Positions 1 through 64,000 of a DNA stretch of 64,000 bases are shown here, one piece after another. Every line of letters starts with the position of its first letter. Position 1 is the stretch's first letter. The notes under the pieces were generated by a model that saw only the letters and a list, made by a program, of their open reading frames with translations, was not told the origin of the DNA and made no database searches. The translations under genes were made by a program, and so were the position numbers. This stretch comes from Pontibacter burrus (GTDB lineage: Bacteria > Bacteroidota > Bacteroidia > Cytophagales > Hymenobacteraceae), in the NCBI RefSeq assembly GCF_010686685.1, contig NZ_JAAGWD010000005.1, positions 248,001-312,000 of the forward strand. The letters are read 5' to 3'.

Positions 1-1086
1 ATTAGCCATCCGGTAAAAAGCAGACAGGGTCTCGATCGGGTAAGAGCGGTAGAAATACTGGATCGGGTTCCAGTTTATATGGCTGTACTTGCCGTTAATG
101 CGGCCAACCAACTCATCCACCTCTTCTTTCAGTTCCTTGTACTTTTCCACTGCATCGCGGCTCGGAACTACCAGCATCACCAGTGTTACTTTATCATGAA
201 ACTCCGGGTATTGCTCCAGAAACATCTCAAAAGCCAGCAAGCGCTGTGGTATGCCTTTAGAGTAATCCAACCTGTCGATGGAGATGATAATATGTTCAGT
301 GCCTATGTTTTTGCGGTATTCCTGCTCTAGTTTCAGTACTTCTTCTGAGGCTGCTACAGTGGCATACTTTTCATAGTCTATACCCATCGGGAATGAATCG
401 ACCAGAATAGATCTGGAGCCGGTATTTATCCAGCCATGCATACCACCATACCCCAGAATACGGTTTACTGAACTGAGGAAGTGGCGCATGTCGTCATAGG
501 TATGGAAGCCTACCAGATCGGAACCGAGCATACCTTCCAGCAGTTCACGACGCCAGGGTAGTAACCGGAAAATTTCGTAGCTCGGGAACGGGATATGCTG
601 AAAGAAGCCGATAGTACTATCCGGCAGTTTTTTGCGCAGCATAGACGGCAACAGCAGCAACTGGTAGTCGTGCACCCAGATGGTATCGTTAGGGTTTGCG
701 TGTTTCAGAATCTCGTCGCAGTACTTCTGGTTAACTTCTACATAAGTCTCCCATAAATCCTGTTCGTAAATGGTGTACTGGCTGAAATAATGAAAGGAAG
801 GCCATAGTGTTTCGTTGCTGAATCCCTCGTAAAACTCCTTGATCTCAGTTTCTGACAAGAACACGGGGTACATATTGTCATGCCGAAGGTCTTCTATAAT
901 CCGCTCCTGTTTATCTTTATCATCAATAACCAATCCAGGCCATCCTATCCAGAGATTATCCTTTTTTTTGTAAATAGATCCTAGTCCTGTAGCTAATCCT
1001 CCTTCACTTGGGGTATACTTCAGTTTACCATCCTTCTCCTGTAGTTTAACCGGTAGGCGGTTGGATACTATAATAAGTTTTGCCAT
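1..1086 (-). CDS. otsA: Trehalose-6-phosphate synthase, 3' part outside window
   Basis: GT20 enzyme that joins UDP-glucose and glucose-6-phosphate to trehalose-6-phosphate in the cytoplasm. The reading frame is open from the ATG at 1084-1086 to the window edge (362 codons seen). The N-terminus reads MAKLIIVSNRLPV, followed by a glycine-rich GGLATGL loop, the WVHDYQLLLLP segment, the GFFQHIPFPS segment and the RLDYSKGIPQRL sugar-nucleotide segment, in the order expected for OtsA. Many Bacteroidota versions continue into a trehalose-phosphatase domain; that part would lie beyond position 1, so whether it is fused cannot be seen. It is the first trehalose route of the cluster. Confidence 0.95.
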   Translation of the reverse strand, partial: MAKLIIVSNRLPVKLQEKDGKLKYTPSEGGLATGLGSIYKKKDNLWIGWPGLVIDDKDKQERIIEDLRHDNMYPVFLSETEIKEFYEGFSNETLWPSFHYFSQYTIYEQDLWETYVEVNQKYCDEILKHANPNDTIWVHDYQLLLLPSMLRKKLPDSTIGFFQHIPFPSYEIFRLLPWRRELLEGMLGSDLVGFHTYDDMRHFLSSVNRILGYGGMHGWINTGSRSILVDSFPMGIDYEKYATVAASEEVLKLEQEYRKNIGTEHIIISIDRLDYSKGIPQRLLAFEMFLEQYPEFHDKVTLVMLVVPSRDAVEKYKELKEEVDELVGRINGKYSHINWNPIQYFYRSYPIETLSAFYRMAN

Positions 1087-1538
1087 TAGTATGTTGTGTT
1101 ATAGACTGGCAGTAATAATGTGGGGCTTCTCAGCCAAATTATCTGTGATACAATAGTTTATTGAGACGGGCATATAAGTACATGTCAGCTCTTTTATTCT
1201 TACGTACTAGTCCCTGTTATCGTTTACAGAATATTAGCCTTTTACTATAATTAGGTAATAGCAGTCGATGGTGTCCGTATTAATACGTAATAACCATTTT
1301 TGCGAGTCATAAAAGCAGTTATGAGGGTTAAACCAAACAGAAATACGGCAATGGAAACTATAGCCAGCCTTAACCTTCAGGCTTTTAAGTATAAGCATAT
1401 AGGCAGGCAATAAGCTATAGTTTGCGCATCATTACGTATGGATTGCAACTATAGCGTAAAACACTCCGCAGAGCAGGTGGTTGTCTTAATAGAGATATTT
1501 CCTTTAACTTGACAGAAAGTACAAAAACACTTTAATAC
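1087..1538. other. Intergenic region between otsA and the UPF0316 gene
   Basis: Divergent spacer of about 450 bp that must hold the promoters of both flanking genes. I see no ORF, RNA gene or clear -33/-7 pair; AT-rich stretches and a few CTATAG-type motifs are present. Confidence 0.5.
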
Positions 1539-2138
1539 ATGAACTTATCCCAGAGTCTGGACCCAACTATAGTTAACTGGGTAATTATTCCCTTGCTTAT
1601 TTTCCTGGCACGTATCATGGACGTTACCCTTGGCACCCTGCGCATAGTCTTTATCTCAAAGGGCGATAAAATGATAGCGCCGGCGCTGGGTTTCCTGGAA
1701 GTGCTGATCTGGCTGGTAGCTATTACGCAGGTAATGCAAAACCTGAACAATGTGGCCTCTTACCTGGCTTGGGCCGGCGGTTTTGCAACCGGTAACTTTC
1801 TAGGGCTGCGCATCGAGCAGAAACTGGCGTTGGGGCAAATGGTAGTGCGGGTTATTACTGTAGATTCGGCCCACAACCTGATAGAGCGACTGAAAGGCCA
1901 TGGTTATAGATTGACCTGTGTAGATGCCCGCGGCACCCGCGGTAAAGTAAACCTGCTGTTCATGATCGTGAAGCGCAAAAAGCTGAACCACGTACTCGAC
2001 ATCATCCGGGAATACAATCCGCAGGCTTTTTACTCTATCGAGGACGTACGTTCTGTATCTGATTATGGAGTTCCGCAGGAAGAATCTAAAAGAGGGCTGA
2101 GTTTACGCCGGATCTTCCCGCTGAGGAAAGGGAAATGA
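1539..2138 (+). CDS. UPF0316 / DUF2179 membrane protein
   Basis: About 199 residues. The first 80 residues hold hydrophobic membrane segments (PLLIFLARIMDVTLG, then APALGFLEVLIWLVAITQV), and residues about 95-170 form a soluble DUF2179-type domain that ends in the typical IREYNPQAFYSIEDVRSV stretch. The architecture matches the UPF0316 (YebE-like) family, whose function is not established. The ATG at 1539 starts the conserved N-terminus. It is monocistronic and ends at the fold-back repeat 2144-2218. Confidence 0.85.
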   Translation: MNLSQSLDPTIVNWVIIPLLIFLARIMDVTLGTLRIVFISKGDKMIAPALGFLEVLIWLVAITQVMQNLNNVASYLAWAGGFATGNFLGLRIEQKLALGQMVVRVITVDSAHNLIERLKGHGYRLTCVDARGTRGKVNLLFMIVKRKKLNHVLDIIREYNPQAFYSIEDVRSVSDYGVPQEESKRGLSLRRIFPLRKGK

Positions 2139-2143
2139 CTTAT

Positions 2144-2218
2144 AGTTTAGGAGTTAGAGAGTTTGGGAGTTGAGGAATTAATAACTCTCTAACTCCCAAA
2201 CTCTCTAACTCTTAAACT
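2144..2218. terminator. Long fold-back repeat, probable bidirectional terminator
   Basis: Two 28-base arms (2144-2171 and 2191-2218) are inverted copies with a single mismatch, separated by a 19-base loop. They lie between the convergent UPF0316 and glgB genes. The sequence is rich in GAGTT/AACTC repeats and resembles a second fold-back at 58442-58555. Confidence 0.7.
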
Positions 2219-2221
2219 GGT

Positions 2222-4447
2222 TTAGCTTTTTAACTTAAAGTATACCACTGCCAATGGCGGTAACTTCAGGGTCAGGGAGTAATCGCGGCCGTGCGATGGT
2301 TCTGCTGCTGCCTGCAGTGATTCCTGGTTCTGCACGTTGCTGCCGCCAAACTGCTCATCGTCGGAATTGAAAAGCTGTACCCATTCGCCCTTGTGTGGCA
2401 CACCTAACCTATAGTTTTCATGTACTACGGGTGTAAAGTTGCAAACTATAAGCACATCGTTTTTGGGGTCGTTGCCTTTCCTTAAAAAGCTTATTACGCT
2501 GTTGTGCGCATCCTGGAAATCTATCCACTCAAAGCCGCTGCTGTCGAAATTGTGCTCATAGAGGGCTGGTTCCTGCTGGTATAGTTTGTTTAGTTGCTGC
2601 AACAGCCGCTGCACTCCGCTGTGATAATGGTATTGTAGCAGGTGCCATTCCAGGCTGCTGTCATGGTTCCATTCGGAGCTTTGGGCCAGTTCCCCGCCCA
2701 TAAACATAAGTTTTGTGCCCGGGTGTGCATACATGTAACTATAGAGCATGCGCAGGTTGGCAAACTGCTGCCATTCATCGCCCGGCATTTTCCGGATGAG
2801 TGAGCCTTTGCCATGTACCACTTCATCGTGCGAGAGCGGCAGCATAAAGCGCTCCGAAAAGGCATAAATAATACTAAACGTAATCTCGCCCTGGTGGTGC
2901 TTGCGGTAGATCGGATCTAATGAAAAATAATGTAGTGTATCATGCATCCAGCCCATCATCCACTTCATATCGAAGCCTAGTCCTCCATCGTTTACCTTGC
3001 CTGTAACGGCCGGCCATGCCGTAGATTCTTCAGCTATAGTTTGCACATCTGGATACTTTTCATGCACCGCCTGGTTAAAGTCTTTAATGAGTGAGATGGC
3101 TTCCAGGTTTTCGCGGCCGCCGTGCTCGTTTGGTATCCACTCCCCTTCCTTGCGGCTATAGTCTAAGTACAGCATCGAGGCGACCGCATCTACCCGCAGG
3201 CCATCTACATGGTACTTATCGAGCCAGAAAAGCGCGTTGCTGATCAGGAAAGAGCGAACTTCATTGCGGCCATAGTTAAAGATGTAGCTGTTCCAGTCGG
3301 GGTGGTAGCCTTTGCGTGGGTCGGCGTGCTCGTACAAATGTGTGCCATCAAAGTAAGCCAGACCGTGCTCGTCAGACGGAAAGTGTGACGGTACCCAGTC
3401 CAGGATCACGCCAATGCCATGTTGGTGTAGTACATCTATCAGGTGCATGAGTTCCTGCGGCGAACCATACACACTGGCCGCAGCAAAGTAACCGGTAATC
3501 TGGTAACCCCAACTGCCCATAAACGGGTGGTGCATTACAGGCATAAACTCCACATGCGTAAAGCCCATTTCCTTTACATATTGCGGCAGTTCTTCGGCCA
3601 GTTCGTGGTAGGTCAGCGGTCGGTTGTTGTCTTCGGGTCTGCGGCGCCACGATCCTAAATGCACTTCATATACACTCATGGGCTGTGCCTGCCCAGCTAT
3701 AGTTTTGCGGCGTTCCATCCACTCGTGGTCCTGCCACTCATATTTCAGGTCGCTGATGCGCGAGGCTGTTTGTGGTGGCTTTTCACGGGCAAAAGCAAAT
3801 GGATCGCTCTTCTCTACGTGGTACAGATGGTAATTCGATTTGATGTGATACTTGTATAGTTCGCCGCCAGTCAGATCCGGAATAAAACCTTCCCAGATGC
3901 CGGAGCCATCTTCGCGCACTTTTAAGGAATGGCTGTCGCGGTTCCAGTGGTTAAAGTCACCGATAACGGTAACCAGTTCTGCATTGGGAGCCCACACAGC
4001 AAAGTAAGTCCCTTTTTGCCCGGCATGCTCCATGCAATGCGCGCCCATCTTATCATAAAGCGTAAAATGGCGGCCTTCTTTAAACAGGTAAACATCAAAA
4101 TCCGAGAACCTACTTAAATCGTGGTAAACAGCGCGTTTCTCCTGTGGAACTATAGTTTGTGCCTGTGCTATAGTTGCGGTGCCTGTTGCTTTTTTAGTAG
4201 CTCTTACTTTTTGCGCAGGTGTAAGATCAGTTGTCTCAACAGGCACTGCCTTGGTACGCGTTCTCTTTGGTTTTTCAGCAGGTTTAGCTTCAGTATCAGG
4301 AACTATAGTTACTGGTGAACCCATTTCCGCAGCCAGATCCGCCTTTTTAGGCCGGCCACGTTTTGCAGCTGGTTTTTCGCTACCTGCATCAGTTAATGGT
4401 GTAGTTACGTTTGTTTTCGGTGCCTTCTCAAGTTTTCTCTTAGCCAT
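2222..4447 (-). CDS. glgB: 1,4-alpha-glucan branching enzyme with basic N-terminal tail
   Basis: GH13 enzyme that makes alpha-1,6 branches in glycogen-like glucan. After residue about 107 it reads as a normal GlgB: CBM48 domain (YFAVWAPNAELVTVIGDFNHW), then the barrel with nucleophile Asp420 in DGLRVDAV, acid/base Glu at 473 in AEEST, and Asp541 in LPLSHDEVVHGKG, then a beta-sandwich end. The first ~105 residues are unusual: Lys/Pro/Ala/Thr-rich low complexity with an AT-hook-like KRGRPKK at 29-35, instead of the usual N1 domain. It overlaps the treS-maltokinase stop by 8 bases, so the two are probably co-translated. In the GlgE pathway GlgB branches the linear chains made by GlgE. Confidence 0.95.
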   Translation of the reverse strand: MAKRKLEKAPKTNVTTPLTDAGSEKPAAKRGRPKKADLAAEMGSPVTIVPDTEAKPAEKPKRTRTKAVPVETTDLTPAQKVRATKKATGTATIAQAQTIVPQEKRAVYHDLSRFSDFDVYLFKEGRHFTLYDKMGAHCMEHAGQKGTYFAVWAPNAELVTVIGDFNHWNRDSHSLKVREDGSGIWEGFIPDLTGGELYKYHIKSNYHLYHVEKSDPFAFAREKPPQTASRISDLKYEWQDHEWMERRKTIAGQAQPMSVYEVHLGSWRRRPEDNNRPLTYHELAEELPQYVKEMGFTHVEFMPVMHHPFMGSWGYQITGYFAAASVYGSPQELMHLIDVLHQHGIGVILDWVPSHFPSDEHGLAYFDGTHLYEHADPRKGYHPDWNSYIFNYGRNEVRSFLISNALFWLDKYHVDGLRVDAVASMLYLDYSRKEGEWIPNEHGGRENLEAISLIKDFNQAVHEKYPDVQTIAEESTAWPAVTGKVNDGGLGFDMKWMMGWMHDTLHYFSLDPIYRKHHQGEITFSIIYAFSERFMLPLSHDEVVHGKGSLIRKMPGDEWQQFANLRMLYSYMYAHPGTKLMFMGGELAQSSEWNHDSSLEWHLLQYHYHSGVQRLLQQLNKLYQQEPALYEHNFDSSGFEWIDFQDAHNSVISFLRKGNDPKNDVLIVCNFTPVVHENYRLGVPHKGEWVQLFNSDDEQFGGSNVQNQESLQAAAEPSHGRDYSLTLKLPPLAVVYFKLKS

Positions 4448-7400
4448 TCTGATACTTTTTCATGATGTACTTAATGCCCCGGATCGGGATCAGCACCCAG
4501 TCCGGACGGTTATTCAGTTCATATCCGAGTTCATAGATCGCTTTCTCCAGCAGGAAGGTCTCCATCAAAATCTCGAAGTCTTCTTCCTTATCAGGCACTA
4601 TGCCGGTTCCCATAGTTTTATCGAGGTAACAGTGCATAAAGAAGTTGCTGGCATAATGATACCATTGCTCTGCCCATTCTTCCAGGTAGCCATCTTCTTT
4701 GCCAGCCGAATCCTGCTGAAACAGGGCGTTGTAAGCTGCATAATGGAAAGAGCGGATCATGCCGGCCACATCGCGCAGCGGCGAACGCTTTAACCTGCGC
4801 TCACTGAACGAGCGAGCCGGTTCTCCTTCAAAATCTATGATGATAAAATCCTTGCCCGTGAACAGTACCTGCCCGAGGTGATAGTCGCCGTGCGTACGTA
4901 TTTTCAGGGTATCTATTTTGCGGGAGAAGATGCGTTTTAAGCGCTCAAGTATCTGGGCACGCATGTTCAGTACCTCTTCGGCTTCGGCACGCACATTATC
5001 CGGTAGTTTTGATAAGTGCTTGCGCAGACTATCGAAGTTGCTGCGAACCAGCGAGGTGAGCGAAGAATAAAGCGAACGCTGGTAATGCAGCGAGAAATCT
5101 TCCGGTGCAAAGTCTTTCGAGTCGCGGATAGAGGCCAGTGCCAGGTGCATTTCTGCTGTGCGTAATCCCAGCAGCTCTATCCTGTTCACCGATGCCCCAC
5201 CCAATTGCATTTGCACAGGCTCCGGCGTATCCGAAAAAGCAACAGGCCGCGACAAGGTACCTATAGTTGGAGCAGTCTTTACACGCTCGCTCTGCGTCTC
5301 GATGCGCTCAAAGAAGCGTTTCAGCGAGTCCTCCATATTCTCCCAGGCATCGCCCTGGTTTGGCACCAGTTCCTGCAGCATGGCCAGCACCATCGGCGAA
5401 CCCGTGTCAGATTGTTGCTCGATCATCCCCATAAAGCGCGGCACCTGCGGAAAGCCTACTCTATCTGTAAGCGCCTGCACCACTTCCACATCCGGGTTCA
5501 AAGCCCGATCTATTTTGCGATAGATCTTCAGGAAAAACTGCCCGTCGTAAACTATAGAGGTGTTGCTTTGCTCGGCGCTCAGTATTTTGGATGGCAGATT
5601 ACCGTTGTTCTCACGCAGCACATTGCTTACGCGCTGGTGACTATGGCCAACAAGCTCGCCCTGTCCTGCCCGTAGGCGGCGACGCCTGGCTATCAGATGC
5701 AGCAGCATTTGCCGGAACTCTTCCCCATACAAGGCATCGTATAAAATACCTTCCTGCCCGTTCAGGGTAACACGCGCAATTACACTCGCCGGATGATGAC
5801 TGATCAGGTCCTGCTCCTGCTCACGAGGCATAAAGGCAACCGGCAACTGGTAGAGTTCCGGCAGACCTTCGTTATAGTTTACTTCTATCAGCAACCACGA
5901 TACACCCTGATTATTCAGCTGCAAAGGCATATCATCGATGATCTGCATGCGCTGTATGGTGCGCGCTTTGCCCCCAAACCAGCGCCTGTTCAAGATGTAT
6001 GCAGGCAGAACTTTTGCTTCCAGCTGGCGAACCATGTTTTGTGGCAGGCGCTGGTGCAATGGTGCTATTTCCATTACAGCGCGCTGCATGTCCAGTACCT
6101 TTTGTGCCGATACATCCTGTGGCTGCAACTCAAACCAGTAATAGCCGTGCCCGCCAATCGTAAACAGGTAGGCATCGTCTTTTATAGTTGGGAATTTATT
6201 CTTGCTGAATACTTCGCGTGGTGTATAGCCTTTAAACTCCTGCATGTCCAGTTCCACCGCCTCCGGGAAGCGCGACAGGTTGGCAATTACCAGGATGTTC
6301 TCGTCTTCATAAGAGCGGATAAAGGCCAGTACTTTAGAGTTTGAGGGATTCAGGAATTTAATGCTTCCACGGCCAAATGCCTTGTAGCGCTTGCGCATAT
6401 TAATGATGCGGCGCATCCACCAGAGCAGTGAGCTGCTGTTCTGCTCCTGTGTGTCAACGTTTACGGATTCATACTTATACTCCGGATCGATGATGACAGG
6501 CAGGTATAGTTTCTGTGGGTTGGCTTCAGAGAATCCAGCATTACGGTCGTCGCTCCATTGCATCGGGGTGCGCACACCGTCGCGGTCGCCGAGGTAGAAG
6601 TTATCACCCATGCCAATCTCATCGCCATAATATACCACCGGCGTTCCCTTCATCGAGAAGAGCAGCACATTCATGAGTTCGATCTTATTGCGGTCGTTGC
6701 CCAGCAGCGGCGCCAAACGGTGACGAATACCCAGGTTGATTTTGGCCAGCGGATCGCGGGTATATACTTTGTACATGTAGTCGCGCTCTTCGTCGGTTAC
6801 CATTTCCAGGGTCAGCTCGTCGTGATTGCGCAGGAACATGGCCCACTGACAGGTTTCAGGTATTTCGGGTGTCTGGTCAAAAATGTCGATGATCGGGTAA
6901 CGGTCTTCCATCTTCACCGACATGAACAGGCGCGGCATGATCGGGAAGTGGTAGTTCATGTGGCACTCATCGCCGTTACCAAAGTAAGATGCGGAGTCTT
7001 CCGGCCACATATTTGCCTCAGCCAACAGCAATTTTCCGGTGTACTTCTGGTCTACGTGGGCACGCAGCTTTTTCAGGAAGTCGTGCGTTTCCGGTAAGTT
7101 CTCACCGTTGGTCCCCTCCCGCTCAAACAGGTAAGGCACCGCATCCAAACGGAATCCATCCACACCTAAGTCCAGCCAGTAATCCAGCATCTTGAACACC
7201 TCTTTCTGCACGGCAGGGTTGTCGTAGTTCAGGTCGGGCTGGTGATGGAAGAAACGGTGCCAGTAGTATTGTTTGGCTACCGGGTCCCAGGTCCAGTTGC
7301 TTGGCTCATAGTCTGTAAAAATTATGCGGACATCCTTGTACTTGGTCGGGTCGTCGCTCCACACGTAAAAGTCGCGGTGGTTAGAGCCTGGCTTGGCATG

Positions 7401-7772
7401 GCGCGCACGCTGGAACCACGGGTGCTGGTCCGAAGTATGGTTGATGACAAGCTCGGTAATAACTTTCAGGCCGCGGCGATGCGCTTCTTTTACAAAGAGC
7501 TTAAAGTCGCGCATGTCGCCATAGTTCGGGTTGATACTATAGTAGTCGGCAATATCATAGCCATCATCGCGCAGCGGAGACGGATAAAAAGGCAGCAGCC
7601 AGATGGCTGTAACCCCCAGGCTTTCCAGGTAGTCCAGCTTCTGCATCAGTCCTTTAAAATCGCCTATGCCATCGCCGTTGCCATCTTTAAAGGCTTTGAT
7701 GTGCAGCTCGTAAATAATGGCGTCCTTGTACCAGTGAATGTTGTCGTCTAACAGATCTTTGTCCGCGGCCAT
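4440..7772 (-). CDS. treS: Trehalose synthase / maltokinase fusion
   Basis: Bifunctional cytoplasmic enzyme of 1110 residues. Residues 1 to ~560 are a GH13 trehalose synthase (TreS) that interconverts trehalose and maltose, with Asp210 (DGFRLDAVPY), Glu252 (LLAEANMWPED) and Asp318 (LRNHDELTLEM). Residues ~600-1110 are a maltokinase (Pep2/Mak) that phosphorylates maltose to maltose-1-phosphate, with a kinase-like HGDYHLGQVLF near residue 960 and IIIDFEGEP near 980. The fusion hands maltose directly to the kinase, and the product feeds GlgE, encoded just upstream in the transcript (17-base gap). TreS-Pep2 fusions are known in other bacteria. Confidence 0.95.
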   Translation of the reverse strand: MAADKDLLDDNIHWYKDAIIYELHIKAFKDGNGDGIGDFKGLMQKLDYLESLGVTAIWLLPFYPSPLRDDGYDIADYYSINPNYGDMRDFKLFVKEAHRRGLKVITELVINHTSDQHPWFQRARHAKPGSNHRDFYVWSDDPTKYKDVRIIFTDYEPSNWTWDPVAKQYYWHRFFHHQPDLNYDNPAVQKEVFKMLDYWLDLGVDGFRLDAVPYLFEREGTNGENLPETHDFLKKLRAHVDQKYTGKLLLAEANMWPEDSASYFGNGDECHMNYHFPIMPRLFMSVKMEDRYPIIDIFDQTPEIPETCQWAMFLRNHDELTLEMVTDEERDYMYKVYTRDPLAKINLGIRHRLAPLLGNDRNKIELMNVLLFSMKGTPVVYYGDEIGMGDNFYLGDRDGVRTPMQWSDDRNAGFSEANPQKLYLPVIIDPEYKYESVNVDTQEQNSSSLLWWMRRIINMRKRYKAFGRGSIKFLNPSNSKVLAFIRSYEDENILVIANLSRFPEAVELDMQEFKGYTPREVFSKNKFPTIKDDAYLFTIGGHGYYWFELQPQDVSAQKVLDMQRAVMEIAPLHQRLPQNMVRQLEAKVLPAYILNRRWFGGKARTIQRMQIIDDMPLQLNNQGVSWLLIEVNYNEGLPELYQLPVAFMPREQEQDLISHHPASVIARVTLNGQEGILYDALYGEEFRQMLLHLIARRRRLRAGQGELVGHSHQRVSNVLRENNGNLPSKILSAEQSNTSIVYDGQFFLKIYRKIDRALNPDVEVVQALTDRVGFPQVPRFMGMIEQQSDTGSPMVLAMLQELVPNQGDAWENMEDSLKRFFERIETQSERVKTAPTIGTLSRPVAFSDTPEPVQMQLGGASVNRIELLGLRTAEMHLALASIRDSKDFAPEDFSLHYQRSLYSSLTSLVRSNFDSLRKHLSKLPDNVRAEAEEVLNMRAQILERLKRIFSRKIDTLKIRTHGDYHLGQVLFTGKDFIIIDFEGEPARSFSERRLKRSPLRDVAGMIRSFHYAAYNALFQQDSAGKEDGYLEEWAEQWYHYASNFFMHCYLDKTMGTGIVPDKEEDFEILMETFLLEKAIYELGYELNNRPDWVLIPIRGIKYIMKKYQNG

Positions 7773-7789
7773 AGTGTAGTTTTATCTTT

Positions 7790-9811
7790 TTATTCGTGGG
7801 TGGTATGTTCAGTCGGGAGCCAGGTATCGTCTAAATTATTGTGGCCCATTCCGGTATTAGCTTCCTCTATACGGAAAACGTGCACCGGCATCTCATGTGG
7901 CCGGAGTTCTACGTAATTCCATTCATTTTGCCAGGTATACTTGTGCTCGGTTAGCAGGTCGTGCACCATGTATTGCTCGCCCTGTGGCAGTTGCAGCTCG
8001 TGTATCGGCACCTTTACCCAACCCGATTGTGTGTTGTAGGGGTCCATGTTGGCTACCACGATGATCTTGTTTCGTTTGGCGCTATCCCATTTGGCAAAGC
8101 ACAGGAGCTGTGGGTTGTCGGTATCACCGAAAGCAATGTTCCAGGTGGTTTGCAGGGCCGGGTTTACCTTGCGTATTTTGTTGATGAGCGTGATAACTTC
8201 TGAAACCTTGGTCTTCTTGCCCCAGTCCCAGTGCTTTACTTCATACTTTTCGGAGTCAATGTATTCTTCCTTGCCCGGATATGGTGTGCCCATCGAGAAC
8301 TCGTACACCGGGCCATACAAGCCATAGTTGGATGAAAGTGTTGCCGCCAGCACAACGCGCATAATGTGGGCTGGCTCGCCGCCATGCTGCAGCACTTCCG
8401 GCAAAATATCAGGGGTATTCGGCCAGAAGTTCGGCCTATAGTATTCGCGCATCTCGGTTTTAGTAAGCTCAGTCAGGTACTCGCGAATTTCCTGCGGTGA
8501 GTTGCGCCAGGTAAAGTAAGTATAGGATTGCGTGAAGCCGATCTTACCCAACCGTTCCATTACGCGTGGACGTGTAAAGGCTTCGGCCAGGAAAATAACC
8601 TGCGGATGCTTTACCCGAACTTCCCGGATCATCCACTCCCAAAAACCAAAGGTCTTGGTATGTGGATTATCTACCCGGAAAATATAAACGCCCTGGTCTA
8701 TCCAATGGAGAACTATGCTTTTAAGCTCCTGCCACAGGTTTTGCCAGTCTTCGGTTTCAAAGTTTACAGGCAGCACATCCTGGTATTTCTTAGGTGGGTT
8801 CTCGGCGTATTGTACAGTGCCATCAGGGCGCCACTTAAACCATTGCGGATGCTCTTTTACATAGGGGTGGTCCGGTGAACATTGGATCGCAAAATCCAGC
8901 GCTACTTCAATGCCATGGTTGCGGGCTTCATGCACAAAATGCCGGAAGTCATCCAATGTACCTAGTTCAGGAAGTATCGATTTATGGCCACCTTCTTCCG
9001 CGCCTATAGCCCATGGCGAACCCGGTTCACCCGGCTCCGATGTGGTCGCATTGTTTTTTCCTTTCCGGAAGGCACGGCCGATCGGGTGGATAGGTGGCAG
9101 GTAAATGGTATCAAAACCCATTTCGGCAATACGCGGCAGCAACCGGATACAATCCTGAAACGTGCCGTGACGGTTGGCCTCCTGGGCTGCCGAACGTGGA
9201 AAGAATTCATACCATGTACTGAACAGCGCTTTCTGGCGTTCCACATCTACCCGCAGAATTTTAGAGTAGTTGGTTACATTCTTCCGTTCGCAACAGGCAT
9301 TCATCTGGTCGGTTACATCGTGGCTGGTCGCCAGCTCTACCCCATCTGCTGCCGAAATATTGCTTCGCAGCTGTTGGGCCCATTTGTGCAAACGTTTTTG
9401 CTGACCAGCTTTGGCGGTAGCAGCAGCTTCTTCCATCAGTTGCGCCCCTATCTGCAGCTCTACGGTTATGTCCTGGTTGGCTTCAAATTTCTTGCGCAGT
9501 CCCTTCTGCCAGGTATAAAAATGGTCTATCCAGCCTTGCAAGGTATACTCGTACATGCCCATTGCATCTGGCACAAAAGCGGCCTGCCAGTGGTCGTTAC
9601 CCAGGAACTTCATGGGCACCTCATTCCATTTTTTGCTTCGGCTGTGACGGTATAGCAGTACTGCTTTTACCTCGTCGTGCCCGTCGCCAAAAATATCCGC
9701 TGTTACAGTCAGCTCTTCGCCTACCACCCGCTTTACCGGGTACTGGCCGCAATTAAGTTCAGGTTTTACGTTCTCTATAATGACTCTGTGGGTTCCGTCC
9801 AGTCCTTCCAT
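7790..9811 (-). CDS. glgE: Alpha-1,4-glucan:maltose-1-phosphate maltosyltransferase
   Basis: GH13_3 enzyme that extends alpha-glucan chains by two glucose units using maltose-1-phosphate. The 673-residue length is normal for GlgE. The N-terminal beta-domain (VKPELNCGQYPVKRVVGE) is followed by the barrel with nucleophile Asp381 in FRVDNPHTKTF and acid/base Glu410 in FLAEAFTRP; the 29-residue spacing equals that known for the family. The distinctive FWEWMIREV and FTQSYTYFTWRN segments are present. It is the first gene of glgE-treS-glgB. Its ATG at 9811 is preceded by about 300 bp without genes. Confidence 0.95.
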   Translation of the reverse strand: MEGLDGTHRVIIENVKPELNCGQYPVKRVVGEELTVTADIFGDGHDEVKAVLLYRHSRSKKWNEVPMKFLGNDHWQAAFVPDAMGMYEYTLQGWIDHFYTWQKGLRKKFEANQDITVELQIGAQLMEEAAATAKAGQQKRLHKWAQQLRSNISAADGVELATSHDVTDQMNACCERKNVTNYSKILRVDVERQKALFSTWYEFFPRSAAQEANRHGTFQDCIRLLPRIAEMGFDTIYLPPIHPIGRAFRKGKNNATTSEPGEPGSPWAIGAEEGGHKSILPELGTLDDFRHFVHEARNHGIEVALDFAIQCSPDHPYVKEHPQWFKWRPDGTVQYAENPPKKYQDVLPVNFETEDWQNLWQELKSIVLHWIDQGVYIFRVDNPHTKTFGFWEWMIREVRVKHPQVIFLAEAFTRPRVMERLGKIGFTQSYTYFTWRNSPQEIREYLTELTKTEMREYYRPNFWPNTPDILPEVLQHGGEPAHIMRVVLAATLSSNYGLYGPVYEFSMGTPYPGKEEYIDSEKYEVKHWDWGKKTKVSEVITLINKIRKVNPALQTTWNIAFGDTDNPQLLCFAKWDSAKRNKIIVVANMDPYNTQSGWVKVPIHELQLPQGEQYMVHDLLTEHKYTWQNEWNYVELRPHEMPVHVFRIEEANTGMGHNNLDDTWLPTEHTTHE

Positions 9812-10075
9812 GAATTACAATAAGGTTTGCCTCAGAGTAGGTACTATTGTAATGAGATTAGGTTACCACAATTACCCGTTAAGGTAGACTACAGGCCGTT
9901 AGAACGCAGATTTAAATTTTGTGAAGGGAATCAGTGAAAGCAGCGCAGCTAACTATAAGCCTAATAGTTATTTTTAGATAAAGCTGAATTTAAAAGCCAT
10001 CTGCAATGTTCGCTCGCCAACTATAGTTACCGCAAAAATTAGCACATCAAACTATAGCAACTAACTATAAAGTAA

Positions 10076-10105
10076 AAAGCCGCCTGATTTTCATCAAACG
10101 GCTTT
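10076..10105 (-). terminator. Terminator of the ABC1 kinase operon
   Basis: Stem AAAGCCG/CGGCTTT with an inner TGAT/ATCA pairing, five bases after the kinase stop. Read on the minus strand it is followed by TTTTTACTTT. Confidence 0.7.
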
Positions 10106-10109
10106 CCTG

Positions 10110-11429
10110 TTACTTAAACCAATCGGGTATTGTTGTTTGGATGTGGGCCCGTAGTTGGTTAAGAATGCTGTACAGACCAAAGTAAGTTCTGTTGATGAAC
10201 AAGCCATGCCGGGAGCCTCGCGCCTGCCGTGAATTGCGAAACATTTTATCTTTCGATACCCGGTCGCCCAACGCGTATAGTTGTGTAAAGTAGGCATCGT
10301 CGGCAAAATCGAACTCGGTCGTATGGAAAGGCTTGCCCAGCAGAGAGATCATCTCTTTAAACACGGTTTTGAAATATACCTGCTCTGCTGCTGTGTCCTG
10401 ATCGCTGATAAATTCCTGTTCCCGGAAAAGGCGGTCCAGTTCCGCATCGTTCAGCAGCACATCTTTCTTGAGCAGTGAGAAATAACCATGGTAAAAATAT
10501 TCCGGAATCACTTTCACACAACCAAAATCGATCACAGCCAGCTTCACACCATCCTGAATAATGAAATTGCCCGGGTGCGGATCTGCGTGTACTTTTTTGA
10601 GGTTATGGACCTGGTGGTGGTAAAACTCCCACAAAGCCTGCCCTATCTTGTTACGAGCTTCCTGCGACGGATTGGTCTTGAGCCATTCTTTCAGGTGAAC
10701 GCCCTCGAGCCAGTCCATGGTAATTATTTTTTCGCTGCTTAATGCCGGGTAATACTTCGGAAAGTTCAGGTTGGGAATGTGGCTGCAGGCCTGCGAGATC
10801 TCTTCGGAGCGTTTAACTTCCAGTTTATAGTCTGTCTCCTCCAGCAGCTTTCCTTCCACTTCTTCCATGTAATGGTCCAGTTCTCTGGCATTCATATTAA
10901 GCAGACGGTAAGCAAACGGCCGCACCATGCGCAGATCCGAGCTTACACTGTCGGCCACGCCCGGGTACTGTACCTTTACGGCAAACACCTTCCCGTCTTT
11001 GGTAGCCTTATGCACCTGCCCAATGGAGGCCGCATTTACAGCCGAAGTGGTAAAGGTATCGAACAACATTTCCGGAGTTGCCCCAAACGACTTCTGAAAA
11101 TTGCGAACTACCAAGGGATACGACAACGGCGGCGCGCTGTATTGGGCCATCATAAACTTATCCTGATAAGCACCCGGCAGCACATTCTTGTCCATCGACA
11201 TCATTTGGGCTACTTTCAAGGCGCTGCCTTTCAGCTCGCTCAGCGACGCATAAATATCTTCGGCGTTGCTGGCATGCAGTTCATCTTTGCTCAGCGAGGG
11301 GTTTACCATCTTTTTGGCGTAATGCTTAATATAATTGCCCCCAACCTTGGCACCGGTGCCTATAAACTTAGATGCTCGCTGCACTTTGGAAGTCGGGATA
11401 TGGTTTTGTTCCTGCGGTTTATCAGGCAT
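10110..11429 (-). CDS. ABC1/AarF (UbiB-like) atypical kinase
   Basis: ABC1/ADCK family protein of 439 residues, related to UbiB/AarF. It shows a KxGQ-like segment (KGSALKVAQMMS), the Ala-rich loop NAASIGQVHKA in place of a normal P-loop, the VKVQYPGV lysine strand, the ADPHPGNF catalytic loop and VIDFGCVKV as metal-binding DFG. UbiB members support quinone biosynthesis or lipid homeostasis; the substrate here is unknown. It follows a TetR gene with a 5-base gap, so the two form one unit. It lies between, but is not clearly part of, the two glucan operons. Confidence 0.85.
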   Translation of the reverse strand: MPDKPQEQNHIPTSKVQRASKFIGTGAKVGGNYIKHYAKKMVNPSLSKDELHASNAEDIYASLSELKGSALKVAQMMSMDKNVLPGAYQDKFMMAQYSAPPLSYPLVVRNFQKSFGATPEMLFDTFTTSAVNAASIGQVHKATKDGKVFAVKVQYPGVADSVSSDLRMVRPFAYRLLNMNARELDHYMEEVEGKLLEETDYKLEVKRSEEISQACSHIPNLNFPKYYPALSSEKIITMDWLEGVHLKEWLKTNPSQEARNKIGQALWEFYHHQVHNLKKVHADPHPGNFIIQDGVKLAVIDFGCVKVIPEYFYHGYFSLLKKDVLLNDAELDRLFREQEFISDQDTAAEQVYFKTVFKEMISLLGKPFHTTEFDFADDAYFTQLYALGDRVSKDKMFRNSRQARGSRHGLFINRTYFGLYSILNQLRAHIQTTIPDWFK

Positions 11430-11434
11430 ATATG

Positions 11435-12100
11435 TTACTTGGATTGGTAAAGAAACTTGGCAAAATCAACTAAGGAATCAACAGCTGTTCTACCCGCCAG
11501 GTCAAAGGCCAGGTTCACCGATTTTTCGATGGCGGCATCTGTCTTTTCGAAAGAAGTGGACGTGTCTTTCAGCCAGAACTGTAGTATAAACAGCGTTTCA
11601 GCCCACAGGGCATCAGCGTATTTATCTGAAATGTACTTTCTTTCGACGATCTGGTCTGTTGCGATGCCTTGCTGTATAATTTCGTTGGCAAACGCCTGGA
11701 ATCTTATTTTAAAGCTTCTTAATTCTGCTGGCATGGCTTTTCTAAAACCTTCCGGCTGCAGGTACAAGGCCAGCAGGTAACTTCTGTACTTCTTCATTTC
11801 CTCGATCCAGGTAAAGTAGAAGGCCAGTAGTTTTTCGCGGGCCGAATAAGACGCATGCACTGGTTGCGCTTCCATATGGGCAATGGTACGCTCGAAGATC
11901 TGCTCCCATACACCACCTTTCACACCCAGAAACGAAGTATAGTAGCTATAAAATTCCTCCTCACGGATGCCGATGCCCTGGGCAAATTTATACACCGACA
12001 CGGGCTCTCTGCCTGTTTCCAGCACATGCTGCACAAAAGCTTCAGTAATCAGGGTGCGTGTATCGTGTGTTATCGGTTGGTTACTTTCTATATTTTCCAT
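11435..12100 (-). CDS. TetR-family transcriptional regulator
   Basis: 221 residues. Residues ~15-60 form a weak TetR helix-turn-helix (TLITEAFVQHVLETGREPVSVYKFAQGIG then FYSYYTSFLGVKGGVW), and the remainder is an all-helical ligand-binding half. TetR genes paired with an ABC1 kinase are a recurrent Bacteroidota arrangement as far as I know. The start at 12100 faces treZ across about 300 bp, so it could act on its own promoter, on treZ, or both; nothing in the sequence decides this. Confidence 0.75.
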   Translation of the reverse strand: MENIESNQPITHDTRTLITEAFVQHVLETGREPVSVYKFAQGIGIREEEFYSYYTSFLGVKGGVWEQIFERTIAHMEAQPVHASYSAREKLLAFYFTWIEEMKKYRSYLLALYLQPEGFRKAMPAELRSFKIRFQAFANEIIQQGIATDQIVERKYISDKYADALWAETLFILQFWLKDTSTSFEKTDAAIEKSVNLAFDLAGRTAVDSLVDFAKFLYQSK

Positions 12101-12404
12101 AAGAGTATTGTTTTCCAGTTCTAAAACCAGCTAAAGTGTAAGATGTTCAAAGATTTATAAAGCAATTCTGTAACATAATCCCGCATCATAATAGGTCCCT
12201 TTTCCCATCGCAACAACAAGGTATTTTCAAAAAAAGCGGGCATTATAGTTGGTTCGCGCTTGCTGGTTTTCTTTCCCTTTAAAAAGCGAAGCATTACCTA
12301 TAGCTGTAAGTATAAACCCTTAAATCCGGACCGACTGCTAGGAGCAGGCACAACCTAAACCGTTCAGCGGCAGTTAATCCTGCTTAGTATACTTAAGCTG
12401 ATGT
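12101..12404. promoter_or_regulatory. Divergent control region of tetR and treZ
   Basis: A 304-bp AT-rich spacer between the divergent tetR-kinase pair and the treZ operon. It holds several CTATAG-type motifs and an AGTATACT palindrome at about 12387-12394, close to the treZ start. No clear promoter boxes were identified. Confidence 0.4.
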
Positions 12405-14207
12405 ATGGGAATAACTAGAGAGATAGGCGCACATTATGTACCCGAAACGGGCACGACATTTACGGTTTGGGCACCTGAAGCAGAGCAGGTAGACGTAGTA
12501 GTCCATGGAGAGAAGAAGCAAACTATAGCCATGCAACGGGAAGCTTTCGGCTATTGGGTAGGCTTGTTTGAAGATGCCAAACCCGGCACACGCTATAGTT
12601 TTAAACTCAACAACGAGAAAGAATTACCCGACCCGGCCTCCATGTCGCAACCCGATGGCGTGCATGATTCTTCGGAAGTGATAGACCCAAACTATAGCTG
12701 GACCGACCAGAACTGGAAAAACCTGCCGCTGGAAGAATACATTGTATACGAGCTGCACGTGGGCACTTTTTCAGAAGAAGGCACTTTTGAAGGGATCATC
12801 AATAAACTACCGGAACTGAAAGATTTAGGCATAACCGCTATTGAGATCATGCCGATTGCGCAATTCCCGGGCAGCCGGAACTGGGGCTACGATGGCGTTT
12901 ACCCTTTTGCTGCGCAGGATAGTTATGGCGGCGTTGAGGGACTTAAAAAATTAGTGGATGCCTGCCACAAAGCTGATATTGCGGTGGTACTGGATGTAGT
13001 CTATAACCATTTGGGTCCGGAAGGAAATTACCTGAATGAGTTCGGGTCTTACTTTACCGAGAAATACAACACGCCCTGGGGAGCTGCCCTGAACTTCGAT
13101 GATGCCTATTCCGACCACGTACGTAATTTCTTTTTCCAGAATGCGCTGATGTGGTTGCGCGATTTCCATGTAGATGCCCTGCGCCTGGATGCCGTGCATG
13201 CGATACTGGATACCGGAGCCAAACATTTTCTGCAGGAACTTCAGGAGCATGTAGATCATCTGGCAGAACAACAAAACCATACTTATTATCTGATTGCCGA
13301 AAGTGACCTGAACGACGTGCGCCTGATCAACCCGATAGAGCAAGGCGGCTATGGCCTGGCAGCGCAGTGGATGGACGATTACCATCATGCCATCCACACC
13401 ATGGTAACCGGCGAGACGGAAGGCTACTATGCAGATTTCGGGAAGCGGGAGCACCTGGTAAAAGCACTGAAACACTCCTTTATTTACAACGGCTCTTACT
13501 CCGAGCACCGCAAACGAACTATAGGCACAGATGCCACGGATAACCCGGCCAAACAGTTTATAGTTTGCTCTCAGAACCACGACCAGGTAGGTAACCGCAT
13601 GTTAGGCGAGCGCCTGACGCAACTGGTTTCGTTTGAGATGCTGAAACCGATTGCCGCACTGGTTCTGCTTTCGCCTTACACGCCGATGCTGTTTATGGGC
13701 GAAGAATACGGCGAAGAAAATCCGTTCCTGTTTTTTGTGAGCCATACCGACAAGGACCTGGTGGAAGCTGTGCGCAAAGGCCGCAAGGATGAGTTTAAGG
13801 CGTTTGCCTGGCAGGGAGAAGCGCCGGACCCGCAATCCGAAGAGACCTTTAACAACTCCAAACTACAGTACAACTATACCCACAGCGAGAAACATAACCA
13901 GCTGCGCGAGTTTTATAAAACAGTCATCCAACTCCGGAAATCTATAGTTAGTAAGCTTAGCAAAGAGCACCTGCAGGCATCGCTGAACGAACATGAAAAC
14001 GTGCTTGATTTTACCCATACTTCGGCAGGAATCCGCTGCATTATCAACTTCAGCAAGGAGGAGCAAACTATAGAACTTGGTGTAAAAGGCTGGCAAACTA
14101 TACTTGATTCTGCTGATGAAAAATGGGGCGGACCGGGCAGCAACTATAGTTCTGAAAATACCATTCTGCAACCTGAGTCCGTAGTAGTACTTCAGGCAAG
14201 CAGATAG
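12405..14207 (+). CDS. treZ: Malto-oligosyltrehalose trehalohydrolase
   Basis: GH13 enzyme that releases trehalose from the reducing-end maltooligosyl-trehalose made by TreY. The 600-residue protein has an N-terminal CBM48-like domain (TTFTVWAPEAEQVDVVV), then a barrel with Asp262 in ALRLDAVHA, Glu299 in LIAESDLND and Asp393 in SQNHDQVGNR, and the family-typical PYTPMLFMGEEYGE. It is the first of four genes; the next ATG comes two bases after the stop. The AACTATAGTT family occurs about nine times in this gene, encoding TI(V), YS or IV peptides. Confidence 0.95.
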   Translation: MGITREIGAHYVPETGTTFTVWAPEAEQVDVVVHGEKKQTIAMQREAFGYWVGLFEDAKPGTRYSFKLNNEKELPDPASMSQPDGVHDSSEVIDPNYSWTDQNWKNLPLEEYIVYELHVGTFSEEGTFEGIINKLPELKDLGITAIEIMPIAQFPGSRNWGYDGVYPFAAQDSYGGVEGLKKLVDACHKADIAVVLDVVYNHLGPEGNYLNEFGSYFTEKYNTPWGAALNFDDAYSDHVRNFFFQNALMWLRDFHVDALRLDAVHAILDTGAKHFLQELQEHVDHLAEQQNHTYYLIAESDLNDVRLINPIEQGGYGLAAQWMDDYHHAIHTMVTGETEGYYADFGKREHLVKALKHSFIYNGSYSEHRKRTIGTDATDNPAKQFIVCSQNHDQVGNRMLGERLTQLVSFEMLKPIAALVLLSPYTPMLFMGEEYGEENPFLFFVSHTDKDLVEAVRKGRKDEFKAFAWQGEAPDPQSEETFNNSKLQYNYTHSEKHNQLREFYKTVIQLRKSIVSKLSKEHLQASLNEHENVLDFTHTSAGIRCIINFSKEEQTIELGVKGWQTILDSADEKWGGPGSNYSSENTILQPESVVVLQASR

Positions 14208-14209
14208 AT

Positions 14210-16609
14210 ATGGAGCGATACATTTGCATACACGGGCACTTTTACCAGCCGCCGCGCGAAAATCCCTGGCTCAACGAAGTAGAGCTGCAGGAATCGGCGC
14301 GACCGTACCACGACTGGAACGAGCGTATTACCGACGAATGCTACGCGCGCAACTCCGCCTCCCGCATCCTGGACAACGACGGAACTATAGTTGACATCCT
14401 GAACAACTACGCCTGGATGAGCTTTAACTTCGGGCCTACGCTGCTGGAGTGGATGGAGAAGAAAGCACCTGAAACCTACCAGGCTATACTGGCTGCGGAT
14501 AAGGAAAGTCAGGAGCGGTTTTCGGGACACGGCTCGGCGCTGGCGCAGGTGTATAACCACATGATCATGCCGCTGGCCAACGAGCGCGACAAACACACGC
14601 AAGTGTTGTGGGGAATTTATGATTTTAAAAAGCGCTTCGGCCGCAACCCGGAAGGCATGTGGCTCGGTGAAACAGCTGCCGATACACCTACGCTGGAAGT
14701 GTTGGCCGAGCATGGTATTAAGTTTACGATTTTGTCGCCGTACCAGGCCAAGAGCTACCGCAAAATAGGGGAACATGATTGGCACGATGCCACCAATGCG
14801 CAGATAAATCCGAACCGGCCGTACCTGGTCAACCTGCCATCTGGCAAAACTATAGTTGTGTTCTTTTACCATGCACCCGTATCTCAAGGCGTGGCGTTTG
14901 AGGGCTTGCTGCACAACGGCGAAAAGTTTAAGAACCGGTTACTGGGCGCGCTGGATTACAATAACGATGAACAGCAGCTACTACACATTGCCACCGACGG
15001 CGAAACCTATGGTCACCACCACCGCTTCGGCGAAATGGCGCTTTCCTATACGTTGCATCATCTGTATCAGGAGCAACAGGCAAGGCTTACTATTTATGGC
15101 GAGTACCTGGAGAAATTCCCGCCACAGTACGAAGCGCAGATCATCGAGAAAACATCCTGGAGTTGCGTTCATGGGGTGGAACGCTGGCAGAGCGACTGCG
15201 GCTGCAATACCGGTGGTCACCCAACCTGGAACCAGAAATGGCGCAAACCATTACGGCAAGCTTTCGATTGGCTGCGCGACGAACTGGAATCACTTTATAA
15301 TTCTCAGATGCAGCAACTCGGTGCCGATCCGTGGCAGAGCAGGAACAACTATATCCAGGTTATCTCCGACCGGTCAGAAGCAAATGTACAGGCATTTATT
15401 CGTGCGCATACTTCCCGGGAGTTAACTATAGAAGAGCAGCGCACTTTTCTACAATTGCTGGAAATGCAGTACCACGCCATGCTGATGTATACCAGTTGCG
15501 GTTGGTTTTTTGATGAAGTGACCGGTATCGAAACCATGCAGGATATTTTGTATGCTGCCCGTGCTCTGCAACTGGCCGAAAGCATTAGCGGACAAGACTA
15601 TGAAACCACTTTTCTGCAGATTTTGGAGCAGGCAGAAAGCAACGAAGATGACTATAAAAATGCCGCAGAAGCTTACCCGGCCATCGCCAAAACCACCATG
15701 CTTGACCTGTTACGCGTGGGCGCCCATTATGCGGTATCATCCCTGTTCTCAGACTATGCCAAAGAGAGCAAACTATACTGCTATAATGTAACATCCGAGC
15801 AACACGAGGCAGTAGAAGCCGGCCGACAGAAACTGGCGGTTGGCCGTGCCCGCATCCGTTCGAACATCACCTGGGACGAAGCAACTATAACCTACGGCGT
15901 GCTGCACATCGGTGATCATCAGTTGCTGGGCGGCGTGCGTGATTTCCGGGGCGATAATGCTTTTCAGGAGATGTACACCGAAATGGAAGATGCTTTCAGC
16001 AAAGGAATGATCAGTGAAGTGATCATGCTGCTGGACAAACATTTTGAATCGCACAACTACTCTTTCTGGCACCTCTTTCGCGACGACCAGAACCGGATCC
16101 TGAACAAGGTATTGGGCTACACCATGCACGCCATTGAAGGCGATTTTGAGCAGGTATACTATAACAACTACCCTTTAATGGCAGCCATGCATACGCTGAA
16201 TGTAACGCTACCGCGCCCATTAAAGGTGATTGTGGAGTACATGCTGAATAAAAAGATGCTGGATGAAGTGAACGCCGAAACTCCGGACCTGGAAGAAATG
16301 AAGCGCCTGAACGATCAGGCCAAACGCATGCAGCTCACCTTCGATCGGGAACAGCTCACCTTTGCTATTTCGCAGCGAATGGAGCGTTTTATGCAACAAT
16401 TGGAGCAGCAACCAGATAGCCTGCAGTTCATTAACCAGCTGAACGAACTACTTCCTGCACTGCACAATACTACCCTGCAACCCGACCTGTGGCAGGCGCA
16501 AAACATCGCCTTCCGGATAAAACAGCAACACTACGCCAACCACCCTACCGACTCCGAATGGAGCCAACTTTTTACCAAGCTATATGACAACTTAAATCTG
16601 AAAGTATAA
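14210..16609 (+). CDS. GH57 / DUF3536 family glycoside hydrolase
   Basis: 799 residues. The N-terminus MERYICIHGHFYQPPRENPW is a GH57 signature, and ATDGETYGHHHRFGEMALSY near residue 265 fits the catalytic region of that family. The C-terminal half (about 330-799) corresponds to DUF3536. GH57 members include alpha-amylases, branching enzymes and glucanotransferases; the specificity of this subgroup is not established. Its place between treZ and treY, abutting both (2-base and 0-base gaps), argues for a role in preparing or trimming glucans for TreY. No signal peptide, so cytoplasmic. Confidence 0.88.
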   Translation: MERYICIHGHFYQPPRENPWLNEVELQESARPYHDWNERITDECYARNSASRILDNDGTIVDILNNYAWMSFNFGPTLLEWMEKKAPETYQAILAADKESQERFSGHGSALAQVYNHMIMPLANERDKHTQVLWGIYDFKKRFGRNPEGMWLGETAADTPTLEVLAEHGIKFTILSPYQAKSYRKIGEHDWHDATNAQINPNRPYLVNLPSGKTIVVFFYHAPVSQGVAFEGLLHNGEKFKNRLLGALDYNNDEQQLLHIATDGETYGHHHRFGEMALSYTLHHLYQEQQARLTIYGEYLEKFPPQYEAQIIEKTSWSCVHGVERWQSDCGCNTGGHPTWNQKWRKPLRQAFDWLRDELESLYNSQMQQLGADPWQSRNNYIQVISDRSEANVQAFIRAHTSRELTIEEQRTFLQLLEMQYHAMLMYTSCGWFFDEVTGIETMQDILYAARALQLAESISGQDYETTFLQILEQAESNEDDYKNAAEAYPAIAKTTMLDLLRVGAHYAVSSLFSDYAKESKLYCYNVTSEQHEAVEAGRQKLAVGRARIRSNITWDEATITYGVLHIGDHQLLGGVRDFRGDNAFQEMYTEMEDAFSKGMISEVIMLLDKHFESHNYSFWHLFRDDQNRILNKVLGYTMHAIEGDFEQVYYNNYPLMAAMHTLNVTLPRPLKVIVEYMLNKKMLDEVNAETPDLEEMKRLNDQAKRMQLTFDREQLTFAISQRMERFMQQLEQQPDSLQFINQLNELLPALHNTTLQPDLWQAQNIAFRIKQQHYANHPTDSEWSQLFTKLYDNLNLKV

Positions 16610-19303
16610 ATGACCTATATACCACTGGCTACATACCGGCTGCAGCTTTCGCCGAACCTGAAATTAAAGGAAGTAAAGGCACTGATCCCTTACCTGCACG
16701 ACCTGGGCATCAGCACTATTTATGCGGCACCACTTTTTACCGCCGCGCCCGGCAGCGAGCATGGCTATGATGTAGTTAATCCACACCAGATAAACCCGGA
16801 AATAGGAACGCTGGAAGAACTGGAAGAGGTTGCCGAAGAACTGCGCAAGTACAACATGGGCTGGTTGCAGGACATCGTGCCCAACCACATGGCCTACCAC
16901 CCTACCAACGTGTGGCTGATGGATGTGCTGGAAAAAGGGCAGAAATCCAACTTCTATAGTTTCTTCGACATCAATTTCACCCACCCCGAGTTTGAAGGCA
17001 AGGTGATGGTGCCGTTCCTGGGCGAGCCGCTGGAGAAAGTGCTGGAGCAAGGTCAGCTAAAACTTACCTTTGATGAGACCGGCTTCCATATCGCTTATTT
17101 TGACAATGTGTACCCGGCAAGTATAAACTCCTACCCTTACCTGCTGCAGAAACTGGCTGATGAATCCGGTGATCAAACTATAAAAGAGCACCTGCAGCAC
17201 TTAGAGCAAACTATAGCTTCGGATAAGATAGACATTGCGCGCTGGCAACAGGCAAAGCAGGCGTTACATTCAACTATAAACAAAAGTGCTGCGCTGGAGA
17301 AACTGCTGGAAACTGTAAACTCAGATCAGAAGCAATTACAGGAACTGCTTGACCTGCAGTTCTTTAAACTATGTTTCTGGCAGGAGTCGCAGCAGAAGAT
17401 GAATTACCGCCGCTTTTTTACAGTAAATGACCTGATCTGCCTGAGCATCGAGAAGCCAGAAGTTTTTGAAAAATACCACCAGTTCATCAAACAGCTTTGT
17501 CACCAGGGTTTAGTACAGGGCCTGCGCGTAGACCACGTAGACGGCCTTTTTGACCCGGATAAGTATTTGGTGCAACTCCGTGAAATGGCCGGCGATGAGA
17601 AGTATATTGTGGTAGAGAAAATTCTGGAAGGCGAAGAAGTGATACCCGATTACTGGCCTATACAAGGCAACTCGGGCTACGATTTTTTAGCGTGGGCGAG
17701 CAACGTAATGACTGACCCTTCGGGAAAAGAAAAGCTGACCGAATTATACCAGCGTGTAGTACCCACCGCCACCACCGATTACGAAAAACTGGTATTCGAT
17801 AAAAAGCTGTTTATACTGGAGAAACGCATGCAGGGCGAACTACAGAACCTGCTGCGCCTGCTGCAACACCTGCAGATCGTGCCTGAAGAAGCGGAAGAAA
17901 CCTGGTACCATGCCCTGGCCGTGTGGCTGGCATCCTTCCCGGTTTACCGCGTGTATGGCAACAGCTTTCCGCTGCCCGATGTAGCCCATGAAGTGATTGA
18001 GAAAGCGTATGCAACTGCACTGGAGAAGGCTCCTGAACGCCAGGAACAACTCGACGCCATTCGTAAAATATACCAGCCTAACTTAAGTGAACCAGAAGAC
18101 CTGCTGCGGGATAAACTATACTTTGTAATGCGGAGCCAGCAGTTCACGGGACCGCTGGCTGCCAAAGGGGTGGAAGATACTACCTTTTACAACTATAATC
18201 GTTTGCTCTCGCTCAACGAAGTGGGCAACAGCCCGGAGATTTTCAACCTGCCACCCGAACGTTTCCATGAGCACATGCAACGCAGGCAGCAGCATTTCCC
18301 GCATTCTATAAACGGTACGGCCACCCACGACACCAAGCGCGGCGAAGATGCCCGGATGCGCATCAGCGTGATCAGTGAGCTGCCGGAAGAATGGGAACAG
18401 AACGTGCAGCAATGGATGGATTTTGCCGTGGTTGTAGCTCCGGGTATGGTACCGCGCCGCAACGACCTGTACTTTATTTTCCAGGCGCTGCTGGGCGTGA
18501 TGCCGATGGATGAAACCATTGATGACACCCTGATTGAGCGGGTGCAGGAGTACATTACCAAAGCCCTGCGCGAAACCAAAGCTCGCACCAACTGGACCAA
18601 CCCAAACGAGGAATACGAAGAAGCTACCAAAGAACTGGCCAGTAAACTGCTCAAGAGTAAGCGCTTTCTGGATATGTTCCTGCCATTCTGCCGTAAACTG
18701 TCGCACTATGGCTGGCTCTATAGTTTAAACCAGTTGCTGCTAAAACTTACCTGCCCCGGTGTACCCGACATTTACCAGGGCTGCGAGTTCTGGGACCTGA
18801 GCCTGGTAGACCCGGATAACCGCAGGAAAGTAGACTATAGTCTGCGCCAGGATTCGCTGGACAAACTACAGGCTGCTGCTACAGGTGACCAAACAGAACT
18901 GCACCAGCAACTGCTGCAGCAACCTGAAAACGGACAGGTGAAACTATACCTGCTGTTCAGAACGCTGGCTGTGCGCAACAACTTCCGGGAAGTGTTTGAA
19001 CAAGGCGAATATATTCCCTTGGAAGCTACTGGGAAGTATAAGAACCACGTGTTAACCTACGCAAGAAAGTATAAAAATCAATGGGCTATAGTTGTTGTGC
19101 CGCTCCTACTTACAAAATTGACTGATGAAAAAGGCTTACCATCAGGTGATCCGGTTTGGGGGGATACCGAACTCGTACTACCAAATGGTGCGCCACAGCA
19201 ATGGCAGGACGAACTGGGGAATAAAAAGCTCACGGGCAGACTAAAATTAGCCACTCTTACCGAAACATTCCCTGTTGTACTCTTAACCGGAACAAACGCA
19301 TGA
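16610..19303 (+). CDS. treY: Malto-oligosyltrehalose synthase
   Basis: GH13 enzyme of 897 residues that turns the reducing end of an alpha-1,4-glucan into an alpha,alpha-1,1 linkage. Evidence is the N-terminal TYRLQLSPNLKLKEVKALIPYL, SPLF-like AAPLFTAAPGSEHGYDV, DIVPNHMAY, the catalytic region GLRVDHVDGLFDP, the Glu of IVVEKILEGEE, and the late GTATHDTKRGEDARMR and PGVPDIYQGCEFWD motifs that distinguish TreY. It starts directly after the GH57 stop codon and overlaps malQ by four bases (ATGA). Confidence 0.96.
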   Translation: MTYIPLATYRLQLSPNLKLKEVKALIPYLHDLGISTIYAAPLFTAAPGSEHGYDVVNPHQINPEIGTLEELEEVAEELRKYNMGWLQDIVPNHMAYHPTNVWLMDVLEKGQKSNFYSFFDINFTHPEFEGKVMVPFLGEPLEKVLEQGQLKLTFDETGFHIAYFDNVYPASINSYPYLLQKLADESGDQTIKEHLQHLEQTIASDKIDIARWQQAKQALHSTINKSAALEKLLETVNSDQKQLQELLDLQFFKLCFWQESQQKMNYRRFFTVNDLICLSIEKPEVFEKYHQFIKQLCHQGLVQGLRVDHVDGLFDPDKYLVQLREMAGDEKYIVVEKILEGEEVIPDYWPIQGNSGYDFLAWASNVMTDPSGKEKLTELYQRVVPTATTDYEKLVFDKKLFILEKRMQGELQNLLRLLQHLQIVPEEAEETWYHALAVWLASFPVYRVYGNSFPLPDVAHEVIEKAYATALEKAPERQEQLDAIRKIYQPNLSEPEDLLRDKLYFVMRSQQFTGPLAAKGVEDTTFYNYNRLLSLNEVGNSPEIFNLPPERFHEHMQRRQQHFPHSINGTATHDTKRGEDARMRISVISELPEEWEQNVQQWMDFAVVVAPGMVPRRNDLYFIFQALLGVMPMDETIDDTLIERVQEYITKALRETKARTNWTNPNEEYEEATKELASKLLKSKRFLDMFLPFCRKLSHYGWLYSLNQLLLKLTCPGVPDIYQGCEFWDLSLVDPDNRRKVDYSLRQDSLDKLQAAATGDQTELHQQLLQQPENGQVKLYLLFRTLAVRNNFREVFEQGEYIPLEATGKYKNHVLTYARKYKNQWAIVVVPLLLTKLTDEKGLPSGDPVWGDTELVLPNGAPQQWQDELGNKKLTGRLKLATLTETFPVVLLTGTNA

Positions 19304-20841
19304 TCATACCACATCGCAGCTGCGGCATTTTACTGCATATCACTTCGCTTCCATCTAAATATGGTATCGGCGATCTGGGGCCGGAAGCCTATAAATATGC
19401 TGACCAACTCGAAGCAGCCGGACAACGCTACTGGCAGATACTTCCGCTAAACCCAACCGAAACAGGCATGGGCAACTCACCTTACAGCAGTCACTCTGCT
19501 TTCGCCGGTAATCCCTTGCTTCTGAGTCCGGAAATGCTGGTAGAAGATGGCTTGCTGGAGAAAAAAGATCTGAAACACGACTATAGTTTTCCGGATGACA
19601 AGGTCGATTACGAAGCGGCTACACTGTTCAAAAAAGAGATTTGGCTGAAGGCTTATCTGAACTATGAATCCCAAAAACCAAAAGCGCTAAAGAAGGAGTT
19701 TGATGCTTTCCTGGAAGAGCACAGAGACTGGATAATCGACTATAGTTACTTCGTGGTTTTTAAAGAGCACTATAGTGAAAAAAGCTGGGTAGAATGGGAC
19801 AAAGATATCCGCACAAGAAAGGAAAGTGCGATGCTGAAACTTGCCGAAGAACAGGCCCTGAAAATAGAGCAGCAACAGTTTCTGCAGTTCCTGTTTTACC
19901 GCCAGTGGAACAACCTGAAAGCTTACTGCGAGCAGAAAGACATCCATTTCATCGGCGACATGCCTTTTTATGTGAGCCACGATAGCGCCGATGTGTGGGC
20001 CAATCCGCAATACTTTAAGCTGGATAAAGACGAACGACCAAGTGCCGTGTCGGGTGTGCCGCCCGACTTTTTCAGTGAGACCGGACAACTATGGGGAACG
20101 CCAGTGTACCATTGGAAAAACTTGGCCAAACACAACTACGACTGGTGGCTCCGGCGCATCAATCATAACCTGCAACTTTTCAGTCTGCTGCGCCTCGACC
20201 ACTTCCGGGCTTTCTCTGCCTACTGGGAAGTACCGTCCGGTGAAGAAACAGCCATCAACGGGAAATGGGTAAAATCACCGGGGCATGAGTTGCTCACGCT
20301 TATAAAACAGCACCACCCCGAAATGCCCATCATCGCCGAAGACTTAGGTGAAATAGACCAACCAGTGCGTGACCTGATCAAGGCTTTTGACCTGCCGGGT
20401 ATGCTGGTTTTACTGTTTGCATTTGAAAGTAATGAATATGCCTTTGAGAGTTCGTTTCTGCCGCATAACCACACCCAAAACAGCGTGGTGTACACTGGCA
20501 CCCATGACAACGCCACAGTAAAAGCCTGGTTTAAAGATGCCAAAGCAGCAGACCGAAAAATGTTCAGTAATTATGTACATCAGGAGGTGACACAGGATAA
20601 TGTCCACGAAGTTATGTTGCAATTAGCCTATAGTTCTGTCTCCCAGCTGGCTATTGTTCCGGTGCAAGATGTGTTGGGGCTTGGTCACGAAGGGATCATG
20701 AATAAGCCGTCTACCTCCAATGGCAACTGGCAATGGCGGCTGCAAAAGAACCAGTTCAATGCAAAGCTAGTGAAGTGGTTGAGGCAGCAGGCCGATACGT
20801 ATGGCAGGGTTGTGGATCAGCGATTAAAGGGATTATCCTGA
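19300..20841 (+). CDS. malQ: 4-alpha-glucanotransferase
   Basis: GH77 amylomaltase of 513 residues that transfers alpha-1,4-glucan segments between malto-oligosaccharides and releases glucose. It shows the opening RSCGILLHITSLPSKYGIGDLG, GNSPYSSHSAFAGNP, the catalytic LRLDHFRAF (Asp), IIAEDLGEI (Glu) and GTHDNATVKAW (Asp). It is the last gene of treZ-GH57-treY-malQ and probably recycles the short chains left when TreZ has removed trehalose. A GC-rich hairpin about 50 bases downstream may end the operon. Confidence 0.96.
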   Translation: MIIPHRSCGILLHITSLPSKYGIGDLGPEAYKYADQLEAAGQRYWQILPLNPTETGMGNSPYSSHSAFAGNPLLLSPEMLVEDGLLEKKDLKHDYSFPDDKVDYEAATLFKKEIWLKAYLNYESQKPKALKKEFDAFLEEHRDWIIDYSYFVVFKEHYSEKSWVEWDKDIRTRKESAMLKLAEEQALKIEQQQFLQFLFYRQWNNLKAYCEQKDIHFIGDMPFYVSHDSADVWANPQYFKLDKDERPSAVSGVPPDFFSETGQLWGTPVYHWKNLAKHNYDWWLRRINHNLQLFSLLRLDHFRAFSAYWEVPSGEETAINGKWVKSPGHELLTLIKQHHPEMPIIAEDLGEIDQPVRDLIKAFDLPGMLVLLFAFESNEYAFESSFLPHNHTQNSVVYTGTHDNATVKAWFKDAKAADRKMFSNYVHQEVTQDNVHEVMLQLAYSSVSQLAIVPVQDVLGLGHEGIMNKPSTSNGNWQWRLQKNQFNAKLVKWLRQQADTYGRVVDQRLKGLS

Positions 20842-20894
20842 TTTATGGGGTTGGAGTTATGGTTCTATAGTTACGGTTAATCCAACCACCCCTG

Positions 20895-20925
20895 CCCCTC
20901 CTTGTCTAAGGAGGGGAGCTTTTTA
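20895..20925 (+). terminator. GC-run hairpin after malQ, probable terminator
   Basis: Stem CCCCTCCTT/AAGGAGGGG (20895-20903 and 20908-20916) with loop GTCT, followed by AGCTTTTTA. It belongs to the dispersed CCCCTCC...GGGG family also present at 21020, 25995, 26077, 28279, 61371 and 61497. Confidence 0.6.
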
Positions 20926-21090
20926 TTGCTCCTGCCTCTGTCATCCTGAAAGGATCTTGGAAGAAGAGACAATAAGACTTTGCTATAGATAGAGCTATAT
21001 TTTTATAGTTAGCGTTCCAACCCACCCCTACCCCTCCTAGAAGGGAAATTGCTGCTACTGCCAAACAAAAGCTATACATCTATAGTTACA

Positions 21091-21396
21091 GACCACGAAT
21101 AGGCAGGCTGCGCCTGCCACAAGGAACTACTACCACGAAAAGCGATGCAACTATAACTCCTCAAATTATAGAAACTATAGCTATCGATTGATTTCAGTCT
21201 TTGGGTTGAGCGCCTTGTAGATTTCTGGTGCCGCTAGGCATTGCGAGGAACGAGCAAAGGAAATGTACACCGCGCGATGCCCAAAGACGGGGCCTCGCGG
21301 CCGTGAGCGCACCAAAGCTAGATTGAAACGATAGGTAAGTAAAGCTCCCAGGATAAGAAGTAACTATGAAATGAACTGCTTGTGGCAAGTGGCAAC
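21091..21396 (+). repeat. Composite intergenic repeat, copy A
   Basis: About 305 bp, in the order: a palindromic AGGCAGGCTGCGCCTGCC block, AAGGAACTAC, CACGAAAAGCGATGCAA, CTATCGATTGATTTCAGTC, a GC-rich core with CGCGCGATGCCCAAAGACGG and CGTGAGCGCACCAAAG, AGCTCCCAGGAT, and a tail ACTGCTTGTGGCA. The same blocks recur in the same order in copies B (25654-25959, inverted), C (28339-28645) and D (61564-61880). Short ORFs inside do not look coding. Confidence 0.85.
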
Positions 21397-21668
21397 TATA
21401 GCTGATTATAGAACAATAGGTTCAACAATAGTTCGCGATAGATTTCTCGCTACACTCGAAATGACAGTAGTTAACTATAGACCATATAAGATCTCCCGGC
21501 TATCGATCGGGATGATAGGAAAGGTATAATAAGGTTTTATTGTCTTCGAATTGAAAAGTTCGATCAATAATCTACAGTTACATAGTTTGTTATGTCAAAG
21601 GAAAAGGTTATTTTAGAAGGACCTGTGAGTAAAATCTAAGGCACATCCTTCACCCTAACCCTGAAACT

Positions 21669-22229
21669 ATGGCTTACGCAACCACCGACCTCGCCTTAGG
21701 CACAAAAGCACCCGACTTTGCCCTGCTCGATACGGTAACCGGTAAACTGTTCTCGCTGCGCGATGTGGCAGGCGGCAAGGCTACTGTAGTTATGTTTATC
21801 TGCAATCATTGTCCTTATGTGCTGCATGTTCTGGACAAGGTAGTGGATGTAGCCAGAGACTACCAGCAGCGAGGTGTAGGTTTTGTGGCGATTAGCGCGA
21901 ATGACGTAGCCACACAACCACAGGACGGGCCTGAACAGATGAAAGCGCTCGCAACAGAACATGCTTTCCCGTTCCCGTACCTCTACGACCAGACCCAACA
22001 GGTGGCCCGTACCTACCAGGCAGTTTGCACGCCGGAGTTCTTTGTATTCGATGCCAACTTAAAACTTGCTTATCATGGGCAATTTGATGACGCACGGCCT
22101 AAGTCTGACACACCGGTTACCGGACAGGACCTGACACAGGCACTGGATGCGCTGATACAAGGAAAGCAACCATCCGGAGAGCAACAACCCGCCGTAGGCT
22201 GCGGCATTAAATGGAAGTATCCGTACTAG
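21669..22229 (+). CDS. Thioredoxin-like (AhpC/TSA fold) protein
   Basis: 186-residue cytoplasmic thioredoxin-fold protein. It starts with the peroxiredoxin/TlpA-like LGTKAPDFALLDTVTGKLFSL, carries a CNHCPY redox pair (Cys45 and Cys48) and the cis-Pro segment VCTPEFFVFD, followed by YHGQFDDARPK. Proteins with this CxHCPY motif are common in Bacteroidota and are annotated as thioredoxin family proteins; the partner is unknown. The last 23 bases overlap the convergent L,D-transpeptidase gene. Confidence 0.85.
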   Translation: MAYATTDLALGTKAPDFALLDTVTGKLFSLRDVAGGKATVVMFICNHCPYVLHVLDKVVDVARDYQQRGVGFVAISANDVATQPQDGPEQMKALATEHAFPFPYLYDQTQQVARTYQAVCTPEFFVFDANLKLAYHGQFDDARPKSDTPVTGQDLTQALDALIQGKQPSGEQQPAVGCGIKWKYPY

Positions 22230-22878
22230 CGGGCATCTTCTCTGAGCTTTCCTGAACTAACTCTGCCATGGCTGTCGCGTGATCCAGGTAATCAGATGTG
22301 TAGGAATTATCGGCTGCGTGTATATACAAGGCTGTGTTGCCTTTCACTGTGTTGATGATCTCCTGGTGTTCTTCCATGGGCAAAGCCGGACAGCCCAGGC
22401 TGCGTCCTAGTCTGCCTGTCTGTTCTATAATGCTGGGGTTGGCGTATTCGGCTCCATGGATCACAATGCAACGGTCCAGGGCATTGGTATTGAAGCCCTC
22501 ATCCACTCCATCGAGCCGCAACGACAAACCATGTTTGCCCCGGTAAATATCCTGGGTTACATAAAACCCGATGCTGCTCATAAACGATTTGTTGTCGTTA
22601 GAGAAATTCTCGGCAAACTCTACTCCCGAATTCCGCCCATGCGCCACATAGGTATGATGCAATACCTCTTTATTCTCTATGTCAATCACCCACAACCTTT
22701 TTTTAGATGATGATTTTGTAAAATCAACCATTGTAAGCACAGGCTTGTCGGATAAGTAGCCCTCATGTTTCAGGTTATAGTAGCCGGTAAGGGCCTTACG
22801 AAAAACCTCGTATTTCAGTCCTTTGCTTGAGAGCTGCATTTCGTTGTACAGGCTGAAAGCTACCTGGTCGAACTGCAT
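22207..22878 (-). CDS. YkuD_2-type murein L,D-transpeptidase catalytic domain
   Basis: About 223 residues from the only in-frame ATG (22876-22878); a TTG lies one codon upstream. It resembles the YkuD_2 family of wall L,D-transpeptidases: LSSKGLKYEVFRKALTGYYNL, VIDIENKEVLHHTYVAHGRNSG, CIVIHGAEYANP and the active-site SLGCPALP with the probable catalytic Cys. Family members are exported, yet this frame has no signal peptide. One is encoded immediately upstream in another frame (22883-23038), so the gene is probably frameshifted or contains a sequencing indel. Confidence 0.8.
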   Translation of the reverse strand: MQFDQVAFSLYNEMQLSSKGLKYEVFRKALTGYYNLKHEGYLSDKPVLTMVDFTKSSSKKRLWVIDIENKEVLHHTYVAHGRNSGVEFAENFSNDNKSFMSSIGFYVTQDIYRGKHGLSLRLDGVDEGFNTNALDRCIVIHGAEYANPSIIEQTGRLGRSLGCPALPMEEHQEIINTVKGNTALYIHAADNSYTSDYLDHATAMAELVQESSEKMPASTDTSI

Positions 22879-22882
22879 CAAC

Positions 22883-23038
22883 TTAAAACTTGATACACTG
22901 CTTGGCAGCTGTATTTGCTTTAGCTGTGCCAGCGCTTAAAGTCGATGCAACGGGGGTGAGTATAAACGGAGCAAACAAAGGAAGTAATCGCCTGGCTACT
23001 CTTCGTTTTCTGGTCTGTAATCTTATTCTCTTTGTCAT
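22883..23038 (-). pseudogene. Detached signal-peptide frame of the L,D-transpeptidase
   Basis: A 51-codon frame starting at the ATG 23036-23038 encodes a basic start (MTKRIRLQTRKRRVARR) and a hydrophobic stretch (LLPLFAPFILTPVAST) ending near an Ala-rich cleavage region, then stops at TAA within a run of four T. Removing one T from that run (22885-22888) would join it in frame to the transpeptidase domain. The fusion is my inference; a real mutation and an assembly error look alike here. Confidence 0.5.
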
Positions 23039-23159
23039 CGGTCGTACATTTTACCAACATCACATCTCTTTTTTACGCCTTGTGCGCCACTACAGTTTAT
23101 CAAGAGCATACAGTACAGGTTAAAACATTCGCTCTGGATGGCATTTTTTCTGCTGAAAA

Positions 23160-24536
23160 ATGGTTCTGCCTATTATGATGGATATGCCTTTCCCGAAAAC
23201 GAATACCACACTATACTTCATCTTTTTCACGGTTCTTGTTCTGATCATGACTGGCTGTAGCAAAAGCACTACGTTGCAGACTGTTTTCCAGAAACAGACA
23301 CCCTATGAAGCTTACGCCGCCTCACTCAGAAATGCCAAACTGCTGAACACCGCTCTGGGCAGTAAATGGTTAGGCGCCAGCGAAGAAGCGATGTTGCAGG
23401 CACAACAAATAGTGTTGCCATATAAGGAGACAGGCTTCTTTGCTGCCGAAAGCCCGCGTGCTGCTGCTTACCAGCTGGAGGCAAAACAGGGCGAGAAACT
23501 AGTGATTAACCTACAGGCAAATACCAATGAGCCGACTACGCTGTTCGTTGATCTTTTTAGTCTGACTCCAGATGGCACACTCAAACATTTAGCCTTTGCC
23601 GACACGGCCACCAACAAGTTGGTATTTGAGGTCGAAGAAGACCAGACTTACCTACTGCGGCTACAACCTGAATTGCTACGCAACGTGCAATACACGCTAG
23701 CTATAACGGTGCAGCCAACGCTGGCTTTCCCGGTGCCAGGCCGTAGTAGCCGGAACATTTCCAGTGTCTGGGGCGACCCACGGGATGCAGGTAGCCGCCG
23801 CCACGAAGGTGTAGATATTTTCGCCCCGCGTGGCACACCTGTCATTGCTTCGTCGGCTGGTTATATTTCGCAGGTAAACACAACACTGCGCGGCGGCAAA
23901 GTAGTATGGCTCACAGATCCGGGCCGCAGGCACAGTCTATATTACGCCCACCTGGATGAGCAACTGGTAACAACCGGGCAGCGTGTGGAAGTGGGTGACA
24001 CGATAGGTTTGGTGGGCAATACCGGTAATGCCGGTACCACGGCACCGCATCTGCATTTTGGAGTTTACCGGTATGGGCGCGGTGCTGCTAACCCCTACCA
24101 TTACCTGCATCAGCCGCCAACCAAATTACCAAATGTTACTGCTAACCTGGCTCATTTAGGCGAATGGGTTCGGATTGCTACAAAGCAGGCGAACATCAAG
24201 CAATTGCCGACATCTAAAAGTGTGTTGAAAAGCAGCCTGCCGCGGCATACGCCCTTACAGGTTCTGAGTGCTACTGCCAGTTGGTATCGTGTCGCCTTGC
24301 CCGATGGTACTCAGGGTTATATTGCCAGCAGCATTACCCAGCAGGTAACCAAACCAATAAAGCAAAAAACGCTAGCAAAACCAGAGCAGTTACTCACTGA
24401 AGCCCGACCGAACGCCATTGCAAAAGAAAGTTTAACCGCTGGCACCGTAATAGCCGTACTAGCCAACTATAACAACTATAGTCTGGTGCGCAATAAAAAG
24501 GGCGATATGGGTTGGCTTTACCAGCCAGAGAGTTAA
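23160..24536 (+). CDS. M23 (LytM-like) peptidase lipoprotein with SH3-like repeats
   Basis: Probable envelope lipoprotein: hydrophobic YFIFFTVLVLIMTGC with lipobox cysteine near residue 33. Residues ~205-315 are an M23 peptidase domain with zinc ligands in RHEGVDIFAP (His, Asp) and HLHFGVYR (HxH), so it likely cuts peptidoglycan cross-bridges. Two SH3-like segments follow (VRIATKQANIKQLP... and a second to the C-terminus). Residues ~50-190 look like a beta-rich accessory domain. The true start may be any of the Met codons at 23160, 23175, 23178 or 23184. It is divergent from the L,D-transpeptidase, another wall enzyme. Confidence 0.88.
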   Translation: MVLPIMMDMPFPKTNTTLYFIFFTVLVLIMTGCSKSTTLQTVFQKQTPYEAYAASLRNAKLLNTALGSKWLGASEEAMLQAQQIVLPYKETGFFAAESPRAAAYQLEAKQGEKLVINLQANTNEPTTLFVDLFSLTPDGTLKHLAFADTATNKLVFEVEEDQTYLLRLQPELLRNVQYTLAITVQPTLAFPVPGRSSRNISSVWGDPRDAGSRRHEGVDIFAPRGTPVIASSAGYISQVNTTLRGGKVVWLTDPGRRHSLYYAHLDEQLVTTGQRVEVGDTIGLVGNTGNAGTTAPHLHFGVYRYGRGAANPYHYLHQPPTKLPNVTANLAHLGEWVRIATKQANIKQLPTSKSVLKSSLPRHTPLQVLSATASWYRVALPDGTQGYIASSITQQVTKPIKQKTLAKPEQLLTEARPNAIAKESLTAGTVIAVLANYNNYSLVRNKKGDMGWLYQPES

Positions 24537-24575
24537 TTCCTACAGTTTGCTTTTCACCAAATGCTGTTTTGTGCC

Positions 24576-24583
24576 TATATTTG
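24576..24583 (+). promoter_or_regulatory. -7 box TATATTTG upstream of ppx/gppA
   Basis: Matches the Bacteroidota TAnnTTTG -7 consensus, about 44 bases before the TTG start. No convincing TTG at -33 was found at the usual distance. Confidence 0.4.
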
Positions 24584-24626
24584 AAGGCAAAGTGCCGCAT
24601 GTTTTATTTCTAAACAACCTACTTAT

Positions 24627-25526
24627 TTGAAGTTAGCCGCCATCGATATCGGGTCAAATGCTGTCAGATGCCAGATTTCCAGTGCCCTTACCCAAGATAC
24701 CAGTGTTATTTTCAAGCGGATAGAATACATCCGGTATGCCATCCGTTTCGGCGAGGATGTTTTCAACTCAGGCTATATCAGCGACCTGAAGGTTCAGAAA
24801 TTTGTGAAGCTGCTGCATGCTTTTCAGCTGCTGCTGGATGTGCACGACGTGGATCATTTTATGATCTGCGCGACATCAGCCATGCGGAACTCACAGAACG
24901 CTCCCGAAATTCTGAAATTGGTTCAGGATACGCTCGGCATTAACATTCAGGTAATAGACGGTGAGGCAGAGGCAGAACTGATCAACAAAGTGATTGTGAA
25001 CTTCCTGGATGAACGCAACTACCTGCACATAGACGTTGGTGGTGGCAGTACCGAGTTCAACATTTATGTAAACCGCGAGAAAGTGGCATCGCAGTCGTTT
25101 GAACAGGGTTCTATCCGCCATATGCACGGCCGCGACTCTGAAGAACTCTGGAATAAAATGCGCCTCTGGATAGAGGAAAATGCCCGTAAATATCACCTTT
25201 CCCGCGCGATCGGTACAGGAGGTAACATCAATAAAATTTACGACCTGGCAGGTAAAACACCCGGCAAACCAATTTTCCGGAAGCAGATAGAGGAAGTGTT
25301 TGCCTTGGTATCAAGCATGACCATGGAGGAACGCCTGACCAAACTACTCCTGAACCCAGACCGTGCAGACGTAATTCTTCCTGCCGCAGAAATCTATCTT
25401 TCTGCAATGAAGTGGGCAAAATTAGAGAGTATGATGGTACCGAATGTGGGCTTGAAAGATGGCATGATTCATTCGCTTTATGAGCAGTTTCATACTGAGC
25501 GATTTGTTATTGGCGGGATAAGTTAA
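24627..25526 (+). CDS. Ppx/GppA-family phosphatase
   Basis: 299 residues from a TTG start; no in-frame ATG lies upstream before a stop. It carries the ASKHA fold motifs: KLAAIDIGSNAVRCQ at the N-terminus, ICATSAMRNSQN, DGEAEAELINK, the second phosphate loop HIDVGGGSTEFNIY and GTGGNINKIYDL. Members hydrolyse polyphosphate or pppGpp; the short single-domain form lacks the C-terminal domain of E. coli Ppx, so which substrate is used cannot be told. Confidence 0.88.
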   Translation: MKLAAIDIGSNAVRCQISSALTQDTSVIFKRIEYIRYAIRFGEDVFNSGYISDLKVQKFVKLLHAFQLLLDVHDVDHFMICATSAMRNSQNAPEILKLVQDTLGINIQVIDGEAEAELINKVIVNFLDERNYLHIDVGGGSTEFNIYVNREKVASQSFEQGSIRHMHGRDSEELWNKMRLWIEENARKYHLSRAIGTGGNINKIYDLAGKTPGKPIFRKQIEEVFALVSSMTMEERLTKLLLNPDRADVILPAAEIYLSAMKWAKLESMMVPNVGLKDGMIHSLYEQFHTERFVIGGIS

Positions 25527-25653
25527 GTTTGGTTTAATGTCCTATAGTTCTTTTACTTGTCATTTCAAACACTCTTGAGACGCGAGTCGAAAAGAGCCAG
25601 CGTAGCTGAGAGAAATCTATCGCAGACTATCGTTTTATAGTTAACTATAGTTG

Positions 25654-25959
25654 CAACTGGAAACAAGCAGTTTCTTCCAAACTACCTCATATCCTGGGAG
25701 CTTTACTGGCCTATAGTGCTATAGATACTTTGGTGCGCTCACGGCCGCGGGGCCCCGTCTTCGGGCATCGCGCGGTGTACCTTTCTTTTGCTCGTCCCTC
25801 GCAATGCCTGGCGGCACCAGAAATCTACAAGGCGCTCAACCCAAAGACTGAAATCACTTCGATAGCACAACTATAGTTTGGTGATAAGCTGTCATTGCAT
25901 CGCCTTTTCGTGGTCATAGTTTCGTGGGGCAGGCTGCGCCTGCCTGCTCGTGGTCTGTA
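25654..25959 (-). repeat. Composite intergenic repeat, copy B (inverted)
   Basis: Same block order as copy A when read on the minus strand: GCAGGCAGGCGCAGCCTGCC, CACGAAAAGGCGATGCAATG, TTTCAGTCTTTGGGTTGAGC, CGCGCGATGCCCGAAGACGG, GAGCGCACCAAAG, AGCTCCCAGGAT and AAACTGCTTG. It is followed on its left side (minus reading) by the GC-run element at 25995-26027, as copies A, C and D are preceded by such elements. Confidence 0.85.
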
Positions 25960-25994
25960 ACTATAGCATGATTGTATAAACTATAGCTGGCGGC

Positions 25995-26027
25995 AATTCC
26001 CCTCTTGGGAGGGGTAGGGGTGGGTTA
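25995..26027 (-). repeat. GC-run hairpin repeat
   Basis: Perfect CCCCTC/GAGGGG stem with loop TTGG, then GGGGTAGGGGTGGGTTAA. Same family as 20895-20925. Confidence 0.6.
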
Positions 26028-26076
26028 ATTAGCAACTATAGAACTATAAGGCAAACTATAGCAAAGGCAGAGATTG

Positions 26077-26108
26077 TCCCCCTTTGAAGGGGGTAGGGGG
26101 ATGATTAA
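26077..26108 (-). repeat. GC-run hairpin repeat, second subtype
   Basis: CCCCCTTTGAAGGGGG palindrome followed by TAGGGGGATGATTAACC. A matching subtype (CATCCCCCTACCCCC...GGGGG) lies at 61497-61524. Confidence 0.6.
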
Positions 26109-26376
26109 CCGGAACTATAGAACGATAGTTGCCAACTATAGCAAAAGCCTTAATCCTGAAAATCCATTCATCCTGCAAATCCTGATTCAGACAAAAGCCT
26201 GTCCCTACCGGGCAACTTGAGTTACAAACTCAACCCCATCGTTGGACACGGCTTACAAACCCACGCCAGCGAAATATATCACTGCAGCAACTATAAAACT
26301 ATAGCCACCCACCATAGCAAAAGCCCAATCCCATAAATCCATTAAATCCCCATTAATCCCGGTTCAGACAACTATA

Positions 26377-27174
26377 TTACCATCTACGTTTACCGCCTCC
26401 TAGTAAGCCGCCTAGCAAAGAACCTAAACCACCGGAGCGCATACTTCCATACCCACGGCGCCCGCTAAGGCCGCCAAGTATGGAGATTATGGAACCTAAG
26501 CCCCCGCCATAGTTGCGACCGCCGTACATCCCCCCGCCCATCATACCTCCGCCTAGTAAGCCTCCTAACAGACCGCCACCCATCATGCCGCCTATGCCTC
26601 CCATTTTGCCACCGCGTCGGCGCATCATGCCTGATATAACCATAGGTGCCAGAATGCCCAGTATGCCGGTAACCATGGCCGGAGAAATCCCTGCATTTTT
26701 AAACATATCGCCGAATCCACTTTTGTTCAAAAACGACTGAGAGGTTGGGTCTTCTCCCTGCTTTTTTGCTTCATCGGCTTTATCTACAAAATTATCCAGA
26801 ATGCTGTATTGCTGCTGGTCGATGCCCAGGTACTCCGACACTTCTTTTATGCGTTGCTGCTCGTCTGGAGTGTACTGTCCATCGGCCTTAGCGAAACTGA
26901 TGATATCGGTTACAAAAGAATATTTCAGCTGACTTCGCTTGAGCACATCCAGGCATTTTTCCAGGTTGATAATGTCCGGGTTTTTGGCTACCTGGGCTAC
27001 CTCCTGCTGCACGTTTTGAGGCAGTTCTGCTGCTTCGGCCATCAGCTGCAGAAACTGCAGTTCCTCCTCAGTGGTTTTGCCGTCGGCAGATGCCATAATA
27101 GCCAGTGCGCCAAAATAGGCACCTTTTTCTTCCTGCGAGTAATCTTTAAGTAGAGTGGTCTGTTCCTGTTCCAT
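26377..27174 (-). CDS. TerB-like protein with Gly/Met-rich C-terminus
   Basis: About 265 residues from the ATG at 27174 (an upstream ATG at 27213 adds 13 residues but the MEQEQTTLLKDYSQEEKGAYFGAL start is more natural). Residues ~10-125 are a helical TerB/DUF-type domain containing two acidic 'ADGKTTEEE' and 'ADGQYTPDE' turns. After a hydrophobic helix (AGISPAMVTGILGILAPMVIS) comes a strongly Gly/Met/Leu-rich tail ending in GGGKRRW. TerB domains occur in tellurite and stress modules; the role here is unknown. Confidence 0.7.
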   Translation of the reverse strand: MEQEQTTLLKDYSQEEKGAYFGALAIMASADGKTTEEELQFLQLMAEAAELPQNVQQEVAQVAKNPDIINLEKCLDVLKRSQLKYSFVTDIISFAKADGQYTPDEQQRIKEVSEYLGIDQQQYSILDNFVDKADEAKKQGEDPTSQSFLNKSGFGDMFKNAGISPAMVTGILGILAPMVISGMMRRRGGKMGGIGGMMGGGLLGGLLGGGMMGGGMYGGRNYGGGLGSIISILGGLSGRRGYGSMRSGGLGSLLGGLLGGGKRRW

Positions 27175-27265
27175 AGCTTTGTGTTGTATGTAGACTTGTA
27201 CTAACGACAGCATTAGTGACGGGTTGGTGTAAACTATAGTTTTTGCCGGGGTACTGAAACAAAAA

Positions 27266-27293
27266 TCCCCAGCTATAAACTATAGCCGGGGAC
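27266..27293 (-). terminator. Terminator after the pirin gene
   Basis: Stem TCCCCAGCTATA/TATAGCCGGGGA (one mismatch), loop AAC; on the minus strand it is followed by TTTTTGTTTC. The lower part of the stem is made from the CTATAG motif. Confidence 0.65.
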
Positions 27294-27317
27294 TTCACCT
27301 TTAGCCAAAGGTTTTTA

Positions 27318-28031
27318 TTAGTTCATTGGTATTTCCATCAGTAACAACTCAGCATCAGAAGAGGCCTTTATACTGATCGATTCGGTATCATAAATACCAA
27401 TACCATCGCGCTTGTTTAGTTTTTCACCATCCAATTCCACTTCACCATCTATTACAAAAGCATACACGCCATTACCGGTTTTGCGTAGTTTATAGTCTTC
27501 TGCGAACCCCGATTTAAGGGTGCCCAATGTAAACCATGCATCCTGGTTTATCCAGATGCTTTCCGCATCTTTTACCGGTGACACAACTACCTGCAGCTTG
27601 TTCTGGCGGTCTTCGGGGTTAAAGGTTTTCTGCTCGTAGCGCGGTTCTATGTTATGCTCTTTCGGGAATACCCAAATCTGCAGAAAGTTAACCTTATCTG
27701 TTTCAGAGTTATTGAACTCTGAGTGTGTTAAACCACTACCCGCCGACATGATCTGCACATCGTTCGTTCTGATAACTTTCTTGTTTCCGGAACTATCCTG
27801 GTGCGCTAGTTCGCCCGATATCGGAATCGAGATGATCTCCATGTTGTCGTGCGGGTGCGCGCCAAAACCCATGCCCGGTGCCACTATATCGTCGTTCAGC
27901 ACACGCAACACCCCGAAATTCATGCGCTCCGGATTATAATAGCCTGCAAAGCTGAATGTGTGGTGAGAATCAAGCCAACCGTGATAGGCATGGCCTCTCG
28001 TATTTGCTCTATGGATTATCTTCTTGCTCAT
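27318..28031 (-). CDS. Pirin-family bicupin protein
   Basis: 237-residue cytoplasmic bicupin. The N-terminal cupin carries the metal-ligand pattern of pirins: His59 and His61 (GAHPHDNMEI), His103 and Glu105 (GLTHSEFN). Pirins such as YhhW have quercetin 2,3-dioxygenase activity in vitro and are often induced by redox or electrophile stress. The promoter carries a palindromic site nearly identical to one before the nitroreductase gene at 45102, suggesting a shared regulator. Confidence 0.9.
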   Translation of the reverse strand: MSKKIIHRANTRGHAYHGWLDSHHTFSFAGYYNPERMNFGVLRVLNDDIVAPGMGFGAHPHDNMEIISIPISGELAHQDSSGNKKVIRTNDVQIMSAGSGLTHSEFNNSETDKVNFLQIWVFPKEHNIEPRYEQKTFNPEDRQNKLQVVVSPVKDAESIWINQDAWFTLGTLKSGFAEDYKLRKTGNGVYAFVIDGEVELDGEKLNKRDGIGIYDTESISIKASSDAELLLMEIPMN

Positions 28032-28072
28032 ATTTTTTATGATAAGTAACCTGCTCTGTTACTTTGCTGATA

Positions 28073-28080
28073 CAAATATA
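28073..28080 (-). promoter_or_regulatory. -7 box TATATTTG of the pirin gene
   Basis: TAnnTTTG consensus on the minus strand, about 42 bases before the ATG. The palindrome at 28087-28117 lies just upstream, over the expected -33 region. Confidence 0.5.
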
Positions 28081-28086
28081 ACACTA

Positions 28087-28117
28087 TTTAATGTATATAC
28101 ATTAAATGTACAGACAT
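28087..28117. promoter_or_regulatory. Palindromic operator of the pirin gene
   Basis: Perfect 20-bp palindrome TTTAATGTATATACATTAAA (28087-28106) overlapping a second one, TACATTAAATGTA. The 27 bases at 28091-28117 match 45072-45098 in front of the nitroreductase gene at 23 of 27 positions. The place relative to the -7 box suits a repressor; the regulator is not in the window. Confidence 0.6.
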
Positions 28118-28740
28118 TTTTATACAAAAAATATTTTCTCTACTTTACTAACTAGCTAATAAGTTGATAAAGAAAGCGTTTAGTTTGAACATGAATTACA
28201 TTTAGTCTCAATCAGGATTTTCAGGATTTAGGCTGTGGCTGTGGCTATAGCTTAAGCTATAGTTCTTTAGTTACGAATTAACCTCCCCCTCCCAAGAGGG
28301 GAATTTCGCTATAGTTGATGCTATAGTTCTATAGATACGTCCACGAGCAGGCAGGCGCAGCCTGCCCCAAGGAACTACAACCACGAAAAGGCCATGCAAC
28401 TATAGCTAAGCATTAAACTATAGGTTAGCTATCGAAGTGATTTCAGTCTTTGGGTTGAGCGCCTTGTAGATTTCTGGTGGCGCAGCCATTGCGACGCAGG
28501 AGCAAAAGAAAGGTACACCGCGCGATGCCCGAAGACGGGGCCCCGCGGCCGGGAGCGCACCAAAGCCAGCTATTAAACGATAGGCATGTAGAGCTCCCAG
28601 GATCAGCAGTAACTATAGCTCAAACTGCTTGTGTCCATTAAACAACTATAGTTAGCTATAGGACATATGAGATGTCTCGGCTAACACTCAGGATGACACT
28701 GAAACAACTATAAGCTTAACTCAGGATGACAGAGGAAAAC
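28118..28740. other. Repeat-rich spacer between pirin promoter and Nudix gene
   Basis: Contains a GC-run element (28279-28306, CCCCTCCCAAGAGGGG), composite copy C, and two CTCAGGATGACA short repeats (28688 and 28724). No ORF of interest. Confidence 0.55.
28339..28645 (+). repeat. Composite intergenic repeat, copy C
   Basis: Same blocks and order as copy A, on the plus strand, including AGGCAGGCGCAGCCTGCC, TTTCAGTCTTTGGGTTGAGC, CGCGCGATGCCCGAAGACGG, GAGCTCCCAGGAT and AAACTGCTTGTG. Confidence 0.85.
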
Positions 28741-29304
28741 TTATAGACCTAACTTCCTCAACGCTAATAAACACAAGGCAACAGAACCGGAAACGTTAAT
28801 CTTACCACTCAGCACCATCTGCTCCACATCTTTCACAGGCACAAGCAGCACTTCGATGTTTTCTGATTCATCCAGATCTTGTTCGGCAACTTTGTAGGCA
28901 TTGCGGGCCAGGTAGAAATATATTTTGTTTGTGTCTTTAGTAGGGTTGTCAATTACTTCCAGCACCAGCTCCATGTCATCAGAAGTATAACCGGTTTCTT
29001 CCAGCATCTCACGACGGGCAGCTTCCATAGGGTTGGTTTCATGGTCGTCAATTACACCGCCGGGCAACTCAATAAACACATTGCTGGCTGCATGTTTATA
29101 TTGTCGCACAAAAATAACCTGCCCATCTTCGGTAACCGGGAACGTTAGCACTACATCCGGGCGCACACTTACATAGTAGTCATCCAGCACTACACCATTT
29201 GGCAGTTCTACCTCATCGCGGCGCAGTTTGTACCACTTCTCGTTTACCACCATCTCCGAGCTTAGTGTTTTCCAGGGTTGTATTTTGTCTTCTGTTGTAT
29301 TCAT
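28741..29304 (-). CDS. Nudix hydrolase, ADP-ribose pyrophosphatase type
   Basis: 187 residues with a canonical Nudix box (GGVIDDHETNPMEAARREML followed by EETGY), which binds magnesium and cleaves nucleoside diphosphates linked to another moiety. The preceding FVRQYKHAASNVFIELPGG stretch and overall length match the ADP-ribose/NUDT5-like subgroup. Monocistronic. Confidence 0.88.
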   Translation of the reverse strand: MNTTEDKIQPWKTLSSEMVVNEKWYKLRRDEVELPNGVVLDDYYVSVRPDVVLTFPVTEDGQVIFVRQYKHAASNVFIELPGGVIDDHETNPMEAARREMLEETGYTSDDMELVLEVIDNPTKDTNKIYFYLARNAYKVAEQDLDESENIEVLLVPVKDVEQMVLSGKINVSGSVALCLLALRKLGL

Positions 29305-29321
29305 GTGTTAATAGGCATTAA

Positions 29322-29356
29322 AAAGCCACGTCTGCAAGTATAGCAAACGCGGCTTC
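29322..29356 (-). terminator. Terminator after the GT4 gene
   Basis: Imperfect stem (AGCCACGTCTGC against GCAAACGCGGCT, 10 of 12) with a CTATAC-containing loop; on the minus strand a GGCTTTTTAATG run follows. Confidence 0.55.
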
Positions 29357-29484
29357 TAAATCTTATAGTTACGGTTTATTTCTTCCTGTTATCACCGGTT
29401 ATTCCGGCTAAAATAATTTTAATGAGTGACTGAGCGAATAATAAAGCGGGAAATTAAATAAACCTCAGGTAGATCATCCAGCAC

Positions 29485-30588
29485 TTAAACTGTTACCACA
29501 GCTTTTAGCAGTTGTTTGTAGATATGGCTGTAATCCTGTGCCATCTGGTCTGCAGTATAGCCATGCGAGCGTTTCACAGAACGGCAGGCCATAATATTTC
29601 GGCAGAATTCATCCTCTATCAGGTTATTGATGCAGTCGCGCAGGTCATCGGCGCTGTTCGGATCCACATACTTGGCGGCATTTCCCCAGATCTCGGCCTG
29701 GCTCTCTGTTTTGCCTACCACCAGCGCACACCCCGACATGGCAGCTTCTAAGATTGTTAAGCCGAATGGCTCGTATTTGGCCGGCAAAACATAAATAGAT
29801 GCTCTCGAAAGCCAATCTGATACTTCTTTGTTTGTAAGGTGACCCAGGAAGTGCACATTCTCCAGCTCCACATTTTTGCCGGTGGCAGGGTGTTTTCCTT
29901 CGCCAGCAATATACACAGGCCACTGCAGGTCAGATGCAATGTGCGCCAGCATGGATATGTTCTTGGCTTCATCCCAGACACGGCCCAGGCTGAAAACAAA
30001 CGGTTCTTTGCGGCCAAACTGGAAGTTGTGCTGCCCACGGCCGTTATAGATCACGGCCTGTTGTTTAAACGGACCATACAGTTCTTCTGCCTGGTGCATC
30101 ATGGCCTGCGTTGGCGCCACCACGAAATCAGCAGCCTGTAACCCTTTTGCTACCAACTCTTTATATTTATTCCATTGTTTTGGGGCGTCTTCATCTTTTA
30201 CTGCTTTCCACCAGCTCATTACACAGGAATGCACCACTACCATGACCGGCTTGCCCCAGTCCAGGCTGGCGTGTACCATACTGTTCAGGTGAATCAGGTC
30301 GGGTTGCACTTCATCGCGCAGCTGCAGCAGCCACTCCCCTGCTTTTTCTACATCCTCCCAGGGGTTATCCATCCACTCAAGCTTATAGTTGCTTTCGTAA
30401 AGGGTAAGGTTATCTATAACTTCTGTTTCGCGTCGCTGTTCCTCGTTTAAGGGTTCACCCATAGTAGCCAGGGCTACTTTTGTTCCGTATGGTGCCAGTG
30501 CCCTGATCAGTTCCAGCGCATATGTCCAGACGCCACCAACCGTGTCCGCCGTCATCAGAATCTTCGAAGGGTGATGATGTGTTTCCAT
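29485..30588 (-). CDS. Glycosyltransferase family 4 protein
   Basis: 367 residues, GT-B fold of family GT4. N-terminal MTADTVGGVWTYALELIRAL is the GGxx loop, and EPFGLTILEAAMSGCALVVG is the nucleotide-sugar motif near residue 270. The opening resembles glycogen/starch-synthase-like and sucrose-synthase-like GT4 enzymes, and the window holds a large glucan locus, so a glucan role is possible but not shown. Monocistronic with a 690-bp upstream gap. Confidence 0.85.
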   Translation of the reverse strand: METHHHPSKILMTADTVGGVWTYALELIRALAPYGTKVALATMGEPLNEEQRRETEVIDNLTLYESNYKLEWMDNPWEDVEKAGEWLLQLRDEVQPDLIHLNSMVHASLDWGKPVMVVVHSCVMSWWKAVKDEDAPKQWNKYKELVAKGLQAADFVVAPTQAMMHQAEELYGPFKQQAVIYNGRGQHNFQFGRKEPFVFSLGRVWDEAKNISMLAHIASDLQWPVYIAGEGKHPATGKNVELENVHFLGHLTNKEVSDWLSRASIYVLPAKYEPFGLTILEAAMSGCALVVGKTESQAEIWGNAAKYVDPNSADDLRDCINNLIEDEFCRNIMACRSVKRSHGYTADQMAQDYSHIYKQLLKAVVTV

Positions 30589-31275
30589 GTTCTTTCCTCC
30601 CGTAAATTTTATCTAATACTTTTGTTTATAAATTCTACCATGTCTTTACTGTTCTTTTGCTCCTGAATATGCTCTGGTAAGTATCGTTTTCTGCAACTCT
30701 TAAAATCTAGAAAGTGCTCTCTCAGAACCATCCGGGTAAGATGTAAGCTAGTAGAGTGCTATGCCAGTGTTGTTTATTTATTAAAAAGGTATGAGTGCCG
30801 TATTTCGGGATGCTATAGTTCCCGTGCTACGGTTTAAGCCACTGCTTTTATACCTTTGATTTAATTCCTGTGTATCGCGTCTGCGGATATCAAATTACAC
30901 CCGGGTAGCGCCAGTTACAGAACCGGGTATTTAGCTGCTGTTTGCTTCAATTAAAGAATCTGTCAACAACCGTTATGCAGATAATTCTTTAACCAGGCTT
31001 AGCTAGTATTCTTTCCGGTGCACACTCTTACGCGTTCACTAAAGTTTCTGTTTGTCAATTCCTTCACTTTTTCGGGGTTCTTATCAAGTTCTATCGATTT
31101 TTATAGTTTACTCAGCCACACAGATCAGTAAACTTTGCTATTGCATCTTTAAACCCCTTACCAATACAGGACTATATTCTGAAAACTAATTTGCTGTAGC
31201 ATAACCACTTTACTATATTTCGGGACAGGCAGGAAGTACCCACATCCGAAGTCGCCAAACTATAACCCCAGCCAC
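30589..31275. other. Long intergenic region upstream of the GT4 and GNAT genes
   Basis: About 690 bp between divergent genes. No ORF, composite repeat or RNA gene was recognised; the stretch is AT-rich with a few CTATAG-type motifs. Probably holds two promoters and possibly long leaders. Confidence 0.5.
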
Positions 31276-31875
31276 ATGAACTTCACCCAAGACCTAAACC
31301 TGCAAACAGATAAGGTGCTACTCCGTCCGTTTCAGCCATCAGACCTTGAAGCGCTGCAAACTATAGTTATCGACGAAGACATCTGGCGCTATATGGCTAC
31401 TAAGGTAGCGTCAGATACGGAGCTGGGTTACTGGGTTTACAATGCAGTAAAGGACCGGGAAAAGCAGCAACGCTACACTTTTATGATTGTTGATAAGGCA
31501 ACTGGCAACCTTGCAGGCAGTACTGCTTACGGCAACATATCTATAGTTGATAAACGGCTGGAAATTGGCTGGACCTGGTTGGGAAAACCCTACAGGGGAA
31601 CCGGGCTGAACCGCCATTGCAAGTTCCTGCTGCTGCACTATGCTTTCGATGTGCTGGGTTATGAGCGGGTAGAGCTGAAGACCGATGTGCTGAACCTGCG
31701 CTCGCGCCAAGCTATGCGCAAGATCGGTGCTACCGAAGAAGGCGTACTTCGCAGCCACATGCAAATGCACGACGGTCGCCGCCGCGATACCATTTACTAT
31801 AGCATATTACGCCATGAATGGCCTTCTATCCGTGAAACTATCTTCTTAGATCTGAGTACCGCGAAACAAGTTTAA
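31276..31875 (+). CDS. GNAT acetyltransferase, RimJ/RimL type
   Basis: 199 residues. VLLRPFQPSDLEAL at the N-terminus, IGWTWLGKPYRGTGLNRHCK (acetyl-CoA pyrophosphate loop), ERVELKTDVLNLRSRQAMRKIGATEEGVLR and the late RRRDTIYYSILRHEW are typical of the RimJ/RimL N-acetyltransferase group. The acceptor is unknown. A phosphatase gene follows after 38 bases. Confidence 0.88.
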   Translation: MNFTQDLNLQTDKVLLRPFQPSDLEALQTIVIDEDIWRYMATKVASDTELGYWVYNAVKDREKQQRYTFMIVDKATGNLAGSTAYGNISIVDKRLEIGWTWLGKPYRGTGLNRHCKFLLLHYAFDVLGYERVELKTDVLNLRSRQAMRKIGATEEGVLRSHMQMHDGRRRDTIYYSILRHEWPSIRETIFLDLSTAKQV

Positions 31876-31913
31876 GCTACACCGTATAGTTGAGAAACAA
31901 ACTATAGTTTCTC

Positions 31914-32498
31914 TTGGATACGCCTGAACCTGTACGCATTTTCCTGATTCGGCACGCCCGGCCAATGGTCAGTAAAAAAGGCTTTTTCAGTGCCGCTGCC
32001 GCCCGCCAATACATTTCTGATTACGATGCCGCCCAGGTAGAAGAGTTTGTTCTTGCCCATGAGGCCATTCCGTACAAAAACATAGCAAAAGTACATTGCA
32101 GCCCTCTTATCCGGTCCCAACTCACAGCAAAGGCCATTTTCGGCCACGACATAAAGCTTATCATTGACCCTAATTTCAGGGAATTCGAACGAAGGATCTT
32201 TTCACTTCCATTCATACAACTACCTATTCGTCTTTGGCTGTTGGGTGCCCGCCTGCTCTGGTTTCTGGGGTTTAACAGCCGTGGCATCGAGACTTTTAAA
32301 CAGGCCCGTCAACGCGCTAAGCTGGCTGCCAAACAACTGGCCACCGAAGCTACCCGGGAATCGGTAGCAGTGCTGGTAGCGCATGGTCTCCTTAACTACT
32401 TTATTCTGAAAGAACTGAAACGACTTGGCTGGCAACAGACCATAAAAGAAGGAAGCGGCTTTGTGAGTGTGAATGTAGTAGAGTATCCCCGCCTATAG
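31914..32498 (+). CDS. Histidine phosphatase family protein
   Basis: 194 residues from a TTG start. The phosphate loop FLIRHARPM (Arg13, His14) replaces the usual RHG with RHA, and a second catalytic His occurs in VAVLVAHGLLNYF. There is a hydrophobic segment (LPIRLWLLGARLLWFLGF) near residue 105. Phosphoglycerate-mutase-like phosphatase of unknown substrate. The spacing to the GNAT gene suggests co-transcription. Confidence 0.78.
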   Translation: MDTPEPVRIFLIRHARPMVSKKGFFSAAAARQYISDYDAAQVEEFVLAHEAIPYKNIAKVHCSPLIRSQLTAKAIFGHDIKLIIDPNFREFERRIFSLPFIQLPIRLWLLGARLLWFLGFNSRGIETFKQARQRAKLAAKQLATEATRESVAVLVAHGLLNYFILKELKRLGWQQTIKEGSGFVSVNVVEYPRL

Positions 32499-32561
32499 TT
32501 GCAAATAAAATCCTATAAAAGAAAGAATAAATACATGATTTACGTATGCTGGAGTATTGGC

Positions 32562-32588
32562 AAAAGCTTCTGATCCGCAGAAGCTTTT
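32562..32588 (+). terminator. Hairpin between the phosphatase gene and susC
   Basis: Perfect 11-bp stem AAAAGCTTCTG/CAGAAGCTTTT with loop ATCCG, 44 bases before the susC ATG. It may end the upstream transcript or act as a leader hairpin of susC; no long T-run follows. Confidence 0.5.
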
Positions 32589-32631
32589 CAAGCCTGAACT
32601 CAAATTTTGTAAAACCTTAAACCAGCAATTT

Positions 32632-35610
32632 ATGAACAGAATTTTACTGCTGATCTTCTGTGTTATGCTACTGAGTAGCAGTGCCTGGGCACAGACCGTT
32701 GTGGTATCGGGCAGGGTTACATCTGGTGCTGATGGAACTCCGCTACCCGGGGTAACGGTACTCGAAAAGGGAACCACCAACGGCGTAACTACAGATAATT
32801 CCGGTGATTACCGATTAACGGTAGCACCCAATGCCGTGCTACAATTCCGCCTTGTAGGCATGGTTACCCAGGAGGTACCTTTAAACGGCCGATCAACCCT
32901 TAACGTGCAGCTACAATCAGATGAAAAGCAACTGGAAGAGGTTGTAGTTGTGGGGTATGGTACGCAATTGAAGCAGGAGCTCACAGGCAATGTGGCCCAG
33001 ATTTCAGGCGAGGCCATTGCAAATATACCATCTCCCTCTCTGGAGAGTGCTTTGCAAGGCCGGGCTGCGGGTGTTTACATTAACCAGGGCAGCGGAAAAC
33101 TGGGCTCAGGGGTAAACATACGCATACGCGGAGCAGCATCGGTATCTGCCAGTAACCAGCCGCTGTATGTAGTAGATGGTATTCCTATTACCTCATCAGA
33201 CCTGGGTTCTACCAACTTAGAACCACTTAACCCGATTGCTGACATTAACCCTAACGACATTGAATCCATTGAAATTCTGAAAGATGCTTCGGCAGCAGCT
33301 ATTTATGGTTCCAGGGCATCAAACGGCGTAGTAATCATCACGACGAAGCGTGGGAAAGCCGGCAAAACAAACGTTGCCTTCAACTATTACACAGGTTTCA
33401 GCAAGCCAACCAAGATCAGGAAGTTTTTGAACGCTGCAGAGTATATTGAGCTGTTCTCAGAAGCTGCTGTAAACGTAGGCCTTGATCCGGAAGAAGAGTT
33501 CTCCTTCTTTGGGCTCGACATCAACTCCCCGTACGACGAGAACTGGGCCGAGGAACCTTTTGAAACTGGCAGCGTGTCGCAGTATGAGCTGTCGCTGAAT
33601 GGTGGTAACGAGAAGACGCGCTTTTATATTAACGGTAACTATAACACGACTGATGGCATTATAATAGGTAACGAGTTCGACAGGGCCAGCGGACGCCTGA
33701 ACATTGACCATAGCATATCAGACAGGTTCAGAATGGGTACGAATATTTCGCTTATCCGTACGCTTAATAAACGTGTTTCCGACGACAACGCCTTCTCAAA
33801 CCCTATCCAGCTAAACGCCATACCGCCTATACAGCCTAAGATAGACCCTGAGACCGGTGAGCTGAACCGCCGCACTTTTTACTACAACAACCTGATCGAC
33901 CAGCGCGACGGCTTTAACGATGCCCTTACCTACCGTACCATCAGCGCCGGCTTTTTAGAGTTCGATCTTCTGCCAAACCTGCAATTCCGCACAGAGCATG
34001 GCATCGACTTCCTAAACCTTCAGGAAGAACTATACCTGGGCAGGCTAACAGAAGACGGCGGTCCTACGGGCTATGGCTACAACGCTCAGTTTACGTCTAT
34101 CAACTATAACACAAACAACACGCTGAACTATAATACCCAGCTCAACGATATTCACAAACTAAATTTCCTGCTTGGATTCAGTTACCAGGATGCAAACTCC
34201 AGGTCATCGTCTGTAGAAGCGCGCGGTTTTCCGAGCGACAGGTTTAAGAAAATAGCCAGCGCATCACGCATCATCAGTGGCAGCTCCACCGGAACCAACT
34301 ATGTGTTTGTCTCTTACTTTACACGCGCTAACTATGTACTTAACGAGCGGTACCTGTTCAGTGGCAGCGTGCGTGTCGACGGATCATCCCGATTTGGCAG
34401 CGGCAACCGTTTTGGTACCTTCCCCGCTGTTTCGGCAGGTTGGATCATGACCGGAGAAGACTTCCTGCGTGATAACCCTACCCTGAGTTTCCTGAAGCTG
34501 CGTGCCAGCTATGGTCTGACCGGTAATGCCGAAATTTCCAATTTTGCCCCACTTGGGCTTTACAGTGCTGCAGCTTACGAGGAAGAGTCTGGCCTGGTAC
34601 CTACTTCTCTGCCAAACCCAGACCTGCGCTGGGAAAAAACGAAACAGTTTGATATAGGCTTAGACTATGGTTTTTTTAACGACCGCATAACAGGTGAGAT
34701 AGATTATTATATTAAAAACACCGAAGACCTGCTGCTGGAATTGCCATTACCAGCCACCAACGGTTATAGTTCTATTACAAAGAACATTGGCAAACTGGAG
34801 AATAAGGGCTTTGAATTTGTGATAAACACACAGAACCTGGTGGGAGCATTTACCTGGAGCACCAACTTTAATATCGCCTTTAACCGCAACAAAGTAACCG
34901 ACCTGGGTGGCAATACCATTTTTGGCAACTCCAGAGGTCTGGGGCAGATACGCGAAGGCGAACCAATGGCCGTATTCTGGGGTCCTAAATATGCTGGCGT
35001 TGACCCTGACAACGGGGATGCACTGTACTATGTGCGTGCCGGCAGCGACGAAACTACGAGCAACTATAGCCTGGCCCAGTCGCAGCGCGTAGGTAACCCA
35101 AACCCGAAGGCTCTGGGAGGCTTTACCAACAACTTTGCCTATAAAGGCTTTGACCTGAATGTGCTGATGCAGTTTGTTACCGGCAACGATGTGTTCAACA
35201 TGGCAGGTTTCTTCCAGTCTGTAAACGGCGACTTCTTCGATAACCAGACAAAAGACCAGCTGAGAAGATGGCAGAAGCCCGGTGATATAACGGATGTACC
35301 ACAGGCACGATTATATGAGGCTAATGGTGGCGGCAGATCATCGCGCTGGGTGCAGGATGGTTCTTTCCTGAGAATCAACAATGTAAACTTAGGCTACAAA
35401 ATACCGGAGAGCATGATCAATAAAATCCGTCTTACCTCGGTTCGTGTGTATGTGCAGGCTACTAACCTGGCAACCTTCACCGACTATGATGGCTATGATC
35501 CGGAAGTGAACACTACGTACTTCGGGCGAAGCAACGTAATGCTTGGTCACGACTTTTATACGCCGCCATTGGCAAAGACCTTCACTTTTGGTGTAAATAT
35601 TGGCCTCTAA
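32632..35610 (+). CDS. SusC/RagA-type TonB-dependent outer-membrane transporter
   Basis: About 992 residues from the ATG at 32632, which begins a clear signal peptide (MNRILLLIFCVMLLSSSAWA). An upstream TTG would add 25 charged residues and is less likely. Residues ~22-100 form the CarboxypepD_reg-like domain; the TonB plug follows with VVVVGYGTQ, LQGRAAGVYI, IRIRGAASV and YVVDGIPI; the rest is the beta-barrel ending in TFGVNIGL. Works with the SusD lipoprotein encoded 19 bases downstream to import a large substrate. No glycoside hydrolase or sensor gene is adjacent, so the substrate is unknown. Confidence 0.93.
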   Translation: MNRILLLIFCVMLLSSSAWAQTVVVSGRVTSGADGTPLPGVTVLEKGTTNGVTTDNSGDYRLTVAPNAVLQFRLVGMVTQEVPLNGRSTLNVQLQSDEKQLEEVVVVGYGTQLKQELTGNVAQISGEAIANIPSPSLESALQGRAAGVYINQGSGKLGSGVNIRIRGAASVSASNQPLYVVDGIPITSSDLGSTNLEPLNPIADINPNDIESIEILKDASAAAIYGSRASNGVVIITTKRGKAGKTNVAFNYYTGFSKPTKIRKFLNAAEYIELFSEAAVNVGLDPEEEFSFFGLDINSPYDENWAEEPFETGSVSQYELSLNGGNEKTRFYINGNYNTTDGIIIGNEFDRASGRLNIDHSISDRFRMGTNISLIRTLNKRVSDDNAFSNPIQLNAIPPIQPKIDPETGELNRRTFYYNNLIDQRDGFNDALTYRTISAGFLEFDLLPNLQFRTEHGIDFLNLQEELYLGRLTEDGGPTGYGYNAQFTSINYNTNNTLNYNTQLNDIHKLNFLLGFSYQDANSRSSSVEARGFPSDRFKKIASASRIISGSSTGTNYVFVSYFTRANYVLNERYLFSGSVRVDGSSRFGSGNRFGTFPAVSAGWIMTGEDFLRDNPTLSFLKLRASYGLTGNAEISNFAPLGLYSAAAYEEESGLVPTSLPNPDLRWEKTKQFDIGLDYGFFNDRITGEIDYYIKNTEDLLLELPLPATNGYSSITKNIGKLENKGFEFVINTQNLVGAFTWSTNFNIAFNRNKVTDLGGNTIFGNSRGLGQIREGEPMAVFWGPKYAGVDPDNGDALYYVRAGSDETTSNYSLAQSQRVGNPNPKALGGFTNNFAYKGFDLNVLMQFVTGNDVFNMAGFFQSVNGDFFDNQTKDQLRRWQKPGDITDVPQARLYEANGGGRSSRWVQDGSFLRINNVNLGYKIPESMINKIRLTSVRVYVQATNLATFTDYDGYDPEVNTTYFGRSNVMLGHDFYTPPLAKTFTFGVNIGL

Positions 35611-35629
35611 CCATTAAAGCAGCATTTTT

Positions 35630-37066
35630 ATGAAACTACGCTATATAATATTCGCAACGTTATTCTGCACCTTCCTGGGCACTACATCCTGCGACGATAT
35701 GCTCGATGTGGAACCGCAGCAATCGGTGGATGCACGCGATGCCATTAACACGCCCCAGGACCTGCAGGGCGCTGTAATCGGAATGTACTCTATTTTGGGA
35801 GGGCCTGAACTATACGGCACCAACCTTTTACTCCTGCCGGAATTGCAGGCCTCAGAAGAAAGCTTATCATGGCTGGGTACTTTTGCCGGCTACAGACAGG
35901 TAAGCCTCAAGAACATGACAGCAGATAATACCGAAGCCCAGCGAACCTGGGTAGCTGCTTACCAGGCCATTAACCTGGCCAACATTATTCTGAGCAAACT
36001 GGATATAATGGAAGACCAGGAAGAACGAAACCGCGTGGAAGGCGAAGCGCTGTTTGTAAGAGGCATTATGCATTTTGAGCTGGTAAGAATGTATGGCAAA
36101 GCCTGGAACGATGGTGACCCTACTCAGAACCCGGGTGTGCCAGTCCGGATAACACCTGTAACCACTGAAGCCGAAGCATCTGCGTTGCCAACCCGCAGCT
36201 CGGTTGCACAGGTTTACACCCAGGTAATAGCAGACCTTATCAAAGCACGTGACCTGTTACCGGGTCGTAATAACGAACGGGCCAACACGTATGCAGCCAG
36301 CGGATTTTTATCAAGGGTTTACCTGCAGCAGCAGAATTATGCAGGCGCCCGCGACGAGGCTAACCGTGTGATTACAGAAGGCGGATTCGGGCTTAACCCA
36401 TCTGTTACCGCCATCTTCCGCAACGACAATACAGCCGAGTCTATCTTTGAGATTCAGCAGAATGACCAGAACAATGCCGGTACCGCCAACGACGGCCTTA
36501 CCACTTTTTATGCTGACCTGGAGGGTATTGGCCGTGCAGATATTGCGATCAACACGGAATTTTCGGATGAGAATCCAAACCGGTATACCACCTACGACCT
36601 GTATGAAGAAGATGACGCACGCCTGAACGAGCTGTTTTATGAAGGCTATAACTGGGGGGCAATTGCAACCGGCAAGTGGACTAGCTTTGGTCAGAACATT
36701 CCGATCATCAGGCTGGCTGAAATGTACCTGACACGTGCCGAAGCCAACTTCCGGTTGGGTACAACTATAGGTGCTACTCCCCTGCAGGACATCAACACCA
36801 TCCGTACCCGCGCCGGCCTTAACCCGCTGACTTCGGTTACGCTTGACCGGATTCTGCTGGAACGCAGGCTGGAACTGGCATTTGAGGGTTTTAGAATACA
36901 TGACCTCAAGCGAACTGAAACTGACCTTGTTGGCAGGAAAGCTAATACCGGAGAAGTTGTGTATGTGATACCATGGAATGCGGATGAGCTGGTATACCCG
37001 ATTCCGCGTCGCGAAATTGATGCAAGTAAAAAGTCGCTGGAACAAAACCCGGGTTATAGCAGCTAA
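35630..37066 (+). CDS. SusD/RagB-type outer-membrane lipoprotein
   Basis: 478 residues. Signal peptide ends at lipobox cysteine 21 (LGTTSC), followed by DD, as in surface-exposed Bacteroidota lipoproteins. The helical TPR-like N-terminal half (WVAAYQAINLANIILSKLD) and the C-terminal LAEMYLTRAEANFRLG ... ERRLELAFEGFRIHDLKR with YPIPRREIDA are hallmarks of RagB/SusD. Forms the lid of the SusC channel. Confidence 0.93.
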   Translation: MKLRYIIFATLFCTFLGTTSCDDMLDVEPQQSVDARDAINTPQDLQGAVIGMYSILGGPELYGTNLLLLPELQASEESLSWLGTFAGYRQVSLKNMTADNTEAQRTWVAAYQAINLANIILSKLDIMEDQEERNRVEGEALFVRGIMHFELVRMYGKAWNDGDPTQNPGVPVRITPVTTEAEASALPTRSSVAQVYTQVIADLIKARDLLPGRNNERANTYAASGFLSRVYLQQQNYAGARDEANRVITEGGFGLNPSVTAIFRNDNTAESIFEIQQNDQNNAGTANDGLTTFYADLEGIGRADIAINTEFSDENPNRYTTYDLYEEDDARLNELFYEGYNWGAIATGKWTSFGQNIPIIRLAEMYLTRAEANFRLGTTIGATPLQDINTIRTRAGLNPLTSVTLDRILLERRLELAFEGFRIHDLKRTETDLVGRKANTGEVVYVIPWNADELVYPIPRREIDASKKSLEQNPGYSS

Positions 37067-37077
37067 GCTGCCCCGGT

Positions 37078-37115
37078 AAACTATAAAGGCTCCTGAGGAG
37101 GAGCCCTTATAGTTT
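37078..37115 (+). terminator. Terminator of the susCD operon
   Basis: 16-bp arms (37078-37093 and 37100-37115, one mismatch) whose outer ends are AAACTATAA/TTATAGTTT and inner part GGCTCC/GGAGCC. The CTATAGTTT half-motif doubles as the T-rich end. Confidence 0.7.
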
Positions 37116-37203
37116 AAACTTATCTTACCTGGCAATAAAAAATTGCTAAACGTAATCCCCTTTTATCTGATGCTGAAGAGGTTTATCAGTCTTTCTTAAA
37201 AAT

Positions 37204-37241
37204 ACAACTAAACTTTTAGTTGTAAAACTAAGTATTTAGTT
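37204..37241. promoter_or_regulatory. Tandem palindromic operators before blaI
   Basis: Two dyads in a row: ACAACTAAACTTTTAGTTGT (37204-37223, 9-base arms) and AACTAAGTATTTAGTT (37226-37241, 6-base arms), sharing AACTAA/TTAGTT half-sites. They lie 30-70 bases before blaI, where BlaI-type repressors bind their own promoter. BlaI binding is inference. Confidence 0.6.
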
Positions 37242-37272
37242 ATATATTCATCTCAGCAAGTTGAAACACCCT

Positions 37273-37668
37273 ATGAAAGAACTTACCAAAGCCGAAGAAG
37301 AGATCATGCAGATCCTCTGGAAAATAGAGAAAGGATTTGTAAAAGACATTATCGAACAGATGCCCGAGCCGCGCCCTGCTTACAACACGGTATCAACTAT
37401 AGTGCGCATACTGGAGAAAAAAGGCTTTGTAGGCTACACCGCTTTTGGCAAATCTCATGAGTATTACCCACTGGTGGAAGAAGACAAGTACAAAAGCTTC
37501 TTTCTGAAGAACTTTATGAGCGGCTACTTTGGAGGCTCTTTCGAAAAACTGGTTTCGTTTTTTGCCAAGGATAACAACCTGAATGTAAAAGAGCTGGATC
37601 AACTGATGCGCCATGTAAAAGAAGACCTAACCGAAGAAAACGAACAGCAAAATGGAAGCAACTTATAA
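37273..37668 (+). CDS. BlaI/MecI/CopY-family repressor
   Basis: About 131 residues from the ATG at 37273 (MKELTKAEEEIMQILWKIEK); a TTG four codons upstream also exists. Winged-helix domain residues ~1-80 with TVSTIVRILEKKGFV as the recognition region, then a helical dimerisation tail. In BlaI systems the repressor is cut after signalling by a BlaR1-type peptidase, here the M56 protein, whose gene overlaps this one by 17 bases. No beta-lactamase gene is nearby. Confidence 0.92.
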   Translation: MKELTKAEEEIMQILWKIEKGFVKDIIEQMPEPRPAYNTVSTIVRILEKKGFVGYTAFGKSHEYYPLVEEDKYKSFFLKNFMSGYFGGSFEKLVSFFAKDNNLNVKELDQLMRHVKEDLTEENEQQNGSNL

Positions 37669-39058
37669 CTATATCCTGCAGTCGGGGCTGTGCCTGCTCC
37701 TGTTCTATGTGTTTTACATGCTGGTGCTGCGCACTTTTCCGCGTACTGGGTTCAGCCGCCTCTACCTGTTGCTGGTCCCACTGCTGGCTATAGTTATCCC
37801 GCTTATAGAGCTGCCAATAGCGGCCGTGCAGCATTACCTGCCTGCCGTCGTGCTGCCGGAATTTGTATTGCCTGAGGTTATAGTTACTGCTCACCCCCCG
37901 CAGCAAACTATAGTTCCGGAAAGTATTTTTAGGCTGAGCTTTATGCTAACTATAGTTTATGCAACGGTGGCAGCTGTGCTTTTAATCCGATTAGGCAGAC
38001 AATTACTAGAGCTGCGACAGCTGGCAAAAGATGCAACCATTATCCAAGGTCACAACACAGAGGCAACTATCCTGCAAACTGAAAAACACGCAACATTCGC
38101 TTTCCTGAACTATATTTTCCTGAACCAGCAAACACACCTGAGCGAGCTGGAACAAAAGCAGGTGCTGGCCCACGAACTAGCACACGTACGTTTAGGCCAT
38201 AGTTATGATGTGTTGTATTACGAAGTGCTGACCGCCCTGCTTTGGTTTAACCCGCTCGTTTGGCTGCTGAAGGCGGAGCTGCGCGATGTGCACGAATACC
38301 AGGCCGATGCCGCTGTAACTACAGAATACCAGCCAGATGTTTATACCTCTTTACTGGCTAAAGAGGCCCTATACAGAACAGGTATTCCGGTAGGGCATCA
38401 TTTTTATAAGCCACAGGTATTCAAGCGGCTGCGCATGCTCCAGAAACGTAACGAGCAAACCACTCTAGTTCGCCCGCTGCTTGCTGTACCACTACTATTG
38501 TTGATGGTATTCTTCTTCTCAGCTAAAGACGTAACAGCCGATATGGTAGAACGCCTGGCAAAGCCTGTAGCAAAACAATTTACAGAACCATCTCCAGCAA
38601 CCACAACTCCACAACCTGAGCCTGAAACAGCAACCGGCCCGTTGGTAGCAACCCCTGAAACTATAGCACCAGAAAGATACATACCCAAACCAGCGGAAAA
38701 GCCGGCACCTGAAAAGTCCCAGCCACCAGCTAAACAGGAACCTTATAGTTATGTAGAGCAGATGCCAAGCTTCGAAGGTGGTGAGGTAGAGATGCACAAG
38801 TTCATAGCCAGAAGTATCCGTTACCCACAAACCACAAAAGAAGCTGGTTTAGAAGGCCTGGTAGTTGCAAGTTTCGTGATAGAAACGGATGGCTCCTTAT
38901 CAGATATTACGATACTAAAAGGCCTGGACGAAGCTGCCGATCAGGAAACCAGAAGGGTTATAGAATCTATGAGTGGTAAATGGCAGCCCGGCATGCAAAA
39001 TGGTCAGGTAGTCCCTGTAAGATACACTATTCCGATGCGGTTTGCATTAATTAACTAA
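37652..39058 (+). CDS. M56 (BlaR1-like) peptidase with C-terminal TonB domain
   Basis: 468 residues. Several N-terminal membrane helices, a cytoplasmic-type zinc peptidase motif HELAHVRLGH (His174, Glu175, His178), another helix (LLAVPLLLLMVFFFSA), a Pro/Glu-rich linker (~300-355) and a TonB_C domain starting near PSFEGGEVEMHKFIARSIRYP and ending VRYTIPMRF. Bacteroidota M56 proteins commonly swap the BlaR1 penicillin sensor for such a TonB-type domain. Likely inactivates the BlaI repressor on an envelope signal. Confidence 0.9.
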   Translation: MEATYNYILQSGLCLLLFYVFYMLVLRTFPRTGFSRLYLLLVPLLAIVIPLIELPIAAVQHYLPAVVLPEFVLPEVIVTAHPPQQTIVPESIFRLSFMLTIVYATVAAVLLIRLGRQLLELRQLAKDATIIQGHNTEATILQTEKHATFAFLNYIFLNQQTHLSELEQKQVLAHELAHVRLGHSYDVLYYEVLTALLWFNPLVWLLKAELRDVHEYQADAAVTTEYQPDVYTSLLAKEALYRTGIPVGHHFYKPQVFKRLRMLQKRNEQTTLVRPLLAVPLLLLMVFFFSAKDVTADMVERLAKPVAKQFTEPSPATTTPQPEPETATGPLVATPETIAPERYIPKPAEKPAPEKSQPPAKQEPYSYVEQMPSFEGGEVEMHKFIARSIRYPQTTKEAGLEGLVVASFVIETDGSLSDITILKGLDEAADQETRRVIESMSGKWQPGMQNGQVVPVRYTIPMRFALIN

Positions 39059-39155
39059 CTATAGCTACATATTATCCTCATTTAATCCGGCTCAGCAGCT
39101 GGCCTGGATGAACTTTGCCTATTAAATCCTTAAACCCAACTATAAGAGCACAATC

Positions 39156-40433
39156 ATGACAAAACAAACAACACTAAAAACCCTGCTGGCAGCTCCGCTT
39201 TTGGCCCTGACAATAGTAATGGCAATGCCGGCAGCAACTATAGCCCAAAACAAGCCACAGGAGCAGAAGCCATTTATGTATGCAGAGCAGATGCCTGTTT
39301 ATAAAGGCGGCGAAAAAGAATTATTGAATTTTCTGACAAATAACATTAACTACCCGGCTGATGCCAGAGCTGCCGGACTAGAGGGGCTGGTGGTCGTGAC
39401 GTTTGTAGTAGATGAGACGGGTAAAGTAAACGATGCGAAGGTAGCTAAAAAGCTGGGCCGCGGCACCGACGAAGAAGCCCTGCGCGTCATTAACCTGACC
39501 AACGGCAACTGGACACCGGGACGCCAGGACGGAAAAGCGGTGGCAGTACAATACACAATGCCGGTCCGGTTTAGCCTGAACGAATCTGAAAGAGCAGCAA
39601 CAGCCAGCATCGCAAACCAGTCGCCGAAATTTAAGGGTGGCCAAGAGGCGTTTTTCAACACCATATCCAAACATCTGCAACTGCCGGCAGAGGCCAAAAA
39701 GGAAAACCTGAACGCCCGTGTGGTGGTGCGCTTTTATGTAGATAAAGACGGCGCGGTATCGAACATCCGCCTGGAGGAAACCAAGCTGAAGAAAACAGTA
39801 GGTGCCGGTGCCAATATGGATTACATGGATGCCTCTACCTTCCAGCTGCAGAACAAAGCAGTACTTGCCAAACTTACCGAGGCAGCCACCGCAGCTGTTC
39901 GTGCCACTTCCGGAAAATGGGAACCGGCACTTAAAAACGGGCTGCCTGCCGGTTCAGAATTAGCTTTGCCGCTTCATTTTACAGGTAGCAACACCACTAA
40001 CCCTACAACATTGGGCACCCCGGAAATGACCAAGTACACCAAGGCGGGTTATTCATTTGAAGAAGTAGATGTGAAACCGGTATTTAAAGAAGGATCGCTG
40101 GAAAGATTTCTGGCTAAGAACCTGCGTTACCCTGCTGATATAAATTTTGAAGGCACAGTAAAAACCGGCTTTTTTATAAATGAAGATGGTAAAATCATTG
40201 GTCCGCTTATGTTTGTAGACACCGATTTCGGTAAGGAAGGGTATGCTATTCAGCAAGAGATCAAAAGGGTATTTAACTTGATGGAAGGCAAATGGGAGCC
40301 TGGCAAAGTAGATGGTAAAGCCGTATCCGTTACCAAAGTGATTATAATACAGTTTGTAACCGACAAGAGCAGCAAAAAAACTACAGATACTGCTGCAACA
40401 AAGCCGGATGTTATAGTTACCAGGTTTAAGTAA
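39156..40433 (+). CDS. Exported protein with three TonB C-terminal domains
   Basis: 425 residues with a signal peptide (TLLAAPLLALTIVMAMPAATIA). Three TonB_C-like units follow: ~42-145 (PVYKGGEKELLNFLTNNINYP to YTMPVRF), ~160-285 (PKFKGGQEAFFNTISKHLQLP, with an insertion) and ~308-405 (PVFKEGSLERFLAKNLRYP to IIIQF). Typical TonB has one such domain plus a membrane anchor and Pro-rich linker; neither is visible after signal cleavage. It lies about 100 bases after the M56 gene, and may be part of the same regulated unit. Confidence 0.8.
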   Translation: MTKQTTLKTLLAAPLLALTIVMAMPAATIAQNKPQEQKPFMYAEQMPVYKGGEKELLNFLTNNINYPADARAAGLEGLVVVTFVVDETGKVNDAKVAKKLGRGTDEEALRVINLTNGNWTPGRQDGKAVAVQYTMPVRFSLNESERAATASIANQSPKFKGGQEAFFNTISKHLQLPAEAKKENLNARVVVRFYVDKDGAVSNIRLEETKLKKTVGAGANMDYMDASTFQLQNKAVLAKLTEAATAAVRATSGKWEPALKNGLPAGSELALPLHFTGSNTTNPTTLGTPEMTKYTKAGYSFEEVDVKPVFKEGSLERFLAKNLRYPADINFEGTVKTGFFINEDGKIIGPLMFVDTDFGKEGYAIQQEIKRVFNLMEGKWEPGKVDGKAVSVTKVIIIQFVTDKSSKKTTDTAATKPDVIVTRFK

Positions 40434-40462
40434 AACTATATATGCCTCTTAAAACTATAGGA

Positions 40463-40939
40463 ATGAAGAAGCTATTGCTAACTATAACTTTTGCCGCTCT
40501 AACTATAGTTAGCGTACTTGGCCAGAGCAGGGCGCTTACCTTTCAGGAAGCTGAAAAACAGGGTATCCCCTTCCAGAAGCTGGACAGCCTGTATAAAAGT
40601 GCCATCCATTCTGATGCTACTTTAGCTGTGTTCAAAACACCGGACCAGCAAACTGAGCTGCAGCATGCCTACGTTAAACTTTTGCAGGACCTGGGCACTT
40701 ACCTGAGAGATAACAATTTTAAATGGGAAACACAGGTCCGCGGTGCGAACAGAATCTACATGCAGCCGGATGGCCGGATAGATTACTTCCTGTTTCACTT
40801 TCCGGAAGGGCAGCTTACACCGGAAAAGGAGCAGCAATTCACACAACTGCTGAACCGTTTTATCCGCAACTATAGGTTTGCCATTACCGCCCCGGAAAAG
40901 TTTGCCCAATGCAGCGCCGTGCGCTATTCAGATAATTAA
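40463..40939 (+). CDS. Exported protein of unknown function
   Basis: About 158 residues from the ATG at 40463, giving a good signal peptide MKKLLLTITFAALTIVSVLG; an ATG at 40442 adds seven residues. The mature part is soluble with no domain I recognise (DGRIDYFLFHFPEGQLTPEKEQQF). Nine bases or so after the TonB-repeat gene, so probably the last gene of the blaI operon. Confidence 0.65.
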   Translation: MKKLLLTITFAALTIVSVLGQSRALTFQEAEKQGIPFQKLDSLYKSAIHSDATLAVFKTPDQQTELQHAYVKLLQDLGTYLRDNNFKWETQVRGANRIYMQPDGRIDYFLFHFPEGQLTPEKEQQFTQLLNRFIRNYRFAITAPEKFAQCSAVRYSDN

Positions 40940-40941
40940 AT

Positions 40942-40978
40942 AAAAAGCCCGCAGCTAAACTATAGTTGCGGGCTTTTT
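40942..40978. terminator. Bidirectional terminator with AACTATAGTT in its loop
   Basis: Perfect 12-bp stem AAAAAGCCCGCA/TGCGGGCTTTTT between convergent genes; the loop is formed largely by the iterated palindrome. Confidence 0.85.
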
Positions 40979-40996
40979 AAACTATAAAACTATAGT

Positions 40997-41770
40997 TTAC
41001 ATATCCCACTCATTCAGGCTCGACATGGCGTGGTAAGCCGTCATATCAAACTGGCAGGGCACTACCGAAATATAGTTGTTCACGATCGCCCATTCATCTG
41101 TATCTTCGCCTTTATCATGGTTTACAAAGCTGCCGGTCATCCAGAAATAACGGCGGTTACGTGGGTCCAGGCGCTCGTCAAACTCTTCCTGCCAGCGGGC
41201 GTGTGCCTGTCTGCAGATCTTTACTCCTTTTATAGGCTCTTCACTTTTCTTCGGGAAGTTCACGTTCAGGGCAGTATTCTCCGGAATGCGGTGTTTTAAC
41301 GCCTGGCGAATAATTTGCTCCACATAAGGCGCTGTATGCGAGAAATCCGCTTCGTGGCCATAGTCGCAAAGTGAGAAGCCAATAGCAGGAAGTCCTTCAA
41401 TAGCCGCCTCTATTGCCGCCGACATGGTGCCGGAATACAATACGCTGATGCTGGAGTTAGAGCCATGGTTTATGCCGCTTACTACCAGGTCAGGGTTGCG
41501 GTCTTTCAGCACATGGTGCTTCGCCAGTTTTACGCAGTCGGCTGGTGTGCCGGAGCATTCGTAGGCTTCTATCCCAAGATCATCAAATGCAATGGATTTA
41601 TCGAGGCGTAGTGTGTTGCCTATCGTAATAGCATGTCCCATACCAGACTGTGGTCCGTCGGGCGCTACTACTACCACGTCTCCTACTTTCATGGCTACTT
41701 CAACAAGTGTTCGTATGCCCGGTGCAGTAATACCGTCGTCGTTCGAGATCAGGATCAGAGGTTTAGCCAT
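40997..41770 (-). CDS. surE: 5'/3'-nucleotidase SurE
   Basis: 257 residues. SurE dephosphorylates nucleoside monophosphates under stress. Metal ligands are in ILISNDDGITAPGI (Asp11, Asp12), with SGMGHAIT, CSGTPADCVKLA, LVVSGINHGSNSS and LNVNFP all conserved. Monocistronic. Confidence 0.95.
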   Translation of the reverse strand: MAKPLILISNDDGITAPGIRTLVEVAMKVGDVVVVAPDGPQSGMGHAITIGNTLRLDKSIAFDDLGIEAYECSGTPADCVKLAKHHVLKDRNPDLVVSGINHGSNSSISVLYSGTMSAAIEAAIEGLPAIGFSLCDYGHEADFSHTAPYVEQIIRQALKHRIPENTALNVNFPKKSEEPIKGVKICRQAHARWQEEFDERLDPRNRRYFWMTGSFVNHDKGEDTDEWAIVNNYISVVPCQFDMTAYHAMSSLNEWDM

Positions 41771-41895
41771 TTCAATATTTTTAGTTGCTGTATAATAAAA
41801 TAAACGAATTTCTTTTTCGTGCTAATATACAACAACCAGATGCTGTGCATCAAGGTTTAATAATTATTATATTTAGCTATAAGAACCTCACCTGA

Positions 41896-42513
41896 ATGCT
41901 CAAAAATATATTTTACGCGATCCTGCTGGGAATAGGTATGGCAGCCTGCCTCTCTCAGAACGACACAAGCGGCGACGATGAAACCTCCAATGCCGCTATC
42001 GAAGAAACGATAGCCGACCAGCCCGAACAACCTGTAACGCCCTCAGCCGAGCAATTGCAGATTGCGCCCGGCCGTGTAGGATTTATATCAGTTGGTGAAG
42101 CCATAGAACCCATGCGCCAGAACATACCGGCTGCCTTTGGAATTACCGATACCACCCTGCAGCAGGAAGGCATGGAATCTACAGCCTATATCATCAGGCC
42201 AAACGGACAGAACAAAGGCTTTATAGTTGAGCAGGAATGCGCTCCCGATTGCAAAGTATGGCGCCTAAATGTACAGTCAGAAGCATTTACAACAGCTAAG
42301 GGCATACGGGTTGGGTCTAACTATAGCCAGTTGCAACAAACGCACCCGGTTAGCACGGTTACGCTTGCCGATGGTGGCCTGGTAGCCGTGGCTGCTGAGG
42401 GCGGTTTAAGCTTTGTACTGGATGCTACGCAGGTACCTGCAAATCAGCGTGCAAGGCTCACACCGGAGACCGTGCCGGCAAACACACTTGTCAAAGCCAT
42501 TCTTGTATATTAG
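41896..42513 (+). CDS. Lipoprotein of unknown function
   Basis: 205 residues. Signal peptide with lipobox GMAAC (Cys18), an acidic linker (~22-50) and a soluble domain starting GRVGFISVGEAIEPM. I do not recognise a named family. The CAPDCKVWRL stretch could form a disulfide. Preceded by a TATATTTAG -7-like box near 41867. Confidence 0.65.
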   Translation: MLKNIFYAILLGIGMAACLSQNDTSGDDETSNAAIEETIADQPEQPVTPSAEQLQIAPGRVGFISVGEAIEPMRQNIPAAFGITDTTLQQEGMESTAYIIRPNGQNKGFIVEQECAPDCKVWRLNVQSEAFTTAKGIRVGSNYSQLQQTHPVSTVTLADGGLVAVAAEGGLSFVLDATQVPANQRARLTPETVPANTLVKAILVY

Positions 42514-42552
42514 AGATTTGCAATATTTCGCTCTAATTTGTATTATTGCTCC

Positions 42553-42993
42553 ATGGCTTTCATTAACTACCGCTACAATTACAAAGATTTTGGTCTGCTG
42601 CTCTTACGTCTCGGCATTGGCTTTATGTTCATACTGCACGGATGGCCCAAACTAACGGGTGGCCAGGAGAAATGGATACAGATCGGGCAAACTATGGAAT
42701 TGCTGGGCATCAGCTTCGCGCCGGTGTTCTGGGGCTTTATGGCTGGCTTTGCTGAAGTAGTGGGCGGAGCGCTTATTATGCTGGGTTTGTTCTGGCGTAT
42801 CTCGTGCCTGCTGTTGGTTGTTACCATGCTGGTTGCCACTCTCCGACACGTAACTGCCGGCGATGGCTTTGGTGGTTACTCTCACTCCCTGGAGGCTGGT
42901 ATCCTGTTCTTTGCCCTGCTGTTTATCGGCCCTGGCAAGTATAGTTTCGATAAAGCCTTTTTCACAAGCAAAAGAGACCGCAGGTTATACTAA
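42553..42993 (+). CDS. DoxX-family membrane protein
   Basis: About 146 residues from the ATG at 42553, with four membrane helices. LLLLRLGIGFMFILHGWPKLTGG at the start and GFAEVVGGALIMLGLFWR in the middle are typical of DoxX. Function in this organism is unknown; members take part in redox or thiol stress in other bacteria. Confidence 0.85.
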   Translation: MAFINYRYNYKDFGLLLLRLGIGFMFILHGWPKLTGGQEKWIQIGQTMELLGISFAPVFWGFMAGFAEVVGGALIMLGLFWRISCLLLVVTMLVATLRHVTAGDGFGGYSHSLEAGILFFALLFIGPGKYSFDKAFFTSKRDRRLY

Positions 42994-43138
42994 ATCTGCA
43001 AGCTATAGCAACACCGCTCCTGCCACGCAAACTATAGCTTGGCAGGAGTTTTTGTTTACACCGCTTACCGCTTTTCAGGTAGATTTCTCACCTGAAAAAA
43101 CTTAACTTACCACCTCAATTCTCAACTTAGATTTGCTT

Positions 43139-44890
43139 ATGCTGACCACCCTACTTTTAGCTGCCCTGCTCACAACAGGCTCTCCCGATAAAACTGATCT
43201 GAAAACGCCCTACGAAAAAGGGAACGGCAACATAACCGCCACTTACGAAGAGGCCATTGAATGGTATAAAACCCTTGATAAGGCCTATGACGAAGTAAAG
43301 ATGGTACCTTATGGGTATACTGATTCCGGCAGATTGCTGCACCTGGTTATAGTTTCTACTGACAAAGATTTTGATCCGGCCTCAGTTAAACAAAAGAACA
43401 AGCGCGTGCTGCTGATACAGAACGGCATACACCCTGGCGAACCCGAAGGAATTGACGCTACCATGATGCTGGTGCGCGACTACCTGCAGGACAAGAAAAA
43501 AAGAAAGCAGCTGGATAATGTAATACTGGCCATTATTCCGGTTTACAACATTGGGGGAGCGCTTAACCGCAACAGCCATACCCGTACCAACCAGGAAGGC
43601 CCTGAAGTGTATGGTTTCCGGGGCAATGCACGCAACCTGGATCTGAACCGCGACTACATTAAAACAGACTCGCGTAATGCAAAACTGTTCCACCTGATCT
43701 TCCGCGACTGGGATCCGGATGTGTTTATGGACAACCATACCTCGAACGGGGCAGATTACCAGCACGTGATGACGCTGATTGCCACGCAGCACAACAAACT
43801 GAACCCAACCTTGGCCGGCTACCTGAACAGTAAAATGCTGCCAACCCTGTATAGCGGCATGAAGCAGGATAAATTCCCGATGGTGCCTTACATGAATACC
43901 ATCGACGAAACTCCTGACAAGGGAATTGTAGGCTTTATGGAGTCGCCACGCTATGCAACAGGTTATACTGCTCTTTACAACACCATTGGTTTTGTGCCGG
44001 AAACACACATGCTCAAGCCTTTTAACCAGCGTGTGCAGGCAACTTATAAACTGATGGAGAACATGATCGAAACCGTTCACCGCGATGCGGACGAGATTGG
44101 CAGGCTACGCGCTCAGGCTAAAAAGGAAACGCTGCAGCAGCAAAACTTTAATCTGAACTGGCAGCTCGACACAACCAAAGTGGAGCAGATTCCTTTCCTG
44201 GGTTATGCAGCTAAGTATAAAGCCAGCGAAGTAAGCGGACTGGAGCGCCTGTACTACGACCGTAAAGCGCCTTATAGTAGAAACATCAACTACTATAACA
44301 CCTTTACCCCAACCACTACAGTACAGAAACCGGTTGCCTACATCATACCTTTTGCCTGGCACGAAGTAATTGACCGCCTGAAAACCAACAAGGTAGAAAT
44401 GCAGCAACTTACCAAAGACACAACTATAGCTGTAGACACTTATTACATTACCGACTATAAAACAAGCCCGCGCGCGTACGAAGGCCACTACATCCACTCC
44501 GATGTAAAGGTTGAGAACCGCACCATGAAGCGCCAGTTCCTGAAAGGAGATTACGTGGTGTTCCTGAACCAGGAAGCCAACCGTTTTCTGGTAGAGACGC
44601 TGGAACCGCAAGGTCCGGATTCTTACTTTGCCTGGAACTTCTTCGATTCTATTCTGATGCAGAAAGAGTACTTCTCGAGTTATGTGTTTGAAGACCTGGC
44701 TGCTGAGTACCTGAAAAAGAACCCAAAATTGCGCGAGCAACTGGAGGCACGTAAAAAGCAGGACCCGGAGTTTGCCAAAAACGCCCGCGCTCAGCTGGAT
44801 TTTGTGTATAAGAACTCCCCGCACTACGAGTTTACACACAACATGTACCCGGTAGGTCGCCTGATGCAGGATGTGAAATTACCGCTGTAA
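43139..44890 (+). CDS. M14-family zinc carboxypeptidase
   Basis: About 583 residues from the ATG at 43139 (a TTG lies two codons upstream). A short hydrophobic leader (MLTTLLLAALLTTG) suggests export. The zinc site HPGEPEG gives His98 and Glu101, with the third ligand probably in DVFMDNHTS. The NARNLDLNRDY substrate-binding segment confirms the M14 fold; the C-terminal ~200 residues are an accessory domain. Cuts C-terminal residues from peptides in the periplasm or outside. Confidence 0.85.
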   Translation: MLTTLLLAALLTTGSPDKTDLKTPYEKGNGNITATYEEAIEWYKTLDKAYDEVKMVPYGYTDSGRLLHLVIVSTDKDFDPASVKQKNKRVLLIQNGIHPGEPEGIDATMMLVRDYLQDKKKRKQLDNVILAIIPVYNIGGALNRNSHTRTNQEGPEVYGFRGNARNLDLNRDYIKTDSRNAKLFHLIFRDWDPDVFMDNHTSNGADYQHVMTLIATQHNKLNPTLAGYLNSKMLPTLYSGMKQDKFPMVPYMNTIDETPDKGIVGFMESPRYATGYTALYNTIGFVPETHMLKPFNQRVQATYKLMENMIETVHRDADEIGRLRAQAKKETLQQQNFNLNWQLDTTKVEQIPFLGYAAKYKASEVSGLERLYYDRKAPYSRNINYYNTFTPTTTVQKPVAYIIPFAWHEVIDRLKTNKVEMQQLTKDTTIAVDTYYITDYKTSPRAYEGHYIHSDVKVENRTMKRQFLKGDYVVFLNQEANRFLVETLEPQGPDSYFAWNFFDSILMQKEYFSSYVFEDLAAEYLKKNPKLREQLEARKKQDPEFAKNARAQLDFVYKNSPHYEFTHNMYPVGRLMQDVKLPL

Positions 44891-44909
44891 ACTATAGCAC
44901 TTTAACTAT

Positions 44910-44941
44910 AAAAATAGCTGTCCCTTCAGGCAGCTATTTTT
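44910..44941 (+). terminator. Terminator after the M14 peptidase gene
   Basis: 11-bp stem AAAAATAGCTG/CAGCTATTTTT with an inner CC/GG pair, 20 bases after the stop. Confidence 0.75.
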
Positions 44942-45071
44942 GTTTATAATATATAGCTGTAACATAACTATTTACGCCAAATTTTCTCTCTCCCAACACT
45001 TCCGTGCCACAACTAAAACAAACTTTTCCGGAACCAAAAACTTGATTTCCGGCGTTATCTCTATAAATTGC

Positions 45072-45098
45072 ATGTACATACATTAAATATACTTACAT
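45072..45098. promoter_or_regulatory. Palindromic operator of the nitroreductase gene
   Basis: 27 bases just before the start codon match the pirin operator at 23 of 27 positions, keeping ATGTA-ATACATTAAAT and the TAC--ACAT end. A possible promoter (TTG at 45042-45044, TATAAATTG at 45062-45070) lies immediately upstream, so a bound regulator would sit over the transcription start. Confidence 0.6.
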
Positions 45099-45101
45099 AT
45101 A

Positions 45102-45734
45102 ATGACACTGATTAATCATTTGAACTGGCGTTATGCAACCAAGCGTATGACCGGGGAGCAGGTACCGCAGGAGAAGATAGACTATATACTGGAAGCAACC
45201 CGTTTGTCTGCCTCCTCAATGGGGTTACAGCCTTATACTGTGCTGGTTGTTGAAGACAAGGAGCTGCGCAGCAAAATACAGAAAGTAGCCTATAACCAGC
45301 CTCAGATTGCAGAAGCATCGCACCTGCTGATCTTCGCTGCCTGGGATAAAGTAACTGAAGCAGACATAGACGCTTATATGCAGAATATTGCCCAGGTGCG
45401 CCAGGTGCCTGTAGAATCACTCGCGGATTTTAAGGGTAGCCTGATGAACTCTGTTGTGAACCGCACGCAGGAACAGCAATATGAGTGGGCCGCCCGCCAG
45501 ACCTATATTGCCTTAGGCACTGCCTTGGCTGCCGCAGCCGAGCAAGGTGTGGATGCAACGCCAATGGAAGGATTTACTCCGGATGCGCTGGATGAACTCC
45601 TAAATCTGAAAGAAAAGGGACTGCGTAGTGTAACGTTGATGCCAATCGGCTATCGCAACACAGAAGCCGATTTCCTGGCAACTGCAAAGAAAGTACGCCG
45701 TGACAAAGAGCAGCTTTTTGTAAAGCTGGCTTAA
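45102..45734 (+). CDS. NAD(P)H-dependent nitroreductase family protein
   Basis: 210-residue FMN oxidoreductase of the NfsB/nitroreductase family. It opens with LNWRYATKRMTGEQVPQEKID, has TRLSASSMGLQPYTVLVV (FMN phosphate region), ARQTYIALGTALAAAAEQGVDATPMEGF and ends in a LMPIGYRNTEAD segment. Reduces quinones, nitroaromatics or dihydropteridine-like compounds. Its operator links it to the pirin gene 17 kb away. Confidence 0.9.
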   Translation: MTLINHLNWRYATKRMTGEQVPQEKIDYILEATRLSASSMGLQPYTVLVVEDKELRSKIQKVAYNQPQIAEASHLLIFAAWDKVTEADIDAYMQNIAQVRQVPVESLADFKGSLMNSVVNRTQEQQYEWAARQTYIALGTALAAAAEQGVDATPMEGFTPDALDELLNLKEKGLRSVTLMPIGYRNTEADFLATAKKVRRDKEQLFVKLA

Positions 45735-45762
45735 GTACCAACTACCGTTTTTTATAGTTTAG

Positions 45763-45790
45763 AAAGCCACCCATAAAGGTGGCTTTTTTT
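45763..45790 (+). terminator. Terminator after the nitroreductase gene
   Basis: Perfect 9-bp stem AAAGCCACC/GGTGGCTTT, loop CATAAA, then a T-run. Confidence 0.85.
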
Positions 45791-45970
45791 ATTGCTCCAC
45801 AAAACAAACAACTATAGTTTATGCCTTACAGTAGTCCATCTGCACACTCAATTAACCCAAATGGCAAAGCTTTGCGATAAGCTAAACTGTAGTTCTATAG
45901 ACTCTAATATCAGGTATTAACTATAAGCTATTTCCTACGTTTAATGCCTCTATACCACTGTGTGATTTAT

Positions 45971-46474
45971 ATGAAAAAGCATAACAATGAGCTGGAGATA
46001 GATGAAGACATGCAGCTCGAGCATCGCACCTGGGTCATACAACGGATAAGCTGGGTAATTCTATTCCTGATACTGGTTGCGGCGTTGCTGGGCTTTACAG
46101 GCCGTGGGGGCGTGAAAGGTATAAACAAAATAACAAGAAGCACCCCTTCCCAGTCGATGGAAGTGGAATATGATCGCTTTTTACGGGATGAAGTGGAAGG
46201 AGAAATGAAAATCAGCCTGAAGAACCTGAAATCTACAAGCCCAACGATCTTCTTTAGCAAGCCATTTTACGACAAGATACGAGTAGAAGAAATTGTACCG
46301 GAACCGGAGCATATAGAAATTGACCAGGAAGGCATTACATACACTTTTCGTACAGCAAAACCCGAAAGCATTATCCTGTTTTATACAAAGCCCATGCATG
46401 TTGGCAACATACAGGTAATTACCAGAGGTCCTGATAATGAGACTATTTCGATGTCACATTTTGTGTACCCTTAA
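45971..46474 (+). CDS. Single-pass membrane protein, unknown
   Basis: About 167 residues from the ATG at 45971 (MKKHNNELEID); an ATG nine codons upstream is possible. One membrane helix (ISWVILFLILVAALLGFTG) is followed by an external beta-rich domain with no family I recognise. Twelve bases before the DUF421 gene, so the two are probably an operon and may work together. Confidence 0.7.
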   Translation: MKKHNNELEIDEDMQLEHRTWVIQRISWVILFLILVAALLGFTGRGGVKGINKITRSTPSQSMEVEYDRFLRDEVEGEMKISLKNLKSTSPTIFFSKPFYDKIRVEEIVPEPEHIEIDQEGITYTFRTAKPESIILFYTKPMHVGNIQVITRGPDNETISMSHFVYP

Positions 46475-46486
46475 TGAAGCTGAACA

Positions 46487-46939
46487 ATGGATACTATAAT
46501 AAAAGGCGCAATTATTTACATCTTTCTGCTACTTATCTTCAGGTTAAGCGGCAAGAGAACCATGTACGATGTCACCGTATTTGATTTTGTGTTGTTGCTG
46601 ATCATTGCTGAAACTACGCAGCAGGCACTTCTCGGCGATGATTTCTCGCTGACCAATGGTTTACTGCTCATTACAACCCTGATCGTGCTCGACATTATTA
46701 TATCGCTCCTGAAGCAGAAATACAGTCCCATAGAAAAACTGGTGGACGGGGGGCCGATGATAATTATGGACAAAGGCCAACTACTGAAGGACCGCATGCA
46801 AAAAGAACGCATTGATGAATCAGACATTCTGGAATCGGCAAGAGACCTGCATGGGTTGCAACGCCTGGACCAGATCAAATACGCAATATTGGAAAAGAAC
46901 GGGAATATCACGATTATTCCGCAGGAGAAAACCAGCTGA
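46487..46939 (+). CDS. DUF421 (YetF/YcaP-like) membrane protein
   Basis: 150 residues. N-terminal helices IIYIFLLLIFRLSGKRT and FDFVLLLIIAETTQQALLG contain the family's SGKR and FDF elements; the C-terminal cytoplasmic part starts KLVDGGPMIIMDKGQLLKDRM and ends in an ILEKNGNITIIPQ strand. The family is conserved but of unknown function. Confidence 0.88.
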   Translation: MDTIIKGAIIYIFLLLIFRLSGKRTMYDVTVFDFVLLLIIAETTQQALLGDDFSLTNGLLLITTLIVLDIIISLLKQKYSPIEKLVDGGPMIIMDKGQLLKDRMQKERIDESDILESARDLHGLQRLDQIKYAILEKNGNITIIPQEKTS

Positions 46940-46974
46940 ACTATAGTTACCGTTCACAACCATCATATATAACA

Positions 46975-47001
46975 AAAAAGCCACCTAAAACGGTGGCTTT
47001 T
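46975..47001. terminator. Bidirectional terminator
   Basis: 10-bp stem AAAAGCCACC/GGTGGCTTTT between convergent genes, followed by a TATAGTTT half-motif. Confidence 0.85.
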
Positions 47002-47020
47002 ATAGTTTGTAGTAATGCTA

Positions 47021-48337
47021 TTACAGCATCGAAGCTGAGTAAGGATTAGAGAGCAGCTCCCCGAATAGCTCCCAGCGCTTGGCAGGGTTATCGTCGGTTC
47101 CGCCATGCTGCTCTATATAGTTGCGAACCAGTTGCTGGCCCAGGTTATAGTTTATTACATAGCTGCGGTACTTATCCATAAAGCGGGTGCGCTGCAGGGC
47201 TTTGTCTCTTGGGTACAGGTTATAGTTTACCAGTATATCGGCAGCTTCTTCTCGCGAAATATCGCCATTCAGGTAGGCCCGGGCAGCTTCGTTACCTGCA
47301 AAATCAAGCTGGCCTATTTTATCAAGTATGGCATAGTATCGGTCCGCCTCAGAAGCATCCAGGCCGGCTAAAGGGAACAGCACTTCTTTCTCAAACTCTA
47401 TTCTGTCCTGCGCCGGAAAAGCTACATCAATGCCATAGTTGGCGCTACCTTCTGCTATAAGGCTTTGCGGCGAAAACAGCGGGTAAATGGAGTATTCTTT
47501 CCAGCCTTTTTCATCAACTAAATTTTGTTCCAGCAATACATTAAATACGTGGTGGCCCGGGTAGCCTTCGTGTGCAGCCAGGTCTATAGCACGCTCAATG
47601 TAGATCGGAAAATCAGTATTAATCTGGATTAAACTATAGCCTTTGCCTTTATAGTAATTATACCCCGACCAGGCTTTATCGGTCACAAACTCCAGGGTAA
47701 AGTTCTCGTTTTCGGGCAGTTTATAGTGTGCTTTGGTACGGGTACGGGCTTCTGCAATGGCTGCTCTGAACACAGTATCCAACTTGTCTTTTGGTATCTC
47801 GAACCTGGCACGGTAAGCATCCCAACGTTCTGCTATAGTTCCGGCGCCTGGCAGCTCACGGTCAATATCGGCCAGTATGGTTTTAAAATGCGAGAGCGGA
47901 TAATGCGGAGGCTCAGCATCGTATAGCAGTTTGGCCTCCTCATCAAAGCGATAGTTTTTGCCCTGCATCATTTCCACTTTGGTAATGGCAGCAATTACCT
48001 GCTTCTTAAACATAGCCAGCCGGCGCTTTTCGTCTGCAGCCAGGTTTGCTGTGTCCTGCTCATGTAGCAAGGTCTGTATACCGCCGAACTCAGCTAAAAA
48101 CTCGGTAGCAGGTAACGTATCAGCAGGCTCGCCGGTTGGTTTCCATTCTTCTGGTCCGTAGTAGGCATCCACAATATCGGAGTCGTACTGGCCCAACCTG
48201 AGCAGGGTCTTTACATAGCGCTCAGCCAATTGGTCCATGGTAGCTACATTGGCCGTTTCAGGCTCAGTTTTGGTAGAAGAGCAGGCCCAGCAGCAGGAAA
48301 TCAGAACCAGCCACAATCCTTTTTTGAGTGTTTGCAT
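47021..48337 (-). CDS. DUF885-like metallopeptidase lipoprotein
   Basis: 438 residues. Signal peptide with lipobox cysteine at about 19 (CCWAC). The helical body holds HEGYPGHHVF at 256-263 and a downstream LIAEGSANYGID segment, the metal-site pattern of DUF885-type zincin proteins. Enzyme activity is inferred from the fold only; the substrate is unknown. Confidence 0.75.
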   Translation of the reverse strand: MQTLKKGLWLVLISCCWACSSTKTEPETANVATMDQLAERYVKTLLRLGQYDSDIVDAYYGPEEWKPTGEPADTLPATEFLAEFGGIQTLLHEQDTANLAADEKRRLAMFKKQVIAAITKVEMMQGKNYRFDEEAKLLYDAEPPHYPLSHFKTILADIDRELPGAGTIAERWDAYRARFEIPKDKLDTVFRAAIAEARTRTKAHYKLPENENFTLEFVTDKAWSGYNYYKGKGYSLIQINTDFPIYIERAIDLAAHEGYPGHHVFNVLLEQNLVDEKGWKEYSIYPLFSPQSLIAEGSANYGIDVAFPAQDRIEFEKEVLFPLAGLDASEADRYYAILDKIGQLDFAGNEAARAYLNGDISREEAADILVNYNLYPRDKALQRTRFMDKYRSYVINYNLGQQLVRNYIEQHGGTDDNPAKRWELFGELLSNPYSASML

Positions 48338-48396
48338 CTACAGGTGCTTATAATTCAGGGTTGTAATTTATAGTTGCCCGACCAGTTATTAAAAAC

Positions 48397-48428
48397 AAAT
48401 GCCGGTAACTTATACGTAACCGGCATTT
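48397..48428 (-). terminator. Terminator after the PhzF gene
   Basis: 10-bp stem AAATGCCGGT/ACCGGCATTT; the minus strand continues into TTTGTTTTTAATAA. Confidence 0.75.
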
Positions 48429-48553
48429 ATATCTATGAGGCTGAAAAATTAATCTGCAGAAATAATAAATCCCCCGGCGTGTACTGATTACGTCGCTTAC
48501 CTGCCTTTATTGTCATCACCCGGCAGAAAATCAGCTCACTATGGGGCTATAGT

Positions 48554-49342
48554 TTAAATTTCTATTTCGCCAGTCAGGTAAGTTACTGCTTTGCCTGTAA
48601 TTTTTACACGGTCGCCGATGTACTGGCAACCCAGGCTGCCTTGTCTTTTAGAGAGTTGCTTTGCAGTCATTACCTGTTTGCCCAGTCGTTTACTCCAGTA
48701 TGGAATGAGTGTAGTATGCGCCGAGCCGGTTACAGGGTCTTCCACGATGCCTACCTGCGGGCAGAAAAACCGCGACACAAAGTCCACTTGCCTGCCCGGT
48801 GCCGAAACTATAACGCCGCGCGCCGCTACAGAATTTACCAGGTTCGTGTCCGGGTTAAATCCGGCTACTTCCTCCTCCGAACTATAGATCAGCAGGTAAT
48901 CGGTTTTGCCTTTGTAGGTTTCCTGTGGTGCCTTCCCGAAGGCTTGTACCAACGCTTCCGGAGTTTCAGCAGCTTCACACACATCCGTGGGGAAGTCCAG
49001 GGTTAAGGTATCGCCCCTGCGTTGTACCCGCAATAATCCACTGCGCGGAGAAATCAGGTTTATAGTTTCGGATTGGTGGTTATAGTAGTTAAACAGCACA
49101 TAAGCCGCTGCCAGTGTTGCATGTCCGCACAGGTCTACTTCTACCGTAGGGGTAAACCAGCGAATTTCATATCCGTCGCCAGCTTTGACTACAAAAGCGG
49201 TTTCTGCCAGGTTATTCTCGGCTCCAATGTTCTGCATGGTAGCATCATCGAGCCAGGCATCCAGCACACACACCGCCGCCGGGTTGCCACCAAATACCTT
49301 ATCCGTAAAAGCGTCTATCTGGTATAGTTTAATTTTTGCCAC
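48554..49342 (-). CDS. PhzF-family isomerase
   Basis: 262 residues of the PhzF/diaminopimelate-epimerase fold: IDAFTDKVFGGNPAAVC at the N-terminus, catalytic Glu47 in NLAETAFV, WFTPTVEVDLCGHATLA, and VEDPVTGSAHTTL in the second half. No phenazine genes are near, so the substrate is unknown. A small exported protein gene lies 18 bases upstream in the same direction. Confidence 0.9.
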   Translation of the reverse strand: MAKIKLYQIDAFTDKVFGGNPAAVCVLDAWLDDATMQNIGAENNLAETAFVVKAGDGYEIRWFTPTVEVDLCGHATLAAAYVLFNYYNHQSETINLISPRSGLLRVQRRGDTLTLDFPTDVCEAAETPEALVQAFGKAPQETYKGKTDYLLIYSSEEEVAGFNPDTNLVNSVAARGVIVSAPGRQVDFVSRFFCPQVGIVEDPVTGSAHTTLIPYWSKRLGKQVMTAKQLSKRQGSLGCQYIGDRVKITGKAVTYLTGEIEI

Positions 49343-49360
49343 AAGTATAGTTGTTGGTTA

Positions 49361-50062
49361 TTAATTAATAGGTGTTAGTAAGGCTTTTACCTGCTCGTAG
49401 TGTTTCGCTTCGGCTGTATTGCCAGTTTTCTGCAGCAAGGTTATCAACGTATCATAATAGCTTGGATGCAAGGGTTGCAGGTTTACAAGTTCCATCATTG
49501 GCCTGATTGCTTCAGTAAAAGCCTGTTTATTGTACAGCTCGTTTACCTGCGCTACAAGATCACTCTCATATTTTTCATACATGCCGGTAAAAGCACCTGG
49601 CCTTCCTGCTAAGGATACAACTATCGTTTCCTGGAGATAAGCAGGTTTGTTTGTCTCAATTAAGGTGTAGCCCGACTCGTGGTAACTGAACTGAACAGGA
49701 ATAACGGCATAGAAATATTTGGAGGTATCGTTGGTTGGCTGCCACTTGCCATTTGTCTTTCTAATAACGTTTTTGAAAGCCTCTGTAAAGTTATCATCTA
49801 CTTTGTGCAGCGTACCCACCTCCAGAATTTCTCCATTACGGTCTGTCTTCAAAACTCCTATAACTGTAACCAGTTTACCATCCATCACAGCCTTTTGTGG
49901 GAATTTGATGTTCTTCGCCAGTAGCTTAATCAACTCATCATAGCCACCTTTATACGTTGCAGCATTGTGTAAAGTGCTGATGTCTGAGCTACTGATCTGG
50001 GCAGAGCAGGTAAGGCTAAAAATTAAAAGGAAGGTTAGCAGAGATAAGTATAGTTTAGTCAT
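49361..50062 (-). CDS. Exported protein with one TonB C-terminal-like domain
   Basis: 233 residues with a signal peptide (LYLSLLTFLLIFSLTCSA). Residues ~36-130 resemble the TonB_C units of the 39156-40433 gene (YKGGYDELIKLLAKNIKFP to YAVIPVQFSY). The C-terminal ~80 residues are helical, with YNKQAFTEAIRPMMELVNLQP looking TPR-like. No membrane anchor is evident. Confidence 0.65.
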   Translation of the reverse strand: MTKLYLSLLTFLLIFSLTCSAQISSSDISTLHNAATYKGGYDELIKLLAKNIKFPQKAVMDGKLVTVIGVLKTDRNGEILEVGTLHKVDDNFTEAFKNVIRKTNGKWQPTNDTSKYFYAVIPVQFSYHESGYTLIETNKPAYLQETIVVSLAGRPGAFTGMYEKYESDLVAQVNELYNKQAFTEAIRPMMELVNLQPLHPSYYDTLITLLQKTGNTAEAKHYEQVKALLTPIN

Positions 50063-50100
50063 AGGTAAGGTTGTTAAAGATGAGCTATAGTTACCACCTG

Positions 50101-51582
50101 CTAATACATAGCAGGCTGCCCTGGTTTAGCCAGCGACGCTTTTATAAACTCACGCAGGTCGTCGTTGCTTTTTACCAGATCCTCTTTTCGCAGGTACATC
50201 ATGTGCCCGCTTCGGTAGGCTTTCCAGCTCAGGCGGTTCTTCAGTTTGCCGCTTGGGTCTAATTGCCACATGCTGTACTTGGCATTAAAATAGTCGGTAG
50301 CCCCATCGTAGTAACCAGCCTGGAACATAACGTGCAGGTACGGATTCTGTGCCATGGCCTGGCGCAGGTTTTCACCGGTGCGGTCGTTGCTGCGGTTCCA
50401 GGGGTGTACCGGCCCAAACATATTGTACTTCACGTCGGTTTTAAACTTCAGTTCATCGCGCAGGTACATGTTAATGGCTGGTGTAAAAGCATGAAGCCAG
50501 GCTGTAAGTTCCGAGTTAAAGTCCGGACGGTCGCCGGCATCCTGTCGGTCAATGCCTTTGTAACGTGAGTCGAGGCGGCCAACGGTGAATCCGTCGTTGC
50601 GAAGCAACTCTTTCCAGAAAAAGTTTGTAGGCACATTCAGGTTATGTTGCTGTATACTTTGCTCTGAGATGCCTGCATAACGTGCCATCTTAGCCACTAT
50701 TTCCTTCTTTTTCGCATCTTCTATAAAGCCGCCCCGCACCAGTGCAGGTACAAGTTCGTTCGTGGTAAAGGCTTCTACTTCAGGCAAAAAAGCTTCCAGG
50801 TCCTTCTGCTGCAAGTCTTGTGGTAGACGTTTATGGTACCAGGCAGTGGCTGCAAAATAAGGCAGTCGAAGCGCCGCTTCTACAGGCCCGCTGCGCTCAA
50901 TACCCAGGTTAGTAGGCGACACCAGAATTACCCCGTTCAGGTACATCCAGTGTGAGTTTTGCAGCTCCAGCGCCAAGCCAGAAACGCGTGTAGTGCCATA
51001 GCTCTCCCCGATCAGGTATTTCGGTGAAGCCCAACGGCCTTTGCGCGATACAAATGTATTGATCCACTCGGCAAGGTACTTTACGTCGGCATTTACGCCG
51101 AAAAACTTCTCTTTCAGTTTTTCTTTATCCACGCCTTCGGCCATGCGAGAGTAGCCTGTATTCACCGGGTTCACATACACTATATCCGCCACATCCAGAA
51201 TCGATTCAGGGTTTTCGCGGTAGCCGTAGGGCTGCACCGGGTAGCCTTCGTCGTCGATATTCAGCAAACGTGGGCCTGTGTAAGCAATGTGCATCCAAAC
51301 AGATGCAGAACCGGGGCCACCGTTAAACGAAATTACCAAAGGGCGTGTGGCGCGGTCTTTTATATCAGAGCGCTCATAGTAGGTGTAAAACAAGCCCGCT
51401 ATCGTTTTTCCGTTCTCGTCCCAAACAGGTTGCATGCCGGTAGTGGCATTGTACGAAATGCGTTTCCCTTTAATTGTAACCTGTTGTTTAGTTGTAACCG
51501 CAGAATCCGGGTTAATCGGGCGCTGCGCAAGCACAGCAGGTGTAACTGCTATCAGCAGCAGGAAGAGTAAAAGTTTTTTCAT
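50101..51582 (-). CDS. S10-family serine carboxypeptidase
   Basis: 493 residues with a signal peptide (MKKLLLFLLLIAVTPAVLA). FNGGPGSASVWMHI forms the oxyanion region, GESYGTTR carries the catalytic Ser, DGATDYF the Asp and SGHMMYLR the His. Serine carboxypeptidases act on peptide C-termini, here likely in the periplasm. Monocistronic. Confidence 0.88.
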   Translation of the reverse strand: MKKLLLFLLLIAVTPAVLAQRPINPDSAVTTKQQVTIKGKRISYNATTGMQPVWDENGKTIAGLFYTYYERSDIKDRATRPLVISFNGGPGSASVWMHIAYTGPRLLNIDDEGYPVQPYGYRENPESILDVADIVYVNPVNTGYSRMAEGVDKEKLKEKFFGVNADVKYLAEWINTFVSRKGRWASPKYLIGESYGTTRVSGLALELQNSHWMYLNGVILVSPTNLGIERSGPVEAALRLPYFAATAWYHKRLPQDLQQKDLEAFLPEVEAFTTNELVPALVRGGFIEDAKKKEIVAKMARYAGISEQSIQQHNLNVPTNFFWKELLRNDGFTVGRLDSRYKGIDRQDAGDRPDFNSELTAWLHAFTPAINMYLRDELKFKTDVKYNMFGPVHPWNRSNDRTGENLRQAMAQNPYLHVMFQAGYYDGATDYFNAKYSMWQLDPSGKLKNRLSWKAYRSGHMMYLRKEDLVKSNDDLREFIKASLAKPGQPAMY

Positions 51583-51685
51583 AATAAGTTTAAAAGGATG
51601 AATGCAAAAAAGACTGCCTATGCAGGTTCAGCAAACAATATAGTAAAAACCTTATAAACTTACCTATCAGCGCAATAAAGACAAA

Positions 51686-52276
51686 TTATGCTTTTTTGTA
51701 AACAATGCACCCAATCAGGTCAGGATGGTCCTGTACCAGATCCTGCTTTTTGGCTTTCCGGAGCATCCAGAGAATTAGCGCATCGCCACCGGCAGCTAAA
51801 ATAAACAACAGACCAAATGCAAAGAAATAGAGGTTGCCCAGCATCAGTCCAACTATAGTTGGCAGTATTCCCATTACCAGGCCCGGCATCATACCGCCAA
51901 GCATGTAGGCTTTAAGCGGAAGTACTTCCTTGCAATGGCAGTACGGGGTAAGCATTTTCCAGTGCACGCCATATTTTATAGATTTAAGTCCGTTTTTGCA
52001 GAAAACAGCCCAGGTAAGGCCATGCAATAACTCATGCACTACAGCACCGGGAATAAAAAGAAGCAAAGGGTAGTAAAATATCTTTTCTTTATGAGCTGTA
52101 AAAAAACTTCTAATGGTATGTGCCTCAAACTGCTCCGGCCACATCCAAACGTAAATCGGCACACAAACAAGCAGCAACGGAACAATAAACCCAAGAGCAA
52201 GTACATTGGCTTTTTCGGCACTCATTGTAAGTTCCTGCTTTATATAATCCTGCATCTGTAGTTCCTGCTGCTCCAT
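51686..52276 (-). CDS. DUF3267 membrane protein with HExxH motif
   Basis: 196 residues, four or five membrane helices. PGAVVHELLHGLTW places an HExxH zinc motif inside a membrane region, as in DUF3267 zincin-like proteins; YMLGGMMPGLVMG and GGDALILWML match the rest of the family. Whether it is a protease is not known. Confidence 0.85.
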   Translation of the reverse strand: MEQQELQMQDYIKQELTMSAEKANVLALGFIVPLLLVCVPIYVWMWPEQFEAHTIRSFFTAHKEKIFYYPLLLFIPGAVVHELLHGLTWAVFCKNGLKSIKYGVHWKMLTPYCHCKEVLPLKAYMLGGMMPGLVMGILPTIVGLMLGNLYFFAFGLLFILAAGGDALILWMLRKAKKQDLVQDHPDLIGCIVYKKA

Positions 52277-52389
52277 AGTTGTGTAAAATAGCTATAAAAA
52301 CGAAGCCAGAAAAGCAGAATTTAACACGCCTACTTTGCTTAACTATAGTTTCCTGCAAAAACAGCACTTTAACTATAAAACAAAAAAAC

Positions 52390-52397
52390 TATATTTG
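52390..52397 (+). promoter_or_regulatory. -7 box TATATTTG of the ABC exporter
   Basis: TAnnTTTG box 38 bases before the GTG start; no good TTG at -33. Confidence 0.4.
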
Positions 52398-52435
52398 TTA
52401 AGCCTGCTTTTGGGCGTACCCTAACCAGTAAATTA

Positions 52436-53326
52436 GTGGCTATAGTTTTAAGTATAGATAATCTCTCAAAAAAATATGGCAGCCTGAAAGCTGTAGATAA
52501 CCTGAGTTTACAGGTTGAGGAAGGCAGCATTTATGGTTTACTTGGCCCTAATGGTAGTGGCAAAACTACCACACTGGGCATGGTGCTGGATGTGATACGG
52601 CCCAGCAGCGGCAGCTTTTCGTGGTTTGGAGATGGCATCAGCAAGGCTACCAAACACCGTGTGGGGGCTATACTGGAAACGCCTAATTTTTACCCTTACC
52701 TTACTGCTAAGCGCAACCTGCAGGTAATAGCCGATAACAAGGGAGCCAACCACGACAACATAGATAAAATGCTGGACCTGGTGGGTCTGGGCACACGCAG
52801 CCATACTACCTATAAGGGGTACTCGCTGGGCATGAAACAACGCCTGGCTCTTGCCGCCGCTATGCTCAACGACCCTGAAGTGCTGGTTTTGGATGAGCCA
52901 ACCAATGGCCTGGACCCACAGGGCATAGCCGAAGTGCGCGACCTTATTTTACGTATTGCCAGCCAGGGCAAAACCATTATACTGGCAAGCCACCTGTTGG
53001 ACGAAGTGGAAAAAGTATGCACGCACGTAGCGGTATTGCGCAGTGGCAAACTAGTAACCAATGGCCCGGTTGGCAACATTGTAGCTGCAAAAGAACAACT
53101 GATCATCAGCGCGGAAGAACTTGCACCTGTGCTGCAGTTGCTGGAGCGCCTGCCTTACATCGCCCAGTTTGCACAGGAAAAAGACTACATCATTCTTACA
53201 CTGCAGGAAGGTTATAGCAGCATCGACCTGAACCGCGACATGTTTGCCCAGGGCATTGTGCTGTCACAAATAGTTACCCGCCGCAAAAGTCTCGAAAAAC
53301 AATTCCTTGAAATCATCAAACCCTAA
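52436..53326 (+). CDS. ABC transporter ATP-binding protein
   Basis: 296 residues from a GTG start. Walker A GPNGSGKTT (37-45), signature YSLGMKQRLALAAA, Walker B VLVLDEPTNGLDPQG and the LASHLLDEVEKV H-loop place it in the ABC-2 exporter class. The ~75-residue C-terminal domain is typical of drug or lantibiotic-immunity-type exporters. The permease gene follows after eight bases. Confidence 0.93.
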   Translation: MAIVLSIDNLSKKYGSLKAVDNLSLQVEEGSIYGLLGPNGSGKTTTLGMVLDVIRPSSGSFSWFGDGISKATKHRVGAILETPNFYPYLTAKRNLQVIADNKGANHDNIDKMLDLVGLGTRSHTTYKGYSLGMKQRLALAAAMLNDPEVLVLDEPTNGLDPQGIAEVRDLILRIASQGKTIILASHLLDEVEKVCTHVAVLRSGKLVTNGPVGNIVAAKEQLIISAEELAPVLQLLERLPYIAQFAQEKDYIILTLQEGYSSIDLNRDMFAQGIVLSQIVTRRKSLEKQFLEIIKP

Positions 53327-53334
53327 CTATACTG

Positions 53335-54105
53335 ATGGATTTACTCCGAACAGAGTTCCGCAAAATATTGCCTTACCGCACTTTCTGGTTTATAATGGGC
53401 ATTTATGTCCTGCTGATGGTGCTGATACTATATACCAGCACCAGTGTAGAGATAAACGGACAGGCCTTGGGCAACGAAACCTACCAGTTTCCGGAACTAT
53501 GGATGCGCCTGACTTATGTAGCGCACTTTTTTAACCTATTGCTGGGGATTTTGGTAATTGTGTTGGTTACTGACGAATATAGTTACCGCACGTTGCGGCA
53601 ACAGGTAATTGATGGGCTTTCGCGCACAGAGGTGGTACTCAGCAAGTTTTATGTCGTGCTTGGGCTCGCAACCTTCAGTACCCTTTTTCTGCTGGTTCTG
53701 GGGCTTTACCTGGGTTTGGTATACAGCAAAGACACCTCCGCTACAGCCATTTTCAGTCAGATAGACTACCTGCCCTACTACTTTGTGCAGGCAATAGCTT
53801 ACATGACATTAGCCGTGCTTTTTGCATTCCTGATCCGGAAAAGTGGCCTTACCATCATTGCTTTTATAGCCTACACCAAAATAGTAGAACCCATCATCCA
53901 CTATAACCTTCCAGACAACATCGATAAATATTTCCCGATGAAAGCGCTGGACAGCCTCACACCTATGCCGGGCCGCGATTTGTGGGGACAAGTAGCAGGG
54001 CCGTTTGAGCAGCTGTCGCCGGCTATGGCTACATTGCCCTCTGTTGTTTTTATAGGTTTGTTTCTGTTTTTAAGCTACCTGGTTTTGAAGCTGCGCGATT
54101 TATAA
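53335..54105 (+). CDS. ABC-2 type permease
   Basis: 256 residues with about six membrane helices (FWFIMGIYVLLMVLILY, FFNLLLGILVIVLV, YVVLGLATFSTLFLLVLGLY, VQAIAYMTLAVLFAFLI, then two more). EYSYRTLRQQVIDGLSRTE is the coupling-type segment common in ABC-2 permeases. Partner of the preceding ATPase; substrate unknown. Its last six bases overlap the next, convergent gene. Confidence 0.9.
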   Translation: MDLLRTEFRKILPYRTFWFIMGIYVLLMVLILYTSTSVEINGQALGNETYQFPELWMRLTYVAHFFNLLLGILVIVLVTDEYSYRTLRQQVIDGLSRTEVVLSKFYVVLGLATFSTLFLLVLGLYLGLVYSKDTSATAIFSQIDYLPYYFVQAIAYMTLAVLFAFLIRKSGLTIIAFIAYTKIVEPIIHYNLPDNIDKYFPMKALDSLTPMPGRDLWGQVAGPFEQLSPAMATLPSVVFIGLFLFLSYLVLKLRDL

Positions 54106-54780
54106 AAGTGTGTTATAATAGTTAACTATAGCTGTAAAATCCATTGGCTGTTCGAAACGGAGCTTTTGCTTGCGAACAAAACTCTTAATAGTGCCAGCTC
54201 TTTTGCCGCAATACTTCAGAAAATCTTTGCGCACATTCTGAAGTTGCACTACATCGCCATCCGGCTTAAGAACATAGTAAAGTGGCTTTATCTGATCAGC
54301 AAATATAGCATCTATAGGATAACCCATCGGATCGTGTACGTGGCCCTCCTTATAATCTCCAGTATATGTTTCAATGTTTCGCTTGTAATAGCTCTCGCGC
54401 ATCAGAAGCGTAGTGTTGCCATCTGTCAGTTGCTCAAAAAAAGTGGGCTTCTTAAAGTCGGTAAATTCTTTTCCCTGGTTCCAGTAAATTGATTTGAAGG
54501 TGTGGCGGCGGCTGCCGTATTCATTTTCTACTTCAAACTGCTCCACATTTACCGGTGAAAGCGAGTATAATTTTCCATTCTCATCCAACACCGATATTAT
54601 TTCCTGAGCACGGTAATAGGTTACTGCGCCCTCCAGTATTTCACCGGTGCTTAAGGTAACGGTTCCGGTGGGCCATTCTTGTACATCTATCTCCTGTCTT
54701 ACCTGGGCGTGGGTAGCAAATGCGGCAGAAAAGATTACTACTACAGAAAATAAGATTTTAAGGTATAAAGCGTGGTTCAT
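54100..54780 (-). CDS. Exported protein of unknown function
   Basis: 226 residues with a signal peptide ending in FAATHAQ-like sequence (VVVIFSAAFATHAQ). The mature part starts with a beta-rich segment (GTVTLSTGEILEGAVTYY) and ends basic. I do not recognise a family, but proteins of this type are frequent in Bacteroidota. Confidence 0.6.
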   Translation of the reverse strand: MNHALYLKILFSVVVIFSAAFATHAQVRQEIDVQEWPTGTVTLSTGEILEGAVTYYRAQEIISVLDENGKLYSLSPVNVEQFEVENEYGSRRHTFKSIYWNQGKEFTDFKKPTFFEQLTDGNTTLLMRESYYKRNIETYTGDYKEGHVHDPMGYPIDAIFADQIKPLYYVLKPDGDVVQLQNVRKDFLKYCGKRAGTIKSFVRKQKLRFEQPMDFTAIVNYYNTLL

Positions 54781-54950
54781 AGGCTTACATTTAAAAATTG
54801 CATCAATACTTACATCACAGCCTGCTTTAGTTTAGAGAAAAAAAGTATAGTTACGCACATAGCTATACTTAATAAACTAGTATACAAGCCTTTAGTGTAT
54901 GCATTTAGCAACAATTGTAGCCCGAATTTTAGGGAACACACTAAATAGAA

Positions 54951-54976
54951 AAGCCAGTGTAATACTACACTGGCTT
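54951..54976 (-). terminator. Terminator of ribBA
   Basis: Perfect 11-bp stem AAGCCAGTGTA/TACACTGGCTT with loop ATAC; on the minus strand followed by TTCTATTTAG. Confidence 0.75.
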
Positions 54977-55000
54977 AATTTAAATAGTCTATATTCGTTA

Positions 55001-56245
55001 TTAGCGGTTAACCGCGGCAGTTTTTAGAATGTCATGGCCCAGCTTATCGCGTTTTGTGGTCAGGTACTTGGTATTGTGCGGGTTTGGTGCTACTTCAATC
55101 GGCACACGCTCCACTACTTCCAGGCCGTATCCCATCAGGCCGGTACGCTTGCGCGGGTTGTTAGAGATTAGGCGCATTTTGGTTACACCCAGGTCGCGCA
55201 GTATCTGCGCTCCAACGCCATAATCGCGCTCATCCATGCCAAAACCCAGTTCAAGGTTCGCCTCTACTGTATCGCGGCCCTGCTCCTGTAATTTGTAAGC
55301 TTTCAGTTTGTTCAGTAAGCCAATACCGCGGCCTTCCTGGTTCATGTAAACTACAACGCCTTTGCCTTCGCGCTCTATCATGCGCATCGCTTCGTGTAAT
55401 TGTGGCCCGCAGTCGCAGCGGCAAGAGCCAAAAATATCGCCGGTTACGCACGAGGAGTGCACACGTACCAGTACCGGTTCATCTTCTTCCCAGGTACCTT
55501 TTACCAGGGCCAGGTGCTTGGCACCGTTGCTTCGCTGTGTAAAGGCATACAGGTCAAAGTCTCCGTAGTCGGTTGGCAGCTGCACTGCTATTTCGCGGTC
55601 AATCAGGCTTTCCTTCTTCAGACGGTAGGCAATCAGGTCTTTTATAGAAATCAGTTTCAGGTTGAAGCGCTCGGCAACTTTTACCAGGTCCGGCAGGCGG
55701 GCCATAGTACCGTCTTCGTTCATGATTTCTACCAGCACACCAGCAGGCGCAAGTCCAGCTAAGCGGGCAAGGTCTACGGCAGCCTCCGTATGGCCGGCAC
55801 GACGCAACACGCCTTCTTTCTTCGCTTTAAGCGGAAAAATATGTCCTGGTTTACCCAGCGAGTGCGGATCGGTGTTAGGATCTACCAGCGCCATAATGGT
55901 TTTGGACCTATCAGAAGCTGAGATACCGGTAGTGCAACCATGTCCGATCAGGTCTACCGAAACAGTAAACGGTGTAGCGTGAAGTGCCGTGTTTCGGCCT
56001 ACCATCAGTTCCAGTCCAAGTTCTTCGCAGCGCTCTTCGGTAAGCGGCGTACAGATAAGACCGCGACCGTGGGTAGCCATAAAGTTGACGATCTCCGGGG
56101 TGATCATTTCGGCGGCGCAAACAAAATCGCCTTCGTTTTCACGATCATCATCATCCACCACAATAATTATTTTACCCTGGCGGATATCTTCAATCGCATC
56201 CTCGATCGAGTCGAGCTTTATAGCAGCTGTGTTCGTATTCTCCAT
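55001..56245 (-). CDS. ribBA: Bifunctional DHBP synthase / GTP cyclohydrolase II
   Basis: 414 residues joining the two entry enzymes of riboflavin synthesis. Residues ~10-210 are RibB ([44 protein letters not shown]), which turns ribulose-5-phosphate into 3,4-dihydroxy-2-butanone-4-phosphate. Residues ~215-410 are RibA with the zinc cysteines in [10 protein letters not shown] and NQEGRGIGL. Upstream I saw no conserved FMN-riboswitch sequence. Confidence 0.96.
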
Positions 56246-56474
56246 AATTTGACGAGCGTTTTAAGCTCATTTTATACTTTGTGCCTGATCTTATTTAACC
56301 AAAGCTTCTACTTACCATAACTATAAATTGCACATCAATGTTCAAAACCAACTATAGCGCCAGGTATGCAGTAATCCTTAAAATTGCACAAAGGTAGAAA
56401 GTTAAAGCCCTACTCTAAAGGAAAGGTGTTAATTTTTGTATAACAGAGGAGAAGAATGCAGGATCTATAGTAGC

Positions 56475-58385
56475 TTACCTGCTGATTACAATACCCAGCA
56501 GGTCGCCCATCTGCTTGTGTAGCATTTTGAGGTTGATGATGTTGCGCAACTGGTGATCCTGCTCCTGCGGGTCTGTTACCAGCCTCAGTTTCTGGGTTTC
56601 CTCGTCGATCAGTTTCTCCAGATACCGATATTTCAGGCGCAGCACAGCACGCTCAGAGCCATATGGCAACAGGTCTGATTCGTGGGGTACGAAAATAGAG
56701 TGCGTGGCCCAGCCCGGGCTAAGTTCATGCGGGTCAGACAGCAGATCTATAGTTGCGGTTCGTATTTCCTGATCCGGGTAATTGATGTATTCGTCGGTAG
56801 TTGGTATTCTGCCGCCGGCAAGTCCTTCTTTAATCAGCTCTATGAAACGGGCGTAAAGTGGCGTTTGTATCTCTACATCTTCCAGCTCCTCGAGCATGTA
56901 TTGCACTGTTGTTAGGCCTTCGTCCAGTAGCTTATCAGGGTAGTTTAGCAGCATGCGCACAATCTCGCGCTCGTACCGCTTCAGTATATCCGCTACCGAC
57001 TCTTCTTTTTCAGGCTCTGGTGCAACTGGCGGAGCAACAAGAAAGTCCTGGGCAGGGCTACCAGACTTTTGCTGTTGGCGCTCCTGCAAGTGCATTTTGT
57101 TATACTCCGAGATCAGCACCTGCTCATCTATATCAAAGATAAGGCTGGTGCTCTGGAAGAAAACAGTACGCTTAATGGAGTCCGGAATTTTGGCTATAGT
57201 TGTTACGATCTCGCGTATAGCCTCAGCTTTCTTTACCGGGTTGCCTTTTGCCTCTTCCGCATACAGGCTCGATTTGTAGGAGATGAAATCCTGGGCATGT
57301 GCATTTACATAGGCTTTAAAGGCCGTGTCGCCAACTTTTTGAATATAAGAGTCCGGGTCTTCGCCTTCCGGGAAAGTTACAACCTGCACGTTCAGCCCCT
57401 GTTCTAAGATCAGGTCGATACCGCGCAACGATGCCTTTATACCAGCCGCATCGCCATCGTACAATACCGTAATGTTATGCGTATAGCGCGCAATCAGCTT
57501 TATCTGCCCTTCCGTAAGCGAGGTACCTGATGAAGATACCACGTTCTCGATACCGCCCTGGTGCAGCGAAATCACATCGAGGTAGCCTTCCACCAGGTAG
57601 CACATATCCTGCATGCGCATGGCCTGCCTTGCCTGGTACAAACCGTAGAGCACATGGCTCTTATGGTAGATCTCAGACTCCGGCGAGTTCAGGTATTTCG
57701 GGCTTTTCTTGTCGTTGGATTTAAGCGTGCGGGCACCAAAACCCACTACCCTTCCCGACACGTTGTGGATCGGGAACATGACGCGAGCCCGGAACCTGTC
57801 GTAGCGTTTGTCTTCCTTAACTATAGTTAAACCTGTTGCCTCTAAATAATGCTGTTTGTAGCCTTCTTTCAGGGCAGCATCGGTCAGGTCGCTCCATGCA
57901 TCTATACTATAGCCCAGTTCAAACTTTTTTATAGTTGCTGCACTAATGCCACGCTGCTTCAGGTAAGACTGGCCTATATTACCCTCTTCGTGACTATACA
58001 GGTTGTGCTGGTAGTGCTTGCTGGCAAAATCCGAAACTATAAACAGGCTGTCGCGTGCGCTTTGCTCCTGGGTATATTCTACCGTCTGCTCTTCTGGAAT
58101 CTCGATACCATATTTTTTTGCCAGGTATTTCAGGGCCTCCGGAAAGCTGGAGCCTTCCACATCCATAATAAACTGCACCGAGTTACCTGCCTTGCCGCAA
58201 CCAAAGCATTTGTAAATGCCTTTAGCCGGCGAAACCGAGAATGAAGGGGATTTTTCGTGGTGAAACGGGCAGCAGGCCCACATGTTCTGCCCCTTCTTCT
58301 TCAAAGAAACGAAATCACCTACAACCTCTACAATATCGGCCTGGGCAATGATCTGGTCAACGGTTTCTTTTGGGATTAAAGACAT
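56475..58385 (-). CDS. dnaG: DNA primase
   Basis: 636 residues from the ATG at 58385 (MSLIPKETVDQIIAQADIVE); an ATG eight codons upstream is less likely. Zinc-binding CHC2 domain (CPFHHEKSPSF ... YKCFGCGKAG, ~35-75), core with VEGYLDVISLHQGGI and VLYDGDAAGIKAS as the TOPRIM motifs, and a C-terminal helical domain for helicase contact. Makes RNA primers at the replication fork. Confidence 0.96.
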   Translation of the reverse strand: MSLIPKETVDQIIAQADIVEVVGDFVSLKKKGQNMWACCPFHHEKSPSFSVSPAKGIYKCFGCGKAGNSVQFIMDVEGSSFPEALKYLAKKYGIEIPEEQTVEYTQEQSARDSLFIVSDFASKHYQHNLYSHEEGNIGQSYLKQRGISAATIKKFELGYSIDAWSDLTDAALKEGYKQHYLEATGLTIVKEDKRYDRFRARVMFPIHNVSGRVVGFGARTLKSNDKKSPKYLNSPESEIYHKSHVLYGLYQARQAMRMQDMCYLVEGYLDVISLHQGGIENVVSSSGTSLTEGQIKLIARYTHNITVLYDGDAAGIKASLRGIDLILEQGLNVQVVTFPEGEDPDSYIQKVGDTAFKAYVNAHAQDFISYKSSLYAEEAKGNPVKKAEAIREIVTTIAKIPDSIKRTVFFQSTSLIFDIDEQVLISEYNKMHLQERQQQKSGSPAQDFLVAPPVAPEPEKEESVADILKRYEREIVRMLLNYPDKLLDEGLTTVQYMLEELEDVEIQTPLYARFIELIKEGLAGGRIPTTDEYINYPDQEIRTATIDLLSDPHELSPGWATHSIFVPHESDLLPYGSERAVLRLKYRYLEKLIDEETQKLRLVTDPQEQDHQLRNIINLKMLHKQMGDLLGIVISR

Positions 58386-58441
58386 GGCAAAACTATAAGC
58401 GGATAGCAAAGATAGCAGTTAGTCTCAACATTGAGTATTCG

Positions 58442-58555
58442 ATTAGAAGATTTGGAGATTTGAAGATTGTTAGTGCAATGAATTTATTAAACGCACTGAA
58501 TGGGTAGTAACTGACTTAGCGATGAAAGCACCATAAAATCTCCAAACTTCCTAAT
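58442..58555. repeat. Fold-back repeat between macrodomain gene and dnaG
   Basis: Arms 58442-58461 and 58536-58555 match inverted at 18 of 20 positions (ATTAGAAGATTTGGAGATTT type). The left arm is embedded in a run of repeated GAAGATTTG/GGAGATTTG. Lies 8 bases downstream of the macrodomain gene's stop in the minus direction only on its right; related in style to 2144-2218. Confidence 0.6.
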
Positions 58556-58562
58556 TTTTATT

Positions 58563-59093
58563 TCACCTACTCACCAGCGTCTGGTATAGTTTGTAGTTCT
58601 CTTCGTCGAAGCATACAAAAAGTACCTGTTCTATAGTTGAGTTGGTATTTTCTTCGAAATATAGTTTAACAGCCTGCACGGCTATAGTTGCCGCTTTTGA
58701 TTTTGGGTAGCCATACACGCCAGTACTGATATTCGGGAAAGCTATAGTTGAGAGTTTGTGCTCATCGGCAAGGCGTAGGCTGTTTTTGTAGCAATTGGCC
58801 AGTAGTTCAGGTTCGCCGTTATTACCACCATGCCAAACAGGACCAACCGTGTGGATTACGTATTTTGCAGGCAGATTTCCGGCTGTAGTTATCACAGCTT
58901 CGCCGGTAGGGCACTCGCCTTTTGTGGCCCGTATGGCTTTGCAGGCTTCCAGAATGGTCGGGCCGCCGGCTCTGTGAATGGCGCCATCAACCCCACCGCC
59001 ACCTAGCAGGCTGCTGTTGGCCGCGTTAACTATAGCATCAGACTTAACTTTTGTGATATCACCGAGAATAACTTCCAGTCGCAGGTTGTCCAT
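58563..59093 (-). CDS. Macrodomain protein, O-acetyl-ADP-ribose deacetylase type
   Basis: 176 residues from the ATG at 59093 ([40 protein letters not shown]). That stretch with [10 protein letters not shown] plus [10 protein letters not shown] and [16 protein letters not shown] is the MacroD-type signature for ADP-ribose binding and deacetylation of O-acetyl-ADP-ribose or removal of mono-ADP-ribose. An upstream ATG at 59138 would overlap the neighbouring gene. Confidence 0.93.
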
Positions 59094-59130
59094 GTTGTTT
59101 TTAGCAAATGTACGCAGCGGCGGTTTAAAG

Positions 59131-59634
59131 TTATTCACCTACCCAGGCATACACCAGGTTCGCCTTGTCGCGGGAAGTAATGATGAGTTTGTCTTTTTCT
59201 ATGCAATAAGAGCTGGCACGGGCAAGTTGCTGCAGGTAATAATCGTCGAAGTTCTTGTATCGCTCCAGCAGAATGTTTTCGGTCACGTGCAGTTCTTCCA
59301 CATCCAGATTGCCTTGTTTTAACTTGCTGTTCATCTCTACAGTGCCTGTAAAATCACCTGAAAGTATGTTTCCGGTTAATACTTTATCGGCATCGTTTTG
59401 CTGAAATGTGAAATTCCCGTCCGCAAACTGAAGCTCGATCTGCACCACACTGGTAGGCGGAACCACCACCTTCATAGAATCTTCCAGATGAATAAGGCGC
59501 CATTTTCCAGTTAATACTCCTTCCGAATGCGCTTCATCGGTCCCCGATCTAAAGCAGAAAAGTGCTAGTACCACACAAAGCAGCATGCCCAGTAACTGTA
59601 AAAAAAGCAGTGTATGACTCTGTTTCATAAGCAA
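59131..59634 (-). CDS. Membrane-anchored protein of unknown function
   Basis: 167 residues; the start may be the ATG at 59634 or 59628. One N-terminal membrane helix ([20 protein letters not shown]) precedes a soluble beta-rich domain beginning [14 protein letters not shown], which looks lipocalin-like by pattern. Likely co-transcribed with the macrodomain gene 37 bases downstream. Confidence 0.6.
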
Positions 59635-59783
59635 TCAGCTCATTTACTTACACTTAGAGAGGTATAATTTAAAGAAATGGTTGCAAAACGTCAAAAAAAT
59701 TATTGTCAGGCAGCAAAAACCTATCCCAGGTTTGATTGTTTAAACAAACGAGCAGGGCGCCTGCATCTCACAGATTTTGTTCG

Positions 59784-59791
59784 TATCTTTG
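59784..59791 (+). promoter_or_regulatory. -7 box TATCTTTG of mrp
   Basis: TAnnTTTG consensus 37 bases before the mrp ATG; the -33 TTG is not clear. Confidence 0.5.
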
Positions 59792-59827
59792 CAGCAGCAA
59801 TAAAGCGCAAGCTTTTCCTTAAATATT

Positions 59828-60931
59828 ATGGCTATCACAAAAGAAGATATATTAAAAGCCCTCAGTTATGTAGAGGAGCCGGACCTGGGCAAAGACCTGG
59901 TAACGCTTAACATGATTGAGGACGTGCAGGTAGATGGCAAAAACGTGAGTTTCACAGTTATTCTTACCACTCCGGCCTGTCCCCTGAAAGATATGATCCG
60001 TAACGCCTGTATTCGTGCCATCCACATGATGGTGGATAAAGAGGCGGAAGTTACAGTGAACATGACCTCGCGCGTAACGACAGCCCGCACTGATAATGCA
60101 GCTGTAGTTGGTGGCGTAAAAAATATTATTGCAGTGGCCTCTGGTAAAGGTGGCGTAGGTAAATCTACGGTTACATCTAACCTGGCTATTGCCCTTGCTG
60201 AATCTGGTGCACGCGTTGGTCTGATAGATGCCGATATTTTTGGCCCGTCTATGCCAACCATGTTTGGTGTTGAGGACGAGCGTCCGCGCATGATACAGGG
60301 CGACCACGGCAAGAACTACATTGTGCCGGTTGAGAAGTACGGCGTTAAAATGATGTCTATCGGCTTCCTGACTCCGGCTGACGGTGCTGTTATCTGGCGT
60401 GGCCCAATGGCGAGCTCTGCCCTGAAGCAGTTTATTTCGGATGTGGACTGGGGCGACCTGGATTATCTTCTGATCGACCTGCCACCGGGAACCTCAGACA
60501 TTCACTTAACAATGGTACAGGCGTTGCCGGTAACCGGTGCTGTTATTGTTACTACACCACAAAAGGTAGCCCTTGCCGATGCTATGAAAGGTCTACAGAT
60601 GTTCCGTCAGCCACAGATAAATGTACCATTATTAGGTGTGGTAGAGAACATGGCATACTTTACACCAGCTGAGCTTCCTGAAAATAAATATTATATCTTT
60701 GGAGAAGGTGGCGGACAAGCCCTGGCAGATAAGTACGAACTACCGCTTCTGGGCCAGATTCCGATCGTACAGAGCATTCGTGAGTGTGGAGATAGCGGGG
60801 CTCCGGCCGTGCTACAGAACGATTCTCCGATTTCAGGTGTTTTCAAAGAGTTAGCCCAGGCTGTCGCGCAGCAGATCTCTGTTCGCAACGCCACCATGGC
60901 TAAAACACAACCCGTAGAAATTAAAAGCTAA
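59828..60931 (+). CDS. Mrp/NBP35-type ATPase, Fe-S carrier
   Basis: 367 residues. Residues ~1-90 are a MIP18/DUF59 domain, followed by the deviant P-loop GKGGVGKST (106-114), GLIDADIFGPSMPTMFG and DYLLIDLPPGTSDIHL. Mrp proteins (ApbC/NBP35) carry iron-sulfur clusters in the cytoplasm. A NifU-type scaffold gene follows after six bases, so the pair forms a small Fe-S operon. Confidence 0.95.
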   Translation: MAITKEDILKALSYVEEPDLGKDLVTLNMIEDVQVDGKNVSFTVILTTPACPLKDMIRNACIRAIHMMVDKEAEVTVNMTSRVTTARTDNAAVVGGVKNIIAVASGKGGVGKSTVTSNLAIALAESGARVGLIDADIFGPSMPTMFGVEDERPRMIQGDHGKNYIVPVEKYGVKMMSIGFLTPADGAVIWRGPMASSALKQFISDVDWGDLDYLLIDLPPGTSDIHLTMVQALPVTGAVIVTTPQKVALADAMKGLQMFRQPQINVPLLGVVENMAYFTPAELPENKYYIFGEGGGQALADKYELPLLGQIPIVQSIRECGDSGAPAVLQNDSPISGVFKELAQAVAQQISVRNATMAKTQPVEIKS

Positions 60932-60937
60932 GGACAT

Positions 60938-61207
60938 ATGGCAGTTAGTAACATAGATCAAGAGTTTCTGAACAGAATTGAAGGTGCCTTAGACCAGATC
61001 AGGCCGTACCTGGAAGCTGATGGTGGCAACGTAAAAGTGCTGGAAGTTACCGAAGACATGGTGCTTCGCCTGGAATTGCTGGGTGCCTGCGGCTCCTGCC
61101 CTATGTCTAGCATGACGCTTAAAGCGGGTGTAGAGCAATCGGTACTGAAGGCTATACCTGAAATTAAAGCCGTTGAGGCAATAAACCTGACTCCAATAAA
61201 CGGATAA
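60938..61207 (+). CDS. NifU-type Fe-S scaffold protein
   Basis: 89 residues, the C-terminal NifU domain alone. Cys51 and Cys54 in GACGSCPMS bind the transient cluster; IRPYLEADGGNVKVLEV is typical of Nfu proteins. Co-transcribed with mrp. Confidence 0.95.
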   Translation: MAVSNIDQEFLNRIEGALDQIRPYLEADGGNVKVLEVTEDMVLRLELLGACGSCPMSSMTLKAGVEQSVLKAIPEIKAVEAINLTPING

Positions 61208-61227
61208 AAAATATTTACCCCTTTCTC

Positions 61228-61267
61228 AACAGCCCTGGCTTTACTATTAAGTCAGGGCTGTTTTTTG
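61228..61267 (+). terminator. Terminator of the mrp-nifU operon
   Basis: Stem AACAGCCCTG/CAGGGCTGTT with an inner ACT/AGT pairing, followed by TTTTTGTG. Confidence 0.85.
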
Positions 61268-61417
61268 TGTGATAAGTGATTGTCTGGACCGAAGATAGAT
61301 GGGGATTGAATGGATTTTTGGGACTGGGTTCTTGCTATAGTTACTGCTATAGTTTTATAGTTTGCATTTTAACCCACCCCTGCCCCTCCCAAGAGGGAAA
61401 TTTATACCTCACCCCAA

Positions 61418-61447
61418 CCCTCTCCTAAAAACAGGAGAGGGAGTTTT
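61418..61447 (+). terminator. GC-rich hairpin with T-run inside the repeat spacer
   Basis: Perfect stem CCCTCTCCT/AGGAGAGGG, loop AAAAAC, then AGTTTTT. Looks like an intrinsic terminator but lies in repeat DNA between CACCCCAACC and CCGGTT. Confidence 0.55.
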
Positions 61448-61563
61448 TCCGGTTTTGCTACAGTTGGGGTTATAGTTCTATAGTTGGAGGTTAATCATCC
61501 CCCTACCCCCTTAAAAGGGGGACTTTCTGCTACTGCTATAGTTTCAACTATTGTTCTATAGTT

Positions 61564-61880
61564 GCAGACCATGAACAGGCAGGCGCAGCCTGGCCCAAGG
61601 AACTATAGCCACGGAAAGGCGATGCAATGACAGCTTATCACCAAACTATAGTTGTGCTATCGAAATGGTATCAGTCTTTGGGTGGAGCGCCTTTGACTTG
61701 TTGCGGTGCCGTCAGCCAACACGAGCGCAGCGAGGGTAGCAAGAAGGCAGCAGCGCGATGCCCGAAGACGGGGCCCCGCGGCCGTGAGCGCACCAAAGCA
61801 TCTATAATACTGTAGGCCAGTAAAGCTCCCAGGATCGACAGTAGCTATGAAAGATACTGCTTGTGGCAATCCAGCAACTA
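61564..61880 (+). repeat. Composite intergenic repeat, copy D
   Basis: Same order of blocks as copies A-C, except that the centre has been replaced: between AGTCTTTGGGTGGAGCGCC and GCGCGATGCCCGAAGACGGG it reads TTGACTTGTTGCGGTGCC and ACGAGCGCAGCGAGGGTAGC instead of the GTAGATTTCTGGTG version, pointing to insertion, exchange or divergence of the middle part. Confidence 0.8.
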
Positions 61881-62061
61881 TAGTTTGCTAAAGGACGCAT
61901 AAGATCCTTCGACTAACGCTCAGGATCACAAAGGAGAAACTGTAGTTTGAGATAGATTTCTCGTTACACTCGAAATGACAAGATAAGACTATGCGACTTC
62001 GCTTAGAATGACAAAACAACCAACAATTAACAATCATCTTTCCCTTCCGTATCAAAATAAC

Positions 62062-62069
62062 TATATTTG
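62062..62069 (+). promoter_or_regulatory. -7 box TATATTTG of fahA
   Basis: TAnnTTTG consensus 27 bases before the fahA ATG. Confidence 0.45.
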
Positions 62070-62095
62070 CCTATATACTTTTACAATACAGCATC

Positions 62096-63367
62096 ATGTT
62101 AAAAGCAAACGACCCAGCCCTGCACTCATGGATTGAGATCTCTCCTGACAGCGATTTTCCGATTCAGAACCTGCCTTTTGGTATTTTTGAAACTGACGAC
62201 CGGGACCCGCGAGTAGGCGTTGCCATCGGCGAATATGTGCTGGACCTGTGCGCTGTGGCACGTCTTAACTTTTTTGAGCTGATCGATATTGACCCGAACG
62301 TTTTCCATAGGCCTTACCTGAACGACTTTATTGCCCTTGGCAAACCAACCTGGCGTGCTGTGCGTAACCGCGTATCGGCTTTGCTGCGCAACGACAACGA
62401 CGAGATAAGCGGCAGCAGCGACATGATTGACAAATGCCTTGTAAAGCAGAGCGATGTGCGCATGCTGATGCCGGTAAAAGTAGGCAACTACACAGATTTT
62501 TATTCCAGCATTGAACATGCTACCAACGTTGGCACTATGTTCCGCGATCCAAAGAATGCGCTACTGCCAAACTGGAAACACATCCCAATTGGCTATCATG
62601 GACGTGCCTCATCTATAGTTGTATCCGGTACCGATATCCGCAGACCAAACGGGCAAACAAAAGCACCGGATGCCGATGCGCCAACTTTTGGTCCTTCACG
62701 TCTTCTGGACTTTGAACTGGAAGTAGCTTTTATAACCGGCAAAGAAACCAAACTGGGTGAAAGCATTACGCCTAACGAAGCGGATAACTATATCTTTGGT
62801 CTGGTGCTGTTCAACGACTGGTCGGCAAGGGATATGCAGACATGGGAGTATGTGCCATTGGGGCCATTCCTGGCAAAAAGCTTTGCTTCGTCTATTTCGC
62901 CGTGGGTAGTAACCCTTGATGCGCTGGAACCATTCAAAGTAAAAGGCCCTGCGCAGGACCCGAAACCACTGCCTTACCTGGAGTTCTCTGGTAACCATAA
63001 CTATGACATCAAGCTGGAAGTGCTTATTCAGCCGGAAGGTGCTGCAGAAAACAGCATCTGCCATTCCAACTTTAAGTACATGTACTGGAACATGAACCAG
63101 CAACTGGCGCACCAGAGCAGCAACGGATGTAACATTCAGGTGGGCGACATGTATGCGTCCGGAACTATAAGCGGCTCCGATAAAGGCTCTTACGGTTCTA
63201 TGTTGGAACTAACCTGGCGCGGCACACAACCTATAAAACTATCAGATGGCACCGAACGCAAATTCATAAACGATTACGACACCGTGATCATGCGCGGCTA
63301 CGGTGAGCGCAACGGCATCCGTATCGGTTTTGGCGAAGTAAAAGGCAAAGTGCTCCCAGCCCTTTAA
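62096..63367 (+). CDS. fahA: Fumarylacetoacetase
   Basis: 423 residues. Last enzyme of tyrosine and homogentisate breakdown, splitting fumarylacetoacetate into fumarate and acetoacetate. Shows the N-terminal domain (NLPFGIFETDDRDPRVGVAIG), DFYSSIEHATNVG (metal-ligand Asp), GYHGRASSIVVSG (catalytic His region), DFELEVAFITGKE (metal-ligand Glu) and NDWSARDMQTWEY. Monocistronic here; homogentisate dioxygenase is not in the window. Confidence 0.96.
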   Translation: MLKANDPALHSWIEISPDSDFPIQNLPFGIFETDDRDPRVGVAIGEYVLDLCAVARLNFFELIDIDPNVFHRPYLNDFIALGKPTWRAVRNRVSALLRNDNDEISGSSDMIDKCLVKQSDVRMLMPVKVGNYTDFYSSIEHATNVGTMFRDPKNALLPNWKHIPIGYHGRASSIVVSGTDIRRPNGQTKAPDADAPTFGPSRLLDFELEVAFITGKETKLGESITPNEADNYIFGLVLFNDWSARDMQTWEYVPLGPFLAKSFASSISPWVVTLDALEPFKVKGPAQDPKPLPYLEFSGNHNYDIKLEVLIQPEGAAENSICHSNFKYMYWNMNQQLAHQSSNGCNIQVGDMYASGTISGSDKGSYGSMLELTWRGTQPIKLSDGTERKFINDYDTVIMRGYGERNGIRIGFGEVKGKVLPAL

Positions 63368-63405
63368 TTGCTGGTTGTTAATTGTTGATTGTTAAATTGT
63401 TGATA

Positions 63406-63495
63406 GCTGGCGAGAGCTTGTAGCTCGTGCCCAAATATAAAGTTGAATCGGTATTGCAAACTATAGTTCGGCACGAGCTACAAGCTCGCGCCAGC
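63406..63495. repeat. Inverted repeat with 26-base arms around AACTATAGTT
   Basis: Arms 63406-63431 and 63470-63495 are inverted copies with one mismatch, built on GCTTGTAGCTCGTGCC; the 38-base spacer contains one AACTATAGTT next to the right arm. Looks like a REP/BIME-type element. Confidence 0.65.
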
Positions 63496-63549
63496 AGAAG
63501 AATCATCTCGTGTAGCAAACTATAGATATCAAATTATAGCATCAACTAT

Positions 63550-63589
63550 AAACTATAAAACCACTGCTAACCCGGTGGTTTTATAGTTT
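63550..63589 (+). terminator. Terminator built on the CTATAG motif
   Basis: Perfect 15-bp stem AAACTATAAAACCAC/GTGGTTTTATAGTTT; the T-run is the CTATAGTTT half. Confidence 0.8.
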
Positions 63590-63682
63590 AAGAGCAACCA
63601 TTGCCGGCTTACCTCAGAAGCCGTATATTTGAAAGCAGCCAGTTATACTGTATCACAAACTATAGTTATACTTTACAAATTC

Positions 63683-64000
63683 ATGGCCTATAAAACCATT
63701 GATCCACAAGACGTTAAAACCGCTGAAGTACATGCGCTTTTATTAGGCGCCATTGCCCCGCGCCCGATTGCCTTTGCCAGCACCACCGACCTGGAAGGAA
63801 ATGTAAACCTGAGCCCGTTCAGCTTTTTTAACGTGTTCAGTGCCAAGCCTCCAATTTTGGTCTTTTCACCTGCCCGCCGCGTGCGTGACAATACCAGCAA
63901 ACATACCCTGGAAAATGTACTGGCTACCAAAGAGGTGGTGATCAACATTGCCAACTATGATATTGTAGAGCAGATGTCGCTGGCCAGCACAGAGTACGAC
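63683..64000 (+). CDS. Flavin reductase family protein, 3' end outside window
   Basis: The frame is open from the ATG at 63683 to the window edge (106 codons). IAPRPIAFASTTDLEGNVNLSPFSFFN and NVFSAKPPILVFSP are the FMN-binding signature of the flavin reductase-like domain (DIM6/NTAB type). The end is missing, so subgroup and length are unknown. Confidence 0.88.
   Translation, partial: MAYKTIDPQDVKTAEVHALLLGAIAPRPIAFASTTDLEGNVNLSPFSFFNVFSAKPPILVFSPARRVRDNTSKHTLENVLATKEVVINIANYDIVEQMSLASTEYD

Follow-up and report, generated by a model that had tools for sequence, protein, structure and literature searches.

An asymmetric iterated word with dialects in Pontibacter, a possible signal of self-DNA recognition

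Introduction

What causes a ten-base palindrome, AACTATAGTT, to recur throughout a 64-kb stretch of Pontibacter burrus DNA (64,000 nucleotides, all of which was analysed; hereafter the window)? A first-pass annotation, made from the letters of the window, had put the number of exact copies at about 25; the count is 27, with the ten positions quoted earlier off by 0-3 bases, against an average of 0.117, and never more than 2, in 60 first-order Markov simulations. Literature searches that took in neither preprints nor most subscription papers returned nothing on natural competence in Pontibacter, nor on AACTATAGTT, AACTATAG, AAGTATAA or AGGTATAG as whole words, and a search for iterated palindromes or DNA uptake sequences in Bacteroidetes or Pontibacter, judged by title and the start of the abstract, showed nothing on this word among the records listed.

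Results

The palindrome is part of a larger, genome-wide excess of an asymmetric word

Twelve of the 27 window copies lie in predicted genes, 13 are intergenic and 2 straddle a gene end (Table 1). The whole genome contains 1300 copies, compared with 9 of a reversed control word; the excess, present in both coding and intergenic DNA as had been proposed, therefore extends far beyond the window. It also survives comparison with a codon-preserving model: in 348 predicted genes (464 kb) there were 55 palindromes, whereas 20 shuffles gave 1.7 (sd 1.0), and the 7-mer AACTATA occurred 744 times, whereas the same shuffles gave 104 (sd 8.6). Genes in these counts were called by a simple purpose-made caller (coding fraction 0.77-0.86).

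The half and near copies that had been remarked on in passing proved to be the main phenomenon. Counted on both strands, AACTATA occurs in the window at 20 times the order-2 expectation, with AACTATA(G) found at one place per 320 bp; its density is 2.8-3.1 per kb, that of AACTATA(G) is higher in intergenic DNA than in genes, and the spacing of AACTATA is clustered and irregular (CV 1.34, versus 1.11 for random placement). A search of Rfam yielded nothing in the whole window at the gathering score, and nothing in positions 25000-33000 at an E-value of 0.5.

The 865 CTATAG sites in 464 kb were sorted by their flanking arms: 157 had both arms, 559 had one and 149 had none, whereas independence predicts 220, 432 and 212, respectively, so that double-armed sites are rarer than predicted. 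The same test in genomes G018 and G031 agreed, and the other dialect words described below are non-palindromic too. The signal unit is thus the asymmetric 7-8-mer AACTATA(G), and not the palindrome.

Table 1. Positions of the word and of its double-armed sites in the window
Feature	Position	Strand	Context
AACTATA / TATAGTT	1..64000	.	226 copies at 199 distinct places; 27 palindromes counted twice; asymmetric signal unit
AACTATAGTT double-armed site	1565..1574	.	within predicted gene
double-armed site	4148..4157	.	within predicted gene
double-armed site	4301..4310	.	within predicted gene
double-armed site	10019..10028	.	intergenic
double-armed site	14142..14151	.	within treZ
double-armed site	14383..14392	.	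within predicted gene
double-armed site	14848..14857	.	within predicted gene
double-armed site	25643..25652	.	intergenic
double-armed site	25869..25878	.	intergenic
double-armed site	27232..27241	.	intergenic
double-armed site	28644..28653	.	inside dispersed intergenic repeat
double-armed site	31359..31368	.	within predicted gene; first annotated at 31358
double-armed site	31900..31909	.	intergenic
double-armed site	37906..37915	.	within predicted gene
double-armed site	37948..37957	.	same predicted gene as 37906..37915; first annotated at 37945
double-armed site	40501..40510	.	within predicted gene
double-armed site	40958..40967	.	between convergent genes
double-armed site	40988..40997	.	straddles predicted gene end
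double-armed site	45810..45819	.	intergenic
double-armed site	46939..46948	.	straddles predicted gene end
double-armed site	51851..51860	.	within predicted gene
double-armed site	52341..52350	.	intergenic
double-armed site	57819..57828	.	within dnaG
double-armed site	61644..61653	.	inside dispersed intergenic repeat
double-armed site	61876..61885	.	inside dispersed intergenic repeat
double-armed site	63459..63468	.	intergenic
double-armed site	63658..63667	.	intergenic

A dispersed intergenic repeat containing the word could in principle have spread it: 149 of 598 intergenic sites (464 kb sampled) lie in repeated DNA, as do 26 of the 226 window copies, inside three repeats. The intergenic density without repeats is still 5.2 per kb, however, and the sites in predicted genes amount to seven times the codon shuffle; because of these coding sites, spread by repeats is refuted as the main cause, and we regard it as scarcely credible.

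The word has dialects that follow phylogeny

Across the genus the word has dialects, variants that differ by one or two letters. With bearers defined by 2000 or more copies, a threshold set after the counts were seen, AACTATAG was borne by 7 of 50 genomes, AAGTATAA by 23 (3 of them shared) and AGGTATAG by 12; the remaining 11 were without the three words, although one of these perhaps has another word (k-mer scans of 40-80 kb each). The dialects share the form ANNTATAR and run to thousands of copies, about equally on the two strands; G000, for example, has 3772 forward and 3717 reverse copies of AACTATAG, versus 80 and 77 of the control.

When mapped onto a dnaG tree, the dialects required 7 changes, whereas shuffled assignments required a mean of 26.1 and none of 200 shuffles was as low. 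AACTATA bearers form a single clade in a 30-genome tree; in the 50-genome tree, whose bootstrap is not settled and in which G002 is a long branch, 2 changes are needed, with 32% of bootstrap trees needing only one. At orthologous sites, the base that switches is the dialect base. At AAGTATA sites of G033, the otherwise identical orthologue read C at its third position in 16 of 42 cases in G031 and 18 of 40 in G000, while the corresponding change in control words was seen in 197 of 7635 and 194 of 6726, respectively; gapped sites were excluded from this comparison and from the conservation comparison below. Two genomes, G027 and G033, carry two dialects.

Outside the genus, no comparable TATA-type word was found in five genomes from other families of the order (40 kb each) or in one sister genus (60 kb, two genomes), and none of 22 genomes from the order's other families had more than 12 copies of AACTATAGTT. 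Some words of CACCAC or CTCCTC type did turn up in the other-family and sister-genus samples.

Sites are saturated, conserved and without strand bias

At coding positions where the protein permits it, the word fills 47-50%, compared with medians of 4-7% for shuffled words (control 7-mers being summarised only when they had more than 20 permitted positions, with stop codons counted as permitted). Permitted AACTATA positions themselves number 4.3 per kb in G000, versus 2.6 in G021 and 3.0 in G071, a difference which is only suggestive of shifted amino-acid choices because base composition differs among the three genomes. The sites are also conserved: 66% of coding sites are intact in G018 (n = 121), versus 37% of control 7-mers (n = 535), and intergenic divergence is 0.122 within sites versus 0.337 in their flanks.

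Such conservation, together with the presence of the word in all 30 of the 20-kb stretches sampled from G031, is what would be expected of a chromosome-organising or polarity signal (Chi, KOPS or a nucleoid-protein site) maintained by direct selection on each site. Chi and KOPS are polar signals. When strand was assigned by the GC skew of each of the 30 stretches, however, the word was divided 899 to 928 (p = 0.51), and identity with Chi or KOPS was rejected for this absence of a replichore strand bias; nor was there helical phasing besides peaks at 8, 12 and 20, which by eye look largely repeat-borne. We therefore hold a chromosome-organising role to be very doubtful.

The word is scarce in some DNA that may have been acquired

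One motif-poor 20-kb stretch carries integrases, a transposase and AbiEii, and constitutes one mobile island; a second consists of ordinary metabolic genes, with no mobile genes. The secondary contigs G021:C2 and G001:C2 each hold 3 copies of AAGTATAA in 40 kb, while the whole-genome values are about 1.0 per kb (G021) and 0.7 per kb (G001), so that AAGTATAA is 9 to 14 times sparser on the contigs, which may have arrived recently. The scarcity in acquired DNA is accordingly that of a small sample, one island and two secondary contigs. One 20-kb piece of G021:C2 has 11 copies of the 7-mer.

These contigs bear on the possibility that an unknown repair or recombination enzyme, biased in its conversion to the word, acts on resident DNA with no uptake involved. 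Saturation and conversion of the dialect base require nothing other than biased conversion, but the scarcity of AAGTATAA on the two contigs, although these are perhaps newly arrived, speaks against it. We know of no resident-DNA conversion mechanism for an asymmetric 8-mer, and consider this account unlikely.

Candidate readers and methyltransferases

comEC was found in 50 of 50 genomes; its presence is non-discriminating, and was rejected as a discriminator, because the 11 genomes that bear none of the three words have it as well. Occupancy of comEC by the word, determined in 31 of the 50 genomes (for G018, in the longest open frame only), is above that of the genome samples for each of the three dialects (0.79, 0.45 and 0.63); the two-dialect genomes G027 and G033, whose own values are 0.40 and 0.46, were omitted from the AAGTATA genome range used beside it. 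Among 456 genes of G031, comEC ranks first in occupancy, with a p-value of 4.8e-4 that is lost after correction, and its raw density gives p = 2.1e-5, with gene counts overdispersed twofold and related genomes non-independent. Occupancy of dnaG in AACTATA bearers (0.63) is above average too.

No reader protein emerged from the searches made here. A search of the 50 genomes with PF00437 revealed no complete type IV pilus ATPase, the cut-off being exceeded in 3 of them over stretches of about 60 residues or fewer; the known class of reader for a DNA uptake sequence (DUS) is therefore unavailable, and any reader must differ. DUF5689 (PF18942), a family of Riemerella transformation proteins, was present in 22 of 50 genomes and was rejected as a universal reader, being absent from many bearers. 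A form of about 430 residues had matches of any kind in 19 of 50 genomes and close ones in 8, so that many bearers lack it; by eye, it has a lipoprotein-like start and adjoins a SusD-like frame. A form of about 1280 residues, two examples of which were scanned and have lamin-tail and nuclease domains, is found both in motif-bearing genomes and in others.

The first-pass annotation had likened the palindrome to HIP1 and offered a methylation-linked cause. The likeness is fair in kind, in that HIP1 and the alternate HIPs, as described in the consulted part of PMC4390886, are likewise abundant along the whole chromosome and replaced in a lineage-specific way, but the arm counts show that the unit is not the palindrome, and related genomes carry different, non-palindromic words. 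Elhai's model for cyanobacterial HIP1 couples a DNA methyltransferase that acts on the word to methyl-directed mismatch repair, through which near-matches become fixed as the word. Neither methyltransferase family searched supports such a cause. PF02384 gave some match over a low cut-off in all 50 genomes, but strong matches were patchy, and in G006 and G060, which have AAGTATAA in abundance, matches were only of E 7e-5 to 5e-4; PF01555 had no match in G000, G018, G031, G033, G065 or G060, and is missing from 5 of 7 AACTATA bearers. These two were the families covered, and neither was retained as a candidate, there being no strong gene common to bearers; we judge a HIP-like process to be rather improbable.

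Discussion

Methylase-linked and Chi-like readings fit these data worse than a self-DNA signal. We give about even chances that AACTATA(G) serves self-recognition by a DNA-handling machine with sequence specificity, most likely one of DNA uptake (transformation), and works as the DUS of Neisseriaceae do. Word-bearing fragments would be taken up and recombined more often, and the word would therefore spread along the chromosome by molecular drive, with protein tolerance as the main limit to its spread. Were the specificity of the reader to shift by one or two bases, sites would convert singly to the new dialect, and genomes with two dialects would be passing from one to the other, or else possess a reader that is broad or double. 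We infer the existence of this reader, its role in uptake, and build-up by drive rather than by selection on each site. The broader proposal, a pilus-independent system of self-DNA recognition among Bacteroidota that has at least three dialects within a single genus, occupies half of permitted coding positions and probably shifts amino-acid choices, is a tentative one, which we place a little short of even.

If true, this would be a second, independent origin of uptake words, in a group lacking the pilus ATPase, and would help to separate what is general in self-DNA recognition; the two-dialect genomes would catch a specificity switch under way. Even if uptake is not involved, the filling of about half of permitted coding positions is unexplained, and the process is testable in an environmental genus.

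Among known systems, the uptake signal sequence (USS) of Pasteurellaceae is an iterated uptake word with family variants and pilus-linked uptake, whose reader, too, is sought among pilins; the likeness lies in an iterated word with variants, the difference in the word, which is unrelated. A closer parallel is the DUS of Neisseriaceae, for which, in the parts of the sources consulted, uptake words with dialects are established and readers have been sought among pilins (PMC3630211). There as here, thousands of copies with a conserved core fall into base-wise dialects that follow phylogeny (PMC3630211, PMC2397512), two-dialect genomes occur (S. muelleri; PMC3630211), and intergenic or permissive places are favoured, yet sites are better conserved than their flanks (PMC3630211, PMC2397512). 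DUS are described in those parts as absent from recently acquired genes (PMC3630211, PMC2397512), and the Pontibacter word is scarce in one mobile island and on two secondary contigs. Its 7-mer density is near that of kingDUS (5918 copies in 2.4 Mb), the highest reported in the consulted part of PMC3630211. Unlike DUS, the Pontibacter word is 7-8 rather than 10-12 bp long and belongs to a different phylum; DUS are read by a type IV minor pilin, and the search of the 50 genomes with PF00437 gave no full pilus ATPase.

With HIP1 and the alternate HIPs, the word shares high chromosomal frequency and lineage-specific replacement; as far as the portion of PMC4390886 consulted goes, HIPs are palindromic, their alternates G+C-rich, and they accompany methyltransferases, whereas the Pontibacter word is asymmetric and A+T-rich, with PF01555 missing from most AACTATA bearers. 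The remaining comparison lies within the phylum. The distribution of the DUF5689 relatives found in Pontibacter differs from that of the motif. In the consulted parts of the sources, natural transformation in Riemerella requires ComEC and involves no pilus homologues (PMC8459023), R. columbina reportedly prefers its own DNA in uptake, and the frequent k-mers among those listed are A-rich (PMC7965970). Pontibacter resembles Riemerella in being a member of the Bacteroidota that lacks a detectable full pilus ATPase and has comEC in all 50 genomes.

Abundance and unit of the word

The 10-bp palindrome AACTATAGTT, which the first-pass annotation had described as highly repeated, occurs 27 times in the window against a mean of 0.117 in first-order Markov simulations, and 1300 times in the whole genome (G000; 4,314,171 bases, 29 contigs) compared with 9 for the word read backwards. 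The enrichment withstood codon-preserving shuffling of 348 predicted genes (464 kb; 55 observed, 1.7 shuffled). As the unit, the palindrome gave way to an asymmetric 7-8-mer, AACTATA(G), which was the strongest word; AACTATA was present 744 times in the same genes versus 104 after shuffling, and AACTATAA, which is incompatible with the palindrome, 348 times in 464 kb where 22 were expected (order-2). At 865 CTATAG sites in 464 kb, both arms (AA before, TT after) were found 157 times, one arm 559 times and none 149 times, against 220, 432 and 212 expected under independence; the same direction was seen in two further genomes, G018 (98/293/58 versus 133/223/93 expected) and G031 (69/253/54 versus 102/188/87). 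A single arm usually suffices for a CTATAG site, although double-armed sites still exceed background-flank expectation, because just 14-17% of other TAG are followed by TT.

Window TreY is 92-94% identical to TreY of Pontibacter fetidus BT213, Pontibacter sp. Tf4 and P. populi HLY7-15, in which the motif is present (24 palindromes in 68 kb together); identity to P. harenae TreY is 59%, and 22.7 kb of P. harenae contained zero palindromes. G000 is treated here as a Pontibacter genome (Bacteroidota).

Features with coordinates
Feature	Location	Coordinates
treS with maltokinase, treZ, treY	window	4440-19303
Dispersed intergenic repeat (several hundred bases)	window	20963-21466
Dispersed intergenic repeat	window	28240-28751
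Dispersed intergenic repeat	window	61330-61980
AGGTAT tandem array near comEC (10 overlapping copies of the G010 dialect word)	G010, locus L138	3661-3721
TonB-dependent receptor, frame at usual SusD position, DUF5689 protein, PLD-like protein, calcineurin-like phosphoesterase	G031, locus L189 (C1:4157748-4166690)	4748-13690
AGGTATAG array, about 66-base spacing in listed part	G020	C1:1944098-1946633

Occupancy and placement

Positions in predicted proteins where synonymous choice could give AACTATA were termed permitted; the word was written at 744/1583 of these in G000, 335/677 in G018 and 1013/2070 in G031, against a median occupancy of 0.04-0.07 for 25 shuffled 7-mers (top single value 0.30, in G000). 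As reported for the palindrome, AACTATA was present in both coding and intergenic DNA, at 2 per kb in genes and 6-9 per kb between them. Density peaked directly downstream of stop codons and in the gaps between convergent genes (12.1 per kb), and fell to its minimum in divergent gaps (4.7 per kb); spacing was clustered rather than even (CV 1.34 versus 1.11).

When G000 was aligned with G018 (67 kb, 82% identity), 66% of 121 coding sites were intact, versus 37% of 535 control sites. In intergenic DNA, sites had diverged by 0.122 per base and their flanks by 0.337, compared with 0.147 and 0.214 for the control; a frequent word may attract intergenic alignments, and coding conservation is therefore the safer result.

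Thirty 20-kb stretches of G031 were compared. The one with the lowest motif density (0.40 per kb) carried phage integrases, a transposase and AbiEii among the 10 genes scanned out of 13 predicted. The second-poorest (0.85 per kb; 10 of 19 scanned) carried cbb3-oxidase and sensor genes, so that motif poverty is not limited to mobile DNA. Two secondary contigs, G021:C2 and G001:C2, each held 3 AAGTATAA in 40 kb; their sizes (74 and 116 kb) suggest that they are plasmids.

The dispersed repeat contains same-direction motif runs, with copies 8 and 12 bases apart, and has relatives at other intergenic places of G000; by eye, a similar stretch adjoins comEC in G010. The DUF5689 protein of the G031 gene row, which perhaps serves extracellular nucleic acid use, has close relatives in 8 of 50 genomes.

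Dialects across the genus

Exact words were counted on both strands of 50 Pontibacter genomes, with 2000 or more copies taken as bearer level. AACTATAG (AACTATA type) reached it in seven (G000, G018, G031, G064, G065, G027, G033), AAGTATAA (AAGTATA type) in 23, including G064, G027 and G033, and AGGTATAG (AGGTATA type) in 12; the G020 count is raised by an array, perhaps of CRISPR repeats. Eleven genomes bore none at this level: G007 had partial levels of all three, G068 possibly has a further dialect, the weaker TATATA-type word [AC]TATATA[AG] (enriched about 3-7 fold in 100 kb, overlapping itself; loci L105, L106, L191-L193), and the remainder had low counts of all three. AAGTATAA, the one word counted in five other genera of the family (150 genomes from a larger group), never exceeded 700 copies, and in one genus reached about 2.4 times its control.

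On a 50-genome dnaG tree, dialect labels required 7 changes versus 26.1 when shuffled, and AGGTATAG bearers formed a single clade (100/100). AACTATA bearers formed one clade in a 30-genome tree (100/99) but fell into two groups when 50 genomes were used, with 32% of the bootstrap trees uniting them; a single gain is plausible.

A new dialect takes over old sites. Where the other six bases were identical in both genomes, AAGTATA of G033 read AACTATA at 16/42 sites in G031 and 18/40 in G000, against G-to-C at that place in 197/7635 and 194/6726 control words, and four further pairs (G027-G031, G071-G031, G071-G000, G021-G000) gave the same result. AAGTATA of G021 corresponded to AGGTATA at 5/7 sites in G010 (control 233/1614, p 0.001) and, not significantly, at 2/4 in G011 (p 0.1). 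In comEC from 31 genomes, 9 of 33 site columns common to at least three genomes showed two or more dialect forms in the same column and strand.

comEC and candidate machinery

comEC had the top occupancy among 456 G031 genes (16/18 permitted, uncorrected p 4.8e-4), and its occupancy was 0.09-0.12 in seven genomes without dialect words. The excess, in which related genomes are counted several times, is suggestive.

Occupancy of permitted positions by dialect
Dialect	comEC	dnaG	Genome samples
AACTATA	0.79 (22/28, 2 genomes)	0.63 (38/60)	0.39-0.50
AAGTATA	0.45 (145/321, 17 genomes)	0.16 (16/99)	0.24-0.31 (G021, G071, G030)
AGGTATA	0.63 (45/71, 5 genomes)	0.37 (39/106)	0.28-0.33

G018 comEC (locus L130) is seemingly split in two frames, and the G009 and G022 matches contain one stop each, which may reflect assembly error or gene loss.

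Chi- or KOPS-like polarity was not seen (strand counts 899 to 928, G031). Strong matches to N6_Mtase (PF02384) were confined to some members of the genus, and 5/7 AACTATA bearers had no N6_N4_Mtase (PF01555) match. All 50 genomes contain comEC, and no full type IV pilus ATPase was found in them. Riemerella, according to the excerpted text of PMC8459023, transforms without pilus homologues via ComEC and surface proteins; pilus-free uptake therefore exists in the phylum.

Comparison with known uptake sequences

No published description of the word was found in the literature searched. The neisserial DNA uptake sequence (DUS) is described as having dialects (PMC3630211, in excerpt) and as showing permissive places, conservation and absence from acquired genes (PMC2397512, in excerpt). 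The anatomy of the Pontibacter word fits this description in most testable points and, on this analogy, we put the chance of an uptake-sequence-like function at about even. Word length and pilus differ, however, and we do not class the Pontibacter word with the pilus-read DUS.
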